Source of the DNA: Candidatus Limnocylindrales bacterium
GTDB lineage: Bacteria > Moduliflexota > Moduliflexia > Moduliflexales > JAUQPW01
DNA length: 61,572 nucleotides
NCBI GenBank assembly: GCA_035559535.1
Contig: DATMBG010000033.1
Span: 1 to 61,572 of the forward strand
Reading direction: 5' to 3'
The position numbers and the translations under genes are program-made. The notes under the pieces were generated by a model that saw only the letters and a list, made by a program, of their open reading frames with translations, was not told the origin of the DNA and ran no database searches. Shown one piece after another: positions 1 through 61,572 of this stretch (positions are counted from its first letter, which is position 1; each line of letters begins with the position of its first letter).

Positions 1-72
1 GCTGAGTTCCAAGGCGCGAAGACGGCGGCCTTCGCGCCAATCCTTAGTTTGGTTTGACAGGGTCAGTTTCAT
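1..72 (-). mobile_element. IS630-type transposase, N-terminal 24 codons, cut by window edge
   Basis: An open frame begins with ATG at 72 and runs off the left edge. The 24 visible residues begin MKLTLSNQTKDW and continue with REGRRLRALELS. This resembles the start of the N-terminal helix-turn-helix domain of IS630-type transposases, where a W-R-E-G-R-R-L-R stretch is common. No inverted repeat can be defined because only one end of the element is present. It lies immediately beyond the point where the neighbouring CapA-like gene loses its expected sequence, so insertion into that gene is the simplest reading. The family call rests on this short motif only. Confidence 0.55.
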
Positions 73-123
73 AAAATTTATTTTACTTCCCTGTCTAACT
101 TATAGCTAGAGATTATTAGCAAT

Positions 124-450
124 TTATGCAAAGATCAGTAACAAGCCCGCGGTGCCAAAATCACAGGTGTGATTATTGGCCAGGGAAGCAAAGTTGACGC
201 GACCCGCTATCAGGGTAGCAACCACGCTGGGCTCAGCCCGAAAGTAAAAAGCTTTATACTCACCGTCATGCCAGGGTCGGGTCTCAGCAGTCAGAGCACA
301 TTCCAGATTGATGCAAAAGAGATCCGCCTTTCGTAGGACAGGTAAGGTATTACCCCAAGGATAAGCGAATCCTTTTAAGGAGATGATCCTATTTACCATA
401 CGGCCTAGCATGACATCTCCAGCAATTGCAAGAGTTATAAGGTGACCCAT
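124..450 (-). pseudogene. CapA-family metallophosphatase-like protein, C-terminally truncated
   Basis: This 108-residue frame begins like the CapA/PgsA poly-gamma-glutamate synthesis family. It shows an I-A-G-D-V-M-L-G-R metal-binding start, F-C-I-N-L-E-C near residue 45, and L-A-N-N-H-T-C-D-F-G near residues 90-99, all typical of the calcineurin-like fold. Family members are usually over 300 residues, so about two thirds is missing. Homology stops just after the N-N-H motif, and an IS630-like transposase starts 52 bp beyond the stop codon. The start at 450 has a GGGAG Shine-Dalgarno sequence 8 nt upstream. A sigma-54-like promoter lies about 170 bp upstream on the same strand. The gene is probably inactivated by the insertion. 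Confidence 0.7.
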
Positions 451-618
451 GAAATGTTCTCCCTTCCCAATGGGGATCTTTATTTTTTGACCGACTATAA
501 TGGAATACTTTAAATAAGTTTCCTTCGAGTTCCCAACAAGGATAATTCAAGCTTCTGCAAAACTATCTTTAATCCAGGTGCCTTGGATATTAACTTTGTT
601 GGGTCTGTAAATAATTTC

Positions 619-634
619 CGCAATCATCATGCCA
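619..634 (-). promoter_or_regulatory. Candidate sigma-54 promoter for the CapA-like gene
   Basis: On the minus strand the sequence reads TGGCAT-GATGA-TTGCG, which keeps the invariant GG (-24) and GC (-12) ten bases apart. It points at the CapA-like remnant starting at 450. The three dyad sites at 757-922 lie upstream, at the distance expected for enhancer sites. Confidence 0.7.
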
Positions 635-756
635 AAACTTCAAAATATGAAGATCTCACTTTGAGGTTTAGAATTACGGTTTAAAGTCGAAGATTAAAGG
701 CATGCAAAATGAGTCGTTTAGTTTTTTAGCTTCAGCTTCTAAAAAGTTATGCCTTT

Positions 757-922
757 TGTCCAAAAATCTTGCGGGATCGGCCAAAATCTAATATCTATCC
801 CTTAGATTTATAAGAATATCGAATCATGTCAGAAATTAAGATGAAAATTTTCTGAAATCATTGTAAATTCAACAAGTGTAAAGTTTTTAATATCACATCA
901 GATAATGTTGGAAACTAGGACA
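757..922. promoter_or_regulatory. Enhancer cassette A: three TGTC-N9-GACA-like sites
   Basis: Three 17-bp dyads lie at 757-773 (TGTC-N9-TGCG), 827-843 (TGTC-N9-GATG) and 906-922 (TGTT-N9-GACA), with centres 70 and 79 bp apart. They sit between two divergent sigma-54-like promoters (619-634 minus and 1055-1070 plus). The sites are degenerate one by one, but the same three-site layout recurs in three other cassettes in this window. An enhancer-binding activator of sigma-54 is inferred to bind here. Confidence 0.6.
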
Positions 923-1054
923 AAAATTAATTTGCATAATTAACCAAAGAGATCCTTGGGATCATTCTTAAATGGTAAGAATTAAACCTTTTTTCTTGGC
1001 ACACTTCCAAAGTTTATTATATTTACCAACCAAACTTTTAAGATTGGGTGGCTT

Positions 1055-1070
1055 TGGCACGGCAATTGCG
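1055..1070 (+). promoter_or_regulatory. Candidate sigma-54 promoter upstream of the acidic small protein
   Basis: TGGCAC-GGCAA-TTGCG is a near-consensus sigma-54 -24/-12 element with GG and GC ten bases apart. The nearest enhancer-like dyad is centred about 140 bp upstream. The first convincing gene on this strand starts at 1521, so the leader would be about 440 nt. Confidence 0.8.
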
Positions 1071-1520
1071 AAGTTTCCTTTTTAAGGAATCGATAAGACT
1101 AATACCTAGTCCATTTAATTCTGGCAATTGAATCAATCCTTAAAGCTCCAGAGGAGCGTCCTGGTCTTATAGGTAGCTTCCGGTGAAAGCTTTCCAAGCC
1201 TCGGAGGGGCTGTTTTAAGCATTGGATATACAAGGCGCTAAGGCTAGAAAAAGAAAGAATCCTCGTTTATAATCGCCCTGCTGGGGCTTTTAGGGAAATT
1301 TTATCTAAATTAAATGGATTGTGTGCCTAAATGATTACCAACTTGAACGTGTGTGGTAGGAACACGGGCGTCTTCAGCCGCTATGGTTGTAATCGGATAA
1401 AGATTAGAGGAGAGCTTTGACCGGGTTACTTTTGTCCGGATAAGAAAAGATTTATTTATCAGAGGCTAACTACTGCTGGAAGAGGCAATTGATGGAGTAA
1501 CCTGGTTAAGGTTTTGTTAT
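1071..1520 (+). other. Long leader region without a recognisable gene
   Basis: About 450 bp separate the sigma-54-like promoter from the next gene. Only very short frames without supporting Shine-Dalgarno sequences are visible, and I recognise no structured RNA. It could be a long 5' leader or an unannotated small RNA. Confidence 0.35.
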
Positions 1521-1772
1521 ATGCCAAAGAAAAAGATAAAAGATTCAGATTTTGAAGAGTTGCTAGAAGCCTGTCGAGAAGTCATCTATACTTATCATGA
1601 AGCTGCAAGCCCCAGAGTATCCTCAAATTTCGAAGAGGCCCTTGCAGAGCTTGAAGAGATAGTGGGAAAATACGGTCCTATTCCCCTTCCAGAGGAAGAA
1701 GAAGAGGAAGAGTGGAGTGGAGAAGAAGAAGAGGAACAGGAATGGGGTGAGGAGGAAGAGTACGACAAGTAA
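1521..1772 (+). CDS. Small acidic protein, function unknown
   Basis: This 83-residue protein is not recognised. Residues 1-55 are predicted mainly helical and contain charged, amphipathic segments (DFEELLEACREV and EEALAELEEIVGKYG). The last 28 residues are almost entirely Glu with Trp, Gly and Asp, making the protein extremely acidic. There is no signal peptide or membrane segment. It is the first gene downstream of a sigma-54-like promoter that belongs to a cassette shared with stress-type genes, so a stress-related role is inferred only from context. It lies 100 bp before the phosphate transport operon on the same strand. A TAAGG sequence upstream is a weak ribosome binding site. Confidence 0.6.
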   Translation: MPKKKIKDSDFEELLEACREVIYTYHEAASPRVSSNFEEALAELEEIVGKYGPIPLPEEEEEEEWSGEEEEEQEWGEEEEYDK

Positions 1773-1871
1773 TCTTTGAGTTTAGAGATCGGAAAGCAAT
1801 TCATCTCTATTTAGATTTAGTATAAAATATAAAAATCTAGTGACAGAGGACAAGATGATAGAAGGGAGAAA

Positions 1872-4487
1872 ATGGGCGCCCTTACACACCTAAGAAAAAC
1901 AAAAAAGAGCGTTATCCTGGCTAATAAAATTTCTACCACGATCATTACGGCGGGAGGTATTCTGGTGATTGTAGCTGTATCAGGGATTTTGCTTTTCCTG
2001 GTGATGGTTGTGATTCCGCTCTTTCAAGGAGCAAAAGTAACTTCTTTTACCTCCTATAAGCTTCCTTTAAAAGAGGTGGACCCACTCTTTGCCGAGGTGG
2101 ATGAATACCATTCCCTGGGAATCGTTCTATCCAGGAAGGGAATCCTCACCGCTTTTCATGCTGCTACTGGAGAGAAAATATTTGAAAAGGAGTTGATAAC
2201 TTCCGGGGCCGAAGTAACAGCGTTTTCCCGGACGTTGCGAGGTGGTTATACAGCCCTGGGACTGACCACTGGAGAGATCTCCTTGGGAAATCTCTCTTTT
2301 AAATCCTTGTTTCTCGAAGAAGAGAAAATTCCAGGGAGCCTCAAAAATCTAAATATCGGGGCACCTGTTATTTTCGAGAAAGGGGTTCTGCAGAGAGTCT
2401 CAGAAAGTTTATACCGAAAGATTGAAGTAAATATAGACTTTGCTTCACCCCTCAGAATAGGAGCAGGTGAGATTCCAGTGGTTTTAATAGATTATAAGCC
2501 TCTGGAAGACCAAAATGAAGCTATTGTGGGACTTAAGGCCGATGGTCAGTTACTCCTCAACAAGATTAAGAGGAAAAAGGACCTCCTCACGGGTAAAGTA
2601 ACGACGAGTTTGGATACATGGGAAATTCCTCACGAGTTTCCTCTAACCGGATCAACTCTTCCCAACAAACTTCTGTTGAACTCCTATGGGGATCAACTCT
2701 ATCTGGTTTGGAAGGATGGGACGCTCCATCGGTATAATCTTCGGGATCTTAAAAATCCCACCGTTGCTGAAAAAATAAACGTCGTTCAACCAGGGGTCGT
2801 GGGCAATGAACAACGAACACTCTCCCAGTTAAGCTTCATGATCGGAGACCAATCCTTAATCTCTGCAGATTCCTCTGGAAATGTCATAGCCTGGTTTCGG
2901 ATAGAAAGAGGCTGGAATGCCCGGGGAAGTGATGGATACGAACTTGTTCCAGCCCATAGCTTGGAAAAGCATCGAAGCGCAATATCCGTCCTGGCCATAT
3001 CGCCCCGAGATAAGAGCCTGGTTACCGCCGCACTGGGAGGGGAAATCTTTCTCCGCCACATGACTTCAGAAAGGGTTCTTATCCGGTTGGACCTCCCTTC
3101 TAAAGAAGAAATTATTACTCTCCAACTCACTCCCAAAGCAGATGGTATCTTTGCTGTAGATAAATCGCTGACAGCTTATATGTGGAAGATACACAATCCT
3201 CATCCAGAGATATCTTTAAAGACTATCTTCGGTAGGGTTTGGTATGAAGGGTATCCAGAGCCCACTTATACCTGGCAATCTTCCGGTGGTACAGACGATT
3301 TTGAGCCGAAGCTCAGTTTAATTCCCTTGATTTTTGGTACTTTTAAGGCAACCCTTTATTCCTTGTTATTTGCTATACCTGTTGCTATTTTGGCTGCAAT
3401 TTATACCTCTGAGTTTCTGGATAAAAAGCTTAAAGCTTTCTTAAAACCTGGGATCGAAATGATGGCCTTTTTACCCAGTGTCATTTTAGGCTTCATTGCT
3501 GCACTGATTTTGGCCCCCTTTGTTGAAAACTGGGTTTTATCGGTGATATTTGCCTTTGGAGTGACCCCTCTGATCCTCCTCTTGTTAGGTTATATCTGGC
3601 AACTTCTACCGAAAAGAATCACGCTCAGGCTCTCGGGTGTACGTCAACTTGTTAGTATTGCAGCAATTATGATTCTATGGATTGTTTTTTGCTTGACGGA
3701 CGATATAGGTTTACTTGTGGAGGATAAGGTTTTTAATGGAGATTTCAAAGCCTGGTTAGACGGGAAGACCGGAACCGGGACCCCCCTCTGGTTTGCGGTG
3801 TTTTTTCCATTTTCATTGCTCCTCACTTTCCTGACTCAGAAAAAGTATCTAGATCCGGTCATCCGGGAAAAAATATCTTATGCAAATCAGTTTACCATGG
3901 GTTTGATGGAGATTACCAAAGCACTCTCTGTTTTGATAGGATCAGTTCTTTTAAGTTATTGGGCAGGATGGTTTTTAACTGGGTTAGGTTTTGATGCCCG
4001 GGGTGAATTGGTGGGGACTTATGTGCAAAGAAATACCCTGATTGTGGGATTTGCCATGGGATTTGCTGTTATTCCCCTCATCTATACCCTTACCGAGGAT
4101 GCTTTATCCTCTGTTCCTGAGTCTTTACGTGCGGCCTCGTTAGCCTGTGGGGCTACACAATGGCAAACCACCACACGGATTGTTATACCTGCTGCGGCCA
4201 GTGGTATCTTCTCTGCTGTGATGGTTGGCTTAGGAAGAGCGGTTGGTGAGACAATGATTGTTGTGATGGCAGCCGGAAATACACCGATTCTGGATCTTAA
4301 TATTTTTAACGGATTTCGTGCATTGTCCGCTAATATTGCCATAGAGCTACCCGAAGCTGTTAAAGACAGTACGCTTTACCGGATGCTCTTCCTTGCGGCA
4401 CTTCTACTTTTTGGGATAACTTTTATCATCAATACGATAGCTGAGGTTGTCCGGATCAGATTTAGAAGTAAAACTTCTCAACTCTAA
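1872..4487 (+). CDS. pstC: Phosphate ABC transporter permease PstC, long form
   Basis: This is an inner-membrane permease subunit of the high-affinity phosphate ABC transporter. It has 871 residues, far longer than the roughly 320 of E. coli PstC. Residues 18-45 form one membrane helix. Residues 55-470 form a large extracytoplasmic domain with WD40-like repeats (for example SADSSGNVIAWFRIE and AISPRDKSLVTAALGGEIF), an arrangement also known in Pseudomonas-type PstC. The membrane-spanning MetI-like domain follows from about 490, with the ABC-coupling EAA loop at LRAASLACGATQWQTTTRI. It heads the operon pstC-pstA-pstB-phoU. No PstS binding protein is present in the window. The ATG start follows GAAGGGAG. 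Confidence 0.92.
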   Translation: MGALTHLRKTKKSVILANKISTTIITAGGILVIVAVSGILLFLVMVVIPLFQGAKVTSFTSYKLPLKEVDPLFAEVDEYHSLGIVLSRKGILTAFHAATGEKIFEKELITSGAEVTAFSRTLRGGYTALGLTTGEISLGNLSFKSLFLEEEKIPGSLKNLNIGAPVIFEKGVLQRVSESLYRKIEVNIDFASPLRIGAGEIPVVLIDYKPLEDQNEAIVGLKADGQLLLNKIKRKKDLLTGKVTTSLDTWEIPHEFPLTGSTLPNKLLLNSYGDQLYLVWKDGTLHRYNLRDLKNPTVAEKINVVQPGVVGNEQRTLSQLSFMIGDQSLISADSSGNVIAWFRIERGWNARGSDGYELVPAHSLEKHRSAISVLAISPRDKSLVTAALGGEIFLRHMTSERVLIRLDLPSKEEIITLQLTPKADGIFAVDKSLTAYMWKIHNPHPEISLKTIFGRVWYEGYPEPTYTWQSSGGTDDFEPKLSLIPLIFGTFKATLYSLLFAIPVAILAAIYTSEFLDKKLKAFLKPGIEMMAFLPSVILGFIAALILAPFVENWVLSVIFAFGVTPLILLLLGYIWQLLPKRITLRLSGVRQLVSIAAIMILWIVFCLTDDIGLLVEDKVFNGDFKAWLDGKTGTGTPLWFAVFFPFSLLLTFLTQKKYLDPVIREKISYANQFTMGLMEITKALSVLIGSVLLSYWAGWFLTGLGFDARGELVGTYVQRNTLIVGFAMGFAVIPLIYTLTEDALSSVPESLRAASLACGATQWQTTTRIVIPAAASGIFSAVMVGLGRAVGETMIVVMAAGNTPILDLNIFNGFRALSANIAIELPEAVKDSTLYRMLFLAALLLFGITFIINTIAEVVRIRFRSKTSQL

Positions 4488-4519
4488 TCGGCTATCAACC
4501 GCAGCTTTTCGGTCATCAA

Positions 4520-6265
4520 TTGTTAAAAGCTGATAGTCTGAGAGCCGGGAAATTGAAGAAAAGGAGAACTTCGAGATTTATTACACGGGGAGAACCTATA
4601 ATTTGGTTGACCGGAGGAGCCCTGGCTCTTGCTACCTTAATGATTCTCGGGTTACTTTTCCTGGTTTTTTATCAGGGAATCTTAACCTTTTGGCCCAAAC
4701 AGCTTGTCAGGATCATCGATCGACAGGGAAGGAGGTATCTGGGAGAAGTCTCTCGGCGAGAGCGCTATTATCCCGGTCAAGGGGATAGACGTATGGAAGT
4801 GCAGGAGTATGGAGGTAGAGAAGGATCCCCCACACTCCCACGTCCCCACTCCTCAAATGGGGTCACCGAAAGAATCCTGGTTAAGATCGGAAATTACGAT
4901 CTTTATGGCGAGGATTTCAGATGGATTCCCCTTTTTGAGATTCAGAAAAAAGAATATCCTCCGGAAGCTGTGACTTTAGAACGATTAGAATGGGGACCTT
5001 TCTACGGGTTTATGGAAGAGGTTCGGATCGATGGAAATACAGTAGCCAGAGGCCCTGAGGAGAGCTGGAAAAAGTTTAAAGAATTTCATAGCCCGGCGAG
5101 GGCACGATACTTAAAGATTAGGTCTATAGAAAAGAAAGATCTGGGAGAAGTCAACTTCCAATTAGAACGACTGAGATTAAACCTCAGAAGAGCTGAGTTA
5201 GCCTATGGAAGGAATACGGATCCTTATAATCAGATAAAAGCCCAAATCGAGAAGGAAGAAAGCCGATGGACAACCCGATATAACCAGCTTAGTGAAGAGA
5301 TTGCACAACTTCGTAGGGAAAATAACCGCTACCAGATTTTACTTAAAGAGGTAGGGGGAAGGACTAAGGAAATCAAGGTATTTGAGGTAATTCGCGCCTA
5401 TCATCCTAATCAGATGGATTTTATGGAAAAGCTTAGAGTCTATCTCTCTCGCTGGGGGGAGTTTTTAAGCAAAGAACCTCGCGAGGCTAACACAGAAGGC
5501 GGAGTCTTCCCGGCCATCTTTGGGACTTTCATGATGACAATCCTTATGTCTCTGGCTGTGGTTCCTTTTGGAGTGATCGCAGCTTTATACTTAAAGGAAT
5601 ACGCTAAGCAGGGACTTTTAATATCCAATGTGCGGATTGCAGTTAATAATCTGGCTGGTGTACCTAGCATCGTTTTTGGTGTCTTTGGCCTCGGCTTTTT
5701 CTGTTATAGAATTGGAGGGACCATCGATTCCATTTTTTTTCCTGAAAAGCTGCCGGTGCCTACCTTCGGTACCGGCGGGATTCTTTGGGCTTCTCTGACC
5801 TTAGCTTTACTTACAATACCTGTGGTTATTGTATCAACGGAAGAAGCCCTGGCAGCTGTTCCTCAAAGCGTACGAGAGGGTTCCTATGCCTGTGGTGCTA
5901 CTAAGTGGCAGACCATCCGAAGGATTGTGCTCCCTCAGGCAACTCCTGGTATCTTGACAGGGTTGATCCTCGCCATGGCCCGGGGAGCTGGCGAGGTCGC
6001 CCCCCTCATGATCACAGGTGTGGTTAAACTCGCTCCAGAACTCCCCTTAGACCGACATTTCCCTTATTTTCACCTGGAGAGAAGTTTTATGCATCTGGGA
6101 TTTCACATTTACGATGTGGGATTTCAATCTAGAAACTCGGAGGCCGGTAAACCTATGGTATTCACGACGACGCTTCTCCTGATTCTGCTGATTGTTACCT
6201 TGAATGCTGCGGCCATTTATCTGCGGAATAGATTGAGGAAAAAGTATCAAATAGGACATTTCTGA
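4520..6265 (+). CDS. pstA: Phosphate ABC transporter permease PstA, long form
   Basis: This is the second membrane permease of the phosphate importer, 581 residues, resembling the long PstA proteins with an N-terminal DUF3333-type domain. A membrane helix lies near residues 30-52, followed by an extracytoplasmic region with coiled-coil segments around residues 215-285. The MetI-like permease part begins near 330, with the EAA loop VREGSYACGATKWQTIRRI. The TTG start at 4520 has no clear ribosome binding site, and a second in-frame TTG lies at 4553, so the start is uncertain. Residues about 91-115 look like an in-frame insertion of a GTATGG-type dispersed repeat. The gene follows pstC by 32 bp. 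Confidence 0.9.
   Translation: MLKADSLRAGKLKKRRTSRFITRGEPIIWLTGGALALATLMILGLLFLVFYQGILTFWPKQLVRIIDRQGRRYLGEVSRRERYYPGQGDRRMEVQEYGGREGSPTLPRPHSSNGVTERILVKIGNYDLYGEDFRWIPLFEIQKKEYPPEAVTLERLEWGPFYGFMEEVRIDGNTVARGPEESWKKFKEFHSPARARYLKIRSIEKKDLGEVNFQLERLRLNLRRAELAYGRNTDPYNQIKAQIEKEESRWTTRYNQLSEEIAQLRRENNRYQILLKEVGGRTKEIKVFEVIRAYHPNQMDFMEKLRVYLSRWGEFLSKEPREANTEGGVFPAIFGTFMMTILMSLAVVPFGVIAALYLKEYAKQGLLISNVRIAVNNLAGVPSIVFGVFGLGFFCYRIGGTIDSIFFPEKLPVPTFGTGGILWASLTLALLTIPVVIVSTEEALAAVPQSVREGSYACGATKWQTIRRIVLPQATPGILTGLILAMARGAGEVAPLMITGVVKLAPELPLDRHFPYFHLERSFMHLGFHIYDVGFQSRNSEAGKPMVFTTTLLLILLIVTLNAAAIYLRNRLRKKYQIGHF
4788..4866. repeat. GTATGG-type repeat apparently inserted in frame within pstA
   Basis: The left half carries GTATGGAAG and GAGTATGGAGG, and the right half carries CCCCACACTCCC and CCCCACTCC, giving an imperfect inverted arrangement. 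It resembles the intergenic repeats at 29241-29290 and 34144-34223. It encodes a Gly/Pro/Ser-rich stretch that I do not expect at this place in PstA, just before the conserved K-I-G-N-x-D-L-Y-G segment. Confidence 0.5.
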
Positions 6266-6298
6266 AACAGAAAACATAACTCCCTGATGTTTTCTGTT
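6266..6298 (+). other. Perfect 12-bp hairpin between pstA and pstB
   Basis: The arms AACAGAAAACAT (6266-6277) and ATGTTTTCTGTT (6287-6298) are exact reverse complements around a 9-nt loop. The hairpin starts one base after the pstA stop codon and ends 11 bp before the pstB start. No T-run follows, so it is more likely an mRNA-stability or differential-expression element than a full terminator. Confidence 0.6.
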
Positions 6299-6309
6299 AT
6301 ATCAATACC

Positions 6310-7128
6310 ATGAAAAAAAACCCACAGGAACTTGTAGATTCAGAGCCTGCCATTCATCCAGAACTTGAAGCTGAAAAGATAGTGTTGGATATAGACCATT
6401 TTAACCTTTGGTATGGCTCTCAGCAGGCGCTCTATGATATCAACATGCATATCCCTTCCCATAAAGTGACCGCTCTCATAGGACCCTCCGGATGTGGAAA
6501 ATCCACGTTGATACGTTCTATCAATCGATTGAACGATTTAATAGATAATGTCCGTATTGAAGGGGAAATATGGTTAAATGGAGATCCTATCTATGCACCT
6601 GACGCGGATGTCATTGAATTGCGAAAGCGGATTGGAATGGTCTTCCAAAAATTTAATCCCTTCCCTATGAGCATATACGAAAACGTAGCTTATCCCCTTC
6701 GGATTGATGGAGAGAATCGTAAAGCTATCCTGGATGAAGTTGTGGAGCAAAGTTTAAAAAGGGCTGCACTTTGGGATGAAGTTAAGGATCGGCTTCGTGC
6801 TTCGGCTCTGGAGCTTTCTGGAGGCCAACAACAACGCCTGTGTATCGCACGAGCCATTGCCGCAGAGCCGGAAATTCTGCTCATGGATGAGCCCGCTTCG
6901 GCCCTGGATCCCATAGCAACAGCAAAGATTGAAGATCTTATCCATACTCTAAAAAGGGAGTTTACCGTCATCATCGTAACGCATAATTTACAACAAGCCG
7001 CACGTGTTTCAGATTATACGGCTTTTATGTATCTGGGAAGACTTATTGAATTTGGCCCGACGGTAGTTATGTATCAAAACCCCATAAAATCCCAGACCGA
7101 AGATTACATAACCGGTCGATTCGGATAG
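6310..7128 (+). CDS. pstB: Phosphate ABC transporter ATP-binding protein PstB
   Basis: This is the ATPase that powers phosphate import through PstC-PstA. It has 272 residues, of which about 25 are an N-terminal extension. Walker A is GPSGCGKST, the signature motif is [14 protein letters not shown], Walker B is [14 protein letters not shown], and the switch His is in VTHN. The gene follows pstA after a short hairpin-containing gap and precedes phoU, the usual order. Length and motifs match PstB throughout. Confidence 0.96.
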
Positions 7129-7266
7129 GATTTGTCCGTAGCCCGTGGTTCACTGTCCCTTTGACCTCTTAATTAAGATTAGAATAGAGCCGGTCAGGAC
7201 AGGCTTTGAACTTACCGAGGGGCAAGTTCTTTACCGCTGATGATGGGCGACGGACAAGGGATAAAA

Positions 7267-8058
7267 ATGAGTGAGCACTTTTTTAGAGAACTTACAGAAT
7301 TAAAGACAAAGCTGGTCGATCTGGGTCAGAGAGCCATAATCCAATTGAGAAATGCCATTTCCTCTCTGCTAACTAATGACTCTGCTCTGGCCCAGAAAGT
7401 TATCGAGCAAGAGATCGAAGTAGATCAGCAGGAAGTCAAGATCGAAGAGGAATGTCTGAAGGTCATTGCCCTTTACCAACCGGTATCCAGGGATCTACGC
7501 CTGATAGCAGCTATCTTAAAAGCTAACAATGACCTGGAAAGAATTGCCGATCATGCGGTTAATATAGCTCAGATTATGCTGGCTCTCCAGGACCATCCCA
7601 TCAAAAATTTTCCCCCCCACCTGGGAGAAATGATTCAAAAAGTACTCGAGATCTGTCAGCGTGGACTTCAAGCATTTATAGATGGAAACCTGGAAGAGGC
7701 TAAAAACATTTGTAGGGAAGATCAAATTGTAGATGAATTGGAAAATTATATTTATGCCGAAACGAAAAAAGCTCGTGAGGAGGGAACCCTGGGATTTACC
7801 CATGCCCTTCAATTGCACCGATTTGCCAGAGAGCTGGAACGGGTTTCCGATCTCATAACCAACATTGCCGAAGATACCATTTATCTGATAACCGGTAAGA
7901 TTATTCGGCATAGCCAGGATGTAAAGGGTTATTCCATTCCTACAACTCCTACAAGTGACATCGTAATCAAAGCCTCTGAGGAATCATTCCCGGCAAGCGA
8001 TGCTCCGTCTTGGATACCTCTAACAACCCTGGGTCCTCCTCCGCCAGGCTTAAGATAA
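7267..8058 (+). CDS. phoU: Phosphate signalling protein PhoU with C-terminal extension
   Basis: PhoU is the cytoplasmic regulator that couples Pst transporter activity to phosphate-sensor signalling. The body shows two PhoU-type helical repeats with the metal-binding E/D-x-x-x-D signatures (NNDLERIADHAVNIA and ARELERVSDLITNIAE). An in-frame ATG lies upstream at 7240, but the ATG at 7267 has an AAGGGA sequence at good spacing, so I use it (263 residues). After the second repeat comes a tail of about 45 residues containing EESFPASDAPSW, which is not part of normal PhoU. That E-S-F-P-A-S-D-x-P-S-W stretch is one I recall from many unrelated bacterial proteins. The gene is last in the pst operon and converges on a DUF2267 gene. 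Confidence 0.93.
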   Translation: MSEHFFRELTELKTKLVDLGQRAIIQLRNAISSLLTNDSALAQKVIEQEIEVDQQEVKIEEECLKVIALYQPVSRDLRLIAAILKANNDLERIADHAVNIAQIMLALQDHPIKNFPPHLGEMIQKVLEICQRGLQAFIDGNLEEAKNICREDQIVDELENYIYAETKKAREEGTLGFTHALQLHRFARELERVSDLITNIAEDTIYLITGKIIRHSQDVKGYSIPTTPTSDIVIKASEESFPASDAPSWIPLTTLGPPPPGLR

Positions 8059-8083
8059 ATTTCATGATGAATCAGTCTGTTCG

Positions 8084-8521
8084 CTAGGTAGGATCCGATG
8101 GCCAAAGTGCACATAGCTCTTTAGGCAAGAGACTCTGGATATCCTTCAGTTCTCCCTCAGAGATTCGTTTGGTGAGTACCTTAAAAACTGCGCGGGCTAT
8201 CTGCTCGGGATTAACATTGGGGTCGTGCTTAAAGTATTCATGAATGTGATCCAGAAACTCCTCTTTGTGTTGGTCCTTGAAAGGTTTTCCTTTAAGATTC
8301 CAACCCTCATAGTAAAAACCACGAATCAACATGGGTAACTGAGCCCCCAGTTGAACGGCTTCCTCCACGGTCAGGCGGTCACGTAACGTGTGCAAAGTAG
8401 CACGCAGTGCCAGGTAGGCTTTGTGTTGATCCTCCCATCTTAATTCTTTCATAATATCCATCAGCCAGGTGTGTGTCTTCTGGACTGTAGTATCAAAGGC
8501 CTCTAATCCTGTTTCAGGCAT
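8084..8521 (-). CDS. DUF2267-family protein, paralogue 1
   Basis: This is a 145-residue DUF2267-type protein, a helical family of unknown function often found among stress and low-oxygen genes. The family hallmark is the central L-R-D-R-L-T-V-E-E-A-V-Q-L-G-A-Q-L-P segment, followed by VRGFYYEGW-like sequence (here IRGFYYEGW) and an H-x-E-E-F-L motif. The start at 8521 is chosen over an upstream in-frame ATG at 8551 because GGAGGAG lies just before it and the length then equals its paralogue at 9386. The two paralogues are divergent and very similar. A sigma-54-like promoter at 8568-8583 points at this gene and leaves a leader of about 36 nt. Confidence 0.88.
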   Translation of the reverse strand: MPETGLEAFDTTVQKTHTWLMDIMKELRWEDQHKAYLALRATLHTLRDRLTVEEAVQLGAQLPMLIRGFYYEGWNLKGKPFKDQHKEEFLDHIHEYFKHDPNVNPEQIARAVFKVLTKRISEGELKDIQSLLPKELCALWPSDPT

Positions 8522-8567
8522 ACTCTTCTCCTCCTTTCGATAGAATCTCATCTCTTAAACAAACCCT

Positions 8568-8583
8568 CGCAATCAATATGCCA
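8568..8583 (-). promoter_or_regulatory. Candidate sigma-54 promoter of DUF2267 paralogue 1
   Basis: On the minus strand TGGCAT-ATTGA-TTGCG fits the -24/-12 pattern with GG-N10-GC. It ends 47 bp before the ATG at 8521. An enhancer-like dyad at 8787-8803 is centred about 210 bp upstream. Confidence 0.8.
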
Positions 8584-8786
8584 AACCTCTTCAGGAATTG
8601 GCCTGGAATGCATCATCTGAAAATTGATAAGTTACGGTCTTGGCAGTCTTTCTCAGACCTTCCCTCACCTCAGGGCACATCTCCAATACTATCCTTGACC
8701 CTCTTCGAAACCCGGCTTTGGAATGGAAAGTTTGTTTTTTGTGGTAGGATTTGCAAAATAAGCATAAAACCCCCTGTGAAAGGCTG

Positions 8787-8925
8787 TGTCTTAATTCCTG
8801 AAACCGTTCGAGTCTCCCATAAAAAGGGGTTTTTATCAAAAAGGTAAAATTTTTGTCTTAATCTCTGACATATCTCTTTATCTTGTAAATAGGAGATTTT
8901 GTTAGTATTGTAAAATTTTATGACA
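8787..8925. promoter_or_regulatory. Enhancer cassette B: three TGTC-N9-GACA-like sites
   Basis: The dyads lie at 8787-8803 (TGTC-N9-GAAA), 8854-8870 (perfect TGTC-N9-GACA) and 8909-8925 (TGTA-N9-GACA), with centres 67 and 55 bp apart. Read on the minus strand, the order and internal bases match cassettes D and E, including a TTACAATACTAACAAA stretch close to the TTACAATACCAACAAA of cassette E. The cassette lies between the divergent promoters of the two DUF2267 genes. The rest of 8584-9191 holds no convincing gene. Confidence 0.7.
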
Positions 8926-9191
8926 GAAAAAAGAGTTTTCCCTACAAAAAATTAAACTCTATCGAATATTGTAGAAATCCTATCCTAATTTAGAGTATTA
9001 TATAATATTTTTTCTTAATATTAAACCTTTGTAGACCTCAAAACAGAGAACAGATCTTTCTCTCTTCTAAGAATAGAGTAACTACGGGCGACTTATATCA
9101 ACAGATAGTCTGTGACAGGGTCGTCTATTATACCGATTCATCAAAGTAGTCGTACAAAAAGGAAATGGATTCCCCCCTTATTTCGAGGTTT

Positions 9192-9207
9192 TGGCATAAC
9201 CATTGCC
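9192..9207 (+). promoter_or_regulatory. Candidate sigma-54 promoter of DUF2267 paralogue 2
   Basis: TGGCAT-AACCA-TTGCC fits the sigma-54 pattern with GG-N10-GC. It lies 179 bp before the ATG at 9386. The leader contains a 17-codon frame (9268-9321, starting MPYGYFPP) that could be a leader peptide, although this is weak. Confidence 0.75.
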
Positions 9208-9385
9208 ATATTAAAAGATAGAATTTTACTGCCTGTATATTGAAATACTGCATAAACTGTAAGGATAATGCCTTATGGCTACTTTCCTCCTCTGCAACTG
9301 AAAGAGAAAGGATGGAGGTAAGGTTGTTCGCTTCTAAAGCGGATCTGCGGATTTAATGGAAACTTAAAGGAAAGGAGGTGATTAG

Positions 9386-9823
9386 ATGGCTATGACCGGA
9401 TTAGGAGTTTTTGACAGTACAATTCAGAAGACTCATATCTGGCTCAATGATATCATGGAGGAGTTGGGCTGGAAGGACCGACAGAGGGCTTATCAGGCGT
9501 TACGTGTTACTTTACATGCACTCCGTGACCGTCTGACCGTGGAAGAGGCTGTCCAACTGGGAGCTCAATTACCTATGTTGGTTCGTGGCTTCTATTATGA
9601 GGGTTGGAATCTTAAAGGAAGACCTTTTAAGGAACGACATAAAGAGGAGTTCCTGGCTCATATTCGTAGTTATTTCAAAGATGACCCTGAGGTGGATCCT
9701 GAACGGGTCGTTCGTGCGATCTTCAAGGTACTCACCAAGCGGATCCCCGAAGGGGAAATTAAGGATATCAAACATCTCTTACCTGTGGAGTTACGAGAAC
9801 TCTGGCCCACAGAACCTACTTAA
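9386..9823 (+). CDS. DUF2267-family protein, paralogue 2
   Basis: At 145 residues this is a close copy of the divergent gene at 8084-8521. It shares T-I-Q-K-T-H-x-W-L, L-R-D-R-L-T-V-E-E-A-V-Q-L-G-A-Q-L-P and R-G-F-Y-Y-E-G-W-N-L-K-G. Function is unknown. The strong ribosome binding site AAGGAGGTG precedes the ATG. It is followed after about 350 bp by hsp20. Head-to-head duplicated DUF2267 genes around one shared enhancer cassette suggest coordinated induction. Confidence 0.88.
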   Translation: MAMTGLGVFDSTIQKTHIWLNDIMEELGWKDRQRAYQALRVTLHALRDRLTVEEAVQLGAQLPMLVRGFYYEGWNLKGRPFKERHKEEFLAHIRSYFKDDPEVDPERVVRAIFKVLTKRIPEGEIKDIKHLLPVELRELWPTEPT

Positions 9824-9926
9824 GATATAAACAGCCCAGAGTCCATCCCGGCTTATAAGAAAAGTTCTATATTCTGGAGCCCGATATCTCGATTGGAGTC
9901 AGTCTTTATTTTCAAGGATTAGGAGT

Positions 9927-9942
9927 TGGCATAGTTATTGCC
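9927..9942 (+). promoter_or_regulatory. Candidate sigma-54 promoter of hsp20
   Basis: TGGCAT-AGTTA-TTGCC fits the -24/-12 pattern and resembles the promoter at 9192. It is 235 bp before the Hsp20 start codon. I find no clear TGTC-N9-GACA dyad in the 100 bp between it and the upstream gene, so any enhancer would lie further upstream. Confidence 0.65.
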
Positions 9943-10176
9943 ATGTTTGATTAAGCAGACAAATCAGCAAAATCAGCTTTTTTCGGAATCCCAGGTCGAA
10001 GAGGATACTATAAGCATGATGAAGGTGACTCTTGAGTATCTCCAGGCCTGGCTCTAAAATCAGATCCTAAGGATTAATTAATTCGAAGAGCACAATACCT
10101 GTTAAGTTTCAAGTATCCCCAAACAGGAACGATATCTCTTTCGGCTTAATTAATCCAAAAGAAGGAGGTTGGTATT

Positions 10177-10659
10177 ATGGCCCTTGAAAAATGGAGTCCT
10201 TTTACTTCTCTAGAGCGATGGGAAGAGAGATGGGATCCCTTTAAATGGATTTCCCAGGTACAACGAGAAATAAACCGATTATTTGAGGAGACTTTCCCAG
10301 AGCGTGAGTTAGAACCTATCTCTCTGAAAAGATGGTATCCGAAGTTGGACATGGTTGAAACGAAAGACGAGATAATTGTTCGGGCAGATCTTCCCGGTGT
10401 GAAACAATCCGATATAGACGTATCGGTCAGTAATGGCAATCTGGTGATTCGAGGAGAGCGAAAAGAAGAGAAAGAGATCAAAGAAGAGAATTACTATCGG
10501 CGAGAGCGGGAGTATGGTGCCTTCAGGAGGACTATCCCACTTCCCAGTGGAGTTAACGCCGAACAAATTAAAGCCACCTATCAAAACGGGGTTTTGGAAG
10601 TTAAGTTTCCAAAGCCAGAGGAAGCGAAGGCAAAACAGGTCAAGATCGAAGTAAAGTAG
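10177..10659 (+). CDS. Hsp20/alpha-crystallin small heat shock protein
   Basis: This is an ATP-independent holdase chaperone of 160 residues. The alpha-crystallin domain spans about residues 50-150, with the characteristic V-R-A-D-L-P-G-V-K stretch, the G-N-L-V-I-R-G-E-R strand and the A-x-Y-x-N-G-V-L-E-V motif before a short basic C-terminus. The N-terminal region begins MALEKWSPFTSLERWEE, typical of bacterial class A Hsp20. AGAAGGAGG precedes the ATG. It sits downstream of a sigma-54-like promoter, unlike the sigma-32 or HrcA control common for such genes. The gene for a thiamine-binding-like protein follows after a strong hairpin. Confidence 0.93.
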   Translation: MALEKWSPFTSLERWEERWDPFKWISQVQREINRLFEETFPERELEPISLKRWYPKLDMVETKDEIIVRADLPGVKQSDIDVSVSNGNLVIRGERKEEKEIKEENYYRREREYGAFRRTIPLPSGVNAEQIKATYQNGVLEVKFPKPEEAKAKQVKIEVK

Positions 10660-10717
10660 AAAAAAGCAAGGAGCAAGACCAAATTTCACCCATTCGATTA
10701 TAAAGTAGTACAAGAAG

Positions 10718-10745
10718 GAAACCCCCTTCCCAAGGAGGGGGTTTC
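10718..10745 (+). terminator. GC-rich hairpin after hsp20
   Basis: GAAACCCCCT (10718-10727) pairs exactly with AGGGGGTTTC (10736-10745). Only a weak T content follows, so termination may be partial. Confidence 0.5.
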
Positions 10746-10763
10746 TGGCAAAAGGGGGGTTAT

Positions 10764-11090
10764 ATGATTGTAGAGTTAAGTATTATCCCCGTAGGAAACC
10801 TGGAAGGGGCCAGTATAAGCGGTCCTTTAGCCGAAGTCTTAAAGATCATAGATGAAAGTGGGTTAAAGTATCAAGTTACAGCCAGCGGAACGATTATTGA
10901 AGGTACCTGGCAGAAAGTATTTCCTGTCATCCAGAAATGTCATGAAGCGGTGAAGCATCGGGCAGGGCGGGCTATTACCCATATATCTATCGATGATCGG
11001 GAAGGGAAAAGGGAAACCATGGAAGAGATGGTGGAATCGGTCGAGGAGAAGGTTGGCAAAGAACTGAGAACCTGCATTCACCATGGATGA
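10764..11090 (+). CDS. MTH1187-family thiamine-binding-like protein
   Basis: At 108 residues this matches the MTH1187/YkoF-type family (formerly DUF77), small ferredoxin-like proteins that bind thiamine-related ligands. Supporting features are the start V-E-L-S-I-I-P-V-G, the segment L-K-Y-Q-V-T-A-S-G-T-I-I-E-G, and the A-I-T-H-I-S-I-D-D-R-E-G-K strand near residue 73. The protein is cytoplasmic, with no signal. GGGGGGTTAT precedes the ATG. It follows hsp20 on the same strand beyond a hairpin, so it may be partly co-transcribed. Confidence 0.85.
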   Translation: MIVELSIIPVGNLEGASISGPLAEVLKIIDESGLKYQVTASGTIIEGTWQKVFPVIQKCHEAVKHRAGRAITHISIDDREGKRETMEEMVESVEEKVGKELRTCIHHG

Positions 11091-11153
11091 AAAGGTTTAT
11101 GGTTCTTATAGAAAAGTCAATCTTTACCAGAAAGGCCTTTGGGTTTAGAGCAT

Positions 11154-11195
11154 CTGTTGCGCCTGTTATATCTCTGTATGGAACAGACGCAACAG
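11154..11195. repeat. 14-bp inverted repeat with one mismatch
   Basis: CTGTTGCGCCTGTT (11154-11167) and AACAGACGCAACAG (11182-11195) can pair at 13 of 14 positions around a 14-bp loop. It lies between two same-strand genes and has no T-run, so it could be an operator or an RNA hairpin. The remainder of 11091-11412 shows nothing else recognisable. Confidence 0.45.
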
Positions 11196-11412
11196 GTGTA
11201 TCTTTGCTACAACCCCCAACTTAGTGGGTACGGAGATATAGGATAACCACCAGATCGCCATAGGAATAGGGTTTAATCTCACCTGCTAAGCATTTATGAC
11301 CTTCCAGGTCGTCACAAAACGTGAAATCCCACAGGGATTTTCATTTTCGTTTGAAGTGATACAGATACCGTTACTTTTATTGGTCCGTAGATAAAACATT
11401 GGAGGTAAAGGT

Positions 11413-12072
11413 ATGCCTTTTCAAAACCGAGAACAAGCCGCCCGTTTGCTGGCCAAAAAATTGATCAACTACAAGGGTCAAAATCCTTTGGTGTTAGCAA
11501 TTCCACGAGGTGCTGTTCCCATGGCTAAGATTATTGCTGATATCTTAGAGGGCGAGTTAGACGTAGTGCTGGTCCGTAAGCTGAGGGCACCTGGTTACCC
11601 TGAATTAGCCATCGGCTCGGTAGATGAAGCCGGTCATATCTATTTAGCAGAGCATATTGGCGACTTTGGGATCCAGGATGAGCATAATAAGTATATTGAA
11701 GGGGAAAAGAGAATCCAAATGGAGACCCTGCGCAGACGTCGTAATCTGTATACCCCGGTACGTCCTCCCATCAGCCCCGCCAATCGTATTGTGATCGTTG
11801 TGGACGATGGGATCGCCACCGGGTCTACCATGATTGCAGCATTACGTGCAGTACGGGCTAACAACCCGGCAAAGCTCATTGTTGCCACGGCCGTGGCACC
11901 CCTTGAAGCCTTACGGCGAATAGAGAAAGAGGCAGATGAGGTGGTATGCCTCGAGGTACCGCCCGTTTTTTTCGCCATAGGAGATTTTTTCGAGGATTTT
12001 TCACAGGTTTCCGATGAAGAAGTGGTAGCAATCTTACAGCAAAGTAATTCTAAGCATACATTGGAAGAATAG
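11413..12072 (+). CDS. Phosphoribosyltransferase-domain protein
   Basis: This is a type I phosphoribosyltransferase-fold protein of 219 residues. The PRPP-binding loop is V-V-D-D-G-I-A-T-G-S-T-M near residues 135-146. The N-terminal part has V-L-A-I-P-R-G-A-V-P-M-A, a feature of the stand-alone family seen next to Hsp20, Usp and erythromycin-esterase genes. The substrate is not known. GGAGGTAAAG precedes the ATG. In this window it sits in an island that also holds an AMP/thymidine phosphorylase, so nucleotide salvage is possible. Confidence 0.82.
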   Translation: MPFQNREQAARLLAKKLINYKGQNPLVLAIPRGAVPMAKIIADILEGELDVVLVRKLRAPGYPELAIGSVDEAGHIYLAEHIGDFGIQDEHNKYIEGEKRIQMETLRRRRNLYTPVRPPISPANRIVIVVDDGIATGSTMIAALRAVRANNPAKLIVATAVAPLEALRRIEKEADEVVCLEVPPVFFAIGDFFEDFSQVSDEEVVAILQQSNSKHTLEE

Positions 12073-12147
12073 AACTCGTGAAGGTATCCTGGCGTCTTCT
12101 TCACCTGATTTTCAACCTGACTTGCTGAACTTATCAGATCCCTGGCG

Positions 12148-13089
12148 TTAATAGAGTTTTCTTATATAAAACTTCTTGCCTTTATATTCCGTCTCTATGA
12201 GTTGACCCCGATTGATTAACTTCTGAATGGTGGACCAGTTAGCTTTAGCTTTTAGCAGGAACTCCTTCACGGCGTCTTCCCTCATGGGATGTACTGAAGT
12301 AATGCTCAACAAGTCTTCTTCAATATTTCCCGTAAAAGTAAAAGCAGTACCTTCATAGCCCAGAAGGCACTCTACATGATGAATTCTCTCGCTAAGGATC
12401 TGATAGGCTCGATTGATAGTTTCCTCATCAGGAGGTTGGACCCATTTTTCTGCAGGGGGCCTTGTAGGAATAGCTAGATAAGCTTTAAGAGGTCTCAACC
12501 GGGTCAGAAAAGCAGCAACCTCTTGAATAAGATCCTCACTATCATTGACCCCTTTGACTAGCATCGTCTCTGTGACCAGCTCTCCTTCATAAACCCGGGC
12601 GAACTCAAGCATCCCACTTAAAATGGAGGCAAATCGCAAACTTTGATCCGGTTGATTAATCCTCCGCCAGACCTCTTCCCGGGTAGAATCGACCTTCAGA
12701 GAAACCCAATCTGCTTTCATAAGGTCTTCCCTGACATCCGTGCGCCAGATAAGGGAAGCATTGGTGATGACTGCAATTCTAATCCCTAAAGGTTTTAATA
12801 ATTCGATTTCGCGACCGAGATTAATATCCAGGGTAGGTTCACCATCTGGCACGAAGGTAAGATAGTCAATGGATTCTCCAATATCCTTTACTTTTTTTAT
12901 TTTTTCTTCCACCGCCTTCAAAATCTCCTCCGGTTTATAAAATGCCCGACGCTCAACCTGGGTCTCGACCGTACGTCCGAGCTGACAATACACGCAAGAG
13001 TAAGTGCAGACTTTGGAAGGAGTTGAAATGTTGTTAATTCCTAGACTTCGCCCTAAACGTCTGGATGGAATCGGCCCAAAAGTAATCAT
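12148..13089 (-). CDS. Radical SAM protein, COG0731-like
   Basis: This is a 313-residue radical SAM enzyme. The 4Fe-4S cysteines are in C-T-Y-S-C-V-Y-C near residues 28-35, preceded by the F-G-P-I-P-S-R-R-L-G-R-S-L-G-I-N start typical of the COG0731 group related to wyosine-synthesis enzymes. Its reaction is not known. The C-terminal 80 residues form a small winged-helix-like domain. AAGGAGG precedes the start. It is followed upstream by a methyltransferase gene on the same strand. A decayed copy of its last codons lies at 13811-13867. Confidence 0.82.
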   Translation of the reverse strand: MITFGPIPSRRLGRSLGINNISTPSKVCTYSCVYCQLGRTVETQVERRAFYKPEEILKAVEEKIKKVKDIGESIDYLTFVPDGEPTLDINLGREIELLKPLGIRIAVITNASLIWRTDVREDLMKADWVSLKVDSTREEVWRRINQPDQSLRFASILSGMLEFARVYEGELVTETMLVKGVNDSEDLIQEVAAFLTRLRPLKAYLAIPTRPPAEKWVQPPDEETINRAYQILSERIHHVECLLGYEGTAFTFTGNIEEDLLSITSVHPMREDAVKEFLLKAKANWSTIQKLINRGQLIETEYKGKKFYIRKLY

Positions 13090-13178
13090 AGGCTTGACCT
13101 CCTTAGACTCTATTTTACCCTGATTGTTCCCAGGTACTGTTTTTCTTGGAGCTAGCTCCGACTCATCTCATAAAGCAC

Positions 13179-13757
13179 TCAAATCTTTTTCGTCCCTTCA
13201 ACCACATAATGGTAGGGATAAATTCCATGCTCGCGCAGATGTTCAAAGCCTGCAGCGTGTAAGGCTGCCCAAAGCGTTTCAAGAGAAACTCTTACTTCTA
13301 GGGGCGGTCCCATGGAAGTCTCAATCGGCTTCCAGTCGACCAGAAATAGAGAACCACCTGGTTTAAGAATTCGCCAGATTTCCCGCAAAAATGCATCAGG
13401 TGCTTCCAGCTCGTGGAAGAGGTTGATTGAATAGGCAACATCTACACAGGCTTCGGGTAAAGGGATTTCCCGCTCACCAGAATGCACTGCTAGGATATTT
13501 TTTAATCCTCTAGCCTGAGCTCTCCGTTCAAGTTCTTGCAGCATTTCAGGCAAAATATCAACGGCGTAGATCCTTCCTTCAGGACCAATGCGTTCGGCTA
13601 CCGGGAGCGTGAAATATCCTGACCCGCACCCAATATCCGCATAACTCATGCCCATTCGGGGTTGCAAGACTTCTAAGAAGGCTTCCACCCCTTGCCAACG
13701 GGCACGTTCAGAGTTATCAAGCTTTTCGATATTCTTAGGATCAAACTTGTGGGGCAT
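13179..13757 (-). CDS. Class I SAM-dependent methyltransferase
   Basis: This 192-residue methyltransferase has the SAM-binding motif I V-x-D-I-G-C-G-x-G-like sequence (Y-A-D-I-G-C-G-S-G-Y-F near residue 39), motif II Y-A-V-D-I-L and motif post-I at L-P-E-A-C-V-D-V-A-Y. The layout is that of UbiE/ArsM-like small-molecule methylases. The substrate cannot be named. AGGAGG precedes the ATG. It is on the same strand as the radical SAM gene, separated by about 90 bp. Confidence 0.85.
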   Translation of the reverse strand: MPHKFDPKNIEKLDNSERARWQGVEAFLEVLQPRMGMSYADIGCGSGYFTLPVAERIGPEGRIYAVDILPEMLQELERRAQARGLKNILAVHSGEREIPLPEACVDVAYSINLFHELEAPDAFLREIWRILKPGGSLFLVDWKPIETSMGPPLEVRVSLETLWAALHAAGFEHLREHGIYPYHYVVEGTKKI

Positions 13758-13810
13758 TATAAAAACCTCCTGACTTAATTTGTGGATTTATCAAGTGTTC
13801 CTGGCATTAA

Positions 13811-13867
13811 CGAAACCTTTTTGTCTTTCTGTTCCATCTCTATGAATTGACTTCGATGGATGAACTT
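13811..13867 (-). pseudogene. Remnant of a radical SAM gene 3' end
   Basis: On the minus strand 19 codons read K-F-I-H-R-S-Q-F-I-E-M-E-Q-K-D-K-K, aligning with K-L-I-N-R-G-Q-L-I-E-T-E-Y-K-G-K-K at the C-terminus of the protein encoded at 12148-13089. The surrounding bases are similar too. It appears to be a decayed tail from a duplicated copy. Confidence 0.5.
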
Positions 13868-13900
13868 TGGAGCTGAAAATGGGATGAATTTTTCGTTAAA

Positions 13901-14362
13901 CTAACGTCGTCTCCAACCAGCCCAAACCGGAAAACCCTTCTCATCCCGAAGCTTTAATACTTCCTCACCCTTTTTGACCTCAGCCGCAATGATAGCCGGT
14001 TTTCCTTCAAAGGTGATCCTCGAACCGGTAATCTCAACTTTGTCCCCGGGCTCAATCTTGGTATCCTGGTTCTCCAGGTACCAGCTCGGTCCTAAATGAA
14101 CCGCAATGGTCTCCTGATCCGTTTTCACTGTCAGATGGATGCCTTCAAACATCCCTTTCATAGGAGTAAATCTCTCCACACTGACCACCTCTCCACTAAG
14201 GGTTTCAACGGTTTTGGGGTCATACATCTTCCCATACGGGGTTCCTATCCCCCATCCCCCACCCCCTCTCCATTTTATGCCCCGTTGGGTGGCAAAAGTC
14301 TCTAGGGTAAGAAAAAGACTCATAAGGAAAATCATTATTACCATAGTCCCGACCTTTTTCAT
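13901..14362 (-). CDS. Secreted OB-fold-like protein
   Basis: This is a 153-residue exported protein with an N-terminal signal peptide (residues 1-24, ending F-A-T-Q). The mature part begins with a Gly/Trp-rich segment. It is followed by V-E-T-L-S-G-E-V-V-S-V-E-R, H-L-G-P-S-W-Y-L-E-N and K-I-E-P-G-D-K-V-E-I-T-G-S, a small beta-barrel pattern resembling periplasmic OB-fold proteins such as YgiW or NirD-like types. Function is unknown. AAGGAGGACC precedes the ATG. A candidate sigma-54 promoter lies about 110 bp upstream in the shared cassette D. Confidence 0.78.
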   Translation of the reverse strand: MKKVGTMVIMIFLMSLFLTLETFATQRGIKWRGGGGWGIGTPYGKMYDPKTVETLSGEVVSVERFTPMKGMFEGIHLTVKTDQETIAVHLGPSWYLENQDTKIEPGDKVEITGSRITFEGKPAIIAAEVKKGEEVLKLRDEKGFPVWAGWRRR

Positions 14363-14472
14363 GTGGTCCTCCTTTTTGGTTGTTTTTAACCCACCCCATT
14401 TCAGCTAACTTTATGGAAAGACTCCCCTGCTATCAGGTCAAACCACCCGGTGACCAGACATTGAAGGAATAA

Positions 14473-14488
14473 TGCAACCGATAGACCA
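14473..14488 (-). promoter_or_regulatory. Candidate sigma-54 promoter of the secreted OB-fold gene
   Basis: On the minus strand TGGTCT-ATCGG-TTGCA keeps GG-N10-GC. The bases after it (TTATTC) are shared with the candidate at 16947-16962 in the paralogous cassette E, which supports both. Confidence 0.5.
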
Positions 14489-14599
14489 GGATTCATAAAA
14501 ACATCGGAATCTTGTTGTAAGATAGAACTATACAGATGATTACCAATAGCAGACCAAAGGTAAGGGGACACTTAGGGGAGGGTACAGGATCATGCCAGC

Positions 14600-14755
14600 T
14601 ATCTTAAAATCTTATGGGATCAACAAAAGCCTGATAATTATGAGGTCTATAGAGTAGTGTCAGAGATAAAGACAAAGACCTGAAGATATCAAGAAAATTT
14701 TTAATATTTATAAAGGGTTCATAAGAAGTATCAGACAGCATCAGAAATTAAGACA
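14600..14755. promoter_or_regulatory. Enhancer cassette D: three TGTC-N9-GACA-like sites
   Basis: The sites lie at 14600-14616 (TATC-N9-TATG), 14658-14674 (perfect TGTC-N9-GACA) and 14739-14755 (CATC-N9-GACA), with centres 58 and 81 bp apart. The outer sites lie 112-120 bp from the divergent promoters at 14473 and 14859. Long stretches resemble cassette E, for example TAAAATCTTA and AAGCCTGATA against TAAAATCTTA and AGGCCTGATA. Confidence 0.72.
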
Positions 14756-14858
14756 AAAAATAGAGGCAAGAATTCAAAATCCGACTGATGGAGTTTTCCT
14801 GTCAATTTTAAAAAATGTGAGAATTTAGATGGCAGTAGAATTTCATGTTTTGAAGCTC

Positions 14859-14874
14859 TGGCACAATAATTGCT
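14859..14874 (+). promoter_or_regulatory. Sigma-54 promoter of the small coiled-coil gene
   Basis: TGGCAC-AATAA-TTGCT is a near-perfect -24/-12 element. The next gene starts at 15011, 137 bp downstream, with AAGGAGG before its ATG. Confidence 0.85.
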
Positions 14875-15010
14875 GGATTTCTTTGTCAAAGTCCCTTACC
14901 ATAATCTAAACAATCAGGAGGTTGTGTAACGATTAGTTATTCATAGCCTAATTTATAGAACCCGCCCTATATCTGACTACATGGGTGGAAATTAGACAAG
15001 GAGGTTTATT

Positions 15011-15245
15011 ATGCCGTACTGTTGTGGTTATTACCATCACCATTTACATCCCCCCCCACTGGCTCCGCTGGATCTGGCCCGAACCTTATCCACCGTACCC
15101 TGGACGTTACCCTTTATCAGCCCGTGAGGATTACGTCCGGAGTTTAGAAGAGGAGCGTGATATACTGGAGCAGCGGTTGCGACGCCTGGAGCGAGAACTG
15201 GAGGAACTGCGTAAGGGGGGCCGATCTCAACAGGGACAAGTCTGA
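15011..15245 (+). CDS. Small His/Pro/Tyr-rich coiled-coil protein, frameshifted at a C8 tract
   Basis: The ATG at 15011 has an ideal AAGGAGG ribosome binding site, and its frame starts MPYCCGYYHHHLHPPP but soon reaches a stop. The neighbouring frame, which has no good start, continues with H-W-L-R-W-I-W-P-E-P-Y-P-P-Y-P and then a charged coiled coil (about 33 residues, E/R/L-rich) to the stop at 15243-15245. Removing one C from the run of eight at 15050-15057 joins the two into one protein of about 77 residues. Either the assembly has one extra C or the gene is truly frameshifted. Function is unknown. It is driven by a strong sigma-54-like promoter. Confidence 0.65.
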
Positions 15246-15659
15246 ATACTGAAATTTGTAGGAGTGAGCCCAAGGATCACTCCTACTTACGACCTCATTT
15301 CTGAATGGCGCCTGGACGGCAGGAAGTTGTTAATGGATGGTGTGGTATAATGGCACAAGCTTCAGGATCCAGCGGGTCATGTACGCCCCAGCCCGGGATG
15401 ACCCGGCCACTCCAGGTATCATGACTGCCCACGCCCGCCAATCCAGCGTTCATGCATAGGCTACACCCCTCAGCTTCAGTCCTGCTAAGCGATCCCATTG
15501 CCTGAGTCTTTCGGTGGTCCCGGCCACTGTCAATCCTTCTGGACGCATACCCACCTGCTTCAGGGTGTTGTCAATAGAGAGACTATGTCAGGGGGTTGTA
15601 TTCATAAGTAATTTGTTAAATGGGTTGAACAGCATCAAAAATTAGAATAAACCATAAGA
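15246..15659. other. Intergenic region, GC-rich patch and a degenerate enhancer-like site
   Basis: Bases 15290-15560 are visibly more GC-rich than the surrounding intergenic DNA and hold only broken frames, so this may be a gene remnant that I cannot identify. At 15633-15649 a CATC-N9-AATA sequence resembles the third site of cassette D, and its left flank is similar too, suggesting a decayed fifth cassette. Confidence 0.3.
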
Positions 15660-16631
15660 TCACGAGGTCTCGTGGTGTGGACAATGTAACAGTATGGGTA
15701 CAGAAGTACCCCGTAACACCTTATCAGCTACACTACCTATCAACAGACGTGTTAAGCCACTGTAACCATGCGTTTCCATGGCAATCAGATCTATTCCATG
15801 TTTACTCGACTCTTCGAGTATGATAGGGGATGGATTCTTACCGATAACGACTCTTGTCTGGATTCGTAGGGACACACTATCGCGCGCCCTTGCCTGCGCT
15901 TGCAATCGTTCCGCTAGACCAGTGAGATAGGCCTCTGCTTCCCTCTGCGGCTGATCTAGAAGTTGTTGTTCTAACTGAATTGGATATTGGGTGGCTGAGT
16001 AATCAATAGGGGTCATTGGCTCAATAACCCGGAGCAATGTATAGTCAGCTTCCATTAACTTACCCAGTTCTATCGCGTACTCTAACACCTGCTCAGCGAG
16101 GGTTGAGCCATCTAGGGGAATCAATATATGCTGGAAGATTTGCTCCTGGCTGAGATTCGGCCCAAATTCTTCTGTTTCCCGTGATCGAACCAACAAAATA
16201 GGGATTGATGCATGTCGTACAAGCCAATCTGTGACACTGCCGAGCCAGAAACGATTCAAAGCACCATATCCATGTGTGGTCATCACTATCAGATCTATAC
16301 CTGCAGTCGCTATGAAGTTATTAAGCGTCTCAGCAACCTGTCCTGGCTGTCCGTCAAGCAAGGAAGCAGTAACCAGAGTTGTCATATCGGTCGCCAGGTT
16401 TTCAACTACCTTGCTTAGGTATGCCTGCTCATATTCTTTAAGTCGTTTATCCAATGCCTCATCGACGGTAACCTTACTACTTATATAATCTACCTGCTTC
16501 CCTTCGATGGGTACATGCACAAGGACCAATCGAAGTGTTGCGTTCGCCCGACGCGCAATACTTCGCGCCAGAGGTAGGGCGTGTTCCGCAAAGGCCGAAC
16601 CATCGAGGGGGGTAAGAATAGATCGATACAT
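15660..16631 (-). CDS. Tandem-domain universal stress protein
   Basis: This is a UspA-family protein with two consecutive domains, 323 residues from the ATG at 16631. Each domain starts with an I-L-x-P-L-D-G-S strand (residues 5-12 and near 160) and ends with the nucleotide-binding T-H-G-Y-x10-G-S-V segment. The upstream in-frame ATG at 16682 is rejected because the family begins at MYRSILTPLDGS and GAGGG lies before it. UspA proteins support survival under stress. Two-domain forms are common near Hsp20 and similar genes. A weak sigma-54-like element lies about 320 bp upstream beyond a repeat. Confidence 0.9.
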   Translation of the reverse strand: MYRSILTPLDGSAFAEHALPLARSIARRANATLRLVLVHVPIEGKQVDYISSKVTVDEALDKRLKEYEQAYLSKVVENLATDMTTLVTASLLDGQPGQVAETLNNFIATAGIDLIVMTTHGYGALNRFWLGSVTDWLVRHASIPILLVRSRETEEFGPNLSQEQIFQHILIPLDGSTLAEQVLEYAIELGKLMEADYTLLRVIEPMTPIDYSATQYPIQLEQQLLDQPQREAEAYLTGLAERLQAQARARDSVSLRIQTRVVIGKNPSPIILEESSKHGIDLIAMETHGYSGLTRLLIGSVADKVLRGTSVPILLHCPHHETS

Positions 16632-16758
16632 ACTACTTTCCCTCAGGTTAGGAAGTCCGTCTTTCTGTTTTGACAATCCCAACCTGGGTTATGGATAAGT
16701 AACCTTTAGCACAACGGCCTTGATAATTTACTGATCCAAGTTTCAACAGCTACTTGAA

Positions 16759-16920
16759 CTTCGAATTTGTAACTGCTCACCCTCTCTCCCAACCCTTCTC
16801 CCACGCTGTGGGAGAGGGAAGTGGAATAGGATAGCAGATTGCTTCGTTATGCGCTCCCTCTCTCGAAGCCTCGGAAGAGGGAGTTCAGGGAGGTGAGGGC
16901 GAGCAATTACTCGAATTCTT
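16759..16920. repeat. MITE-like palindromic repeat
   Basis: The outer arms (around 16759-16800 and 16890-16920) are imperfect reverse complements built on TGCTCACCCTCTCTCCC and GGGAGGTGAGGGCGAGCA. Inside are two smaller hairpins, TCTCCCAC/GTGGGAGA and CTCCCTCT/AGAGGGAG. No coding capacity is seen. It lies between the UspA start and its candidate promoter. Confidence 0.6.
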
Positions 16921-16946
16921 ACAGAGCTATTTATCCTGAAGAATAA

Positions 16947-16962
16947 TGCAATCCCTGAACCG
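16947..16962 (-). promoter_or_regulatory. Weak sigma-54-like element in cassette E
   Basis: On the minus strand CGGTTC-AGGGA-TTGCA has GG-N10-GC but a poor -24 box. Its position and downstream bases match the element at 14473-14488 in the paralogous cassette D. It would transcribe towards the UspA gene. Confidence 0.3.
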
Positions 16963-17086
16963 AGGTCAATAAAAACTTTGAAACCCCTATCTTAGATATA
17001 GGATTCCACAGATGATTACAGATAGGAAATCAAAGTAGGGAAGACAATCTACTAAACCCCTTTGGAAGATATGGAGCCCCACGAGT

Positions 17087-17220
17087 TGTCCTAAAATCTT
17101 ACAATACCAACAAAGGCCTGATATTCATAGAATCTATAAAAGAATGTCAAAAAAAAAGACAAAATTTAAGGATATCAAAAATTCCAATAAAAGATATAAG
17201 TTTTATCAAAAATTAAGATA
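17087..17220. promoter_or_regulatory. Enhancer cassette E: three TGTC-N9-GACA-like sites
   Basis: The sites are 17087-17103 (TGTC-N9-TACA), 17145-17161 (perfect TGTC-A9-GACA) and 17204-17220 (TATC-N9-GATA), with centres 58 and 59 bp apart. The last site is 76 bp from the promoter at 17288. The cassette resembles cassette D over most of its length. Confidence 0.72.
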
Positions 17221-17287
17221 AAACAAGGATAAAAGCTTAAAAGCAGGATAGATCAAGGTCCTATATCATTCAAACCAATAACCGGTA

Positions 17288-17303
17288 TGGTATAGCTATT
17301 GCT
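17288..17303 (+). promoter_or_regulatory. Candidate sigma-54 promoter of the one-TM protein
   Basis: TGGTAT-AGCTA-TTGCT keeps GG-N10-GC and lies 59 bp before the ATG at 17362, giving a normal leader of about 45 nt. Confidence 0.7.
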
Positions 17304-17361
17304 CTGGATTAGTTAATAGAAATTTATAGAGTAGAGATCTTTTGAGAGCGGAGGTTTTCCT

Positions 17362-17658
17362 ATGAGAGTCCCTAAATTTACCGAAATTCCCAAATTTATA
17401 AGGATTCTTTTAGTAATCCTGATTATTGTTCTTGTCTTAATTGCTGCCGGTATTATTTATGTTCAGCGAACCAACAATCGAATTACCATAACTATTGAGA
17501 CAGAAAAAGCCCAGAAGAAAACGGAGGAAGTTATTGAAAAAGGGAAAGAAGTTGGATCTGAAGCCTTAAAGCAAGCCGGTAAGACCCTGGAAAAAGCTGG
17601 CGAGAAGCTAAAAAAGGAAGAAGTAGAGCCGACTCCCCCCGACAAGGAAAAACCGTAA
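17362..17658 (+). CDS. Small single-TM protein with charged helical tail
   Basis: This 98-residue protein is not recognised. Residues 14-32 form one hydrophobic helix (ILLVILIIVLVLIAAGIIY). The rest is a Lys/Glu-rich predicted helix with heptad-like A/L spacing, ending in a Pro-rich tail. Orientation is probably N-in with an extracytoplasmic tail, reminiscent of small envelope-stress or YtxH-like proteins, but this is not a family assignment. GCGGAGG precedes the ATG. It is the direct downstream gene of a sigma-54-like promoter with cassette E. Confidence 0.75.
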   Translation: MRVPKFTEIPKFIRILLVILIIVLVLIAAGIIYVQRTNNRITITIETEKAQKKTEEVIEKGKEVGSEALKQAGKTLEKAGEKLKKEEVEPTPPDKEKP

Positions 17659-17836
17659 GTTATGGATGAGAGAGCCAGATTTTTAGCTTAAGGTTAAGGC
17701 AGGATACTGCTGCTTAACATCTCTTTTAGTGAGATGGAGGAATTACACATGGTTTTTTTGTTGTTGTTACCACATTTTAGAACGGAGTACAAGTTAAAGA
17801 TGATAGTTTTATAACTCTGTTGGAGATCTTTGCTTA

Positions 17837-18799
17837 ATGAGCCTGAAGCGCGTTCTGATCCTCACTGTCTTTCTACAGATTCATGCTATTTTCCACTTTT
17901 ATCCTACAGAAGGATCAGTTTCTGATATACTTAAAGACTTCTCCATGGGTTATTCTGATAAAGGATCCAATCAACACGTAGTGGTTAACATTCCGGCTTA
18001 TCGGTTGACTCTTTATACACGTGACGAGGGTGATTCTTGGAAAACTTTAACAATCCCCATCGGAATCGGAAAAGGTACAGAGCCTTCCAATGAAACACCA
18101 GGGGGTGAAGGTTATCTTTACGCCAAGGAGACCGGGGTTATCTTCCGATATGGAAGTGAGAATCCAAAGAACCTGATCGGAAAAATCATTAAGTATTCTT
18201 ACACCTTTGATAAAAAGACTTTAAAGCCCATTAAAATTCCTATGCCGAAGGATATGAAATCGGTGTTCATGATCATTTACAATCAAGAAACCCAAAGTGT
18301 GGACCAACAGTTTGTGCTCCATCAGACTACGGATTGGTATACTGTGCGGGCCCCGGCTTCTAATGGTTGTATTCGTATTGATGAAGAAGATATGCAGAAT
18401 TTCTATAACAGCCTGGTACCTGACGTGAAATCCGGTAAATTTCCTCTTCCTGTACCTATTTCTATCCATTACGAGATCGTGGAGTATGACCGTCATTCCA
18501 GAAAGCTCCTTCTCCATGCAAATATATATCATAAACCCTTGAATTACCTCGATGAAATTTTGAAAGTTTTGCATCAAGAATCCATCGATTTACGACAGAT
18601 CGATATTCCCAGGTTGAAATGGCGGATTGTGGAAGCAGAAACCCAATTTCAAATAGCCGAGCAATATATTCGAAAGAAATTGAGTCAGCCCCCTTTTAAA
18701 CGGCTCCTTTTAGACGAAGAGAAGCAGCAGCTCCACTATTCTCTCTTCCTAAGTGAGGTCTTAAATGAAGCCAGATCATCAGGTAATGAAAGATATTAA
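17837..18799 (+). CDS. L,D-transpeptidase (YkuD) family protein
   Basis: This is an exported 320-residue protein with a YkuD catalytic domain at about residues 48-210 that would crosslink or modify peptidoglycan. An N-terminal hydrophobic segment (residues 5-18) serves as signal peptide. The catalytic block includes V-L-H-Q-T-T and A-S-N-G-C-I-R-I near residue 180, so the nucleophilic Cys is present, but the usual S-H-G-C His is Asn here. The C-terminal 110 residues are helical and unassigned. It precedes a sigma-factor gene by 23 bp on the same strand. Confidence 0.85.
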   Translation: MSLKRVLILTVFLQIHAIFHFYPTEGSVSDILKDFSMGYSDKGSNQHVVVNIPAYRLTLYTRDEGDSWKTLTIPIGIGKGTEPSNETPGGEGYLYAKETGVIFRYGSENPKNLIGKIIKYSYTFDKKTLKPIKIPMPKDMKSVFMIIYNQETQSVDQQFVLHQTTDWYTVRAPASNGCIRIDEEDMQNFYNSLVPDVKSGKFPLPVPISIHYEIVEYDRHSRKLLLHANIYHKPLNYLDEILKVLHQESIDLRQIDIPRLKWRIVEAETQFQIAEQYIRKKLSQPPFKRLLLDEEKQQLHYSLFLSEVLNEARSSGNERY

Positions 18800-18822
18800 T
18801 TTTATAACCTATTATACCACCC

Positions 18823-19695
18823 ATGTCTATGAAACCTTCAAGGCTCCATAGCTTGACAGCAAGGGTTTTTACAGATAAAAGCCTGGGGCTTTATCTTCAG
18901 GAAATCGGTAAAATTCCCACTACCACCAGAAAAGAAGAACAAGAGCTAGCTGAAAGGATCCAACAGGGGGATCAGGAAGCTCTTAATCGTCTGGTTGAAG
19001 GGAATTTAAAGTTTGTGGTTAAAATCGCCCAGGGTTATCAAGGATGTGGGCTATCTCTGGCCGATTTAATCAATGAAGGAAATCTCGGGCTTATTGAAGC
19101 CGCTAAGCGGTTTGACCCTTCAAAAAAAGTTAAATTTATCTCCTATGCCGTTTGGTGGATCCGACAGGCCATTCTACGGGCCTTATCTGAGCAGAGCCGT
19201 ACCATTCGATTACCATTGAAACAGGGAGGGCTTTTGACAAAACTCGGCAGGGTATACAACGAGCTGATTCAGGAGAAAGAAGGAAAAGAGCCCACACCGC
19301 AAGAAATCGCTGAAAGGATGGATATTCCGGAGAAAGAAGTTCGAGCTATTTTGGAACTCTCGAAAAAGCCATTATCCCTTGATGTACCCTCTGTCGAAGA
19401 TGAAGAAGTTACCTTGCTGAATTTTATTGCTAATAAAACCCTGGCACCAGATGAAATAATCATCAAACGCGCTCTCGTTGAGGAGCTTCATGGACTTTTA
19501 GATGAGTTAGACCCTCGTGATGCAACCATTCTTCGACTACGATATGGAATCGATGGGGAAAAGCCGATGACACTGGAAGAGATCGGTAAACGCCTACATT
19601 TAAGTCGAGAGCGGGTTCGACAACTTGAAAAGCGGGCGAAAGAGAGGTTGAAAAGGCGGGCGGATGCTAAAAGTTTGGGAGATTTCCTAAGTTAA
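18823..19695 (+). CDS. Sigma-70 family RNA polymerase sigma factor
   Basis: This 290-residue sigma factor has region 1.2 (D-K-S-L-G-L-Y-L-Q-E-I-G-K-I-P), region 2 with D-L-I-N-E-G-N-L-G-L-I-E-A-A-K-R-F-D and S-Y-A-V-W-W-I-R-Q-A-I, region 3, and region 4.2 with L-S-R-E-R-V-R-Q-L-E. It lacks the long N-terminal region 1.1 and non-conserved region of a primary RpoD, so it is most like an alternative group 2 or RpoH/RpoS-type factor. It is not the sigma-54 that would read the promoters in this window. It closely follows the L,D-transpeptidase gene, and co-transcription is likely. Confidence 0.88.
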   Translation: MSMKPSRLHSLTARVFTDKSLGLYLQEIGKIPTTTRKEEQELAERIQQGDQEALNRLVEGNLKFVVKIAQGYQGCGLSLADLINEGNLGLIEAAKRFDPSKKVKFISYAVWWIRQAILRALSEQSRTIRLPLKQGGLLTKLGRVYNELIQEKEGKEPTPQEIAERMDIPEKEVRAILELSKKPLSLDVPSVEDEEVTLLNFIANKTLAPDEIIIKRALVEELHGLLDELDPRDATILRLRYGIDGEKPMTLEEIGKRLHLSRERVRQLEKRAKERLKRRADAKSLGDFLS

Positions 19696-19775
19696 AAGAA
19701 CACAGAAGCAAAGAAAACGAAGTAATCTGTTTCTTTGCAGTGTTATCTTGATGAGGGGGTGTAAAGGGTCAGTTC

Positions 19776-20054
19776 ATGAAGAAAAGGGTACAGCTACTAT
19801 ATTGTGATGCCTGCATTGTGGCTGAAAATTACCACGAATGGAGTGCTGACTTACGCCCCGGTGTCTGTGCCTGCTGTGGATGCAGGATTGTTTTGGATAA
19901 CGGTAAGGCTTTAATCTGCGAGGGTTGCGTTGATGTGGGCTGGTACTTATGTGAATTTTGTGGTAATCCACAGAATGACAGTAAGGAAGAGACTTGCTGC
20001 GAGCAGAAAAAAGAAGAGCTATTTACAACCAGGAGGAAAGGGGAGGAAAAGTAA
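19776..20054 (+). CDS. Cys-rich zinc-ribbon-like small protein
   Basis: This 92-residue protein has at least ten cysteines arranged as C-x2-C (10/13), C-x-C-C-x-C (31-36), C-x2-C (49/52), C-x2-C (60/63) and a late C-C pair. This pattern suggests two or more zinc ribbons or a metal-cluster scaffold. No family is recognised. There is no signal or membrane helix. It follows the sigma-factor gene by 80 bp on the same strand. Confidence 0.65.
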   Translation: MKKRVQLLYCDACIVAENYHEWSADLRPGVCACCGCRIVLDNGKALICEGCVDVGWYLCEFCGNPQNDSKEETCCEQKKEELFTTRRKGEEK

Positions 20055-20224
20055 TACCCTCTCCCCTCAGGGTGGCTCTCATACCGGTTACCTCGTCGGG
20101 AAGTTTAGTTTAAGCCTGTCACAAGAGTCCTGGCAGAGGCAGTTTTAGGTTTATTGTTAACTGGAAATGGTATAAAATCCTTCCCAATTCAGATAAAAAG
20201 GTAGATGGACGGAGTCCAAAGTTT

Positions 20225-21871
20225 TTAACTTAAGCCGATTATATTACCGGTTTCGTCAACATCCAACTTTGTGGCCTGTGAGATCTTGGGTAACCCTGGC
20301 ATGAGTAACATATTCCCGGCTACCACTACGATAAATCCAGCGCCGGCTGATAGATGTGCATCGGTAACAGTCAGAATCCAATCCTTTGGGGCGCCAGGTA
20401 GTTTTGGATTATCTGAAAGAGAGGACTCCGTCTTAGCCATACATACAGGCAGGTGATTGAAGCCCAGTTCAGCAAATTTTTGTAGTTTCTGGAGGGCTTT
20501 GGACTCCACATGAATGGAACTTGCACCGTAGATCTCCTTTGCAATGGTTTCAATCTTCTCCTCTATACTCAATGTTAAGGGATAAAGAGGATGTACTGCC
20601 TCAGGACTGGAGATTTCCGCAAGCGTTATAACCTTTGAAGCCAGATCCCATGCACCGGATCCCCCCTTGTCAAAGACTTCAACTATTGAATTTTCGACAT
20701 CTCTTTCCCTACAGAAATCCTGAACTCGTTGAATTTCAGTTTGAGTATCAGAGGGGAAGCGATTGATGGCAACAACGAAAGGCAAATTGAATTTTCGAAG
20801 GTTTTCCATATGTTTGGCCAGGTTACTAAAGCCGTGTTTCAAAGTTGCCATATCCTTAGAAACAGGTTCATTCTGTAAAGTTCCTTGAGATGCTAAAGCC
20901 CTTATTGTGACAACCAAAACTGCTAGGGTCGGTTTTATACCCGAGGCGGGCATTACGATATCAAGATACTTTTCCGCACCGAGGTCAGCTCCAAATCCTG
21001 TTTCATTCACAACGTAATCGGCAAGCTTTAGGGCCATTTTTTGTGAAATAATGCTGCTAGTACCATGGGCAATGTTTGCGAAGGGTCCAGCGTGAATCAA
21101 TGCAGGAGTGTGTTCACTGGTTTGCACCAGATTGGGTAGAATGGCTTCCTTCAAAAGGACCATCATAGCTCCTGTAGCTTTTAAATCGACTGCACGAAGA
21201 ATCCTCCCGTCCAGATCAAAACCGATTACCACCTCATTAAGTCTACGACGCAAATCCTCACGAGAATTAGCAAGGGCCAGTATGGCCATGATTTCTGATG
21301 CTGCTGTTATAACAAAACCGGTCTCCCTTGGCACACCATTTGCCTTCCCACCAAGACCTACGATAATGTGACGTAAGGCACGATCGTTCATGTCGACGGC
21401 ACGTGGCCAGAAGATATTGTCGACGTCAATCCGAAGATCATTGCCGTGATGGATGTGCGAGTCAATCATTGCTGCCAGCAAATTGTGGGCTGCTGTTACT
21501 GCATGGAAGTCTCCTGTAAAGTGAAGATTGATCACCTCGCTGGGAAGTACTTTAGATTTTCCACCCCCCGTTGCCCCTCCCTTTACCCCAAATACAGGAC
21601 CAAGGGAAGGTTCTCGTAACGTCACAACAGCCTTCTTTCCAATTTGTTCAAGGGCTTGTGCCAGACCAATTGAAACAATAGTCTTGCCTTCTCCGTAACG
21701 GGTAGGAGTCATGGCTGTGACCAGGATTAGCTTACCCAGGTCGGGGGTTTTAAACTGAGAGAGCAGATCCAATTTTAGTTTTGCGATGTACTTTCCGTAG
21801 TAATCCATATACTCGTCGGGAATTCCCAACTTATCTGCAATTTCCCGAACAGGTCGCATTCCGTCGGTCAT
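20225..21871 (-). CDS. fhs: Formate-tetrahydrofolate ligase
   Basis: This enzyme activates formate to 10-formyl-tetrahydrofolate with ATP, feeding one-carbon metabolism. At 548 residues it is the normal length. The ATP-binding loop is P-T-R-Y-G-E-G-K-T near residue 57, followed by conserved E-P-S-L-G-P-V-F-G-V-K-G-G-A-T-G-G-G near residue 90 and H-F-T-G-D-F-H-A-V-T-A-A-H-N-L-L. The usual T-T-T after the P-loop Lys is T-I-V here. It is last in a same-strand run with glgP and the phosphorylase at 23906. GGAAGGAAAA lies before the ATG. Confidence 0.95.
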   Translation of the reverse strand: MTDGMRPVREIADKLGIPDEYMDYYGKYIAKLKLDLLSQFKTPDLGKLILVTAMTPTRYGEGKTIVSIGLAQALEQIGKKAVVTLREPSLGPVFGVKGGATGGGKSKVLPSEVINLHFTGDFHAVTAAHNLLAAMIDSHIHHGNDLRIDVDNIFWPRAVDMNDRALRHIIVGLGGKANGVPRETGFVITAASEIMAILALANSREDLRRRLNEVVIGFDLDGRILRAVDLKATGAMMVLLKEAILPNLVQTSEHTPALIHAGPFANIAHGTSSIISQKMALKLADYVVNETGFGADLGAEKYLDIVMPASGIKPTLAVLVVTIRALASQGTLQNEPVSKDMATLKHGFSNLAKHMENLRKFNLPFVVAINRFPSDTQTEIQRVQDFCRERDVENSIVEVFDKGGSGAWDLASKVITLAEISSPEAVHPLYPLTLSIEEKIETIAKEIYGASSIHVESKALQKLQKFAELGFNHLPVCMAKTESSLSDNPKLPGAPKDWILTVTDAHLSAGAGFIVVVAGNMLLMPGLPKISQATKLDVDETGNIIGLS

Positions 21872-21929
21872 AGTTTTTCCTTCCTTTTCCTGTGACGAAA
21901 ACCCGATGCCAGTGATGCCCCTTAGAATT

Positions 21930-23630
21930 TTAACGAAAATAAGCCTTCAAAACATACTCCTGCATCATTCGATGGGTATTAAAGAAAGAACCATTAAGGG
22001 CTATGGAATGGCGCATGACATCTAAAAAGCGATCCCGATCATGGTAAAAGAGGGGAATAATTACTCGCTCTAATTTGTCATAAAGGGAGGAAGCGTCCTG
22101 GGATCGATCACTGCTTTCCCCCATTCCCCGTCCATTTTCTCCAATGGACCATCCTGTTATTCCCTCAATGTGACCTTCAATCCACCATCCATCCAGAACA
22201 CTGAGGCTTGGGATCCCATTGATTGCTGCTTTCATTCCACTTGTTCCCGAAGCTTCAAGGGGAGGTTGGGGGGTATTAAGCCACAGGTCGACCCCTGAGG
22301 TCATCATTTTAGCGAGCTCCATATCATAATTTTCAAGGTAAACAACCTTGACATCTCTCCGGAGCGCTTCTTTAGCTTGAAAAATTCGTCGGATAAGCTC
22401 CTTGCCACCTTGGTCCTGAGGATGGGCTTTTCCGGCATAAATTACTTGAAACAATCCGGTCCTTGATGAAATGCTTTTAAGCCGTTCAATATCTTGAAAG
22501 AGAAGATCCCCCCTTTTGTACAGGGTAGCACGCCTTGCAAAACCAACGGTTAAAACATCCACATCCATTCCAATATTGGTTTCCCGGTTCACATAGAAAA
22601 TCAACCGCTTCTTCGCTCGGGTATGGGCTTCCCATATTTCCTGCTTGGGGATGCTCAGAGCATACCTGAGGCTAAAGTTGTCCTGTCTCCAACCCGGAAT
22701 ATAGCGGTCATAGAGTTCCTGGAAAGGTTTTGCCGCCCAGGTAGCTAGGTGAACTCCATTGGTAATGGCATCAATGGTATAACCGGCAAACATCAATTTT
22801 GAAACCTCTGCGTGTTTCTTTGCAACCCCATTGATATAATGACTCAGATTAAGGGCCAGGTAAGTCATATTGAGAAGATCATCGCAACAGAAAATCTCTT
22901 TCATGTCCATGTCAAAAACCTCTCGACGCCCAAGGACCTGGTCGACTAACTTCAGGGGGAACTTATCGTGCCCGGCAGGAACAGGGGTATGAGTAGTAAA
23001 CACACATTTTGCCCTCACTGCTTCAATATCCTCGTGGGTGATTGATTTTCTGCCGGCTTTCTTTACTTCCTCATCTAAAAGCTCCAGGGTTAGCAAGCTT
23101 GCATGGCCTTCGTTCATATGAAAGCGCTCAATGTTTTTATAACCCAGAGCACGAAGCATTCTCACACCCCCAATTCCAAGAATTACTTCTTGACAAAGTC
23201 GATAGTGCTGATCCCCTCCATAAAGAAAATGGGTTAAAGTTCTGTCCCATTCAGAATTTTCCGGTAAATCTGTATCCAGAAAATAAACAGGAACTTTGAA
23301 GCCCCCAATGCCATTAACCTCATATCTCCAGGAGCGAAGTTGAACAGTTCGTCCTTCTAAGGTCACGGAAGTTCTCTGAGGCATCTCTTCTAAAAAATCT
23401 TCGACGACCCACTCCACGGGTTCTTCTCTTTGCCAGCCATTTGCATCAAGCCTCTGATAAAAATAGCCCTTCCGATGGAGAAGTGTGACTGCAACCATGG
23501 GCACATTGAGATCCGCTGCAGCACGAATGGTATCCCCCGCCAGTACACCCAGCCCTCCACTGTAAGTGGGTATACCGGCTTCAAGCCCTATCTCCATGGA
23601 AAAATATGCAATGGATCTCTGGTTGTTCAT
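21930..23630 (-). CDS. glgP: Alpha-glucan phosphorylase (GT35)
   Basis: This enzyme releases glucose-1-phosphate from glycogen or maltodextrin using pyridoxal phosphate. At 566 residues it is the shorter TIGR02094-type form. The PLP-binding region [14 protein letters not shown] lies near residue 460, and the N-terminus has F-S-M-E-I-G-L-E and [19 protein letters not shown] is also present. It lies 58 bp upstream of fhs on the same strand, suggesting a shared transcript. With the phosphorylase at 23906 it could supply phosphorylated sugars without ATP under energy stress. Confidence 0.93.
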
Positions 23631-23905
23631 AGACTTTACTCCTTTACATTTTGATTTTGAGTTAATTCACATCCTTTGCCATCCCTTAACGGTTTACCAA
23701 CATAAGATTTCATTGTCATTGGCACCAAATGCTTGCCTTTATCTTCCCTTCAACGAGGGATCTCAATCAGCAATAGCAATAAAATTGGCTTATTTAATTT
23801 TTGATTATGACGGTCTCTATCAGCTTATAAAATGTGATAGGTCAGGTAGAAGGTATCTGAATCCTGCTTGTCCTATAAAGGACGAAAAACCTGATAGCAG
23901 AAGTT

Positions 23906-25432
23906 TCATACAGACGCCTCCATGTGGAAAATGTTTGGATTGGCCTTTACGTAATCTAATGCGTAGGCCAGTTCCCCGGGTGTTTCAGCATGAACGGTAA
24001 ACAGCGGCTGCCCCTTTTCGATGATGGAACCGAGGCGGGCATGTAATTCGAGACCTGCTGCCGGGGCATCTGGTGCACCGGCAAGCTTTGCGATTCGAGC
24101 CAGGCGACGATTATCAATACCAATAATACGACCTCCATATGGGGCTGTTACAACATGGGTATGGGTAGCGCAAGGAGGTTCACGCATGCCACCTTGGGCT
24201 TCGCAGATTGCCTGGAATTTACGCCAGGCACGTCCATTATTTAGGACCTCTTGGGCGACTTTCTGACCTTGACCTGAAGGAACACGGGACGAAAGTTCCA
24301 GGATATGACCGGCCAGCAGCAGCGCCCGTTCACGTAGATCTTGTGGAGCATCTCTTTCCCCACGCAATACAGAAAGTACATCCCGTGCCTCCAGGGCCGG
24401 TCCAATACGACGGCCCACAGGTTGTGAACCGTCGGTAAAGATCACCCGCACTTCCAAACCAACTTCACGACCGACCTCCACAAGATGATTGCTCAGGGTT
24501 TTAGCTGCTTCAGAGGTACGTACTTTGGCAGTGGGTCCTACGGGCATATCCAGGACGACATGGGTTGAGCCTGCAGCAGCTTTCTTGGATAATACCGAGG
24601 CGACCAGTTGTCCCTCGCTGTCGAGATCCAACGATCGCTCAACCCGAATCAGAATGTCGTCGGCGGGGCTTAAGCGAAGGGCTCCGCCCCAGACGATACA
24701 TCCCCCCTCACGTTCTACCACCCGACGTATGCCTGCGGTATCAAGGTTTACAGGGGCCAGGGTTTCCATAGTATCGGCTGTACCGGCAGGGGATGTAATA
24801 GCCCTTGAGGAGGTCTTCGGAATGATCAAACCACAGGCTGCAATGATCGGCACCACCAGTAAGGTGGTGCGATTACCCGGCAATCCACCAACACTATGTT
24901 TATCCATGACCGGTGTATGCCCCCAATCGAGTCGTTCCCCCGCTTCAATCATCGCCCGCGTAAGGGCTATCATCTCCTGATGATCCAGACGATCCCCAGA
25001 ACAGGCAGTAATGAATGCAGAGAGGTGAACATCCGAATAGCGGCCGGCCACAATGTCATATACGATAGTTTTCATAGCCATCCTATCAAGCCGTTTTCCA
25101 TAGACCTTGGCACGTACATGGCTGAGGGATTCTACCGGTGCTGGATGAGATAGCACAACCTGATCCCCTTCCTGCGCTCCTAGAAGGCGCCATGCCGCCT
25201 CCGACAGACCAACCTCATCCAATGCTAACAGATCGGTGGTAACAACATTGAGTGTGGCGATAATCGAGCGATTACTATGATCAACCTGTACACGGGCCTG
25301 TGCTTCAAAGCCTTCCGAGCGGCACACATAGCAATCGCGATGCATATAAATAACCGCTTCTTGATAGGTATCGATACCCAGCCGGCGTAACCGCAAGGAA
25401 CGGGTTCTATCGGTATGGGAAATACCCCCCAT
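23906..25432 (-). CDS. AMP/thymidine phosphorylase family protein
   Basis: This is a 508-residue nucleoside/nucleotide phosphorylase. The phosphate-binding segment K-H-S-V-G-G-L-P-G-N-R-T-T near residue 180 and S-S-R-A-I-T-S-P-A-G-T-A-D-T-M-E match the archaeal AMP phosphorylase type rather than short DeoA. An extra N-terminal domain of about 85 residues, as in AMP phosphorylases, is present. Such enzymes convert AMP plus phosphate to adenine and ribose-1,5-bisphosphate. No RuBisCO or ribose-1,5-bisphosphate isomerase is seen here, so the true substrate is open. GGAGGAATCAGC precedes the start region. Confidence 0.88.
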   Translation of the reverse strand: MGGISHTDRTRSLRLRRLGIDTYQEAVIYMHRDCYVCRSEGFEAQARVQVDHSNRSIIATLNVVTTDLLALDEVGLSEAAWRLLGAQEGDQVVLSHPAPVESLSHVRAKVYGKRLDRMAMKTIVYDIVAGRYSDVHLSAFITACSGDRLDHQEMIALTRAMIEAGERLDWGHTPVMDKHSVGGLPGNRTTLLVVPIIAACGLIIPKTSSRAITSPAGTADTMETLAPVNLDTAGIRRVVEREGGCIVWGGALRLSPADDILIRVERSLDLDSEGQLVASVLSKKAAAGSTHVVLDMPVGPTAKVRTSEAAKTLSNHLVEVGREVGLEVRVIFTDGSQPVGRRIGPALEARDVLSVLRGERDAPQDLRERALLLAGHILELSSRVPSGQGQKVAQEVLNNGRAWRKFQAICEAQGGMREPPCATHTHVVTAPYGGRIIGIDNRRLARIAKLAGAPDAPAAGLELHARLGSIIEKGQPLFTVHAETPGELAYALDYVKANPNIFHMEASV

Positions 25433-26149
25433 GCTGATTCCTCCCTAAAAGATTTCAATGCAGAAGGTTTCCCCATGAACTCTTCCTGGTTCCTTCGGGA
25501 AAAGCTGGGAATATGGATGGGTTATTTCTCTCCCCCCTTGCCTTTCATTTTTCATATCTTCTCGCCAAAGGGAATTTAAAGACATCTACTCTCCTCGCAA
25601 GTCCCATATGCACCAGGATAAGGTCTAAATAATAAAAACCAGATGGTAGACTTCATCATGGCGACAAAACCTTTTAACAATCCAACAAAAGGAGAAAGAG
25701 TGATGAAACAACTACTTAAAGATACAAATACCTTTTTTGAGGAATTATTGCAAGATCTACCCAAAGAGATGAGAGAGATGATCCGTGAGAGTTCAAGAAG
25801 GTAAGGTAGTTGTTTTTTAAAGTTCCATATTCTTTGACCCTCTCTTTTTTTCATGGCTGATGAGTTAAACCAGTTGTTCAAAATAAGCTTTCTCCTCGGT
25901 TAAGGTTCCACGACATATGAATCCTGCAAACAGAAGATCGGCAAAAGAGAAGAGCTTTTTTACGACTTCGAGCTATCCTCGGAAGTTATTCGAGGCCATC
26001 ATCAATACCCTTTCGCCTTGAAAGAGCTGAGAGGGGTATTTCATTTAAAGGGGATCGAACCGAGGCATAGGTTTTGTATAGATAAACCCATTAGCAAAGT
26101 CGGTTATGAAGCGTTTTGGTTTTTTTGAAAAACTACAAGTAAGATAATC
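25433..26149. other. Intergenic region with a possible 33-codon transposase remnant
   Basis: At 25703-25804 (+) a short frame starts MKQLLKDTNTFFEELLQDLP and has a strong AAAGGAGAAAG ribosome binding site. It resembles the beginning of some IS4-type transposases and then stops, so a decayed insertion sequence is possible. The rest holds no convincing gene or promoter. Confidence 0.3.
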
Positions 26150-28693
26150 ATGAAGCAAGTCCCCTTAACGACTCTCTTTGAGCAGTTACGTACTTCTGAG
26201 CGGGGTTTGACCAGCCAGGAGGCAAGTCGGCGCCTGGCTGAGATTGGTCCGAACGAACCGGTTCCCCCACGACGTACTTCTAGTGTTGTACAAATATTAC
26301 TTTTCTTTGTGAATCCATTGACCGGTATCCTGCTGATCGCCAGCTTTGTCTCTGCCTTCCTTGGAGAACTCCTCAATGCTTCTATCATCGTCGTCATAGT
26401 ACTGCTGAGTGTCATCCTCAACTTCATTCAGACCTACCGCTCCCAGCGTGCTGCTGAGCGACTTCGTGGACAGGTAGCCTCCCTAGCTACGGTCCTTCGT
26501 GATGGGAACTGGGTTGAGCTGCCCCGGCGTGAGTTAGTTCCAGGTGATATTATCCGCTTGACGGCCGGGGATCTGGTACCTGCTGATGCACGCTTACTTC
26601 AAGCCAAAGATCTCCACGTCCAGCAAGCTATGCTCACCGGAGAATCGTTGCCGGTTGAGAAGGAGGCCATCGATTTCAGTTTTGAGTCACAATCCCCCCT
26701 TGATGCGCGCAATATGGTGTTCCTAGGTACTTCGGTTGTAAGCGGAATGGCAACTGCGTTGGTTATTTCGACAGGTTCGTCGACCGCATTCGGTAATATT
26801 GCCGCACGTCTTACAGCCCGACCACCTGAAACCGAGTTTGAGCGAGGTATTCGAAAATTTAGTTTTTTGATTATGCAGACTGTTTTTTTCCTGGTGCTTT
26901 TCGTGTTCCTGGTAAACATTATCCTGCAACGAGATCCGCTGGAATCCTTACTCTTTGCCATCGCCCTGGCTGTCGGGTTAACCCCAGAGTTCTTGCCCAT
27001 GATCACAACGATCACTCTCACACAGGGTGCTGTTCACATGGCGCGGCAGAAGGTTATCGTTAAACATCTGGCTGCCATTCAAAACTTTGGTAGTATTGAT
27101 GTGCTCTGCAGCGACAAGACGGGTACTTTGACCAGCGGAGAGATGGTCCTTGATCAGTATCTTGACCCTCTTGGGAAGAGAGCTGAGAAGGTTTTCCTGC
27201 TTGCTTACCTCAATAGTTTTTACGAGACAGGAGTTAAGCACCCTCTCGACGCAGCGATTCTACGAAGGGGGAATACAAACCCCCTCGATACGGCTATCTT
27301 GCAGCATGATTACCTGGATGTGCGAAGATATCGCAAGCGCGATGAAATTCCTTTCGATTTTGAACGGCGACGGCTCTCTGTGGTAGTTGAGACCGATGGT
27401 GAGTGCTTGCTGATTACTAAGGGTGCCCCTGAGGGTCTCTTAGCTCTCTGCTCCACTTATGAAGTAAATGGACAGCGCTATCCCTTAGACCCACAGGCAA
27501 GGACGAAGTGTAAGGTCACGTACCAGGAGCTCAGTGCCCAGGGGTATCGCGTGCTGGCAGTCGCTTACCGACCTGTACCACCCCGAGAGGTCTATAGTGT
27601 AACTGATGAGATGGATCTGGTACTCGCGGGCTTCGTAACATTTTTCGATCCTCTTGTGGAGGATGTCCCTGATACATTGCAAGCACTCCACCGAGATGGG
27701 GTGAAGGTGAAGATTCTGACCGGTGATAATGAACTGGTTGCCCGACATATTTGCTCACAGGTAGGGTTAGAAGCAGGTCGTATCGTATTGGGAGAGGAAC
27801 TTGACCGGATGAGCGACCCAGCGCTGGCCCACGTGGCTGACCAGGTCACGGTGTTTGCCCGTGTATCACCGGCTCAGAAAAACCGTATTATTCTCGCCTT
27901 GAAGCGTCGTGGTCATGTGGTGGGTTTTCTCGGGGATGGCATCAATGACGCTCCCTCCCTCTACGCCGCCGATGTTGGTATATCGGTTGCTACAGGAGTA
28001 GACGTTGCCAAGGATGCTGCGGATATCATCCTACTTGAGCGTGGTTTACAAGTCCTGCACAGCGGTATCATCGAGGGGCGCAAGGCCTTCGGCAATGTGA
28101 TGAAATATCTACTTATGGGTACCAGTTCCAATTTCGGAAATATGTTCAGTATGGCAGGAGCCTCTCTGTTCTTGCCGTTTTTGCCCATGTTGCCGATGCA
28201 AATTTTACTCAACAACTTTCTCTACGACCTCGCCCAGGTGACCATCCCGACCGATAACGTCGACCCTACCTTTACCCATAAACCCCGACGCTGGAATATT
28301 TCCATCATCCGCGATTTTATGGTGTTCATCGGTCCAATCAGTTCCATTTATGATTTTCTGACATTTTTCGCGCTGCTGAAACTCTTCCATGCCTCAGAGA
28401 CACTCTTTCATACGGGCTGGTTTATCGAGTCGTTGGTTACTCAGACGCTTGTACTCTTTATCATCCGAACAGCCGGTAATCCATTGCAGAGTCGACCCAG
28501 TTTCCCCCTGACGAGCACCACCCTTCTGGTAGTCTTCATTGGCATCCTGCTTCCATTCACCCCCCTGGCCGTCCCACTCGGCTTCACCCCGCTGCCGGGT
28601 ACCTACTTTATCTTCCTTATCAGCGTAACGAGTACTTATTTGCTGCTCGTCGAGCTGGCCAAGCGTCGCTTGATGAGACCTCTTCTAAGTTGA
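26150..28693 (+). CDS. mgtA: Magnesium-translocating P-type ATPase
   Basis: This is a P-type ATPase of the MgtA group, 847 residues. The phosphorylation motif C-S-D-K-T-G-T-L-T lies near residue 320, T-G-E-S-L-P lies in the actuator region, and the hinge is G-D-G-I-N-D-A-P-S. The membrane region with L-T-P-E-F-L-P-M-I and N-N-F-L-Y-D-L-A-Q fits magnesium transporters. The N-terminal cation-ATPase domain begins R-T-S-E-R-G-L-T. I see no mgtL-like leader or M-box upstream. The ATG lacks a clear ribosome binding site. Confidence 0.93.
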   Translation: MKQVPLTTLFEQLRTSERGLTSQEASRRLAEIGPNEPVPPRRTSSVVQILLFFVNPLTGILLIASFVSAFLGELLNASIIVVIVLLSVILNFIQTYRSQRAAERLRGQVASLATVLRDGNWVELPRRELVPGDIIRLTAGDLVPADARLLQAKDLHVQQAMLTGESLPVEKEAIDFSFESQSPLDARNMVFLGTSVVSGMATALVISTGSSTAFGNIAARLTARPPETEFERGIRKFSFLIMQTVFFLVLFVFLVNIILQRDPLESLLFAIALAVGLTPEFLPMITTITLTQGAVHMARQKVIVKHLAAIQNFGSIDVLCSDKTGTLTSGEMVLDQYLDPLGKRAEKVFLLAYLNSFYETGVKHPLDAAILRRGNTNPLDTAILQHDYLDVRRYRKRDEIPFDFERRRLSVVVETDGECLLITKGAPEGLLALCSTYEVNGQRYPLDPQARTKCKVTYQELSAQGYRVLAVAYRPVPPREVYSVTDEMDLVLAGFVTFFDPLVEDVPDTLQALHRDGVKVKILTGDNELVARHICSQVGLEAGRIVLGEELDRMSDPALAHVADQVTVFARVSPAQKNRIILALKRRGHVVGFLGDGINDAPSLYAADVGISVATGVDVAKDAADIILLERGLQVLHSGIIEGRKAFGNVMKYLLMGTSSNFGNMFSMAGASLFLPFLPMLPMQILLNNFLYDLAQVTIPTDNVDPTFTHKPRRWNISIIRDFMVFIGPISSIYDFLTFFALLKLFHASETLFHTGWFIESLVTQTLVLFIIRTAGNPLQSRPSFPLTSTTLLVVFIGILLPFTPLAVPLGFTPLPGTYFIFLISVTSTYLLLVELAKRRLMRPLLS

Positions 28694-28827
28694 GCCAACC
28701 CCAGGCTGTCCAAGTCGCAGAATTTAACTAACTGGTAGTTCCACTGTTTTTAAGTTGGTTCAAATCATACGCTAAGTATGTTGAGGGTATCCTCGCTTGC
28801 AGGGTGGAAGGGATTTAAATCAAGAAT

Positions 28828-29100
28828 CTAAAAATTACGACGACGAACATGATAGGTTGGAAAGGTACCATATCCTTTGGCTAATGGGGTCTGTCCAACA
28901 TAGTCACATCGGAATTCGCGAATTTGTCCCACCGCTGTTAGAGCCGCGAATACCTAGCTTGCATATACCCGACCTGGCGGCGTAATTGGCTCAAGCCGTG
29001 CGGCACGGATCACATGGGTGCTGGTACAGGCTGGCAGTTGGGTTACAGGATTCGTGTACGCATAGACTGGACCCGCATGCAGGGTGATTCGAAGGCTTAA
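28828..29100 (-). pseudogene. Class III adenylate/guanylate cyclase fragment with in-frame stop
   Basis: On the minus strand the frame reads L-R-I-T-L-H-A-G-P-V-Y then T-H-V-I-R-A-A-R-L-E-P-I-T-P-P-G-R-V-Y-A-S. This matches the end of a class III nucleotide cyclase homology domain. After a TAG at 28954-28956 the same frame continues F-R-C-D-Y-V-G-Q-T-P-L-A-K-G-Y-G-T-F-P-T-Y-H-V to a stop at 28828-28830. The upstream two thirds of such a domain is absent. It is therefore a decayed C-terminal remnant. Flanking bases 28694-28827 and 29101-29457 hold no gene that I recognise. Confidence 0.72.
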
Positions 29101-29240
29101 TTCTTTTCTATTATATACCCAGGGAAGACGACCACGCAAGGAATCCAGAGGCCCTGTTCGATACGCTTTTTATCATCCCCCCGGTACTCCATGAGGAGTC
29201 GAGCATTACAAGGGGTGGAACTGAGGTCCCCGGTACGGTT

Positions 29241-29290
29241 TTCATTCCTTACTTCCCTACCTCCATACCCCCCCACTTCCATACTTTCAT
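29241..29290. repeat. GTATGG-type dispersed repeat, half unit
   Basis: The segment carries CCCTACCTCCATACCCCCCC and ACTTCCATAC, the complement of the GTATGG/AGTATGG units at 34144-34223 and within pstA. Only one arm is present here. Confidence 0.45.
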
Positions 29291-29457
29291 AGTCCTTCGT
29301 GGATAAAAATACAAAAGTGTAGTAACTTACAGGAAGTATCTGCTGGGTCTTGGTATGCGGACGGATAATCCTGGTAAGTTGGCTAACTGTTCAGTCATGA
29401 CTTTCTTTACCCTCAAATAAATAACTCGAATCCCTCTTGGACTATGTAGAGATCTTT

Positions 29458-29486
29458 TTGACAATTCCTCTAAAGAGTGTTATAAA
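29458..29486 (+). promoter_or_regulatory. Sigma-70 type promoter of the TIGR02757 gene
   Basis: TTGACA (29458-29463), a 17-bp spacer and TATAAA (29481-29486) make a near-consensus promoter. The gene starts 24 bp after the -10 box, so the leader is short. Confidence 0.8.
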
Positions 29487-29510
29487 AAGATAAATTAAGT
29501 CTAAAAAACA

Positions 29511-30344
29511 GTGAACCTTAATCCGTTATACCTTAAAAACTTGCATTCCCATCAACTTAAAGAGTATTTAGAAAAACTGTATCAACAGTACAATTCATCT
29601 TTCCTTTCCAACGATCCTTTAGAATTCGTGCACCGATTCCAGGATCCGCGGGATCAGGAAATTGTAGGATTGCTTGCTTCCTGTCTGGCGTATGGAAATG
29701 TAAAACAAATTCGGGCCAGTGTTCAAAAGATTCTGGCCGTTTTGGGAGAAAAGCCGTATCATTATGTTATCACGTTCAATCCAGAATTACAGGGAGCCGA
29801 CTTCGATTCCTTTGTACATCGGTTTACCCAGGGAAAAGATATAGTTTGTCTGGTGTATTTGTTGCAACAGGTTCTCCTGAAGCATGGAAGCCTGGGAAAT
29901 TACTTCCTACAAGGCTATAGTGCCCGGGAGAAAACCATACGGTCTGCTCTAACCCGGTTTGTAGAAGGCTTATTAAGGTTGCCTTTTCCAGGGGGTTATG
30001 TACGGCAGAATCGGATCTCCGAAGGAATCTGGTACCTGCTGCCTTCTCCTGCCGGTGGGAGTGCTTGTAAGCGGTTGAATTTGTTTCTTCGATGGATGGT
30101 TCGCCGGGGAGATCAGCTAGATTTGGGACTGTGGGTAGAGGTTTCACCCCGTCAATTGGTAGTCCCCCTGGATGTTCACGTAGGAAGAATAGCCAGGAAC
30201 CTGGGTCTTACAACCCGAAAAACAGAGGATTGGAAAACGGCTGAGGAAATTACAGATCGTTTAAGAATGTTCGATCCAGAAGATCCGGTTAAATATGATT
30301 TTGCCCTCTCCCATATGGGGATCTCAGGAGATTTGATATTATGA
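29511..30344 (+). CDS. TIGR02757 (DUF2400) family protein
   Basis: At 277 residues this matches the TIGR02757 family, whose function is not established. Features are the L-A-S-C-L-A-Y-G-N-V-K-Q-I segment near residue 62, the N-R-I-S-E-G-I-W-like middle, and P-L-D-V-H-V-G-R-I-A-R-N-L-G-L near residue 222, which looks like a helix-hairpin-helix region. The GTG start at 29511 is set by a strong promoter just upstream. Its end overlaps the next start by 4 bp, so the two are probably translated together. Confidence 0.82.
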   Translation: MNLNPLYLKNLHSHQLKEYLEKLYQQYNSSFLSNDPLEFVHRFQDPRDQEIVGLLASCLAYGNVKQIRASVQKILAVLGEKPYHYVITFNPELQGADFDSFVHRFTQGKDIVCLVYLLQQVLLKHGSLGNYFLQGYSAREKTIRSALTRFVEGLLRLPFPGGYVRQNRISEGIWYLLPSPAGGSACKRLNLFLRWMVRRGDQLDLGLWVEVSPRQLVVPLDVHVGRIARNLGLTTRKTEDWKTAEEITDRLRMFDPEDPVKYDFALSHMGISGDLIL

Positions 30345-30721
30345 AGATAAGGAAATATTCTCTCATAATCTTTATAGGATTGGTAGGGGGTGGGATAATG
30401 CCGATCTTCTCTGGAATCACAACGCAGGCCCTATCCGCCGAGCGAAGAGCCACCCATCGACCTCATATTGATCCCTCGACGGCCCGAATGGTGGGATTTG
30501 TTATTCTCCCCAATAAGGAACGAAGAGCGATTATCGATGCAGGAGAAAATAAACCGTATATTTTTAAACTTGGGGATGAAGTCATCCTGAGGAATGAATC
30601 GGCCAGAGTAGTAGAAATCACCGAAGATCAACTTGTTTTCGAGATAGAACCAACGGGAGGAAGTAACAAAGTACGAAAAACTTTGATAATTACCTCCCCG
30701 GAAACCGCGAGCAATCCCTAG
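30341..30721 (+). CDS. Secreted protein with a PilP/GspC-like segment
   Basis: This is a 126-residue exported protein with a signal peptide in residues 1-33 (cleavage near A-L-S-A). The mature part contains [16 protein letters not shown] and I-F-K-L-G-D-E-V, then [12 protein letters not shown]. This short beta-barrel pattern is reminiscent of the periplasmic HR domain of PilP or GspC. No other pilus or secretion genes are close, so the role is unknown. It overlaps the TIGR02757 gene by 4 bp and precedes gltX by 43 bp. Confidence 0.68.
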
Positions 30722-30764
30722 AACGTATGGAGATTTCAGTTTCTCGTGTATCCAGGAAAATCTT

Positions 30765-32174
30765 ATGAAGATAAGAACTCGATTTGCACCCAGCCCCACC
30801 GGACATTTGCATATCGGTGGGGCCAGAACAGCCCTTTTTAACTGGCTTTTTGCCCGTAAAAATCAAGGAATTTTCCTTTTAAGGATTGAAGATACAGACG
30901 TAGAAAGATCCACCCTGGAATCCGTGCAGGGGATTCTGGATGGATTGAAATGGTTAGGTTTAATCTGGGATGAAGGACCGTATTATCAATCTCAACGGCT
31001 TGAACTTTATCAACACCACGTACAACAGCTCTTACAGGCCGGAAAAGCGTACCGCTGCTACTGTACTCCTGAAGAACTGGAAGCGAAAAGAAAGCAGGCC
31101 CTTCAAGAAGGAAAACCTCTCCGATATGACGGTAAGTGTAGGGAATTGAAGGAAGAGCCTATAGGAAAACCCTTTGCCATTCGATTCAAAGCTCCCCAAA
31201 CGGGCCGTATCCTTATTCAGGATCTAATTCGAGGTCCGATCACCTATGAGGTGACCGAGCTGGACGATCTCATTATTCAGCGCTCCGATGGAATGCCGAC
31301 GTATAATTTCTGCGTGGTTGTAGACGATGTGACCATGGAAATTACCCATGTAATTCGGGGAGACGATCACTTAAATAATACCCCCCGACAGATTTTACTT
31401 TATGAAGCATTTGGGTATCCCATACCCCAATTTGCCCATGTTCCCATGATTTTAGGCCCGGATAAAACCCGACTCAGTAAAAGACATGGAGCCACTTCGG
31501 TCCTCGCCTATCGGGAAATGGGCTACCTCCCCCAGGCCCTGGTGAATTATCTGGTTCGATTAGGATGGTCCTACGGAGATCAGGAGATCTTTTCGGTACC
31601 GGAATTAATCGAAAAGTTCTCTCTGGAAAATGTAGGTAAAGCCCCGGCGGTTTTTAACCCGGAAAAACTCCTCTGGCTAAACCACCATTATATTAAAGCG
31701 ACGGAACCGGCCGAGTTAGCAAGGTTGCTCATTCCCTTTCTGGAAAAGAAGGGTTTTAAGGTGGAGGAAGGACCCTGGCTAACCCGAGTGGTACAAACAC
31801 TCCAGGAACGGAGCAAGACTCTGGTGGAGATGGCAGACCGGGCAGAATTTTATTTTCAGGAAACGATTCCTTATCAGGAAAAGGTCGTACAGAAATTTTT
31901 TAGGAAGGAAACGGTGGAAGCGCTACAGGAATTAATCCGGGACCTGGAACAGTTGGAATCTTTTGAAGAAAAAGAACTTGAGAAGATTTTCCGGAATATA
32001 ATAGACCGAAAGGGACTCAAATTGGCAGATATTGCCCAGCCCGTTCGCATTGCTTTAACAGGTGGAACCGCAAGTCCAGGACTCTTTGAGATCATGGCGA
32101 TCTTGGGAAAAGAACGGGTGCTAAAGCGGATAAAACAGGTTATTGAATTTTTTTATTCCCATCTGAATAGATAA
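30765..32174 (+). CDS. gltX: Glutamyl-tRNA synthetase
   Basis: This class I synthetase charges tRNA-Glu, 469 residues. The HIGH motif is H-I-G-G-A-R-T-A-L near residue 15, and the KMSKS equivalent is K-T-R-L-S-K-R-H-G near residue 240. The zinc-knob region has C-Y-C-x-C-like cysteines (Y-R-C-Y-C-T). The length is normal. It is followed by glnS, and a tRNA-Gln lies 3 kb downstream. The gene is probably in one transcript with the two upstream genes. Confidence 0.96.
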
Positions 32175-32397
32175 ACGGGAACAGAAACCTATACACTTTG
32201 CTTTTTAGGCCTGAAACATTTAAATTAAATAAAATATAAAATCCTGAATGAATCAGAGGGTTAAGCGAAAAAGCACCATTGTCTTCAGATAAACGCATTT
32301 AACCCCCGTTAATTTTAAACCAGGGAAAAACAGACGGATATCTCCTAAACATAAAAAATTAAGAAGAAAATAAATTAAGAAAGGAGTTTTTACAATT

Positions 32398-34098
32398 ATG
32401 AGTACAACCGATTTTACTCCTCCTCCTAACTTTATTCGGGATATCATCGTGAAAGATTTGGAGACCAACAAGTATGGAGGCCGTGTGGCGACCCGATTTC
32501 CACCGGAACCCAACGGTTACTTGCATATCGGACACGCCAAATCCATCTGTCTTAATTTTGGTCTTGCCGCCGAATTTGGTGGGGTTTGTCATTTGAGGTT
32601 CGATGATACCGATCCTACTAAAGAAAGTATCGAGTATGTTGAATCGATTAAATCGGATGTTCGATGGCTTGGATTCGATTGGGGAGATCATCTGTACTAT
32701 GCTTCGGATTACTTTGAGAAGCTATACGAGTATGCCGTACAACTAATTAAAAAAGGTAAAGCGTACGTTGATAGTCTTAGTGCAGAGGAAATCAGAGAAT
32801 ATCGGGGTACTTTAACGGAACCCGGTAGGGAAAGCCCATATCGGAATCGTTCGGTAGAAGAGAATCTGGATTTGTTCCGGCGCATGCGGGCAGGAGAATT
32901 CGAAGACGGAACCCATGTTCTTCGGGCAAAGATCGATATGGCCTCTCCCAACCTGCTTATGCGAGATCCGGTTCTCTATCGTATTAGACGGGTAACCCAT
33001 TACAGAACCGGGGACCAGTGGTGTATCTATCCCATGTATGACTTTGCTCATTGTCTTTCAGATTCCATTGAACGCATCACCCATTCTATCTGTACCCTGG
33101 AATTTGAAAATAATCGCCCGTTATATGACTGGATACTTAATGAGTTGAATGTTGAATGGCATCCTCAGCAAATCGAGTTCGCCCGCCTTAATCTTAGCTA
33201 TACGGTAATGAGTAAGAGAAAGCTTCTAGAATTAGTGGAGCAAGGATATGTTACCGGTTGGGATGATCCCCGGATGCCTACCCTGGCAGGTTTAAGAAGG
33301 CGTGGTTACACACCAGAGGCTATCCGGAACTTTTGTGAACGTATCGGAGTGGCCAAACGCGATAGTCTTGTTGATATTGCTCTGCTTGAGCATTGTATCC
33401 GGGAGGACTTGAATAAGCGGGCTCCACGGGTTATGGCCGTGTTGAAGCCGCTTAGGGTTGTGATTGTTAACTATCCGGAAAACCAGGTGGAAGAGTTGGA
33501 GGCTTTAAACAATCCGGAAGATCTGAGTATGGGGTCCAGAAAGGTTCCTTTCTCGCGGGTGCTGTATATCGAACGGGATGATTTTCGTGAAAACCCCCCG
33601 AAAGAGTTCTTCCGATTGGCTCCAGGTCGTGAGGTACGCCTGCGATATGCTTACTATATCACCTGCGTAGACGTGATTAAGGATGAACGAACCGGCGAAG
33701 TGATCGAACTTCGCTGTACCTATGATCCCAAAACCCGAGGGGGTGGATCTCCAGATGGACGTAAGGTTAAAGCAACTTTACATTGGGTCTCGGCGCCCCA
33801 TTCTCTGGAAGCCGAAGTACGTTTATATGATCATCTCTTTCTAAAACCAAACCCCAGCGATGAAGAAGATGGTTTAGATTTTAAAGCGCATTTGAATCCG
33901 AACTCATTGATCACATTGAAATCATGTCGGATAGAACCCAGTCTGGCAGGTGCGGTACCCGGAAGTCATTATCAGTTCGAGAGGCAGGGCTATTTTTGCG
34001 TTGACCCTGATTCTTCCTCTAAAACCCTCGTCTTTAATCGAACAGTAGCACTGCGAGATTCATGGGCTAAGATCGAGAAAGCTCTGCAAGGAAAGTAA
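32398..34098 (+). CDS. glnS: Glutaminyl-tRNA synthetase
   Basis: GlnRS charges tRNA-Gln directly, so this organism need not rely on the GatCAB transamidation route for glutamine. It has 566 residues. The HIGH motif is [10 protein letters not shown] near residue 40, and the KMSKS equivalent is V-M-S-K-R-K-L near residue 278. The anticodon-binding beta-barrel follows. AAGGAG precedes the ATG at 32398. A 220-bp AT-rich gap separates it from gltX. Confidence 0.96.
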
Positions 34099-34143
34099 AG
34101 AAGAAGGACGGGAGCAGGGAAGGAGCGGGGGGTATGGGAGTAT

Positions 34144-34223
34144 GGGAGTATGGGGGTGTGGGAGTATGGAAGTGGGGAAGTATATGAGAATCTACATCCA
34201 TACTCCCATACCCCCATACTCCC
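34144..34223. repeat. Long inverted repeat of the GTATGG family
   Basis: The arms 34144-34169 and 34198-34223 pair over 26 bp with one G-T mismatch, around a 28-bp loop. The sequence is built of AGTATGGGGGTGTGGGAGTA-like units. It lies in the gap between glnS and the DsbA-like gene and would form a very stable RNA hairpin. Confidence 0.8.
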
Positions 34224-34243
34224 TTTCCTTCCTGGTTTAAAAG

Positions 34244-35047
34244 ATGCGGAATATAAAATTTATTCTTCTCGTTATTATTTTATCAGGTTTTGTCGTTTTA
34301 GGCCTGGCAGGATCCGAGGATAAAAAAGATCTGGAAGAGCTGAAGGCCAATCAACAGGCTATTCTCCAAAGGTTAGAAAAGCTGGAAAAGGGACAGGAAG
34401 AGATTACCTCCCTACAAAAGGAGATTTTGGCGAAACTGGATCACATTATTCGGGAAGAGGCTTCTGTTTTTCCTCCGCTTCGCAAAGCACTGGAAGCCAG
34501 AGAAGCTAACGAAGTTGATTACTCGAAAGTATATACCATTCCCCTTGGGAATTCGCCTGTAAAAGGACCGGATTCGGCTTCCATTACCATTGTGGAATTC
34601 TCAGACTTTCAATGTCCTTTCTGTAATCGGGCCACCCATGTGGTGGATCAGGTTTTAAAAACCTACCCCGATAAAATTAAATTTGTCTACAAACAGTTTC
34701 CTATTCCCAGTCTTCATGAACATGCTATAAACGCTTCTAAAGCCTCGCTGGCTGCCCATAAACAGGGGAAGTTTTGGGAGATGCATGATCTCCTGTTTAA
34801 GAATTCCCCAGAACTCCAGGAGGAAAAGCTCATGGAGTATGCACAAAGCTTAAATTTAGACATGGAGCAATTCAAAAAAGATTATGCCTCGCCAGAGATA
34901 GAAGAAGAGCTACAAGAGGACATGAAGTTGGGAGAAGAAGTAGAGATTCGGGGAACCCCGACTTTCTTTGTAAATGGGAAACGATTACCTTCCTGGTCCT
35001 TTGACACTTTCCAGAAGGCTATTGAAGGGGAATTGGATAAAAAATAA
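34244..35047 (+). CDS. DsbA-family thioredoxin-fold protein
   Basis: This is an exported 267-residue thiol-disulfide protein. It has a signal peptide in residues 1-24, a coiled-coil linker in residues 27-75, then a DsbA/Thioredoxin_4 domain. The active site is C-P-F-C near residue 126, and the cis-Pro loop is G-T-P-T-F-F-V-N-G-K near residue 243. The arrangement resembles BdbD or DsbA-like oxidases and disulfide isomerases of Gram-negative bacteria. It acts in the periplasm. There is no clear ribosome binding site for the start at 34244, where AAAAGATG is seen. Confidence 0.9.
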   Translation: MRNIKFILLVIILSGFVVLGLAGSEDKKDLEELKANQQAILQRLEKLEKGQEEITSLQKEILAKLDHIIREEASVFPPLRKALEAREANEVDYSKVYTIPLGNSPVKGPDSASITIVEFSDFQCPFCNRATHVVDQVLKTYPDKIKFVYKQFPIPSLHEHAINASKASLAAHKQGKFWEMHDLLFKNSPELQEEKLMEYAQSLNLDMEQFKKDYASPEIEEELQEDMKLGEEVEIRGTPTFFVNGKRLPSWSFDTFQKAIEGELDKK

Positions 35048-35054
35048 ATAGCCC

Positions 35055-35083
35055 TTGACAGTCTGATGAGAAGAAATTATATT
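35055..35083 (+). promoter_or_regulatory. Sigma-70 type promoter of tRNA-Gln
   Basis: TTGACA (35055-35060), a 17-bp spacer and TATATT (35078-35083) stand 15 bp before the tRNA gene. Confidence 0.8.
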
Positions 35084-35098
35084 TTTGCAGATCCTTGT

Positions 35099-35170
35099 TG
35101 AGGAGTAGATCAATTGGTAGATCACCTGACTCTGGATCAGGGGGTTGCAGGTTCGAGCCCTGCCTCCTCA
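35099..35170 (+). tRNA. tRNA-Gln(CTG)
   Basis: The 72-nt cloverleaf has acceptor arms TGAGGAG/CTCCTCA, D-stem GATC/GATC, anticodon stem CCTGA/TCAGG with loop CTCTGGA (anticodon CTG, codon CAG), and T-arm GCAGG-TTCGAGC-CCTGC. CCA is not encoded. It lies just downstream of gltX and glnS. Confidence 0.95.
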
Positions 35171-35225
35171 GTTATAATTTTAAGTTTCTGCCACGGGCTA
35201 TCATTTCACTTACAAAATTCGATTG

Positions 35226-35258
35226 AAACCCTTATCCTTTTTCTATGAGGGTTTTTTT
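35226..35258 (+). terminator. Rho-independent terminator after tRNA-Gln
   Basis: AAACCCTTAT (35226-35235) pairs with ATGAGGGTTT (35245-35254) over 10 bp including one G-U pair, and is followed by seven T's. It may also act on the convergent gene ending at 35268. Confidence 0.8.
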
Positions 35259-35267
35259 GTCTGAAAT

Positions 35268-36026
35268 CTAGAAGATGGCACGCGGCAGATAACCCTCCAA
35301 AGCTTCCAACGTTGTCGTGTAGTGAATGACCTTCTCTTCAATTTCACAAGCCGGAGGTGTCTGACCACCCTCTTGATCCCAAATCCGCTGAATTGCAGCA
35401 TCTCGGAATTGTACCCAATTCGGATCGTCCGAAGCTATTTTTTTGATCTGTTGGAGAATTTTTTGAATGGTTTCTTCATCTAAATCCGGTGAGAACTCGA
35501 CAAGGATCCCATCCTTGTCCTGAAGAGCTTTCAGGGTTCGTTGGATCTCCTTTTCTGAGGAGATTTTCCAGCTCCAGATTACAGGGACGCAGTCTTCCAG
35601 ATTCTCTAGCCACTTCGGGTCTATTTGATCCTTTTGGTGCCAGGGGAGCACGATCACAAATTGAGTGGAATAGATGATATTTTCTTCATAAGAGGAAAAT
35701 AAGTAATATCGATTCAAGAAGTGATCTGGATTGGAGACATAGACCAGAAGTTCCTCCAAAATTTCAACGGGGAAGGGGGTTTCGGTCTCCAGGACTATGC
35801 TAAAGATTCCATGGGGATTTGCCTGTACAAGAGGAGAGAGAAAAGCTTCTATCAAGCTGGCTTCGGAAGAAAGGTTTTGGCATTTAAACCAGGCCGTGAA
35901 ACAGTTGGCAATATGAGTTTTTAAGTTTTCGGCCAGGTTTTTCATTTGAGAAGGGGTTTGGATCTGGCCATCCAGCTTAAGGATCACCTTCGTAACCGGG
36001 TAGTTCATAGGGCTATCGAACAGCAT
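35268..36026 (-). CDS. Hypothetical protein partnered with a radical SAM gene
   Basis: This 252-residue soluble protein is not recognised. It has no signal or membrane helix. The body is mixed alpha/beta with F-S-I-V-L-E-T-E-T-P-F-P-V-E-I-L-E near the middle. It overlaps the end of the upstream radical SAM gene by 14 bp on the same strand, so the two are almost certainly co-translated and may act together, for example as an accessory or substrate-binding partner. Codon use looks like that of neighbouring genes. Confidence 0.7.
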   Translation of the reverse strand: MLFDSPMNYPVTKVILKLDGQIQTPSQMKNLAENLKTHIANCFTAWFKCQNLSSEASLIEAFLSPLVQANPHGIFSIVLETETPFPVEILEELLVYVSNPDHFLNRYYLFSSYEENIIYSTQFVIVLPWHQKDQIDPKWLENLEDCVPVIWSWKISSEKEIQRTLKALQDKDGILVEFSPDLDEETIQKILQQIKKIASDDPNWVQFRDAAIQRIWDQEGGQTPPACEIEEKVIHYTTTLEALEGYLPRAIF

Positions 36027-37404
36027 GGAAGGGTTTCAGAGAGCTTTTATACTTGATTTTTTGATTCAAAGGTCTATTTAACCCATTTTGGCCTGTATAG
36101 GTTGTCAGGGAGGGTAACTGAATGGGGTCAATATCAACCCCAAGCCGTTCTGCGCAATATTCTTGGGCTTTGCGAAGATCGGTCCCGGACATGGTTTCGG
36201 TTTCCAGCACATAGTAGGGGGGTTCCGCCTGGTATTTTAACCCCAGTTTCTCAGCATTAGCCCGGAGAACAGTTCCTGGAAGAACGCTTAGATTGTAAGC
36301 TTCTACTTCAGAATAAGCTTCATGGTCGATGAGAAAATCAACGGTTTCTGCAATGGTTGAAAAAGTATCTCCAGGCAACCCTATGATAAGTCCCACGGTG
36401 ACCTGGATATTTCGATCTTTCAGGAGGTGGACACCCTTTAAAAATCGTTCCAGATTGTTTCGCCGACCTACTTTTTTTAAAGCTTCCGGGTTAATGCTTT
36501 GTAAACCGACCTCCACACTTTTAAAATTACATCTTTTAAATAGATCGGCCATTTTTTCATCGACCAGATCGGCTCGAATCTCGGTATGAAAATATAAAGA
36601 TCTGTCTGGATTGTGCCTTTGAATAACTTCGCCTACCTGCTCGAGGTCTTTACGATCATTAAACGTTGGATCCATGATATATATCTCACGAACCCCATTT
36701 TTACGGGCATAATCTACATGCTGTGCTAGACGTTCCAGGGGGAAGGCCAGAGTATTGGTAAACATTTTATAATAATAGCAATATTGGCAATGGAATCTAC
36801 ACCCTCGAACCGTTTCAATCCACATGGAACGATCTCGGGAAGGGCCAATAATACCCTTAAGATAAGGGGAGGGAATTTCTGCCAGATCGGAAATAGAAAC
36901 ACGGGGGGAAGTCATAATCAGGCGGTCTCCTTCTCTGAAAAAAAGTCCGCGAATCTCAGGAAGTCGGGGAATTCCTTTGCTAAAATGTCTGAGAAGTTCT
37001 ACAAAGGTCCTCTCTCCTTCGTTGATAACGCCTATATCGATTACCGGATGAGACAAAATGTAAGGATTATCCGGGGTTATCTCGGGTCCTCCCACTACTA
37101 CTTTCAGGCGAGGAAGTCGTTTTTTGAGTTCTCCAGCAATGTACAAACTTCGGGTTACATTCCAGCAATAACAGGTTATTCCTAACATATCGATATCTTG
37201 ATTTGCAATCTTGTCAATTAACCCGGCGTCCCCTAACAAATCTGCTGTATCAGGGTCCAGGATTTCTACATCTACCTCGTCCAAGAGCCCTTCCTGGGCA
37301 GCCATGGCTTTTAAATAACCTGCTGCGAGCGGAATATTTGCTCGGATTCCACCGAAATTAAACTGGTGGACCGGTAATTGCATAAGAAGAATCTTAACTC
37401 CCAT
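36013..37404 (-). CDS. B12-binding radical SAM protein
   Basis: This is a 463-residue enzyme with an N-terminal cobalamin-binding-like domain (residues 1-150, including G-I-T-C-Y-C-W-N and V-V-V-G-G-P-E-I-T-P-D) followed by a radical SAM domain. The cluster cysteines are C-R-F-H-C-Q-Y-C near residues 201-208. The remaining core includes V-G-L-Q-S-I-N-P-E-A-L-K and G-L-I-I-G-L-P-G-D. The class is known for methylations and ring rearrangements, but the substrate is unknown here. It overlaps the downstream hypothetical gene by 14 bp. Confidence 0.87.
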   Translation of the reverse strand: MGVKILLMQLPVHQFNFGGIRANIPLAAGYLKAMAAQEGLLDEVDVEILDPDTADLLGDAGLIDKIANQDIDMLGITCYCWNVTRSLYIAGELKKRLPRLKVVVGGPEITPDNPYILSHPVIDIGVINEGERTFVELLRHFSKGIPRLPEIRGLFFREGDRLIMTSPRVSISDLAEIPSPYLKGIIGPSRDRSMWIETVRGCRFHCQYCYYYKMFTNTLAFPLERLAQHVDYARKNGVREIYIMDPTFNDRKDLEQVGEVIQRHNPDRSLYFHTEIRADLVDEKMADLFKRCNFKSVEVGLQSINPEALKKVGRRNNLERFLKGVHLLKDRNIQVTVGLIIGLPGDTFSTIAETVDFLIDHEAYSEVEAYNLSVLPGTVLRANAEKLGLKYQAEPPYYVLETETMSGTDLRKAQEYCAERLGVDIDPIQLPSLTTYTGQNGLNRPLNQKIKYKSSLKPFHAVR

Positions 37405-37477
37405 ACGTTAGTAAAATAGAAAGAAAAAAGAAGGACGTCAATAACGTTCTTTTTAATGATTTAAAGGGGTAGCTAAC

Positions 37478-37507
37478 TTGACAAAACGACTTTTTCGCCT
37501 ATATTAT
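37478..37507 (+). promoter_or_regulatory. Sigma-70 type promoter of the dksA-like gene
   Basis: TTGACA (37478-37483) is followed by TATATT at 37500 (16-bp spacer) or TATTAT at 37502 (18-bp spacer). The gene starts about 60 bp downstream. Confidence 0.65.
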
Positions 37508-37565
37508 AAGTATTTATTTAACCAGCCGTTAATTCTAATTCTCAGCATCAAGGAGGAGAAGATTC

Positions 37566-37925
37566 ATGAAAGGTGACATCAACAAAATACGTGAGCTACT
37601 ACTTACCCAAAAGCAAGAGATTCTTAGCAAGATTCAAACAGGTAAAGATGAAGAGGAGCTGACAGCCTCCAATCGAGGGGATTATGTAGATATTGCAACC
37701 GATGGACTGGCCCATGAACTCAGCTACATGTTTGAAGAAAGGGAAAAAGAAAAACTCAAACTCATCGATGAAACCTTAGAAAGTATTGGGCAGGGTACTT
37801 ATGGGGAGTGCCTGGAGTGTGGCGATGAAATTGAATTTGAAAGGCTTCTGGCATTGCCTTTTGCCAAGTTATGCTTGGATTGTAAGTCAAGGGAAGAACG
37901 AAGAAGTAAAATTCCTATTGGTTAA
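37566..37925 (+). CDS. DksA/TraR-type zinc-finger protein
   Basis: This 119-residue protein of the DksA/TraR family would bind the RNA polymerase secondary channel and modulate transcription with ppGpp. A coiled-coil N-terminal half is followed by the zinc finger C-L-E-C-G near residue 80 and C-L-D-C-K near residue 101. The D-x-A/D tip acidic residues lie in R-G-D-Y-V-D-I-A-T-D near residues 38-47. CAAGGAGGAG precedes the ATG. Length and motifs fit the shorter TraR/YbiI-like type as well as DksA. Confidence 0.9.
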   Translation: MKGDINKIRELLLTQKQEILSKIQTGKDEEELTASNRGDYVDIATDGLAHELSYMFEEREKEKLKLIDETLESIGQGTYGECLECGDEIEFERLLALPFAKLCLDCKSREERRSKIPIG

Positions 37926-37998
37926 ATAAGTTCACTTTATGGAACTACGGCATGAAATAACCCCTCACTCCAAGGAGCCAAGGAGCTGGCAATCTCTG

Positions 37999-38424
37999 TT
38001 AGAGGGGCGAAGCCGGTTTTGGGATAAGGCAGGTAGACTCTCCGGATAGTACAAGGGTTCCATCCGATCTTTTACAAGTGGTTTTAAGCTTAATCCGATA
38101 GGTAGTCTCGTTTTTTTCTAAGACTTCTACCTCCGCGGTGATTGTATCTCCAATCCTTACAGGAGATAGAAACTTTAAGTTTTGAGATACATGAACCCCC
38201 CCATCACCCAATAATTGGGTCAGTGGATTCGTTAAGAGGCTCGCCGTTAACATCCCATGCACGACCCGACCTTTAAACATGGAGCGACGGGCGAATTCTT
38301 CATCCACATGGAGGGGGTTCATATCTCCTGTAATTCCTACAAAAAAACCGATATCTACTTCGGTAAGAGTTTTTGTAAAGCTTCGTTTTTCTCCTATCTG
38401 AATATCTTTAAATTCCCGTTTCGT
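37999..38424 (-). CDS. MaoC-like (R)-specific enoyl-CoA hydratase with apparent ACG start
   Basis: This is a hotdog-fold hydratase of the PhaJ/MaoC type. The hydratase motif includes F-V-G-I-T-G-D-M-N-P-L-H-V-D then G-R-V-V-H-G-M-L. The first usable ATG (38322) lies after V-G-I-T-G-D and would cut off about 34 conserved residues. In the same frame the sequence extends upstream through F-K-D-I-Q-I-G-E-K-R-S-F-T to an ACG at 38422-38424, 6 codons after a stop at 38440-38442. GGGAG lies 8 nt before the ACG. With this start the protein has 141 residues, the usual length. No ATG, GTG or TTG exists in the extended part. Confidence 0.82.
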   Translation of the reverse strand, partial: TKREFKDIQIGEKRSFTKTLTEVDIGFFVGITGDMNPLHVDEEFARRSMFKGRVVHGMLTASLLTNPLTQLLGDGGVHVSQNLKFLSPVRIGDTITAEVEVLEKNETTYRIKLKTTCKRSDGTLVLSGESTCLIPKPASPL

Positions 38425-38525
38425 AGCTCTTTCTCCCTGCTATTTTTAGAAATCAGAATCCAGAAAGGTTATTCTGAAAACTGATTTCCGATTTCTAAAT
38501 TCTGACTCCTGGCTTTGGAGTCACG

Positions 38526-39965
38526 TCACGATGCTCTTTCCTGTCGTGCTTTTTCCAGTTCCTCCCATAACTTTACATGATGGGTCTCAGGAATGTACAG
38601 AGAGCCGATGACAAAAGTCATAATTGCAACGATAATGGGGTAAATAAGACCTGCATAGATATTACCTGTAGCGGTAACAATATAGGTGGCGATAAACGGA
38701 GTAAGTCCCCCAAACCAGCCATTTCCGAAGTGGTAAGGTACTGACATGGAAGTATATCGAATTCTGGTTGGAAAGAGTTCTACCAGGAAGGCAGCAATAG
38801 GACCATACACCATGGTTACATAGATGACCTGGATCAGTATGAGGAGCGTCAACATGATCACGTCAGGATGAACCGCTTCCACAACGGCTGGGGTGATCAC
38901 CTTACCGGTAGCATCTACAACTGCCTCTTTGATAACAGCAGTAGGGCCGGCAAAGTAGTGCATCCCATAGTAAATGGGAAAGTAAGTCAGTGCAGCAATC
39001 AAACAACCCCACATCATAATCTTTTTTCGTCCAATCTTGTCGGATAAAGCCCCAAATACAATGAAAAATGGGGTACCCAGGGCCAGTGCAACGGCTACGA
39101 TGATGTTCGCAGTGACAAAGTTTACTTTAAGTACGGTCTGTAAAAAGAACAGAGCATAAAACTGACCGGTATACCAGACAACGGCTTGACCGGCCGTAGC
39201 ACCTAGTAGGGCTAAGAGCATCAATTTACGGTTCTCCGGGTTACGGAAGGTTTCTGTAAGCGGTTGTCGAGAAGTTTTACCTGCGGCTTTCATCCCAGCA
39301 AATAAAGGGGATTCCTTTAATCTGATACGAATGTAATAAGACATTGCAACCAGTAGAATGGACAGAATAAATGGGATACGCCAGCCCCAGGCTTTAAAAG
39401 CGGCTTCACCCATGGAAAGTCGGGTGATCAAAATAACCCCCAGGGATAAAAATAAGCCCAATGTGGCTGTTGTTTGGATGTAACTGGTATAATAACCGCG
39501 CTTATTGTCGGGTGAGTGCTCGGCTATGTAAGTGGCTGCGCCACCGTATTCCCCGCCTAAGGCAAGACCCTGGAGCAACCTGAGCGTAACCAAAATAATA
39601 GGGGCCAGAATCCCTATATGGTTATAGGTAGGTAAAAGACCGATAATGGTGGTTGCTCCCCCCATAATTAGTAAGGTTAAGAGAAAAGCATATTTCCGCC
39701 CTATGAGATCCCCTATACGACCAAAAACAACCGCACCGAAAGGTCTAACCAGGAAACCAGTCGCAAAGGTAGCTAATAAAACAAGAAATTGAACAGCAGG
39801 ATCCCCGGGTGGATAGAACAACGGAGCAATAATCGTACCCAGGCTACCAAAAATGTAAAAATCATACCACTCAATAACGGTTCCGGCTGAGGAGGCCGCT
39901 ATTACTTGCCAGAGTTTGTAGTCTCTCACCATCGTTTCATAGGACCCATCTTTTTCTTGACTCAT
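38526..39965 (-). CDS. MFS transporter, metabolite:H+ symporter (MHS) type
   Basis: This is a 12-TM transporter of 479 residues from the ATG at 39965, which has AGGAGA upstream. An in-frame ATG at 39989 lacks one. MHS hallmarks are G-T-V-I-E-W-Y-D-F-Y-I-F-G near residue 28, the loop G-R-I-G-D-L-I-G-R-K, and G-L-A-L-G-G-E-Y-G-G-A. Family members move osmolytes, citrate, ketoglutarate or other organic acids with protons, and the substrate cannot be named. The large loop between TM9 and TM10 contains an acidic insertion. It is transcribed divergently from 40245. Confidence 0.9.
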   Translation of the reverse strand: MSQEKDGSYETMVRDYKLWQVIAASSAGTVIEWYDFYIFGSLGTIIAPLFYPPGDPAVQFLVLLATFATGFLVRPFGAVVFGRIGDLIGRKYAFLLTLLIMGGATTIIGLLPTYNHIGILAPIILVTLRLLQGLALGGEYGGAATYIAEHSPDNKRGYYTSYIQTTATLGLFLSLGVILITRLSMGEAAFKAWGWRIPFILSILLVAMSYYIRIRLKESPLFAGMKAAGKTSRQPLTETFRNPENRKLMLLALLGATAGQAVVWYTGQFYALFFLQTVLKVNFVTANIIVAVALALGTPFFIVFGALSDKIGRKKIMMWGCLIAALTYFPIYYGMHYFAGPTAVIKEAVVDATGKVITPAVVEAVHPDVIMLTLLILIQVIYVTMVYGPIAAFLVELFPTRIRYTSMSVPYHFGNGWFGGLTPFIATYIVTATGNIYAGLIYPIIVAIMTFVIGSLYIPETHHVKLWEELEKARQERAS

Positions 39966-40244
39966 ATGATAGTCTCCTAGAAAAAACAAATTTTATTTTT
40001 AGATCTTTTTTCACCTGACTTCTCTCAGAGTCCCCTTTATTTCATCTAAAAATTTTCTTGTCAAGAAAAACTTTCCCTCCATCCAAAAATTTACCTGAAG
40101 AATAAATTCTGTAGGTTACTGGACTTTTTTATTGACGAAATGCCTGTTCACTTTGTAATATTTGAAGGATAAAAAATTTTTTAATAAATTGAAATCTCCA
40201 ACACTCGACCGACTTTTAGAATTCCTGATCTAAGAAGGTGGTCT

Positions 40245-40613
40245 GTGGATAACTCCGCTATCTGTGTACCCAATATCGGCCCTAGAGAAAGTCAAAAGCG
40301 ATTTAGAATGGGAACAATCATGTTGATGGTGGCCGTTGGACTGGCCGTCACCTTTATAGCTATGGACGTAAATCGCTGGTGGCGGGTAAGCCTTTTTTTA
40401 CCATTCTGGGCAAGTACCCTGGGCTTTTTTCAAACCCAAGAGAAAACCTGAGTGTTACTGGCTAAGCGTGGGTTGCGCAATCTGGACAAAGGGATCGAAA
40501 AGATCCAGACTAAATCTGAAATAATGCAACTTCACTACCAGGCCCGGAAAGTTTATATTAAATCCATATTTGTAGCAATTTTATTGACACTTTTAGGTTT
40601 GTTGATTCCTTGA
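40245..40613 (+). CDS. Two-TM protein with in-frame TGA at an expected Cys codon
   Basis: A GTG start at 40245 with AAGAAGG upstream opens a frame that contains two membrane helices (I-M-L-M-V-A-V-G-L-A-V-T-F-I-A-M and W-R-V-S-L-F-L-P-F-W-A) and reaches TGA at 40449-40451. The same frame continues without another stop to 40613 with V-L-L-A-K-R-G-L-R-N-L-D-K-G, then a third helix L-L-T-L-L-G-L-L-I-P. From memory of related small membrane proteins, the block F-Q-x-x-E-K-T-C-V-x-L-A-x-R-G-x-R-N has Cys where this gene has TGA. It is either a nonsense mutation, a sequencing error or selenocysteine. Confidence 0.6.
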
Positions 40614-40629
40614 TAGCCAGGAGTTAAAA

Positions 40630-41184
40630 GTGAGGTTCATAAAAACAAAGTTTAAGGGTCTCTTGATTATTGAACCCCAAATATTTCGAGATGTAAGGGG
40701 GTTTTTCATGGAGAGTTACAACCGGCGAAAATTCTCTGAAAATGGAATTCCTTCAGAGTTCGTACAGGATAATATAAGTAGATCGGTAAAGGGTACTTTG
40801 CGCGGACTGCATTATCAACTCAACCCTCATAGTCAAGGTAAACTTGTTCGGGTAACCGAAGGCGCTGTATTTGATGTGGCGGTGGACATTCGCTTTGGCT
40901 CCCCTACCTTTGGACAGTGGTTTGGTTATATCTTAAGCGCGGAAAATAGGCACGCTCTCTACATTCCCCCGGGTTTTGCGCATGGTTTTTGTGTATTAAC
41001 AGATGAAGCGGAATTTACCTATAAATGTACCGCATTTTATGTGCCGGAAGCAGAACGCGCGATTATTTGGAACGATCCGCAAATCGCCATCCAATGGCCT
41101 ATCACTCCAGACCCAAATTTAATGTCGGAAAAGGATAAAAATGCCCCTACTTTAAGTAGAGCTGAAATTAATTTTTATTTTTAA
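40630..41184 (+). CDS. rfbC: dTDP-4-dehydrorhamnose 3,5-epimerase
   Basis: This epimerase of dTDP-L-rhamnose synthesis has 184 residues, the usual length. Conserved features are F-x-E-S-Y-N near residue 29, the catalytic His region L-R-G-L-H-Y-Q, the V-F-D-V-A-V-D-I-R strand and P-P-G-F-A-H-G-F-C-V-L. The product is used in O-antigen or other surface glycans. The GTG start at 40630 has GGAG upstream. No other rfb genes are adjacent, so it is an isolated copy. It follows the two-TM gene by 16 bp. Confidence 0.95.
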   Translation: MRFIKTKFKGLLIIEPQIFRDVRGFFMESYNRRKFSENGIPSEFVQDNISRSVKGTLRGLHYQLNPHSQGKLVRVTEGAVFDVAVDIRFGSPTFGQWFGYILSAENRHALYIPPGFAHGFCVLTDEAEFTYKCTAFYVPEAERAIIWNDPQIAIQWPITPDPNLMSEKDKNAPTLSRAEINFYF

Positions 41185-41286
41185 CCATCCTGATCCCAGA
41201 GACATGAAGATATTCAGATTCCCTAAGAGAAGGGTAATTTTTTCACCGTTCTTTTTAGAGAACTCTCCGCATATAAGAAAAGTTTA

Positions 41287-42678
41287 GTGGAACTGTATGT
41301 CTTGGTGTCTTCATGGCTAAAAGATTTTCGTATGGCTGCAAAAACCATGGTTGAAAAAATCTTCGAGCGGCATATTCAAGATGAGCCGTTTCCAGGCTTA
41401 TATGCGCTGAAACTGGATTACGTGCTTTGTCACGAAATTACCACGCCTCCGGCCATCAACGATTTACGAGATCGGGGTCTCGATAAAGTCTTCAATCCAG
41501 AAAAAATTAAAGCTACCGTAGACCACGTGGCACCTCCTAAAGATGCAGATACCGCATTACAATATCGAATTCTGAAGGAATGGTGCCGACGGCACGGAAT
41601 CGTATTTTATGACTTAGGACGACATGGGATCTGCCATGCCTTATTTCCAGAAAAGGGCTATGTCCGTCCCGGTGAAGTACTTATTTGTGGAGATTCCCAT
41701 ACCTGTACCATGGGCGCATTTGGGAACTTTGCCGTGGGAGTGGGAACCACCTACCTGGAAACGGGATTACTTACCGGGATCACGTTCTTTCGTATACCCG
41801 AAACGGTTAAGTTTGAATTAACCGGTAAACTTCAGAAGGGTGTTTATCCTAAAGATGTTATCCTGTATTTAATTTCCCGATATGGCGTTTCGTATATGAC
41901 GAATTGTGTGGCAGAGTTTACCGGAGAAGGAGCTAAAACCATCGACATGGAGGGACGAATGACCATTTGCAACATGATGGCCGAGTTCGGGGGAACAACA
42001 GGGATGTTCTACCCGGATGAGCAGACCCTCCAGTATCTCAAGTACCGGGATTTAGGAATGGATAAAAATAACCCGGATGCCATAGATTACCGTAAGACCC
42101 TGGAATCTCGAAGTGATGCCGCGATCCTGGCTGAGTGGCGTCAGCTTTGGTCGGATCCCGACGCAAAATATAAGGCCGTCCATCAACTGGATCTATCCGC
42201 TCTGGAACCTATGGTAACCGCCCTGGCAGATCACCCCAAAGATGATAAACCTTCCCTGGGAAAGCCGATTTCTCAACTGGTCGGCGGAAAGATCCATCAG
42301 GTCTTTATAGGTTCCTGCACCAACGGTCGTATCAGCGATATGCGGGTAGTTGCCGAGATTCTGAAGGGGAGAAAGATTCATCCCGATGTAACCCTGGTTA
42401 TTGTACCTGCAACCACCGAAGTTTATCGACTCTGCCTGGAGGAAGGGCTCATAGAAATTTTCATGGAAGCCGGGGCCCTGGTGGATACACCCAGTTGCTC
42501 CATGTGCTTAGGAATGAAATCGGTTGTTCCTGAAGGTCATATTTGTGCTTCCAGCTCCAACAGAAACTTCCCAGGACGTATGGGAAAAGGAGCTCGAGCT
42601 CAACTCATGAGCCCGGCCACGGCGGCTGCCAGTGCCATCAAAGGAGCTATTACAGACCCAAGGGAATTCTTAAATTAA
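41287..42678 (+). CDS. leuC: 3-isopropylmalate dehydratase large subunit family protein
   Basis: This 4Fe-4S hydro-lyase of the aconitase/LeuC type (463 residues) would isomerise 2- to 3-isopropylmalate or a close analogue. Iron-sulfur cysteines are in G-S-C-T-N-G-R near residue 346 and P-S-C-S-M-C-L-G-M near residue 407. The GTG at 41287 gives an extra N-terminal stretch. An ATG at 41332 (M-A-A-K-T-M-V-E-K-I-F) is the likelier start by family comparison, but neither has a clear ribosome binding site. A helical insertion around residues 245-300 is longer than in E. coli LeuC. It pairs with leuD downstream across a 135-bp gap. Confidence 0.88.
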   Translation: MELYVLVSSWLKDFRMAAKTMVEKIFERHIQDEPFPGLYALKLDYVLCHEITTPPAINDLRDRGLDKVFNPEKIKATVDHVAPPKDADTALQYRILKEWCRRHGIVFYDLGRHGICHALFPEKGYVRPGEVLICGDSHTCTMGAFGNFAVGVGTTYLETGLLTGITFFRIPETVKFELTGKLQKGVYPKDVILYLISRYGVSYMTNCVAEFTGEGAKTIDMEGRMTICNMMAEFGGTTGMFYPDEQTLQYLKYRDLGMDKNNPDAIDYRKTLESRSDAAILAEWRQLWSDPDAKYKAVHQLDLSALEPMVTALADHPKDDKPSLGKPISQLVGGKIHQVFIGSCTNGRISDMRVVAEILKGRKIHPDVTLVIVPATTEVYRLCLEEGLIEIFMEAGALVDTPSCSMCLGMKSVVPEGHICASSSNRNFPGRMGKGARAQLMSPATAAASAIKGAITDPREFLN

Positions 42679-42682
42679 TCAC

Positions 42683-42808
42683 CTGAGGCAGAAGACCGGA
42701 AGCTAGAAGCTAGAGCCCCCGAAATCAGAGGCAAGAAAGTTGAAAACCTCAAGCCTTTGGCCTTCGGTCTCTAACCTCTGGCTTTCGTTCCTCTGCCTTC
42801 AACCTCAG
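42683..42808. repeat. Imperfect palindromic repeat between leuC and leuD
   Basis: Outer CTGAGGCAGA (from 42683) is complemented by TCTGCC and CCTCAG near the right end (to 42808). Inner tracts such as GACCGGAAG and CTTCGGTC also oppose each other. It is a MITE-like or REP-like unit with no coding potential. Confidence 0.5.
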
Positions 42809-42813
42809 AGTAT

Positions 42814-43380
42814 ATGCCCGCTTCATCTGCCGTTACTATGACCGTTCCCATGGTTACAACCATCCGGGGACCTATTTTTAAAATTCCTAAAAATGATGTG
42901 GATACCGACCAGATCATACCGGCTCGTTACCTGACCAAATCCGACAAATCTGGTTTTGGACCTTTTGTCATGGAGAGTCTTGAGTTTGAGGGATTCGACC
43001 GTAATAGCCCGGCCTTCAAACAGGCTAAAATTTTGATTGTCGGAGAGAATTTCGGCTGTGGTTCTTCTCGAGAACACGCTGTCTGGGCTATTCAAGCCCA
43101 TGGCATTCAGGCCATTATTGGAACTACGTTCGCCCGAATCTTCTATCAAAATAGTATTGCCTGTGGACTCCCTGTTATTCGGATCTCCCCGGAAGAGATC
43201 CAAAAACTCTTTTCCCTTGAAAACGGTACCGACATACAAATCGATCTGGAGAAAAAGATCATCCAGGTTGGGGAGGATCAAATCCCCTTTGCCTTAGACG
43301 AATATGATCAGGCCCTACTTCGGGATGGAGGGTTGGTAGGATTCGCCTATAAACGGTATGTAAAAGGTGTTAACAACTGA
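42814..43380 (+). CDS. leuD: 3-isopropylmalate dehydratase small subunit
   Basis: This small subunit of isopropylmalate isomerase has 188 residues. Markers are D-V-D-T-D-Q-I-I-P-A-R-Y-L near residue 30, G-E-N-F-G-C-G-S-S-R-E-H-A near residue 72 and the swivel-domain segment G-T-T-F-A-R-I-F-Y-Q-N-S. Together with the preceding leuC-type gene it forms one enzyme. Two in-frame ATGs (42814 and 42838) are possible. The first is used here. Confidence 0.92.
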   Translation: MPASSAVTMTVPMVTTIRGPIFKIPKNDVDTDQIIPARYLTKSDKSGFGPFVMESLEFEGFDRNSPAFKQAKILIVGENFGCGSSREHAVWAIQAHGIQAIIGTTFARIFYQNSIACGLPVIRISPEEIQKLFSLENGTDIQIDLEKKIIQVGEDQIPFALDEYDQALLRDGGLVGFAYKRYVKGVNN

Positions 43381-43602
43381 TTTAAAGTATTAAAGCCTGT
43401 TCTTTGAATACCCTTTATGCAACGGGTGGGGCTATCGCCGTTGGAAATTTTGTATTCTCTACCCCTTCGCTCGAACCTGTTGCATGAAGGGATGGATAAC
43501 CCCTCAGAGAGATTTGTAAATTTCAAGTTTTTTCAAGTTAAGGAAATAATCCGAAGCCCTGTTAGCCGTAAGAGAGAATCCCTCCGGAATACCGGCTGTA
43601 AT

Positions 43603-43935
43603 CTAATATTTAAGAAGCAACTCCTGAATTCGTTCGGGGGTTGCGGCTACAGTATGCTCGTAACTCACGCTCAATGACACTGTGGTAAAGGTATAGGTAC
43701 TGATCCCCCGATGACCGTTAATATAAGAATACCAGTTCAAGTTGAGGGTATCCCCCTGGATATTTCCTTCGTATTCAATCTTGCCGGATGAGTTCTCAAC
43801 AACAAATTGGATCGGTATACCTTGAAGGGTATACAGCCCTTTTAAGGAATAGGCATGGGATTTGTTCAACCATTTGCCGACCTGATCCTTTCTTTCCCTT
43901 TGAAATAACCGATAGTACAGTACCGTCTTCCGCAT
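43603..43935 (-). CDS. Hypothetical protein
   Basis: This 110-residue frame is not recognised. It begins with a basic region and then has beta-strand rich sequence (F-V-V-E-N-S-S-G-K-I-E-Y-E-G-N-I-Q-G), like a small beta-sandwich. There is no signal peptide or cysteine. The gene is on the same strand as the secreted protein at 44092 but 156 bp away. Codon use is plausible, but the evidence for expression is weak. Confidence 0.42.
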   Translation of the reverse strand: MRKTVLYYRLFQRERKDQVGKWLNKSHAYSLKGLYTLQGIPIQFVVENSSGKIEYEGNIQGDTLNLNWYSYINGHRGISTYTFTTVSLSVSYEHTVAATPERIQELLLKY

Positions 43936-44091
43936 TCTTTATACTATACCCTCCTCTCCGTTCAGTATCAAAAATACTTAAGATATTTGGCCGCTGGAGC
44001 CGTTTCGAGCCTTACCAGCCTTCCACTACCCCAGCCTTCCCGATCCTTAGAATCCCTGGCCGCATTTAACTGCCCCTGGTTTACCCTGGAA

Positions 44092-44826
44092 TTATCTCTC
44101 ATAGGTCCTGCGCCATTGGTCAACCGTGGAGGTTTGATCGGGACAATAAGCCTCTGTTCCCGTTATGAGAATTACAACCTCAAGCCGGGATTGATCCTTC
44201 GAAGTTTTTCCCCAGGATTGGATCGGAGGAAATGCAATCTCAGCGGTCAACTTAGGGATATCTCCACCTCTCATCAAACGACAAAAATAACCTGCCCGAT
44301 CCACCACATAGGGCTTCGTGTAGGATAGATGTTGTTGCAAATCAATATTTGATCGGGCCGCAAGATCTGTAAACCTTCCGTACATCAGATCATCCCTATT
44401 AGGACCTGCTTCAGAATAGTTACTTCCAGGCGCAGGAGTTGTATTGTTCTGTGCTGTGTTAAAGAGTGCGTCGTAGGCTTTTTGAATTTGATGGTCGCAA
44501 TAGGTTGAGATGGCATTGCGGAAGAACATATCGGCGACCTGACGTTTTGTGGATTCGTCCACATTCTGGATCGCTGCCGATGCCTGCTGGCGGTTGTTCT
44601 CGATAACCTTCGGAGCGCCTAATTGTTGGATGTCCTGGCAGATCTTCTTGGCTGCAGCAACTATTGCTTCAGGACTTTGTCTCATTCCTACTCCCATCCG
44701 TTGAGCATTTGTCACAACGATGGTATAGAAATCGTAATCTTTCTGGGACAAAGACTGTGCGCTGGCCTGCTGTAAGATTAAGTTCCAGAGTATTACAACA
44801 AAAATAAACCTGACTACTAACTCCAT
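44092..44826 (-). CDS. Secreted hypothetical protein
   Basis: This 244-residue exported protein (start ATG 44826 with GGAGG upstream, in preference to the ATG at 44865) has a signal peptide ending near A-S-A-Q. The mature part is mostly helical, with four cysteines (around I-C-Q-D, Y-C-D-H, F-C-R-L and Y-C-P-D) that could form disulfides. No family is recognised. It lies 55 bp from a tandem GC-rich palindrome upstream. It is in an otherwise sparse hypothetical region. Confidence 0.65.
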   Translation of the reverse strand: MELVVRFIFVVILWNLILQQASAQSLSQKDYDFYTIVVTNAQRMGVGMRQSPEAIVAAAKKICQDIQQLGAPKVIENNRQQASAAIQNVDESTKRQVADMFFRNAISTYCDHQIQKAYDALFNTAQNNTTPAPGSNYSEAGPNRDDLMYGRFTDLAARSNIDLQQHLSYTKPYVVDRAGYFCRLMRGGDIPKLTAEIAFPPIQSWGKTSKDQSRLEVVILITGTEAYCPDQTSTVDQWRRTYER

Positions 44827-44878
44827 GGGATTGCCTCCATTCATCAGGATGGTTATGCAGATCATCTCCCTTAAAGTA

Positions 44879-44924
44879 CGGGCGGGGGGCTTCCCGCCCG
44901 GTACGGGCGATCGGCCGATCGCCC
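44879..44924. repeat. Tandem GC-rich palindromes
   Basis: CGGGCGGG/CCCGCCCG (44879-44900) forms an 8-bp stem, and directly after it 44905-44924 is a perfect 20-bp palindrome with half-site GGGCGATCGG. Both are much more GC-rich than the surrounding DNA. They look like a mobile palindromic repeat unit. Confidence 0.75.
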
Positions 44925-45470
44925 CTATATAGCGTAACCCTTGAATTATTCCATCGGGAAATCTGACATGAGGGATCTACACAACACTCCTCAGAAGGTT
45001 AATATGAAGAAGATGAGATCGTGTGTTGTATTTATAAACCCGATAAGAAGGAATCAGTTAACCAGGAGGGAAAATTTTTTCAAAAATTCTCTAAAAACCT
45101 GGAAGTTGAAATCTGATATACCCTTCTACCAGGGTAAAGATCGGTCAGGTTCGCACAAAATCCTGCGGAGATAAACAAAAAACCTGCCCTGTAAAGTTCG
45201 ATTCCTGATCCAAGATCTTTGAATTTCCGGGTAAATGATGGGACAGGATCAGTTAAGGTAGATGACTCCTTCCGAGGATTCGTTAAAATTTTCTTGCCAA
45301 GCTCCTGAATGGGGGTATCAGTATTTTCTGTTTCGACCACCTGGGATTGGGTGTCAAAGGGTTATTTTATATTAAATCTAAGTAGAAATGCCGCCCAGAA
45401 TGGCCCTTAAATAGGGTAGCCACAAAGGACTACCCTATAGTTTAGGTGATGTTTCAACATGGAAACAGTA
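44925..45470. other. Intergenic region with a 9-bp hairpin
   Basis: About 540 bp hold no convincing gene, only short frames without good starts. At 45411-45438 ATAGGGTAG pairs with CTACCCTAT around a 10-nt loop. On the minus strand this may help terminate the D-aminoacylase gene, although no T-run is clear. Confidence 0.4.
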
Positions 45471-47180
45471 TTACACATCTGGAGTATAGAGGTTACTTCG
45501 AAGTACCTTACCCGGCAAAGAAGAACCCGTTGGGTGTGCATTTAAAGAAGGCGTAAGCTTTCCATTTTCTAAGAGGGGAACTCCATTTACAAAAGAATAA
45601 TAAATACCACGGGATTTTGAAATCAGGCGTTCACCTCCCCCCGGCAAATCACGGACCAGTTCGGTGGGTTCTGTGTGAATAGCATCTGGATCAAAGATAA
45701 CCAGATCGGCTGCTTTACCCACTTCAATGCGACCCCGGTCTTTAATTCCATAGATTTGGGCAGGTACTGAAGTAAGTTTACGAATTCCCTCTTCCAGAGG
45801 CATAATTCTTTTTTCACGGATCCAATGGCCCAGGAAGTAACTACAGTAACCGGCATCGCAGAACAAAGTCAGGTGAGCTCCTGCATCGGAGGCCGCAATC
45901 AAGGTGTAAGGATGAATCAGGAGTTCGGCTACGTCGTCTTCTTTATTATTCATCAGCCTTACAAAGAATTCCATTTTTAGATCTTCCTCTAAAGACAGAT
46001 CAAAAAGGACATCTGAAGGATGCTTCCCCAATTCTTGACCTATTTCTACAAGGTTTCTTCCCAGCAGGGATTGATGTTTGGTCTGGGTCACTTTTTGAAC
46101 CTGTATGGTTTCCCAATCTCCGGCAAAAAGGCGGGATGGGAAGGTTGTGGTATCCTGTCGAAAAGCTGCACGGAAGTCAGGATCTCGGAGAACCTCCGGT
46201 CTTTTTTCAGGTGAGGCTTTAAATACTTGCTGCCAGCAAGGGAGCCCCTCAAAGACATAAGGATCTTCCATGCTGAAGCTCATGACAAGGGGGCGACAAC
46301 TTACTTGAGGATAAACTTCCAGACCCTGGTTGAAAAAAGCTTCTGTTTCCTTAAGCATTTGCCGATGATAATCCGGCTGGGCATTTTGCTGTAAAAGAAC
46401 CGCCCAGGTAACCGGTCGACCGGACTCCCTGGCCAGGCGTGCCCAGGGTTCCAAAGGAGAATAAAGGGCCGGAGTAACTTCAATAATCCCCCGTTTATAA
46501 GAGCCGATGACCCGGCCAAGTTCTAAGAACTCCTGTTCAGAAGCCAATCGACTCGAAACAGGTTTTCCATCCCCACCAATATGGGTTGTGGCGGTGGAAG
46601 ATCCTATTCCAAAAGCCCCGGCTTCCATGGCTTCTCGAACAATCTGTTTCATGGCCTCCAGCTCAGTCGGGGTTGCTTCTCGCTCAGAAGCCTCAGGACC
46701 CATGGCATATTGGCGGATGGTGGAATGACCCATCAAAGCCACCACGTTGAGTCCTACTCCTTGCTTTTCCAGGGCATTCAAATATTCCGGGATGGTTTCA
46801 AAGTTCCACCGAATCCCTTTTTGCATGGCTTCCAGGGACATTCCTTCCACCTTTTCCAGGGTTCGCATAATTAATTCCCGATCCTGGGGACGACAGGGTG
46901 CTATAGTAAAACCACAATTTCCAATGATAACCGTAGTAATTCCATGCCAGCAGGATGGAGTAGCCAGAGGATCCCAGGTAAATTGAGCATCATAATGGGT
47001 GTGGGGATCTATAAAACCCGGACTGACTGCTAACCCCTCTGCATTTATAACCCGCCCAGCCGAACCGCTCACAGATCCTATCTCAGCTATCTTTCCATTT
47101 TGAATGGCTATATCCCCTTTAAAACCCGGCTTTCCAGAGCCATCATAAATGTAACCATTTTTAATAATAACATCAAACAT
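45471..47180 (-). CDS. D-aminoacylase/N-acyl-D-amino-acid deacylase family amidohydrolase
   Basis: This metal-dependent amidohydrolase has 569 residues from the ATG at 47180. The family start M-F-D-V-I-I-K-N-G-Y-I-Y-D-G-S-G-K is at residue 1, so the upstream in-frame start at 47240 is rejected. The metal site H-T-H-Y-D-A-Q lies near residue 64, and V-I-I-G-N-C-G-F-T near residue 88. D-A-G-A-H lies near residue 440. Substrates of the family are N-acylated D-amino acids or related ureas and amides, and the exact one is unknown. There is no signal peptide. Confidence 0.87.
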   Translation of the reverse strand: MFDVIIKNGYIYDGSGKPGFKGDIAIQNGKIAEIGSVSGSAGRVINAEGLAVSPGFIDPHTHYDAQFTWDPLATPSCWHGITTVIIGNCGFTIAPCRPQDRELIMRTLEKVEGMSLEAMQKGIRWNFETIPEYLNALEKQGVGLNVVALMGHSTIRQYAMGPEASEREATPTELEAMKQIVREAMEAGAFGIGSSTATTHIGGDGKPVSSRLASEQEFLELGRVIGSYKRGIIEVTPALYSPLEPWARLARESGRPVTWAVLLQQNAQPDYHRQMLKETEAFFNQGLEVYPQVSCRPLVMSFSMEDPYVFEGLPCWQQVFKASPEKRPEVLRDPDFRAAFRQDTTTFPSRLFAGDWETIQVQKVTQTKHQSLLGRNLVEIGQELGKHPSDVLFDLSLEEDLKMEFFVRLMNNKEDDVAELLIHPYTLIAASDAGAHLTLFCDAGYCSYFLGHWIREKRIMPLEEGIRKLTSVPAQIYGIKDRGRIEVGKAADLVIFDPDAIHTEPTELVRDLPGGGERLISKSRGIYYSFVNGVPLLENGKLTPSLNAHPTGSSLPGKVLRSNLYTPDV

Positions 47181-47372
47181 ACAGGCAGTCTGTGGACCAC
47201 TATCGGTCGTTAAAGAGTCATTACAGATAAGTACCAACAACCGACAATGGAGAACAGACGATAACCGATTATTTTTATCTCTTTAAAGGAATTTCACCAT
47301 TGCCAGGGAAACCCAGAAAAGTATCTTGGTAATCTACAACCCTCCTCCAATTTCAAAAACTTCCAGATTCAT

Positions 47373-48191
47373 CTATCGGAGAAAAAGGATGAGAATAAAA
47401 ATCCCTAAGCCAATCCGGTAAAATACAAACAGATCAAAAGTATGGGATCGAACTAACCGGAGGAGAATCTTAATGGCCAGGATTCCACTGAGCATAGAAG
47501 CCAAAAATCCAATGACCAGATAAGAAATTCCTCCCGCAGGAATTCCTTTGTGAAGGAGCTGTAACAGTTTAAGACCGCCGGCGCCTGCTGTAATCGGAGC
47601 ACTCAAGAGAAAGGAAAATCGGATAGCCAATTCTCGATCTAACTTAGAAAATAATCCGGCCGTTATCGTCATACCCGAACGAGAAACCCCTGGAATTAAA
47701 GCTACCGCCTGGGCACAACCGATAATAAGAACTTCTTTCCAACCAAGCATTTCTATCTGCTTGATGGGTTGTTTGATCTGCTCGGAATATCGATCTGCCA
47801 GCCAAAGTAGAATAGCAAAAATAATAAGCATACTGGCTACGAGGATTCCAGAGCGAACGTGGGTCTCGATAAACTCATCTAAAAGTTTTCCGGCCACTGC
47901 TGCAGGAATAGAACCGATCAGAATCTTCACCCCTACCTCCTGATTTAAATTTTCCCACCTACCTTTAAGCATCATCATTACGGAATTTTTAACTATCTCA
48001 AATAACTCGTATCTGAAAAAGAGCAGAACGGCCATTAAAGTCCCTAAATGCAAGATAGCGTCAAAGGCCAATCCCTGATCAGGCCAATGAAGGAGGTGGG
48101 GTATAAGTATAAGATGGCCTGAGCTGGAGACAGGTAAAAACTCTGTAAGACCTTGAACAACTCCGAGAACGAAAGCTTGTAAAGTCGTCAT
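47373..48191 (-). CDS. uppP: Undecaprenyl-diphosphatase UppP
   Basis: This membrane phosphatase recycles undecaprenyl diphosphate for cell-wall synthesis and gives bacitracin resistance. It has 272 residues from the ATG at 48191, which has AGAGG upstream. Motifs are G-L-T-E-F-L-P-V-S-S-S-G-H near residue 14 and P-G-V-S-R-S-G-M-T near residue 167. Eight hydrophobic helices fit the family. The length and ends are normal. Confidence 0.95.
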   Translation of the reverse strand: MTTLQAFVLGVVQGLTEFLPVSSSGHLILIPHLLHWPDQGLAFDAILHLGTLMAVLLFFRYELFEIVKNSVMMMLKGRWENLNQEVGVKILIGSIPAAVAGKLLDEFIETHVRSGILVASMLIIFAILLWLADRYSEQIKQPIKQIEMLGWKEVLIIGCAQAVALIPGVSRSGMTITAGLFSKLDRELAIRFSFLLSAPITAGAGGLKLLQLLHKGIPAGGISYLVIGFLASMLSGILAIKILLRLVRSHTFDLFVFYRIGLGIFILILFLR

Positions 48192-48420
48192 AATACAACC
48201 TCTGTTTCTCAGAAAGACGTTTAAACCCGAATCCATCATTTGAAAGATTTACTTGTAAGTTCTTTTACAGTAAGATACTTTGTAGGGAAAGTCAATTAAA
48301 AGTCGATTAAAATCTGGAAATTTACCCTTGCTTTTAACAGAAGATCTGATGCAAAATCAAATGGATGGGGAATTCTTTTAACCGAAGGTAACTTTCACCC
48401 AAGTTCAGGAGGTAAAAGAT

Positions 48421-48699
48421 ATGGCCCAAAAAATATCTGTCATCACCGAGACCGAAGAAAAAATTGAGACGAGTCTACCGGCTAAAGTGATTTTATTTAA
48501 CGACGATTATCACACCTTTGAAGAAGTTATTGCTCAAATTATAAAGGCTATTCGTTGTTCTCGGGAAGAAGCAGAATTAATTACCTGGGAAGCTCATACC
48601 AAAGGAAGAGCCATTGTAATCACCGGCGAATTAGAGGAGTGCTTACGGGTTAGTCGAGTTCTGGAAGAAATCGAATTACGCACCCAGGTGGAGATCTAG
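48421..48699 (+). CDS. clpS: ClpS adaptor protein
   Basis: ClpS delivers N-degron substrates to the ClpA unfoldase. At 92 residues it has the typical [11 protein letters not shown] near residue 27, A-x-x-K-G-R-A-I-V near residue 62 and the E-L-x-T-Q-V-E-like C-terminus. CAGGAGG precedes the ATG. clpA is not adjacent here. It is followed after 93 bp by the hybrid kinase gene. Confidence 0.93.
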
Positions 48700-48792
48700 G
48701 GAAAAAAGGATGGTCCAAATTTTGCTGAGAAAAATCTTGACCTGAAAGAGAGTTCCTGATAGGTAGAAAAAATTGGGCTAGAAGGATTAAAA

Positions 48793-50511
48793 ATGTCTAA
48801 AATGAGCTTGGTGGGCAGTAAAATTTTAGTCTTAGATGAGGATCCAAACACATGGCGTATCCTGAAAAAAATCCTGATCCCTAAGGGCTGTACCATCCTT
48901 CCGTCAAATTCTTATGAGGAAGGCAAAAAATATTTAACTCAATTCTCTATGGATCTGATTCTGATAGAGATTTCCCTGGGTGAAGGAAAGGGTCTTTTGT
49001 TTGCCGAAGAACTGAGGAAAAATCATCCTTATTTACCCATCATTATTCTTACTTCAGAGATATCTCTACAAGCGATTAAAAAAGCAATAAAGTTAGGCGT
49101 TTCGGATTATATTCTTAAACCTCCTGATCCTATGGAGTTGCTCGACTCGATCCGTGAAGCAATCAGCCGATATAAACAAACCCTGTTGGATCAAGCTATC
49201 CTCAAGAACTCCAGGCAATATTTCGAAGAGCTCATAACCCTGATGGAAGTAAGTAAAATCACCAATTCCTTTGAACACATTGATTTACTCCTCCAACGGG
49301 TTGTCGAAATAGTTTCTCAAATTTTGGATGTAGAAACAGTCTCTTTAATGGGGATCCAGGAAGATACCCAAGAATTGGCTGTATTGGCCTATATAGGACC
49401 TGAGAAACAAATTGTGGAAAACGCGCGAGTTCCCATAGGGACAGGGATTTCGGGATGGGTTGCTCAACAAGGCAAACCCTTGCTTATTAATAATATTGAG
49501 AAGAGTGAAAAATTCAAGAAGTTCAGAAAAAAAACTCTCGATCAATATAAAAATGACTCTCTTTTATGTGTCCCCTTGAAGATCAAAGACCGTGTGATTG
49601 GGGTTCTCAACGTGAATAATAAAAAATCAGGCAAGGCCTTTGATCTACATGACCTGGATCTTCTAAGGGGCATCTCCAATCCCATCGCCCTGGCCATTGA
49701 AAACGCCTGGCTCTATGAGAAGCTCCAAATCAAGGCCCGAGAACTTGAACGGCTCAATAAAGAACTCCAGCAACTGGATCAAATGAAGTCCAATTTTATC
49801 AGCAATATTTCCCATGAAATCCGAACCCCGTTGACTTCGATCAACGGATATGCTGAACTTCTTCTGGAGATGGGAAATAAACTTTCTCCTGAAAAAGGAA
49901 AAGAATTTCTTCAGGCCATTTTAGAATCTGGAAAGCAAATTTCGATTCTTCTGGATCAAATTGCAGAATTTAGTTTAGTCGAATCCGATAAGGTGAAATG
50001 GAATATCAGACCCGTCCTTTTGCATCCTCTTATCACCAGAATTATCGATAGGTTCCAAACCCATCTCGAGAAAAAACAAATAACCCTCACTTATCAACCT
50101 TCAGATAGAAGCCTTCAGGTATATGCTGATGAAGAGAAAATAGATCGGGTTTTATGTCACTTTATGGACAATGCTATTAAATTTAACAAAGAAAAGGGAA
50201 AGATCGACATCAAAATGGAAGAAGTTCAGCGGAAGGAGTGTCATCCTTTTGTTAAGGTTTCCATTACCGATACGGGTATAGGAATTTCTAAGGAGAATAC
50301 CTCCTATCTGTTTACAAAATTCAATCAACTCGGTAATATTTTAACAGAAAAACCACCTGGGGTGGGTTTAGGATTAGCCTTCTGTAAGGAAATTATCAGT
50401 CGTCATCGAGGAGAGATTGGGGTTGAAAGTGAACCTAAAAAGGGGAGTACCTTCTACTTTACCCTACCCCTGGTAACTGAAGGGAAAGAGTCGTATATTG
50501 TTCGTAGTTAA
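48793..50511 (+). CDS. Receiver-GAF-histidine kinase protein with Glu at the phospho-site
   Basis: This is a 572-residue cytoplasmic signalling protein. Residues 8-128 form a receiver-like domain with acidic L-D-E-D, the switch Thr in I-L-T-S and Lys in L-K-P-P, but the phosphoacceptor position reads D-L-I-L-I-E-I-S-L instead of I-D. A GAF domain spans about 150-315, then a helical linker and HisKA with S-H-E-I-R-T-P-L near residue 340. A HATPase follows with D-N-A-I-K-F-N, D-T-G-I-G-I and G-V-G-L-G-L-A-F. The N-terminal domain could be a degenerate or phosphomimetic input. No partner regulator is adjacent. Confidence 0.9.
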   Translation: MSKMSLVGSKILVLDEDPNTWRILKKILIPKGCTILPSNSYEEGKKYLTQFSMDLILIEISLGEGKGLLFAEELRKNHPYLPIIILTSEISLQAIKKAIKLGVSDYILKPPDPMELLDSIREAISRYKQTLLDQAILKNSRQYFEELITLMEVSKITNSFEHIDLLLQRVVEIVSQILDVETVSLMGIQEDTQELAVLAYIGPEKQIVENARVPIGTGISGWVAQQGKPLLINNIEKSEKFKKFRKKTLDQYKNDSLLCVPLKIKDRVIGVLNVNNKKSGKAFDLHDLDLLRGISNPIALAIENAWLYEKLQIKARELERLNKELQQLDQMKSNFISNISHEIRTPLTSINGYAELLLEMGNKLSPEKGKEFLQAILESGKQISILLDQIAEFSLVESDKVKWNIRPVLLHPLITRIIDRFQTHLEKKQITLTYQPSDRSLQVYADEEKIDRVLCHFMDNAIKFNKEKGKIDIKMEEVQRKECHPFVKVSITDTGIGISKENTSYLFTKFNQLGNILTEKPPGVGLGLAFCKEIISRHRGEIGVESEPKKGSTFYFTLPLVTEGKESYIVRS

Positions 50512-50618
50512 TTGTTCATTGTTGGGGGTCAGTGGATCCGATAACTTTGACTACCTGCCAGGGTCGTCTTAAGTTATCGGTTTAAACAAAAAACAACGAA
50601 CAATAAACAACGAACAAT
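50511..50618. repeat. Palindromic repeat between the kinase gene and hflX
   Basis: ATTGTTCATTGTT (50511-50523) opposes two copies of AACAACGAACAAT (50592-50604 and 50606-50618). Inside, CCGATAACTT (50538-50547) pairs exactly with AAGTTATCGG (50571-50580). It could act as a transcription terminator or be a small mobile repeat. Confidence 0.6.
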
Positions 50619-50640
50619 CAGTAAGTCGAGGTGAAATTCT

Positions 50641-52326
50641 ATTCATAAACTTTATGGTAATTTAATCGGTTTAAAACCTAATGAACTGAAAAGAATTGAA
50701 CATATCTACCGAAGAAAGATTCCTGCCACCAAAGTCATTACCCAAGAACTGGCTCGCTATTTAACGGAAATTTCCCAGGAAATAGGAAGGCAGATTGGAA
50801 TTCTGGTCAATCGTCGAGGAAATATTGAATATGTCATCGTAGGAGATGCCAAAAGTATTTTTATCCCGGATCTAAGGGGATTCCGTAAAGGATCAAGCCG
50901 ACTTCTGGGGCTTCGATGTTTACATACCCATTTGAAAGGAGAGCCATTAAGCCAGGAAGATTTAATGGATCTGGCCTTACTCCGATTAGACCTCATGGGG
51001 GCTATTAGTGTGCAGCCAGATGGTCTCCCGGGTTTTGCTTACTTGGCTCATCTCCTTCCTAAAAATCTGGAAAACAAGAACTGGCTACTGCTGGATCCTG
51101 TCCACCCCAGCCAGCTGGAGCTGGATTTTGAGCAATTGATTCGATCCCTGGAAGAAGAGTTTGCTCGAGTTCAGGGGGTTAGAGAGTTAGGAGATAACCG
51201 TGAACGGGCCATTTTGGTGAGTGTAACGTCTGGGAGTAAATTCGAGGCAGAGGATTCTTTAGCAGAGCTTAAAGAACTGGCAAGATCCAGCGGAATTCTG
51301 GTCCTGGATTCGGTTCTTCAACATCGTCCGAAACCAGACCCGAAGTTTTTAATGGGAAAAGGAAAACTTCAAGAGCTGGTTCTAAAAGCTCTCCAACTGG
51401 GAGCCGATCTTTTGGTATTTGATCAGGAGTTAACTCCTGCCCAGGTGAGAACCCTGGCAGATTTTACAGATCTTAAAATCATTGATCGGGCTCAACTTAT
51501 TCTGGATATTTTTGCTCAACGGGCTCACAGCCGAGTTGGAAAGGTCCAGGTGGAACTTGCTCAGCTCAAATATATGCTTCCCAGGCTCTCCACCCGAGAT
51601 GATGCATTATCTCGCTTAACCGGAGGTATTGGAGGGAGAGGACCCGGTGAAACAAAGCTAGAAGTTGATCGCAGACGGGTAAAAGATCGCATCCATCGAT
51701 TAGAAAATGAACTCAAACATCTGGCAAAAGGTCGAGAACAACGCCGGTCTCGACGCCTTAAGAAGGAATTACCCATTGTTTCCATTGTAGGCTATACCAA
51801 TGCCGGAAAATCTACTTTACTTAATGCCTTAACCCACAGTCAGGTATATGTAGAGGACCAATTATTTGCTACTTTGGATCCAACCAGTCGAAGGCTTCGT
51901 TTCCCCCGAGATTTAGAAGTAATTATCACGGATACGGTCGGATTTATTCGAGATCTTCCTAAAGATCTCATGGAGGCTTTCCGATCTACCCTCGATGAAC
52001 TGGAAGATGCCGATTTACTCTTGCATGTCGTTGATGTAAGCAATCCTCGATTTGAAGAACAGATTCAGGCCGTTAACAAAATTCTCTATGAGCTCGGGTT
52101 GCATACCAAACCCACATTAATAGTCTTTAATAAAGAAGATAAAGTAGATCCCAAATTAGTCGAGAATCTATGCAGGCTTTATCAGGCGGTTTCTATATCG
52201 GCTCTTCAACCCAATACCCTCTTTAAACTAACCCAGCGGATGGAGAAAGAGCTGATCCGGATACTTGCCCAAAACCCCCTTTCGTTAGAGAAGGAAGAGG
52301 GAGAGAAAGTTCTTGCCTATAACTAA
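50641..52326 (+). CDS. hflX: HflX-type GTPase with apparent ATT start
   Basis: HflX is a ribosome-associated GTPase that splits stalled ribosomes. The GTPase domain shows G-Y-T-N-A-G-K-S-T near residue 380, D-T-V-G-F near 425 and N-K-E-D near 493, and the glycine-rich G-G-I-G-G-R-G-P-G-E linker is present. The frame extends 97 codons upstream of the first TTG (50932) and encodes family-typical sequence (K-L-Y-G-N-L-I-G-L-K-P-N, then I-Y-R-R-K-I-P-A-T). No ATG, GTG or TTG precedes this. GAGGTGA lies 6 nt before ATT at 50641. The protein would be 561 residues, normal for the long-form family. Confidence 0.85.
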   Translation: MHKLYGNLIGLKPNELKRIEHIYRRKIPATKVITQELARYLTEISQEIGRQIGILVNRRGNIEYVIVGDAKSIFIPDLRGFRKGSSRLLGLRCLHTHLKGEPLSQEDLMDLALLRLDLMGAISVQPDGLPGFAYLAHLLPKNLENKNWLLLDPVHPSQLELDFEQLIRSLEEEFARVQGVRELGDNRERAILVSVTSGSKFEAEDSLAELKELARSSGILVLDSVLQHRPKPDPKFLMGKGKLQELVLKALQLGADLLVFDQELTPAQVRTLADFTDLKIIDRAQLILDIFAQRAHSRVGKVQVELAQLKYMLPRLSTRDDALSRLTGGIGGRGPGETKLEVDRRRVKDRIHRLENELKHLAKGREQRRSRRLKKELPIVSIVGYTNAGKSTLLNALTHSQVYVEDQLFATLDPTSRRLRFPRDLEVIITDTVGFIRDLPKDLMEAFRSTLDELEDADLLLHVVDVSNPRFEEQIQAVNKILYELGLHTKPTLIVFNKEDKVDPKLVENLCRLYQAVSISALQPNTLFKLTQRMEKELIRILAQNPLSLEKEEGEKVLAYN

Positions 52327-52435
52327 GCCCAGGTGGGTCAAAGCAAAAATAAAACGTAAGTAGCCCTCACCTCCAAGGACCAAGAGTCCAAAAAAGAAAT
52401 AACCGATTTTTCCTTATGGCAGGGATGTCCTGGGG

Positions 52436-53596
52436 GTGAAGGCTTTACGTTTTAGAATGAAATTTCTCCGATCTATTTTTAAGCGAGATTATCAAGAATA
52501 CATAAGACGGGGGAACCTTTTCTTTCAAGAAGGAAAGTGGCATTCGGCTCTTATAGAATACCAAAAAGCTCTGGAAATGTTGGGACCCCAAGAAGAACCC
52601 ATCCATAGATGGATTGAAGAAAAACTACAAAACTCCAGGATTAATCTGGCGGTGGAATATGTTCAAAAAGGGGATACTTATGCGAACGACCAACAATGGG
52701 ACCTCGCCATAGAAGCCTACCAAACGGCCAAAGAGTTATATGGAGAATTTGCTCCGGAGATCGATGAGATTCAGGAAAAACTAGAAATTGCCCTGGAAAT
52801 GCATCAAGAAAAAACGCTCAGCGAAAGATTAAAACATATCGGGCTGGAAGATTCCCTGGGATTTGGCTTTGCAGAACTCAGAAGAATTAAGAATTTCGGT
52901 CTTTATCAAATTGCACCCTATGATATTAGATTCGATGATAGCCGCCACTTTACAGATCGACAAATTGCAGACCTCAAAGCCCGGCTTAAGTTGAACCCTG
53001 AAGACCCGGATCTCCATTTTGACCTGGGAATGGTATATGCGCGATATGGTTTTTTGACCAAGGCCATCGAGGAAATGAAAAAGGTTATCCAAATTTACCC
53101 TACCCACTCAGAAGCCCACTTTGTCCTGGGAAACCTCTATTCGGATTATGGAGATTTACAAGAAAGCCTTCGCTTCCTTAGGAGAAGTATCGAATTGGAT
53201 CCGAAATTCGAACTGGCTTATTACTATCTGGGTCAGCTATATGAAAAACTTCAAGATCCCTCTAAAGCCGAGGAAATGTATCTTAAATTCATCAGACAAC
53301 AGGCAAAAACGGCCATCCTGGATGAAAATGCCCTCCAAGGGTATTTAGCTCTCGGTCATCTTTATAAAAAGCAGGGTCAATATCTGCAGGCTTCGGCCAC
53401 CCTTCAACAATACCTCGAGAAAGATCCCTCCAACGAGGAAGTCTATGCCTGCCTGGGAGAAATTTATACACTCATGGAAGACTGGGAAAAGGCCTCCCAG
53501 TGCTGGAAAAAAGTTCTGGAATTGGAGCCGGAAAGTGAGTTGGCTAAAGAAGCCAGGCAGCATTTAAAAGAACTGGTCGATAAGAAAAAAGGCTAA
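52436..53596 (+). CDS. Tetratricopeptide repeat protein
   Basis: This is a soluble TPR protein of 386 residues, made mostly of helical repeats such as A-L-I-E-Y-Q-K-A-L-E near residue 38, A-I-E-A-Y-Q-T-A-K-E near 85, and from residue 190 a regular array (P-D-L-H-F-D-L-G-M-V-Y-A-R-Y-G and P-T-H-S-E-A-H-F-V-L-G-N-L-Y-S-D-Y-G). It has no catalytic domain or signal, so it probably acts as a protein scaffold. A GTG start at 52436 is used. An ATG at 52457 is an alternative. Confidence 0.83.
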   Translation: MKALRFRMKFLRSIFKRDYQEYIRRGNLFFQEGKWHSALIEYQKALEMLGPQEEPIHRWIEEKLQNSRINLAVEYVQKGDTYANDQQWDLAIEAYQTAKELYGEFAPEIDEIQEKLEIALEMHQEKTLSERLKHIGLEDSLGFGFAELRRIKNFGLYQIAPYDIRFDDSRHFTDRQIADLKARLKLNPEDPDLHFDLGMVYARYGFLTKAIEEMKKVIQIYPTHSEAHFVLGNLYSDYGDLQESLRFLRRSIELDPKFELAYYYLGQLYEKLQDPSKAEEMYLKFIRQQAKTAILDENALQGYLALGHLYKKQGQYLQASATLQQYLEKDPSNEEVYACLGEIYTLMEDWEKASQCWKKVLELEPESELAKEARQHLKELVDKKKG

Positions 53597-53930
53597 TCTT
53601 TACTAAAAGAATAAACCAATTAACGGAAGCCGGGTATGGCCTGTCCGTCGGGCAGGAGAAAGATTTCCGGTACCTTTTTAACTCGAAAAGGATACTCCGC
53701 TACATTATGGCCTGCGATAATAGGAGTAAAGGAGCTTCTTGATACCAGCCGCTCTGAGTTTCATATTTTTCTACCCAGAAAAATCTGATTTATTTCAAAA
53801 CCTCTGTCCACTGGGATACTCTCAAACCTACGGTTTAAGAAAGTTACAAAAGTGTTGAAGAAATTGCCGGTGGAGAATTAAATATGTAAATTAAAATAAA
53901 CCCTCTTTTTTATAACCTGAGGGATCCACC
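53597..53930. other. Intergenic region, nothing recognised
   Basis: This 334-bp stretch has no gene with a credible start or known motif and no tRNA. No clear promoter for the next gene was found. Confidence 0.5.
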
Positions 53931-54671
53931 ATGAGTGATAGCTTAATTCTAATAGACCGGGAAGCTTTGCTGGCCGAGCTGCGTCAAGCTTTCGATGCGC
54001 AGACTGCGGAAGTTCTTATGCGCGTGCTGGATCGGGTTGCAACCCAGATACATCAGGCGGGTGTGACACGTGAAGATTTTAGTGAGCTGAAGCAGATTGT
54101 GAGGGAGTTAGCAGAAGCACAACATAGAACCGAAGAACAGGTCAGCAGACTGGAGTTGGCTGTGGAACAACTGGCCGAAGCCCAACACAAAACCGAAGAA
54201 CGCTTGAATATCTTTCAAACGGAAACACGGGAAGCCATTGAGAAATTGACCTGGGCTATAGATCGTCTCCAGAAACAGGTTGGTGGATTGAGTGATACGG
54301 TGGGTGGGGATATTGAAAACATCGCTTATATCGTCTTGTATAACGTACTGAAACGCGAGCTTGGCTGGCAGGTCAGTGAATTACATCGGTCTTGGCAAAG
54401 GTGGGATACCGAGCCCGAAGAGGTGAATATCTTTGGAACGGCTACAGATCCGGCAAGGCCGGAAACGACCATCTGGATTGTCGGTGAGGCAAAACACAAC
54501 CTGACCCTCAAAGAGGTCAAGGACTTTATTAAACAAGTCGAACGAGCCCGTCAACACCTTGCAGGGGAGATATTTCCGGTATGTTTTTGCTATCGAGTTC
54601 GGCCTGAGGTAGAACAGATCCTGCGGGATACCGGGATTCGATTGGTCTTCTCCTATGGAAAGCTGGTATAA
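53931..54671 (+). CDS. Coiled-coil protein with a nuclease-like C-terminal domain
   Basis: This 246-residue protein has a long helical region (residues 1-130) with repeated L-A-E-A-Q-H-x-T-E-E-x units at about 63 and 83, followed by a domain ending I-W-I-V-G-E-A-K-H-N-L-T-L-K-E-V. The E-A-K motif preceded by an Asp/Glu-rich strand resembles restriction-endonuclease-like folds in the DUF3782-type family, common in cyanobacteria and other thermotolerant lineages. Catalytic activity is not certain. Horizontal acquisition is possible, since such genes are scattered. Confidence 0.72.
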   Translation: MSDSLILIDREALLAELRQAFDAQTAEVLMRVLDRVATQIHQAGVTREDFSELKQIVRELAEAQHRTEEQVSRLELAVEQLAEAQHKTEERLNIFQTETREAIEKLTWAIDRLQKQVGGLSDTVGGDIENIAYIVLYNVLKRELGWQVSELHRSWQRWDTEPEEVNIFGTATDPARPETTIWIVGEAKHNLTLKEVKDFIKQVERARQHLAGEIFPVCFCYRVRPEVEQILRDTGIRLVFSYGKLV

Positions 54672-54689
54672 AGGGAAAAGAGGCCTTCT

Positions 54690-55373
54690 ATGTTTTATTT
54701 TATAAATTTATTCATGGTTTTTTTCTTAATAGGGTGTACCGGCAAGGCACAACCTCCTGCCTCTGAGACGGGCTCTCCAGAACAAATTCCCGAAGGTTTT
54801 CAAAGCCTTTTCGATGGAAAAACCCTTACAGGCTGGCATATGAGTAAAGAAAGTGTCCATGGTAATACCCAAAGCTGGATCATTGAAGATGGCGCGATTG
54901 CCGGAACCCAGGATAGACCGGGTAATGGGGGGCTTCTCCTGACAGATCAAGAATTTGGTGATTTTGAATTGTACCTTGAGCTTATGCCGGATTTTGGATG
55001 CGATAGTGGAATCTTTTTACGGGCTAATGAGCGAGGTCAGGCTTACCAGATCTTAAACGATTACCTTCCGCAAGGAAACGTGGGAGGTATTTATGGAGAA
55101 GGGATAGGCGGTTTTCTCCTTCCGGCCAAGGACTTTCCTAAAGTTTGGAAAAGGGATCAATGGAATAGTCTGCTTGTCCGAATTGAAGGAAATCCTCCCC
55201 ACATCAAGACCTGGATGAACGGACAACCTCTTATGGACTGGACGGATAATCAGAAACGCCTGCCGGATAAAGGAATGATCGGATTGCAGGTACATGGTGG
55301 AACCGATCGATGGGCCCCAGGTCGTTTTACCCGATATCGAAACATAGCCATTAAAGAATTGAATAAACCTTAA
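54690..55373 (+). CDS. DUF1080-family secreted lipoprotein
   Basis: This 227-residue exported protein has a lipobox-like signal (F-F-L-I-G-C-T near residue 16), so it is likely a lipoprotein. The main domain matches the 3-keto-disaccharide hydrolase (DUF1080) family, with S-L-F-D-G-K-T-L-T-G-W-H near residue 45 and D-C-D-S-G-I-F-L-R-A-like sequence (F-G-C-D-S-G-I-F-L-R) near residue 105. It probably acts on a sugar-containing substrate in the periplasm. It follows the coiled-coil gene by 18 bp and precedes aroB by 19 bp, so the three may form an operon. Confidence 0.85.
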   Translation: MFYFINLFMVFFLIGCTGKAQPPASETGSPEQIPEGFQSLFDGKTLTGWHMSKESVHGNTQSWIIEDGAIAGTQDRPGNGGLLLTDQEFGDFELYLELMPDFGCDSGIFLRANERGQAYQILNDYLPQGNVGGIYGEGIGGFLLPAKDFPKVWKRDQWNSLLVRIEGNPPHIKTWMNGQPLMDWTDNQKRLPDKGMIGLQVHGGTDRWAPGRFTRYRNIAIKELNKP

Positions 55374-55392
55374 AGATAGGGAGTAAGATTCC

Positions 55393-56499
55393 TTGAAAAC
55401 AATCCGCGTTCATCTGGCTAAACACGTTGATCATTCCTATGACCTTAAAATCGGCTCGGGGTTACTTTTTCAAGTGGGACAGGATCTAAAAAATAAACCC
55501 CTTGCAGATCGTTATGCCCTTATCACAGATTCTGAAGTGGCCCCTATTTTCGGAATCCCATTGCTAAAGGATTTTCAAAAAAAAGGTTTACACGTTACGC
55601 TTATTACTTTCCCGGCCGGAGAGGAATACAAAACCCGTGAAACTAAAGCTTACCTGGAGGATGAGATGTTCCGCCAGGGTTTTGGTCGAGACTCGGCCAT
55701 TATCGCTCTGGGGGGTGGGGTGGTCGGAGATATGGCCGGTTTTGTGGCTGCCACCTATAATCGGGGGATTCCCTACATCCAGATTCCTACCACCCTGCTG
55801 GCCCATGTGGATAGCAGTATCGGAGGTAAAACGGCAGTAGATGTCCCCTGGGGAAAAAATCTGGTAGGCGCCTTTTACCAACCTGCAGCCGTTTATATCG
55901 ATATAGATACTTTAAAAACCCTTCCCCTTCGACAGATAAAGGCCGGCCTGGCTGAAATCGTAAAATATGCCGTGATTCAAGATCGATCTCTCTTCGATTA
56001 CCTCCAGGAGAATCAAGACAAAATCTTAAACTTAGAAAGTGAACCGATCATTTATATCATCGGACGATGTTGCGAAATCAAAGCTTATGTGGTTGAGCAA
56101 GATGAACGAGAGGGGGACTTGAGAAAGATCTTAAACTATGGTCATACCATCGGACATGCCATTGAGGCCCTTTGTCAATATCGGATCCTCCATGGAGAGG
56201 GCGTGGCTATAGGTATGACAATAGAAAGCCGTATCGCCCAAGAACTGGGCTATTTAACCGAAGAAGAGGTTCGTTGCCAGAGGAGTTTGTTAGAAGCTTT
56301 CGGGCTTCCGGTCACCCTTCCTTCCCATTTAAACCCCCAGGAAATTATTCAGGCTACTACTTTAGATAAAAAAGCCCGGGGAGGGAAAGCAGAATATGTT
56401 TTACCCAGAAAAATAGGGGAAATGGTCACTATCAACGGTCGTTATGGAATTAGAGTAGACGACGAGATAGTCAGAAAAGTCCTGAGCCATCCAAACTGA
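55393..56499 (+). CDS. aroB: 3-dehydroquinate synthase
   Basis: AroB converts DAHP to 3-dehydroquinate in the shikimate pathway, with 368 residues. The NAD-binding glycine motif is G-G-G-V-V-G-D-M-A-G-F near residue 108, followed by P-T-T-L-L-A-H-V-D-S-S-I-G-G-K near residue 132 and the metal-binding H-T-I-G-H-A near residue 250. The TTG start at 55393 is consistent with neighbour spacing (19 bp after the DUF1080 gene). The length is normal. Confidence 0.95.
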   Translation: MKTIRVHLAKHVDHSYDLKIGSGLLFQVGQDLKNKPLADRYALITDSEVAPIFGIPLLKDFQKKGLHVTLITFPAGEEYKTRETKAYLEDEMFRQGFGRDSAIIALGGGVVGDMAGFVAATYNRGIPYIQIPTTLLAHVDSSIGGKTAVDVPWGKNLVGAFYQPAAVYIDIDTLKTLPLRQIKAGLAEIVKYAVIQDRSLFDYLQENQDKILNLESEPIIYIIGRCCEIKAYVVEQDEREGDLRKILNYGHTIGHAIEALCQYRILHGEGVAIGMTIESRIAQELGYLTEEEVRCQRSLLEAFGLPVTLPSHLNPQEIIQATTLDKKARGGKAEYVLPRKIGEMVTINGRYGIRVDDEIVRKVLSHPN

Positions 56500-56527
56500 A
56501 ATCCGAAGAAAATTTCTAACTTACTCC

Positions 56528-56557
56528 TTGACAGAGCATAACGAAATAGCTTATAAG
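56528..56557 (+). promoter_or_regulatory. Sigma-70 type promoter of tRNA-Val
   Basis: TTGACA (56528-56533) and TATAAG (56552-56557) are separated by 18 bp, and the tRNA starts 15 bp further on. Confidence 0.7.
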
Positions 56558-56572
56558 GTTAAAGTAGAAAAT

Positions 56573-56644
56573 GGGTGCTTAGCTCAGGGGTAGAGCGCTG
56601 CCTTCACACGGCAGAGGTCACTGGTTCGAAACCAGTAGCACCCA
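56573..56644 (+). tRNA. tRNA-Val(CAC)
   Basis: The 72-nt cloverleaf has acceptor GGGTGCT/AGCACCC plus discriminator A, anticodon stem CTGCC/GGCAG with loop TTCACAC (anticodon CAC, codon GTG), and T-arm CTGGT/ACCAG. CCA is not encoded. Confidence 0.95.
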
Positions 56645-56764
56645 CTCTCCTTTCCTCCCCCTCCGGATTCGATAGAGTGAAACATTTCGCTTAGACACAT
56701 TACCAACATCCTTAGAGAAGTTTGTAAGCTTGCATTTTGTCAGGTTTTTTCTAAAGTCCCTGGA

Positions 56765-57361
56765 TTGAAAGATTTGAAGAAGATGCAAACGGTTTACAGG
56801 ATAGGGAAACGGTTCTCAAGAGTCGAGAAACTGATACTTATATTACTTCTCGTACTTTTCTCCTTTCCGATGAAAATTTCTGGTCAAGAGACGACCGAGG
56901 ATATTCCCCAACCTAAGGAAGAAGAGTTGATCCCTTCCCCCGATAAAAAACGAGCCCTTGCCATTATTTGTCGTGCTGGACGACCCGAGCTTTGGGTCAT
57001 GGAGATGGATAAAACCCAGAAAAGACAGATAAGCAACCTGGGAAAAGACGAGGGAGTAAAGTCGGCCGTTTGGTCTCCTGATGGAGAATTGATTGCATTT
57101 GTGAGTTATAATCTGGGTGGCCATAGCCCCCTGACCACGACCCATGTATGGGTTGTCCGATATGATGGAAGTGGTTTAAAAAAAGTAACCCTGCCAAAGC
57201 CGAACGAACGGTTTTCAACCTACGACCCTCAATGGAAAGATAACGAAACTTTAATAGTTAAAGCCATAACGCTGCCGGATTTCTCAGAATCTAAATATTT
57301 GTACTCTTATAGAACCGAAAAAATCAAGAAAATCACGTCGGAAAAGGAGAAAGATAAATGA
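56765..57361 (+). CDS. Secreted TolB-like beta-propeller fragment protein
   Basis: This is a 198-residue protein with a TTG start at 56765 (an ATG at 56783 is an alternative) and a hydrophobic signal segment near residues 22-42. The C-terminal 130 residues contain S-P-D-K-K-R-A and W-S-P-D-G-E-L-I-A-F-V-S, two blades of a TolB/WD40-like propeller, too few for a closed propeller. It overlaps the next gene by 4 bp, implying translational coupling. Function is unknown. Confidence 0.65.
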   Translation: MKDLKKMQTVYRIGKRFSRVEKLILILLLVLFSFPMKISGQETTEDIPQPKEEELIPSPDKKRALAIICRAGRPELWVMEMDKTQKRQISNLGKDEGVKSAVWSPDGELIAFVSYNLGGHSPLTTTHVWVVRYDGSGLKKVTLPKPNERFSTYDPQWKDNETLIVKAITLPDFSESKYLYSYRTEKIKKITSEKEKDK

Positions 57362-59415
57362 AGCAAAACTCCCTCTGGGTCATTCTGCTGCTTCTCTTGG
57401 ACATCCTGGCTTCAGAACCTGTATTTTCTCAAACGGAGGGATATACCTCCTTATCGGCTGATCAACTGGTCGGTAATGTATATGGAACTGTAACCGATGC
57501 GGTCACTTCAAAACCTATTCCCGATGCAGACATTTTTCTTCTGGATCCTTCTACCCGGCGAGGTCCCACAGATTATGTTATTCATACCGATAAAGGAGAT
57601 ATCCCGTTGCCTCCACTTCAATCGGCCGTAAGGGCTGGAGTTACCAATAAACAGGGTGAGTTTCTCATTAACTCTGTTCCTACTCCTTTTCCTTTCAAGT
57701 TATATACCATTGTCATAAGAGCTTCTGGATATAATCCCTGTGTGATTGATCAGGCTCGTGTCCTTCCAGGGGCCGCCATGTCTTTGAAAGTGACCTGCAG
57801 ATTAACCAGGGTAACGCGGGGAATCCAAACTGCTATCCTGTTCAAAGGAGATGATCCCAGGGCACCTGTACGGTATCGGCATCAAGAAGTTGTGGTCAGG
57901 GCGATTCCAAAGGTACGTGGGCTGGAGCGTAAGGGATTGGGATATCAGATCTTTGCCACCCGGGAAGGTCTTGTGGGGGGCACTACTGCAAATGGCCATG
58001 TCATCAAGCCACGGGATCATTTTGTTGCCCTGCCCTCTTACCGGGCACTGAACGCCAACGACCGTACCTATGACTTCCAGGTTAGATTAACCTATAAAGG
58101 CAGGTCCGTAGTGGCACCGGTTTGGGACGTGGGACCCTGGAATATTTTCGATGATTATTGGAATCCGGAAAATATCCGAGAGATTTACAAACACCTGCAC
58201 CATGGGGGTAAACCGGGTTTAGGCCCAGGAGTACCCCAGGCCCAGGCAGCATACCTGCAAGGTTATAATGGAAGATGGAGTGGAGACTTCGGAAATAATA
58301 AGGATTTTCAGGTGGTCCGAAATCCGGCCGGCATCGATCTGGCCGATGGAACTTTCTGGGATGATCTAAAAATGAAAGATAACGATTGGATTACGGTGGA
58401 GTTTCTCTGGAGACCGGATGTCAGAGTAGGAAGCCAGGTCCAGACGACCACAGGGTTGAACGTACGATCAACCCCAGCAGGGACCCGGATAGGTCAGGTG
58501 CCTAAAGGTGCCCGTGGAACCCTCACAGGAGGTCCAGAAGGAGCTTCTTACCTGGGGACCTTCTATGTATGGTGGAAGATTCGATGGGATAATGGCCTTA
58601 CAGGATGGTCTGTAGAAAATTGGCTGACGCCCTATAAACCGGTCGCATCAAAGCAGCTTTTCGACTTTAATCAAGATAACCAAACAGACATTCTGTGGCA
58701 ACTCCCGGATGGACGTATCTACGTATGGTTTATGAAAGGAACCACCCAAAATGGAGGGAATTATCTTACTCTCACCCCCTTTGATTCGAGCTGGAAAATC
58801 GTCGCCACAGGAGATTTTAACCAAGATGGACAGGTGGATTTGATCGGACAAAATAAGACAGGTTTACTCTACCTGTGGTTTATGAAGGGTATCCTGGGAA
58901 GTAGCGGCAGGTATCTCAATACCAGCCCAACCGATTCAAACTGGCAAATTGTTGCTACCGGGGATTTCAACGGGGATGGACAGACGGATATTCTCTGGCA
59001 ACATAAAGATGGATGGCTCTATGTCTGGTTCATGAAGGGAATTCTTCAGAATGGAGGGACTTATTTGAACCCTAATAGAAACGATCCAAGCTGGAAAATG
59101 GTGGGAATCGGAGATTTTAATCAGGATAACTCTCCAGATATCCTCTGGCAACATCTGAATGGACGTATTTACCTATGGCTCCTGAAGGGTACAACCCTAC
59201 AAAAAGGCGTTTACCCCAATCCCAATCTGTTGGATTCAAACTGGAAGGTCATCGGAACAGGAGACTTCAACCAAGACGGTCAACCTGACCTCCTCTGGGA
59301 GGATAAGAACGGTCGACTGGTCATATGGCTTATGAATGGAACCACCTTAAATCGAAGTGTTTCTCCCAGCCCAGGCTCAGTTAATTCCACCTGGAGGGCG
59401 ATCGGCCCCAAATAG
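57358..59415 (+). CDS. Secreted multidomain VCBS/FG-GAP repeat protein
   Basis: This is a 685-residue exported protein. A signal peptide occupies residues 1-25. A carboxypeptidase-regulatory-like beta domain (V-Y-G-T-V-T-D-A-V-T-S-K-P-I-P-D-A) spans about 40-160, and a Trp-rich region follows. An SH3b-like domain (G-L-N-V-R-S-T-P-A-G) lies near 365-425. From about 430 five repeats of about 50 residues carry D-F-N-Q-D-G-Q-x-D calcium-binding loops and Y-V-W-F-M-K-G. It is likely a surface or extracellular binding protein. It overlaps the upstream gene by 4 bp. Confidence 0.82.
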   Translation: MKQNSLWVILLLLLDILASEPVFSQTEGYTSLSADQLVGNVYGTVTDAVTSKPIPDADIFLLDPSTRRGPTDYVIHTDKGDIPLPPLQSAVRAGVTNKQGEFLINSVPTPFPFKLYTIVIRASGYNPCVIDQARVLPGAAMSLKVTCRLTRVTRGIQTAILFKGDDPRAPVRYRHQEVVVRAIPKVRGLERKGLGYQIFATREGLVGGTTANGHVIKPRDHFVALPSYRALNANDRTYDFQVRLTYKGRSVVAPVWDVGPWNIFDDYWNPENIREIYKHLHHGGKPGLGPGVPQAQAAYLQGYNGRWSGDFGNNKDFQVVRNPAGIDLADGTFWDDLKMKDNDWITVEFLWRPDVRVGSQVQTTTGLNVRSTPAGTRIGQVPKGARGTLTGGPEGASYLGTFYVWWKIRWDNGLTGWSVENWLTPYKPVASKQLFDFNQDNQTDILWQLPDGRIYVWFMKGTTQNGGNYLTLTPFDSSWKIVATGDFNQDGQVDLIGQNKTGLLYLWFMKGILGSSGRYLNTSPTDSNWQIVATGDFNGDGQTDILWQHKDGWLYVWFMKGILQNGGTYLNPNRNDPSWKMVGIGDFNQDNSPDILWQHLNGRIYLWLLKGTTLQKGVYPNPNLLDSNWKVIGTGDFNQDGQPDLLWEDKNGRLVIWLMNGTTLNRSVSPSPGSVNSTWRAIGPK

Positions 59416-59602
59416 AAAATCTTTTCCTTGACGTAGATCTTCCACACGCCATAAATTAACCCTAGTTCTATTTACTGTTTCTTTAATCCTGTTTGCGAAC
59501 TTTGTACTTTCTCCATAAAACTTTATCCTCATAAGTTAGAGAAGAAGGGTATAAAGAACGCGAAAATAAGAAATATCAGAAACGTATTAAAACAAGATAG
59601 AT

Positions 59603-60040
59603 ATGGAAACAGAGGATTTCTATAAAAACCTTCGAAAGAAAGTCCAGGATTGGGCAGCCCATGAAGGAAAAAACAGTAAATGGATAGAATACGTCCTGTT
59701 GGCACCGGATTTATTCTATCTACTCTGTAAGCTCATGTTCGATTCAAGAGTTCCATCAGGCCATAAAGCGAAACTTGGCCTTGCTCTGGCCTATTATGTC
59801 TCTCCTGTGGATGTTATTCCTGAGTTCCTGCTAGGCCCCTTGGGATACCTGGATGATATTGCCGTCAGTGCTTATGCTTTAAACCTGATGTTGAATACCC
59901 TGGATCCAAATATTATAAAAGAAAATTGGCCTGGAGAAGGAGACATCCTGGAATGGGTCAAAAAAATTGTGGCTCAAGCCGATCAGATGGTGGGGAGCGG
60001 TCTATGGAATAGAATCAAGCAGAACCTGGAATCAAAATAA
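59603..60040 (+). CDS. YkvA-type (DUF1232) protein
   Basis: This 145-residue protein contains the DUF1232 motif Y-Y-V-S-P-V-D-V-I-P-E-F-L-L-G-P-L-G-Y-L-D-D near residues 73-94. That segment usually lies in a short hydrophobic hairpin in YkvA-like proteins of unknown function. No signal peptide is seen. It stands 187 bp after the VCBS protein gene and converges with the last gene of the window. Confidence 0.8.
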   Translation: METEDFYKNLRKKVQDWAAHEGKNSKWIEYVLLAPDLFYLLCKLMFDSRVPSGHKAKLGLALAYYVSPVDVIPEFLLGPLGYLDDIAVSAYALNLMLNTLDPNIIKENWPGEGDILEWVKKIVAQADQMVGSGLWNRIKQNLESK

Positions 60041-60124
60041 ACCTTTCAGGTTTTAAAATAAAAGCAAATTAGACCAGCTTACCTGTGGGTTTTGCAAGAG
60101 GACCGGAAAGAGATCTAAAGAGAA

Positions 60125-61522
60125 TTATCTTATCTTTTCCTCTACCTGATAGATACCATTGTTCTGGATGACAAGATAACGAAGCTCATTTGGAGAATCA
60201 AAGATAATCCCTCCCCTCGGAGGGGTAAAGATAAAATCATAAGGTTTTCTTTCCTGTCCGTCCACAACGAGAAACAATTTATTTCCTTCCTTAGCCACAT
60301 AAACCACATGCCGGCTGTCGGGACTGAAAACAGGTGTACCCGTTGAGATGCTTTCGTAAACTTTTCCCTCTTTTCCATCTACAACAACAAATTGTTTATT
60401 TCCCACCCCGGCACGATAAGCCATACGCTGGCTATCCGGGCTGAAGAGAAGAGGGTATCCAATTCTGTCATAGGATTTTCCTTCCTCTCCATCTACTACT
60501 ACAAACCATTTATCGCCTTGTTTAGCTCCGTAACCGATCCGCTTACCATCCGGGCTAAAAACCGGCGTGTCCTCTAAAAGGTCATCATAGGGCTTTTGCT
60601 CTCTTCCATCTATAACCACAAAACGTCTCCGATCATCTATAACTTTATAGGCAATGTGTCGGCTATCCGGACTAAAGATGGGAGTATCTACCTCGATTCC
60701 ATCGTAGAGGGTTCCTTCTTTTCCATCCACGACCATCACCCACTTATCGTTTACCTGAGCTACATAAGCCAGGTGCTGGCTGTCCGGACTGAAAGTGAGA
60801 GAACCTGCGGCAATGGCCTGGTAAGGCTTTCCTTCCTTTCCATCCACAACCACGAACCATTTTTCGCCTTCCTCAGCCGCATAGGCAAGATGTTGGCTAT
60901 CCGGGCTGAAAACAAAATTACTTCCAATGCTATCGTAAAGTTTTTCTTCTTTTCCATCCACGACGACAACTCGCTTATCCTTTATACGGGCATTATAAGC
61001 GAACCGCCTGCTATCCGGGCTGAAGATAAAATTGCTTCCAATGCTATCATAAAGCTTTCCCTCTTTTCCATCGATGACTAAAGTCCATCGATCCCCTATT
61101 CTGGCTCCATAAGCTATCCGTTGACCGTCTGGACTAAAAAGAATCTTACCGGATCCAATATCATCGTAGGGTTTCTGCTCGCTTCCACTTACAACCACAA
61201 CTCCTTTAAGACCCTTTCTGACTCCATAGGCTACCTGCCTGCTATCCGGACTAAATACGGGATTACCCTCGCCAATAGCATCGTAAGGTTTTTCTTCTTT
61301 TCCATCTATAACCACGGCCTGTTGCCCCCCTACTCTAACGATATAGGCAATTCGTCTACCGTCCGGACTTATCTTAAAAGACCCTGGTATCCAGGAAGAA
61401 GGATCAATCTGAACAATAAATTTTTCAAATAATCCTTCCTGAGATTTTTCCTCCGCCCAGACCTCTAAAGCTATACAGAGAAGAAAAATAGATAATCCCC
61501 CTATGATACGCTTTCCAACCAT
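60125..61522 (-). CDS. Secreted protein of ten tandem WD40/TolB-like repeats
   Basis: This exported 465-residue protein (ATG 61522 with AGGAGG upstream, preferred over the GTG at 61549) has a signal peptide in residues 1-24. The rest is ten near-regular repeats of 38-39 residues, each beginning S-P-D-S/G and ending V-V-V-D-G-K-E-x-K-x-Y-D with a F-S boundary. The pattern suggests beta-propeller blades, possibly one or two propellers. The repeats are similar enough that recent duplication is likely. Function is unknown. Confidence 0.78.
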   Translation of the reverse strand: MVGKRIIGGLSIFLLCIALEVWAEEKSQEGLFEKFIVQIDPSSWIPGSFKISPDGRRIAYIVRVGGQQAVVIDGKEEKPYDAIGEGNPVFSPDSRQVAYGVRKGLKGVVVVSGSEQKPYDDIGSGKILFSPDGQRIAYGARIGDRWTLVIDGKEGKLYDSIGSNFIFSPDSRRFAYNARIKDKRVVVVDGKEEKLYDSIGSNFVFSPDSQHLAYAAEEGEKWFVVVDGKEGKPYQAIAAGSLTFSPDSQHLAYVAQVNDKWVMVVDGKEGTLYDGIEVDTPIFSPDSRHIAYKVIDDRRRFVVIDGREQKPYDDLLEDTPVFSPDGKRIGYGAKQGDKWFVVVDGEEGKSYDRIGYPLLFSPDSQRMAYRAGVGNKQFVVVDGKEGKVYESISTGTPVFSPDSRHVVYVAKEGNKLFLVVDGQERKPYDFIFTPPRGGIIFDSPNELRYLVIQNNGIYQVEEKIR

Positions 61523-61572
61523 GCCCTTAGAACCTCCTCTTCCACCCACGATAGCCTCTCATCTATCTAAAA

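What the first reader, a model, noticed from the sequence alone, without database searches (positions are those of the whole stretch)
619..17303. Four duplicated three-site enhancer cassettes (TGTC-N9-GACA) with divergent sigma-54 promoters
Between pairs of opposed GG-N10-GC promoters at 619/1055, 8568/9192, 14473/14859 and 16947/17288, the same triple of 17-bp dyads recurs. The perfect copies are at 8854, 14658 and 17145. Centre spacings are 70/79, 67/55, 58/81 and 58/59 bp. In three cassettes the outer sites lie about 75-140 bp from the promoters, and in cassette B they are farther away (over 200 bp). This is what an enhancer-binding activator of sigma-54 needs. The dyad differs from the NifA site (TGT-N10-ACA) and I know of no described activator with exactly this site. 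The downstream genes (CapA-like, acidic protein, two DUF2267, OB-fold, coiled-coil, UspA, one-TM) would form a stress regulon. That one activator controls all of them is inference.
Basis: partly seen in the sequence, partly recalled or inferred. Interest (0 to 1): 0.88.

Follow-up and report, generated by a model that had tools for sequence, protein, structure and literature searches.

The report
Paired-site enhancers of low-oxygen genes
The repeated DNA boxes are real, and they belong to at least 21 switches across the genome that probably let one family of activator proteins turn on stress and low-oxygen respiration genes in an uncultured bacterium.

Summary
The four cassettes exist where stated, with the stated spacings. 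As worded (TGTC-N9-GACA) the dyad is not enriched. Read at 17 bp it is two related sites, A (TGTCTTAATTTCTGACA) and B (TGTAAGATTTTAAGACA). I count 21 cassettes in the parts examined. A and B usually lie 57-58 bp apart, strong half-sites outward, with a sigma-54 element beyond (20 of 21, against 7-18% at random positions; 14 of the 20 at 104-139 bp). The window's four are three-site, two-way versions. Likely activators are two paralogous NtrC-type regulators (74% identical) on contig C37. One operon has its own cassette, and some Acidobacteriota orthologues (about 50% identical) have a near-identical dyad before their operon. The kinase beside the second has a FixL-type haem-PAS domain. Facing genes include Usp, DUF2267, a ribosome-hibernation-type protein, clade II NosZ, cytochrome oxidase and a PQQ dehydrogenase. 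Best reading: a sigma-54 low-oxygen/energy-stress regulon that works like Myxococcus NmpR but with other sites and geometry. Binding, activation and signal are inferred.

The parts
619..634 (-). sigma-54 promoter TGGCATGATGATTGCG, toward the CapA-like gene
   Evidence: identical element in the sister species cassette
757..773 (-). site B (CGCAAGATTTTTGGACA on - strand), cassette 1
   Evidence: held-out score 14.8
827..843 (-). site A (CATCTTAATTTCTGACA), cassette 1
   Evidence: held-out score 20.7
906..922 (-). third site, type A (TGTCCTAGTTTCCAACA), cassette 1
   Evidence: held-out score 15.9
1055..1070 (+). sigma-54 promoter TGGCACGGCAATTGCG
8568..8583 (-). sigma-54 promoter TGGCATATTGATTGCG, toward DUF2267 gene 8084-8551
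8787..8803 (+). third site, type A (TGTCTTAATTCCTGAAA), cassette 2
   Evidence: held-out score 19.1
8854..8870 (+). site A (TGTCTTAATCTCTGACA), cassette 2
   Evidence: held-out score 25.6
8909..8925 (+). site B (TGTAAAATTTTATGACA), cassette 2
   Evidence: held-out score 20.8
9192..9207 (+). sigma-54 promoter TGGCATAACCATTGCC, toward DUF2267 gene 9386-9823
14473..14488 (-). sigma-54 promoter TGGTCTATCGGTTGCA, toward ORF 13901-14362
14600..14616 (-). site B (CATAAGATTTTAAGATA), cassette 3
   Evidence: held-out score 16.5
14658..14674 (-). site A (TGTCTTTATCTCTGACA), cassette 3
   Evidence: held-out score 20.1
14739..14755 (-). third site, type A (TGTCTTAATTTCTGATG), cassette 3
   Evidence: held-out score 20.2
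14859..14874 (+). sigma-54 promoter TGGCACAATAATTGCT (7 of 7)
16947..16962 (-). weak sigma-54-like element CGGTTCAGGGATTGCA (4 of 7), toward the Usp gene 15660-16682
17087..17103 (-). site B (TGTAAGATTTTAGGACA), cassette 4
   Evidence: best held-out score in window, 28.4
17145..17161 (-). site A (TGTCTTTTTTTTTGACA), cassette 4
   Evidence: held-out score 14.3
17204..17220 (-). third site, type A (TATCTTAATTTTTGATA), cassette 4
   Evidence: held-out score 13.0
17288..17303 (+). sigma-54 promoter TGGTATAGCTATTGCT, toward ORF 17362-17658
124..450 (-). CapA-like ORF (PGA_cap, matches only the first 97 of 255 profile positions)
1521..1772 (+). small acidic ORF (83 aa), no Pfam match, before a phosphate-transport-like cluster (pst/phoU names given by eye, not searched)
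8084..8551 (-). DUF2267 protein
   Evidence: PF10025
9386..9823 (+). DUF2267 protein (paralogue)
   Evidence: PF10025
9927..9942 (+). sigma-54-like promoter TGGCATAGTTATTGCC before Hsp20; no A/B cluster listed near it; identical in sister species. Membership of the regulon unsure
10177..10659 (+). Hsp20, followed by thiamine-binding MTH1187-type (10764-11090) and phosphoribosyltransferase (11413-12072). Membership of the regulon unsure
13901..14362 (-). secreted-looking ORF (by eye), no Pfam family; weak MamS match below cut-off
14985..15245 (+). small coiled-coil-like ORF (by eye), no Pfam match
15660..16682 (-). double-domain universal stress protein
   Evidence: PF00582
17362..17658 (+). 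one-TM ORF (by eye), no Pfam match

Best explanation
The cassettes are enhancers of one sigma-54 regulon. A phosphorylated NtrC-family response regulator dimer binds each 17-bp dyad. Dimers on A and B (mostly 57-58 bp apart, strong half-sites outward) assemble into the active AAA+ ring. The ring contacts sigma-54 RNA polymerase at a -24/-12 promoter, usually 104-139 bp beyond B, by looping and opens it. In the window a third A-type site on the other side lets one cassette serve two divergent promoters. The activators are most likely the paralogous regulators P0001 (C37:17732-19111) and P0002 (C37:173809-175185). P0001 and its kinase sit behind their own cassette (autoregulation). The kinase beside P0002 carries a FixL-type haem-PAS domain, so falling oxygen is the likeliest signal. 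Output: low-oxygen respiration plus protective or resting-state proteins. SHOWN by sequence: sites, spacing, promoter elements, conservation, gene content, activator operon behind a cassette. INFERRED: binding, activation, that both paralogues bind, and the oxygen signal.
For: Geometry: over 415 kb, A-to-B pairs scoring 24 or more occur at 58 bp (10), 57 (6), 56 (1), 55 (2), 70 (1, cassette 1) and 117 (1, third site of cassette 4), and at no other spacing from 20 to 120; 20 block-shuffled copies give 0. 20 of 21 cassettes have an outward sigma-54 element scoring 5 or more of 7, against 6.6% of random and 18% of AT-rich positions; median distance 129.5 bp, 14 of 20 at 104-139. One sigma-54 gene match. 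Against the sister species: sites 589/612, promoters 328/336, other intergenic 6823/7612, leaving out two rows and one cassette without a match (all rows in the Full report section). Activator: P0001's kinase operon has sigma-54 element C37:20472 and pair 20608/20666. Recognition helix SRD[ST]LYRK is in only these 2 of 28 activators extracted. The two paralogues, their sister-species copies and four Acidobacteriota proteins form a clade, support 100/99. A near-identical dyad lies just before the orthologous kinase-activator operon in L088 and L090, 2 of the 5 closest Acidobacteriota loci, and in G137 and G184. Signal: P0003 residues 265-386 match FixL haem PAS at E 3.2e-35; His320 and Arg340 align with FixL His and Arg (roles recalled). 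Facing genes: Usp, DUF2267, S30AE, NosZ, CoxB, PQQ-ADH.
Against: No binding or transcript data. The other 26 of 28 activators extracted were set aside only by location and recognition helix. P0002's operon has no cassette of its own. P0001's kinase PAS shows no FixL-type His stretch by eye (not searched against structures). 3 of 5 closest Acidobacteriota loci lack a site scoring 15 or more, as do 9 of 12 places. By eye I saw no sigma-54 element between dyad and kinase gene in L088 or L089, and only a poor one (4 of 7) in L090. The Hsp20 promoter (9927) has no nearby site. The 16947 element is weak. C37:22255 has only a B site, C41:3461 only two A sites; a lone B-like site at C37:37727, kept in the sister species, has no sigma-54 element and was not counted. 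Paired sites about 5.5 helical turns apart are unusual for NtrC-type activators (my own argument).
Confidence: 0.7

Rival explanations
1. The sites are the enhancers of a sigma-54 regulon, but the signal is not oxygen. P0001/P0002 respond to energy, nutrient, redox or nitrogen-oxide stress, and the respiratory genes are there because respiration is retuned in any growth arrest.
For: Many facing genes are general stress or resting proteins (Usp, DUF2267, S30AE hibernation-type protein). The kinase in P0001's own operon shows no FixL-type motif by eye. Window cassette 1 faces a phosphate-transport-like cluster (by eye).
Against: FixL-type PAS with the haem-ligand His and distal Arg kept in P0003 and its sister-species copy; NosZ, cytochrome oxidase and a radical SAM protein related to haem enzymes face cassettes, a hemerythrin-domain gene lies beside one.
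Confidence: 0.35
2. The dyads bind another, non-EBP regulator (repressor or FNR-like dimer) that merely co-occurs with sigma-54 promoters, and a different activator drives them.
For: Sites in cassette 2 lie over 200 bp from the promoters; binding by P0001/P0002 is untested; the Acidobacteriota dyads lack clear sigma-54 elements beside them (by eye).
Against: Regular upstream placement and paired spacing; activator operon behind its own cassette; near-identical dyad before orthologous activator operons in another phylum.
Confidence: 0.12
3. Chance: AT-rich intergenic DNA that by luck holds dyads and GG-N10-GC words.
For: The dyad as worded is at or below background; AT-rich positions have a sigma-54-like word 18% of the time.
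Against: Held-out matrices, spacing histogram with 0 pairs in 20 shuffles, cross-species conservation.
Confidence: 0.01

Closest known systems
NmpRSTU / NmpR regulon of Myxococcus xanthus (PMC11841059; abstract, passages and section 16 read)
   Same: NtrC-type response regulator, sigma-54 promoters, two sites per promoter, haem-dependent kinase and a hybrid kinase upstream, sites before its own operons, targets with a universal stress protein, a terminal oxidase, HemN and a hemerythrin; low-oxygen induced.
   Different: Its site is GCGCA-N5-TGCGC with a preferred 14-15 nt spacing; here it is a 17-bp TGTC..GACA dyad with a 40-41 nt gap. Its regulon is seven promoters and 23 genes; here 21 cassettes, several divergent. 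Orthology was not tested (no NmpR sequence in hand).
FixL/FixJ oxygen two-component system
   Same: FixL-type haem PAS domain in P0003.
   Different: Regulator here is a sigma-54 NtrC-type activator, not a FixJ-type regulator (FixJ type recalled); P0003 is a hybrid kinase with several PAS domains and a receiver and is far below the NCBIfam FixL cut-off (285 vs 850 bits).
NtrC / NifA enhancer sites (recalled)
   Same: About 17-bp dyads upstream of -24/-12 promoters; same AAA+ and Fis-type HTH domains.
   Different: Half-site TGTC rather than TGCACC; two site types mostly 57-58 bp apart; of the 25 NCBIfam families shown for each, P0001/P0002 reach no cut-off (best AtoC 362/379 vs 714).
Low-oxygen-activated (lxa) locus of Burkholderia cenocepacia (PMC9104464, passages) and the DosR dormancy regulon (recalled)
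   Same: Clusters of universal stress proteins with stress and metabolic genes, induced by low oxygen.
   Different: Other organisms and, as far as I recall, other regulators; not compared by sequence here.

Membership tests
sigma-54 (RpoN) regulon | -24/-12 element TGGCAY-N5-TTGC upstream of target genes | tested here: met
   20 of 21 cassettes, against 6.6-18% of random positions
sigma-54 (RpoN) regulon | rpoN gene in the genome | tested here: met
   One PF04552 match, E 4.7e-65, C22:124107-124583
sigma-54 (RpoN) regulon | transcription depends on sigma-54 and starts about 12 bp after the -12 box | not testable with these tools
   needs RNA data
NtrC-family enhancer-binding response regulator (P0001, P0002) | receiver + sigma-54 AAA+ + Fis-type HTH | tested here: met
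   PF00072, PF00158, PF02954 all over cut-off in both
NtrC-family enhancer-binding response regulator (P0001, P0002) | binds the A/B dyads | not testable with these tools
   indirect only: own cassette, orthologous dyads in some genomes, helix SRDSLYRK
NmpR type | site GCGCA-N5-TGCGC, about 14-15 nt spacing | tested here: not met
   sites are TGTC..GACA type with 40-41 nt gap
NmpR type | haem-PAS kinase feeding an NtrC-type regulator | tested here: inconclusive
   FixL-type PAS present in adjacent hybrid kinase P0003; haem binding and phosphotransfer untested
FixL haem-PAS sensor domain | PAS fold with proximal His and distal Arg | tested here: met
   E 3.2e-35 to FixL 1d06; His320, Arg340 aligned; sister species keeps both. 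By sequence only
FixL/FixJ system | whole kinase matches FixL; FixJ-type regulator | tested here: not met
   285 vs 850 bits cut-off; regulator is NtrC-type
NifA regulon | NifA equivalog and TGT-N10-ACA sites | tested here: not met
   NifA 295-303 bits vs 528.85 cut-off; 17-bp N9 dyad

The most novel reading that the evidence does not exclude
A previously undescribed enhancer class. Two non-identical dyads in fixed inverted arrangement 57-58 bp (about 5.5 helical turns) apart bring activator dimers together by bending or wrapping the DNA between them. Serving one or two promoters, this runs a regulon of at least 21 cassettes that joins dormancy-type protection (Usp, DUF2267, hibernation factor) to low-oxygen respiration, including clade II nitrous oxide reductase. 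The activator-dyad pairing is old enough to be shared with Acidobacteriota.
Probability: 0.35. Interest if true: 0.75.

Novelty: new variant of a known kind. Interest (0 to 1): 0.62.

Why it matters
It would give an uncultured lineage a nearly complete, testable regulatory circuit read from sequence alone: sensor, regulator, site, spacing and targets. It would put a clade II nosZ under sigma-54 control, and offer DUF2267 and other unknown proteins a context (low-oxygen survival). The rigid 57-58 bp inverted pair is an unusual, directly testable enhancer design.

Tried and rejected
Plain TGTC-N9-GACA as the motif: rejected, not enriched.

A regulon limited to the window: rejected, since 17 of the 21 cassettes lie outside it. 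Further B-like candidates on C10 gave no A/B pair when fetched. The whole genome was searched only with mismatch-limited patterns, so weaker cassettes may be missing.

Acidobacteriota regulons: six genomes (five Acidobacteriota, one Nitrospira MAG) searched with TGTCAGGAAATAAGACA had 0, 1, 0, 1, 1 and 2 places at two mismatches or fewer, so a regulon there is not shown. L111 (Nitrospira MAG, score 21.6) is unexplained; its genome shows no clear excess over control (11 against 9).

Deeper relatives: 57 of 59 genomes searched have no site at one mismatch or less; one other species of the genus is held, so conservation rests on a close pair.

Literature: two spellings of the dyad as a string found 0 papers. 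Other searches gave NmpR as the closest. The D. vulgaris sigma-54 regulome main text (PMC4641369) holds no TGTC or GACA string (one passage seen); its figures were not seen. PMC12316311 (passages) reports Usp enrichment under sigma-54 in Planctomycetia. All other papers were seen in listings only.

Tree: 22 of this genome's 28 extracted activators were used (L009, L010, L015, L019, L022 and L028 left out by me before building); the L089 row was a wrong reading frame (very long branch) and is ignored.

Conservation: rows dropped from the main count are w3, c41_5407 and c46 (reasons and full totals in the Full report section).
Full report
WHAT IS THERE. The wording TGTC-N9-GACA is too loose: it is at background in the window and below a reversed control in the genome. 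Listing the genome's perfect dyads showed that several share a longer sequence, TGTCAGAAATTAAGACA. That 17-mer, at up to three mismatches, gave 44 places against 24 for the control, and all 15 places at two or fewer mismatches lay on four contigs: C33 (the window's), C37, C41 and C19.

TWO SITE TYPES AND A FIXED GEOMETRY. Reading around those places gave a repeated unit: site A, TGTCTTAATTTCTGACA, then mostly 57-58 bp (start to start) on, site B, TGTAAGATTTTAAGACA, then a sigma-54 -24/-12 element. The better-kept half-sites (TGTCTTAA of A, TTAAGACA of B) face outward, so the pair is itself an inverted arrangement. Over 415 kb of this genome, A-to-B pairs scoring at least 24 occur at 58 bp (10), 57 (6), 56 (1), 55 (2), 70 (1, window cassette 1) and 117 (1, the third site of window cassette 4), and nowhere else between 20 and 120 bp; 20 block-shuffled copies give none. 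In 170 kb of the same contigs fetched without regard to sites there was none even at score 20. The matrices there include window sites, and sites were first collected as clusters within 100 bp, which could inflate pairing but not pick out 57-58.

PROMOTERS. I count 21 cassettes: four in the window, eleven on C37 (22255 has only a B site; 41619 and 42020, back to back, are counted as two), three on C41 (3461 has two A sites and no B), and one each on C46, C43 and C19. A lone B-like site at C37:37727 without a sigma-54 element was not counted. In 20 of 21 an outward element with at least 5 of 7 scored positions lies 104-312 bp from the B site (for C41:3461 the outer A), median 129.5, 14 of the 20 at 104-139; random positions in the same stretches have one 6.6% of the time, AT-rich ones 18%.

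HELD-OUT TEST AND CONSERVATION. In the one other species held of the genus (G001), the cassettes recur with like spacings, e.g. 70/79, 55/68 and 58/60. Two G001 contig lengths (84978, 59769) equal those of MAG JZ-2.bins.100.201901, so I take them to be the same assembly. Sites are 589/612 identical, promoters 328/336, remaining intergenic bases 6823/7612; I left out two rows (w3, cut by a contig end; c41_5407, aligned to the wrong place) and c46, which had no match in the G001 stretches held then. With the two rows the totals are 665/697, 362/400 and 7271/8565. Of 59 genomes searched at one mismatch or less, only these two species have the site.

THE ACTIVATOR. The genome has 36 matches to the sigma-54 activator domain, 28 of them strong. 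Two, P0001 and P0002, are 74% identical, are receiver + AAA+ + Fis-type HTH proteins and share the recognition helix SRDSLYRK, found in no other of the 28 extracted. P0001 follows a PAS histidine kinase, and that operon has a sigma-54 element (C37:20472) and a pair (20608 B / 20666 A, 58 bp) in front of it. P0002 lies 1.6 kb from a cassette facing cytochrome oxidase genes. A tree of 56 activators joins P0001, P0002, their sister-species copies and four Acidobacteriota proteins (support 100/99). The Acidobacteriota kinases seen in L087, L090 and L091 share the H-box AGTAHHLNTP with P0001's kinase. In front of that kinase-activator operon lies TGTCAGGAAATAAGACA in L088 and TGTAAGGAAATAAGACA in L090; L089 has a degenerate TGCCCGGAAATCAGACA there (by eye), and L087 and L091 show nothing at score 15. 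Sites scoring 15 or more number 4 in the 1.27 Mb of loci L087-L164, two of them these. In a second sample, 9 of 247 genomes of that phylum had a close activator, at 12 places. The strong dyad sits before the kinase in 3 of 12 (G060, which is L088's genome, G137, G184); two others (G069, G179) have a different perfect TGTC-N9-GACA near the activator's 3' end; the remaining 7 show no perfect dyad within the short stretches held. This links activator and dyad across phyla in some genomes, not in every one. By eye no sigma-54 element was seen beside the dyad in L088 and L089 and a poor one (4 of 7) in L090.

THE SIGNAL. P0003, the hybrid kinase beside P0002, has several PAS domains; residues 265-386 match FixL haem PAS domains of known structure (best E 3.2e-35), with His320 and Arg340 in the places of FixL's haem-ligand His and oxygen-contact Arg (the roles of those residues are recalled). 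The sister species keeps both. P0001's kinase PAS shows no such stretch by eye. Oxygen is therefore the likeliest input but is unproven.

THE TARGETS. Genes or likely operons facing cassettes: universal stress proteins (window, C37 twice, C41, all by Pfam; C46 by eye), two DUF2267, a thiamine-binding-like protein with a hibernation-type S30AE + cold-shock protein, nicotinate phosphoribosyltransferase, an ABC transporter, a helix-hairpin-helix protein, a LonB-like protease (C19), pyruvate dehydrogenase E1, an amidohydrolase with a cytochrome c, a TIGR04053 radical SAM protein (over cut-off; haem b synthase is its next-best model, below cut-off), a TonB receptor (below cut-off as PqqU) with a PQQ alcohol dehydrogenase (over cut-off), a cytochrome-c-like ORF (by eye) with Sec-dependent clade II NosZ (over cut-off), cytochrome c oxidase (CoxB over, CtaD below cut-off), a molybdopterin enzyme with a haem/cytochrome subunit (Pfam over cut-off; nearest NCBIfam model, type II DMSO-reductase family, below), a RACo-like protein, and the P0001 kinase-activator operon. 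C43 faces a Met-rich ORF without a Pfam match. Operon membership is inferred from gene order. Hsp20 and its followers have a conserved sigma-54-like promoter (9927) without a nearby site.

HOW IT MOST LIKELY WORKS. Low oxygen (or a linked stress) switches the kinases; P0001~P and/or P0002~P dimers fill A and B, join into a ring across the 57-58 bp, loop to sigma-54 polymerase and open the promoter. A third A-type site at the far side of the window's cassettes puts a dimer near the second, divergent promoter. Steps after 'sites exist in this geometry' are inference from how NtrC-type activators work (established knowledge) and from gene content.

COMPARISON. The nearest described system I found is NmpRSTU of Myxococcus xanthus (PMC11841059): a haem-dependent kinase, hybrid kinase and NtrC-type regulator controlling a usp gene, a terminal oxidase, hemN and a hemerythrin from paired sites. 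It works alike, but the DNA site and spacing differ, so this is not filed as NmpR. No paper in the held library contains the dyad string in the two spellings searched; most subscription papers are not held.

Noticed in passing
window 9927-9942: Conserved sigma-54-like promoter before Hsp20 without an A/B site near it; the nearest cassette is about 1 kb upstream.
   Followed up: partly
window 17433-17449: A lone A-like site (TGTCTTAATTGCTGCCG, held-out score 15.3) inside the one-TM ORF 17362-17658; the same 17-mer occurs in the sister species (G001:C118:2623).
   Followed up: no
window 124-450: The CapA-like ORF matches only the first 97 of 255 profile positions before a stop, near the contig start; shortened gene or sequence error.
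   Followed up: no
G001:C15 (L201-L203): In the sister species the matches of cassettes C37:2775, C19:5460, C41:3461, C41:11345 and window cassette 1 lie on one 51-kb contig, so much of the regulon is physically clustered.
   Followed up: partly
L201 9035-9208: Sister-species cassette with four sites (A, B, A, B; gaps 81, 19, 57); I did not identify a counterpart in this genome.
   Followed up: no
L275 300-316 and L273 1533-1549: Different perfect TGTC-N9-GACA dyads just past the 3' end of P0001-like activators in two genomes of the Acidobacteriota sample.
   Followed up: no
L111 12323-12339: Score-21.6 A site in a Nitrospira MAG, unexplained.
   Followed up: partly
window 18823-19695: Sigma-70-family factor gene (regions 1.2 to 4) shortly after the cassette-facing genes.
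   Followed up: no

Follow-up and report, generated by a model that had tools for sequence, protein, structure and literature searches.

The closest described counterparts of the DNA reported here are the sigma-54/bEBP regulons of Desulfovibrio vulgaris, where the activator motifs consist of TGT and ACA half sites lying 9, 11 or 12 bp apart (PMC4641369). As is the case there, the cassettes described below combine sigma-54 promoters with upstream TGT-ACA dyads (PMC4641369), but they differ in carrying two dyads of opposite sense (M1 and M2) at a fixed spacing of 55-58 bp, flanked by promoters on one side or on both, and in forming a unit that in some copies can be aligned beyond the sites. Both dyads read TGT-N11-ACA, M1 resembling an inverted M2, and because they match the reported dyad type the module most likely belongs to a bEBP/sigma-54 regulon. 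In a literature search, no description of a two-dyad cassette of fixed spacing, of its motif or of its regulon was found, the Desulfovibrio work being the nearest.

A second point of comparison is offered by promoter propagation and mobile promoters in prokaryotes (Matus-Garcia et al. 2012, via PMC8049555) and by the transfer of intergenic regions (Oren et al. 2014, via PMC9944727). As presented in the passages of those two articles that cite them, these processes share with the present family the spread of non-coding control regions independently of genes, whereas the copies found here appear to be old, diverged, within-genome copies of an enhancer, activator-dependent and with sites under purifying selection.

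Layout of the two control regions

The window (the whole stretch of DNA analysed, 61,572 nucleotides) contains two control regions, D and E, whose parts and neighbouring genes are as follows.

13901-14362, minus strand: gene left of D, an OB-fold protein according to the earlier note, without a Pfam match
14473-14488, minus strand: leftward sigma-54-type promoter of D, TGGTCTATCGGTTGCA, from the promoter scan; degenerate at -24, facing the OB-fold gene, 16/16 identical in the genus relative
14533-14543, no strand assigned: CAGATGATTAC block in D, from the D/E alignment
14600-14616, plus strand: dyad M1 of D, TATCTTAAAATCTTATG
14658-14674, plus strand: dyad M2 of D, TGTCAGAGATAAAGACA, 58 bp from M1 start to start, from the genome motif search
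14739-14755, plus strand: third dyad of D, CATCAGAAATTAAGACA
14859-14874, plus strand: rightward sigma-54 promoter of D, TGGCACAATAATTGCT, a -24/-12 element reading TGGCACAATGATTGCT in the genus relative
15011-15245, plus strand: gene right of D, a small coiled-coil protein, its frame broken here and intact in the genus relative
15660-16682, minus strand: gene left of E, a tandem UspA protein
16947-16962, minus strand: leftward sigma-54-type promoter of E, CGGTTCAGGGATTGCA; degenerate at -24, facing the UspA gene, 16/16 identical in the genus relative
17009-17019, no strand assigned: CAGATGATTAC block in E, from the D/E alignment
17087-17103, plus strand: dyad M1 of E, TGTCCTAAAATCTTACA
17145-17161, plus strand: dyad M2 of E, TGTCAAAAAAAAAGACA, 58 bp from M1
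17204-17220, plus strand: third dyad of E, TATCAAAAATTAAGATA
17288-17303, plus strand: rightward sigma-54 promoter of E, TGGTATAGCTATTGCT, a -24/-12 element identical in the genus relative
17362-17658, plus strand: gene right of E, a one-TM protein with paralogs at C6 and C52

The earlier note had seen a series of blocks recurring in the same order in 14467-14874 and 16941-17303, and these are indeed present: GAATAATGCA (14468 and 16941), CAGATGATTAC (14533 and 17009), TAAAATCTTA (14604 and 17091), CCTGATA and the three dyads, with the plus-strand promoters that end both intervals located at 14859 and 17288. TAAAATCTTA is the core of M1 (TGTCYTAAAATCTTACA); M2 (TGTCAGARATTAAGACA) starts 58 bp past the M1 start in both regions, the third dyad following M2 at +81 in D and +59 in E. 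The first common block, GAATAATGCA, turns out to cover the -12 end of another sigma-54-type promoter, directed leftward, which had gone unrecognised, so that D and E are both divergent promoter pairs.

Several smaller features accompany these regions. The CAGATGATTAC block is exact in D and E, and other cassettes carry a loose echo of it (GATTA). In the genus relative, the M1 core of D has undergone a 12-bp tandem duplication (TTAAAATCTTAC TTAAAATCTTAG, L016:1-170), and its D region is split across two contig ends (L015:1 and L016:1; contigs C118 and C37 of G001), with about 38 bp absent between dyad 3 and the plus promoter. The frame of the coiled-coil gene is broken by a run of 8 C at 15057-15064, which may be a frameshift, a slippage site or an assembly error. 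Directly left of E, a hairpin repeat (16776-16906; terminal inverted repeats GCTCACCCTC...GAGGTGAGGGCGAGC; DNA fold z -4.3) extends the UspA leader; it has 38 partial matches in the genome and is present in the genus relative. Rfam matches, searched for structured RNA, were limited to tRNAs.

Homology of D and E

Pairwise alignment of 14461-14760 (D) with 16937-17225 (E) is collinear and in identical orientation, with 159 of 248 columns identical in blastn (64%, E=4e-20). That the resemblance might be no better than that of shuffled AT-rich DNA, as the earlier note had allowed, is clearly contradicted by a Smith-Waterman score of 142, against 38±6 and a maximum of 62 in 500 dinucleotide shuffles. 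When the regions are compared segment by segment, the signal is strongest in the 138 bp 5' of the first dyad (z=10) and extends through the 40 bp that link dyads 1 and 2 (z=6.6); between dyad 3 and the plus promoter nothing aligns (z=-1), and a reverse-strand control stays at chance level (z=0.2). An alignment across more than 300 bp had been anticipated for a duplication: the clear identity stands, with an alignable part of about 250-300 bp that stops at the third dyad, and the plus-strand promoters are conserved as sites with no alignable stretch around them. Of the 208 aligned positions that lie outside recognisable sites, about 145 agree (70%, counted with a leftward-promoter range one base off), and because of this identity the resemblance reflects shared ancestry, not shared sites alone.

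We therefore consider it likely that D and E are paralogs that have diverged from one two-way, non-coding control region, in an explanation that also takes in the sigma-54 mechanism and the growth of a regulon by copying discussed below. A rather unlikely alternative is that a larger tandem block, comprising the region and a neighbouring gene, was duplicated, with subsequent loss or replacement of the genes. In its favour, the two regions share one orientation and are separated by 2.5 kb, the arrangement expected after a tandem duplication, and the leaders 3' of their plus promoters are weakly similar (z=4.4 in this genome and 2.2 in the genus relative). However, the DNA left of the two intervals does not align (z=-0.9), the arrangement is the same in the genus relative, and the flanking genes retain no trace of homology: the proteins beside D and those beside E differ, as had been noted, and show no similarity today, in an analysis that covered two genomes of the genus.

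Two kinds of neighbouring gene were considered as carriers of the cassette and rejected. The paralogs of E's TM gene at C6 and C52 have no M1/M2 module beside them, though C6 has sigma-54 promoters of its own. As for co-duplication of uspA with its cassette, the cassette-adjacent UspA paralogs are 54-65% identical and their relations depart from the cassette tree, the closest to E's UspA being the UspA of C37:182412, whose cassette groups with cassette A and not with E.

Copying of the region itself, without its flanking genes, is favoured on these sequence comparisons because the flanks are unrelated, the TM-gene paralogs lack the module and the UspA genes do not follow the cassette tree.

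A genus-restricted family of cassettes

A plain DNA search of the genome with D returned only D itself; the copies are too diverged for such a search, and a motif search followed by a profile search was used instead. The M2 motif with at most 2 mismatches occurs at 16 sites in the genome against 1 in the control, on contigs C33 (the window), C37, C41 and C19, with sigma-54 promoters adjoining. Anchoring on M2 reveals M1 at a fixed upstream distance in almost every copy, and the profile of the module finds about 20 copies, and in 18 M1 and M2 are both clear. The spacing of the two dyads is 55-58 bp in 17 of these 18, the exception being cassette A (70 bp, about one helical turn more). On the M1 side, 16/18 copies have a sigma-54-type promoter within 260 bp, and the other two, B and C37:7556, have theirs at about 250-270 bp; on the M2 side, too, a promoter is present in A, B, D, E, C37:2791 and C41:5463. 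Two further cassettes of the window are laid out as follows.

619-1070, no strand assigned: cassette A, with promoters at 634 (minus) and 1055 (plus), M1 at 757, M2 at 827 (spacing 70) and third dyad at 906
8568-9207, no strand assigned: cassette B, its module on the minus strand, with M1 at 8925, M2 at 8870 and third dyad at 8803, all minus
8583 (minus) and 9192 (plus): promoters of cassette B, between two DUF2267 genes

Genes near module copies include stress genes (UspA, hibernation factor, hemerythrin) and respiratory genes (NosZ, cytochrome c oxidase, molybdopterin oxidoreductase, pyruvate dehydrogenase).

The module is present in the genus relative in similar or larger copy number than here, and absent from two order-mates at E<=0.01 in the same kind of profile search. 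A pattern scan across contigs of other genomes gave two matches, one in the genus relative and one in Massilia, the latter taken as chance. Since the copies described by the site models also served to train them, conservation between species provides a more independent test: identity between the two species is 96.9% for M1-side promoters, 95.6% for M1 and 97.4% for M2, against 88.1% for linkers and 89.1% for spacers (site versus non-site, Fisher p=1e-12).

The existence of a family raises the possibility that D and E came to look alike by convergence, the same regulator demanding the same sites, order and spacing, with no recent common region behind them. M1, M2 and the promoters do lie at similar distances in all cassettes, and outside the sites alignment fails for most pairs of cassettes (median z 0.6). 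For D and E, nevertheless, convergence is quite improbable and appears largely refuted by the non-site identity given above, along with the strength of the match before dyad 1; their raw score is the highest of 153 cassette pairs, for the upstream segment and the linker alike. The upstream segment exceeds z=4 in 18 of the 153 pairs, and several pairs besides D/E can be aligned across about 230 bp.

A tree of 35 cassettes (iqtree, ultrafast bootstrap), in which all ortholog pairs group (96-100), unites D and E with moderate support (85), and comparable groupings are A with C37:182412 (91) and B with the C19 cassette (85). Given the score rank and these comparable pairs, D and E seem to be the best preserved of several old duplications, and the duplication that produced them is older than the split of the two species, because the genus relative has both copies. 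The exact history, which rests on two genomes of the genus, is uncertain, as the support for D+E is moderate and other pairs align too. The earlier view that the regulatory region and not the genes had been copied is supported by the unrelated flanks, the sister position of the two cassettes, the presence of both in the relative and the TM-gene paralogs without a module, with the amendment that D/E is no one-off but the top-scoring pair in a family of about 20. That a mobile or repetitive element (MITE-, REP- or mobile-promoter-like) carries the promoter sites by chance is hardly credible: there are about 20 dispersed intergenic copies, and mobile promoters are known in prokaryotes (Matus-Garcia et al. 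2012, as cited in PMC8049555), but no terminal inverted repeats were found at the cassette edges, the copies are mostly 60-80% identical with no near-identical recent ones, they occupy orthologous positions in the second species, conservation is site-specific, and the module has no stable fold beyond shuffle level (z -0.5 and 1.1, DNA parameters).

Sigma-54 machinery, candidate activators and probable regulon growth

The genome contains 122 sites matching the sigma-54 -24/-12 consensus (GG-N10-GC core) against 22 for the reversed control, one rpoN and 28 strong matches to Sigma54_activat domains, and the motif search places dyad activator sites upstream of sigma-54 promoters. A sigma-54 regulon with a bEBP, in which sigma-54 is used in the cell, is the most likely reading of this gene and promoter content; the leftward promoters of D and E, imperfect at -24, count against it.

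Two candidate activators are encoded on C37, at 17732-19111 and 173809-175185, both on the minus strand. Both are NtrC-type response regulators (REC, sigma-54 activator AAA+ and Fis-type HTH domains), 74% identical to each other; the gene of one of them lies, together with that of a PAS histidine kinase, directly under the module at C37:20666. By sequence, a C37 candidate matches NtrC-family response regulators (PDB 4l4u, 1ny5 and 3dzd; ZraR, 1ojl); one candidate has GSFTGA in place of the usual loop GAFTGA. Counterparts in the genus relative are 98% and 74% identical to the first activator, and in four further genomes no full-length match exceeds 44%, so that both activators and the module have the same genus-restricted distribution among the genomes compared. 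From this shared distribution and the linkage on C37, the likeliest regulator is one or both of these proteins.

In this explanation D and E each comprise a leftward sigma-54-type promoter, an M1/M2 enhancer, a third dyad and, on the right, a sigma-54 promoter. A signal received by the kinase would lead to phosphorylation of the NtrC-family response regulator, which could bind M1/M2 (and the third dyad) and, through DNA looping, switch on transcription by sigma-54 RNA polymerase from one or both of the outer promoters. The signal is probably oxygen, energy or redox limitation, as suggested by the gene content (NosZ, oxidase, pyruvate dehydrogenase, molybdopterin oxidoreductase, hibernation factor, hemerythrin, UspA). 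From the family one can also predict which genes for stress and denitrification work together in this uncultured lineage.

The usual accounts of how a regulon gains members are gene duplication and point mutations that create new sites. In this genome, the roughly 20 related enhancer-promoter regions, several of them alignable beyond the sites and placeable in a tree with orthologs from a second species, make control-region copying a testable route of regulon growth. The regulon has probably grown in part by copying of the control region to new genes, with D/E as the best-preserved case. As proposed in the earlier note, such copying may plausibly have driven regulon growth by recruiting new members. 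It is a more tentative suggestion, somewhat short of an even bet, that a genus-specific regulon arose for the most part as a rigid two-dyad, two-way sigma-54 enhancer cassette (M1, 55-58 bp, M2, promoters outside) was copied within the genome and its activator was duplicated as well, and that the family is a record of enhancer propagation.

Sigma-54 promoters also occur apart from the module. An Hsp20 gene is preceded by a good one (TGGCATAGTTATTGCC, 9927-9942) with no M1/M2 of its own nearby, the B module lying about 1 kb upstream. Beside DnaK-/DnaJ-like genes on C41, a divergent pair about 90 bp apart (L074:3783 and 3871; C41:28782, minus, and 28870, plus) has no module and is likely served by another activator.
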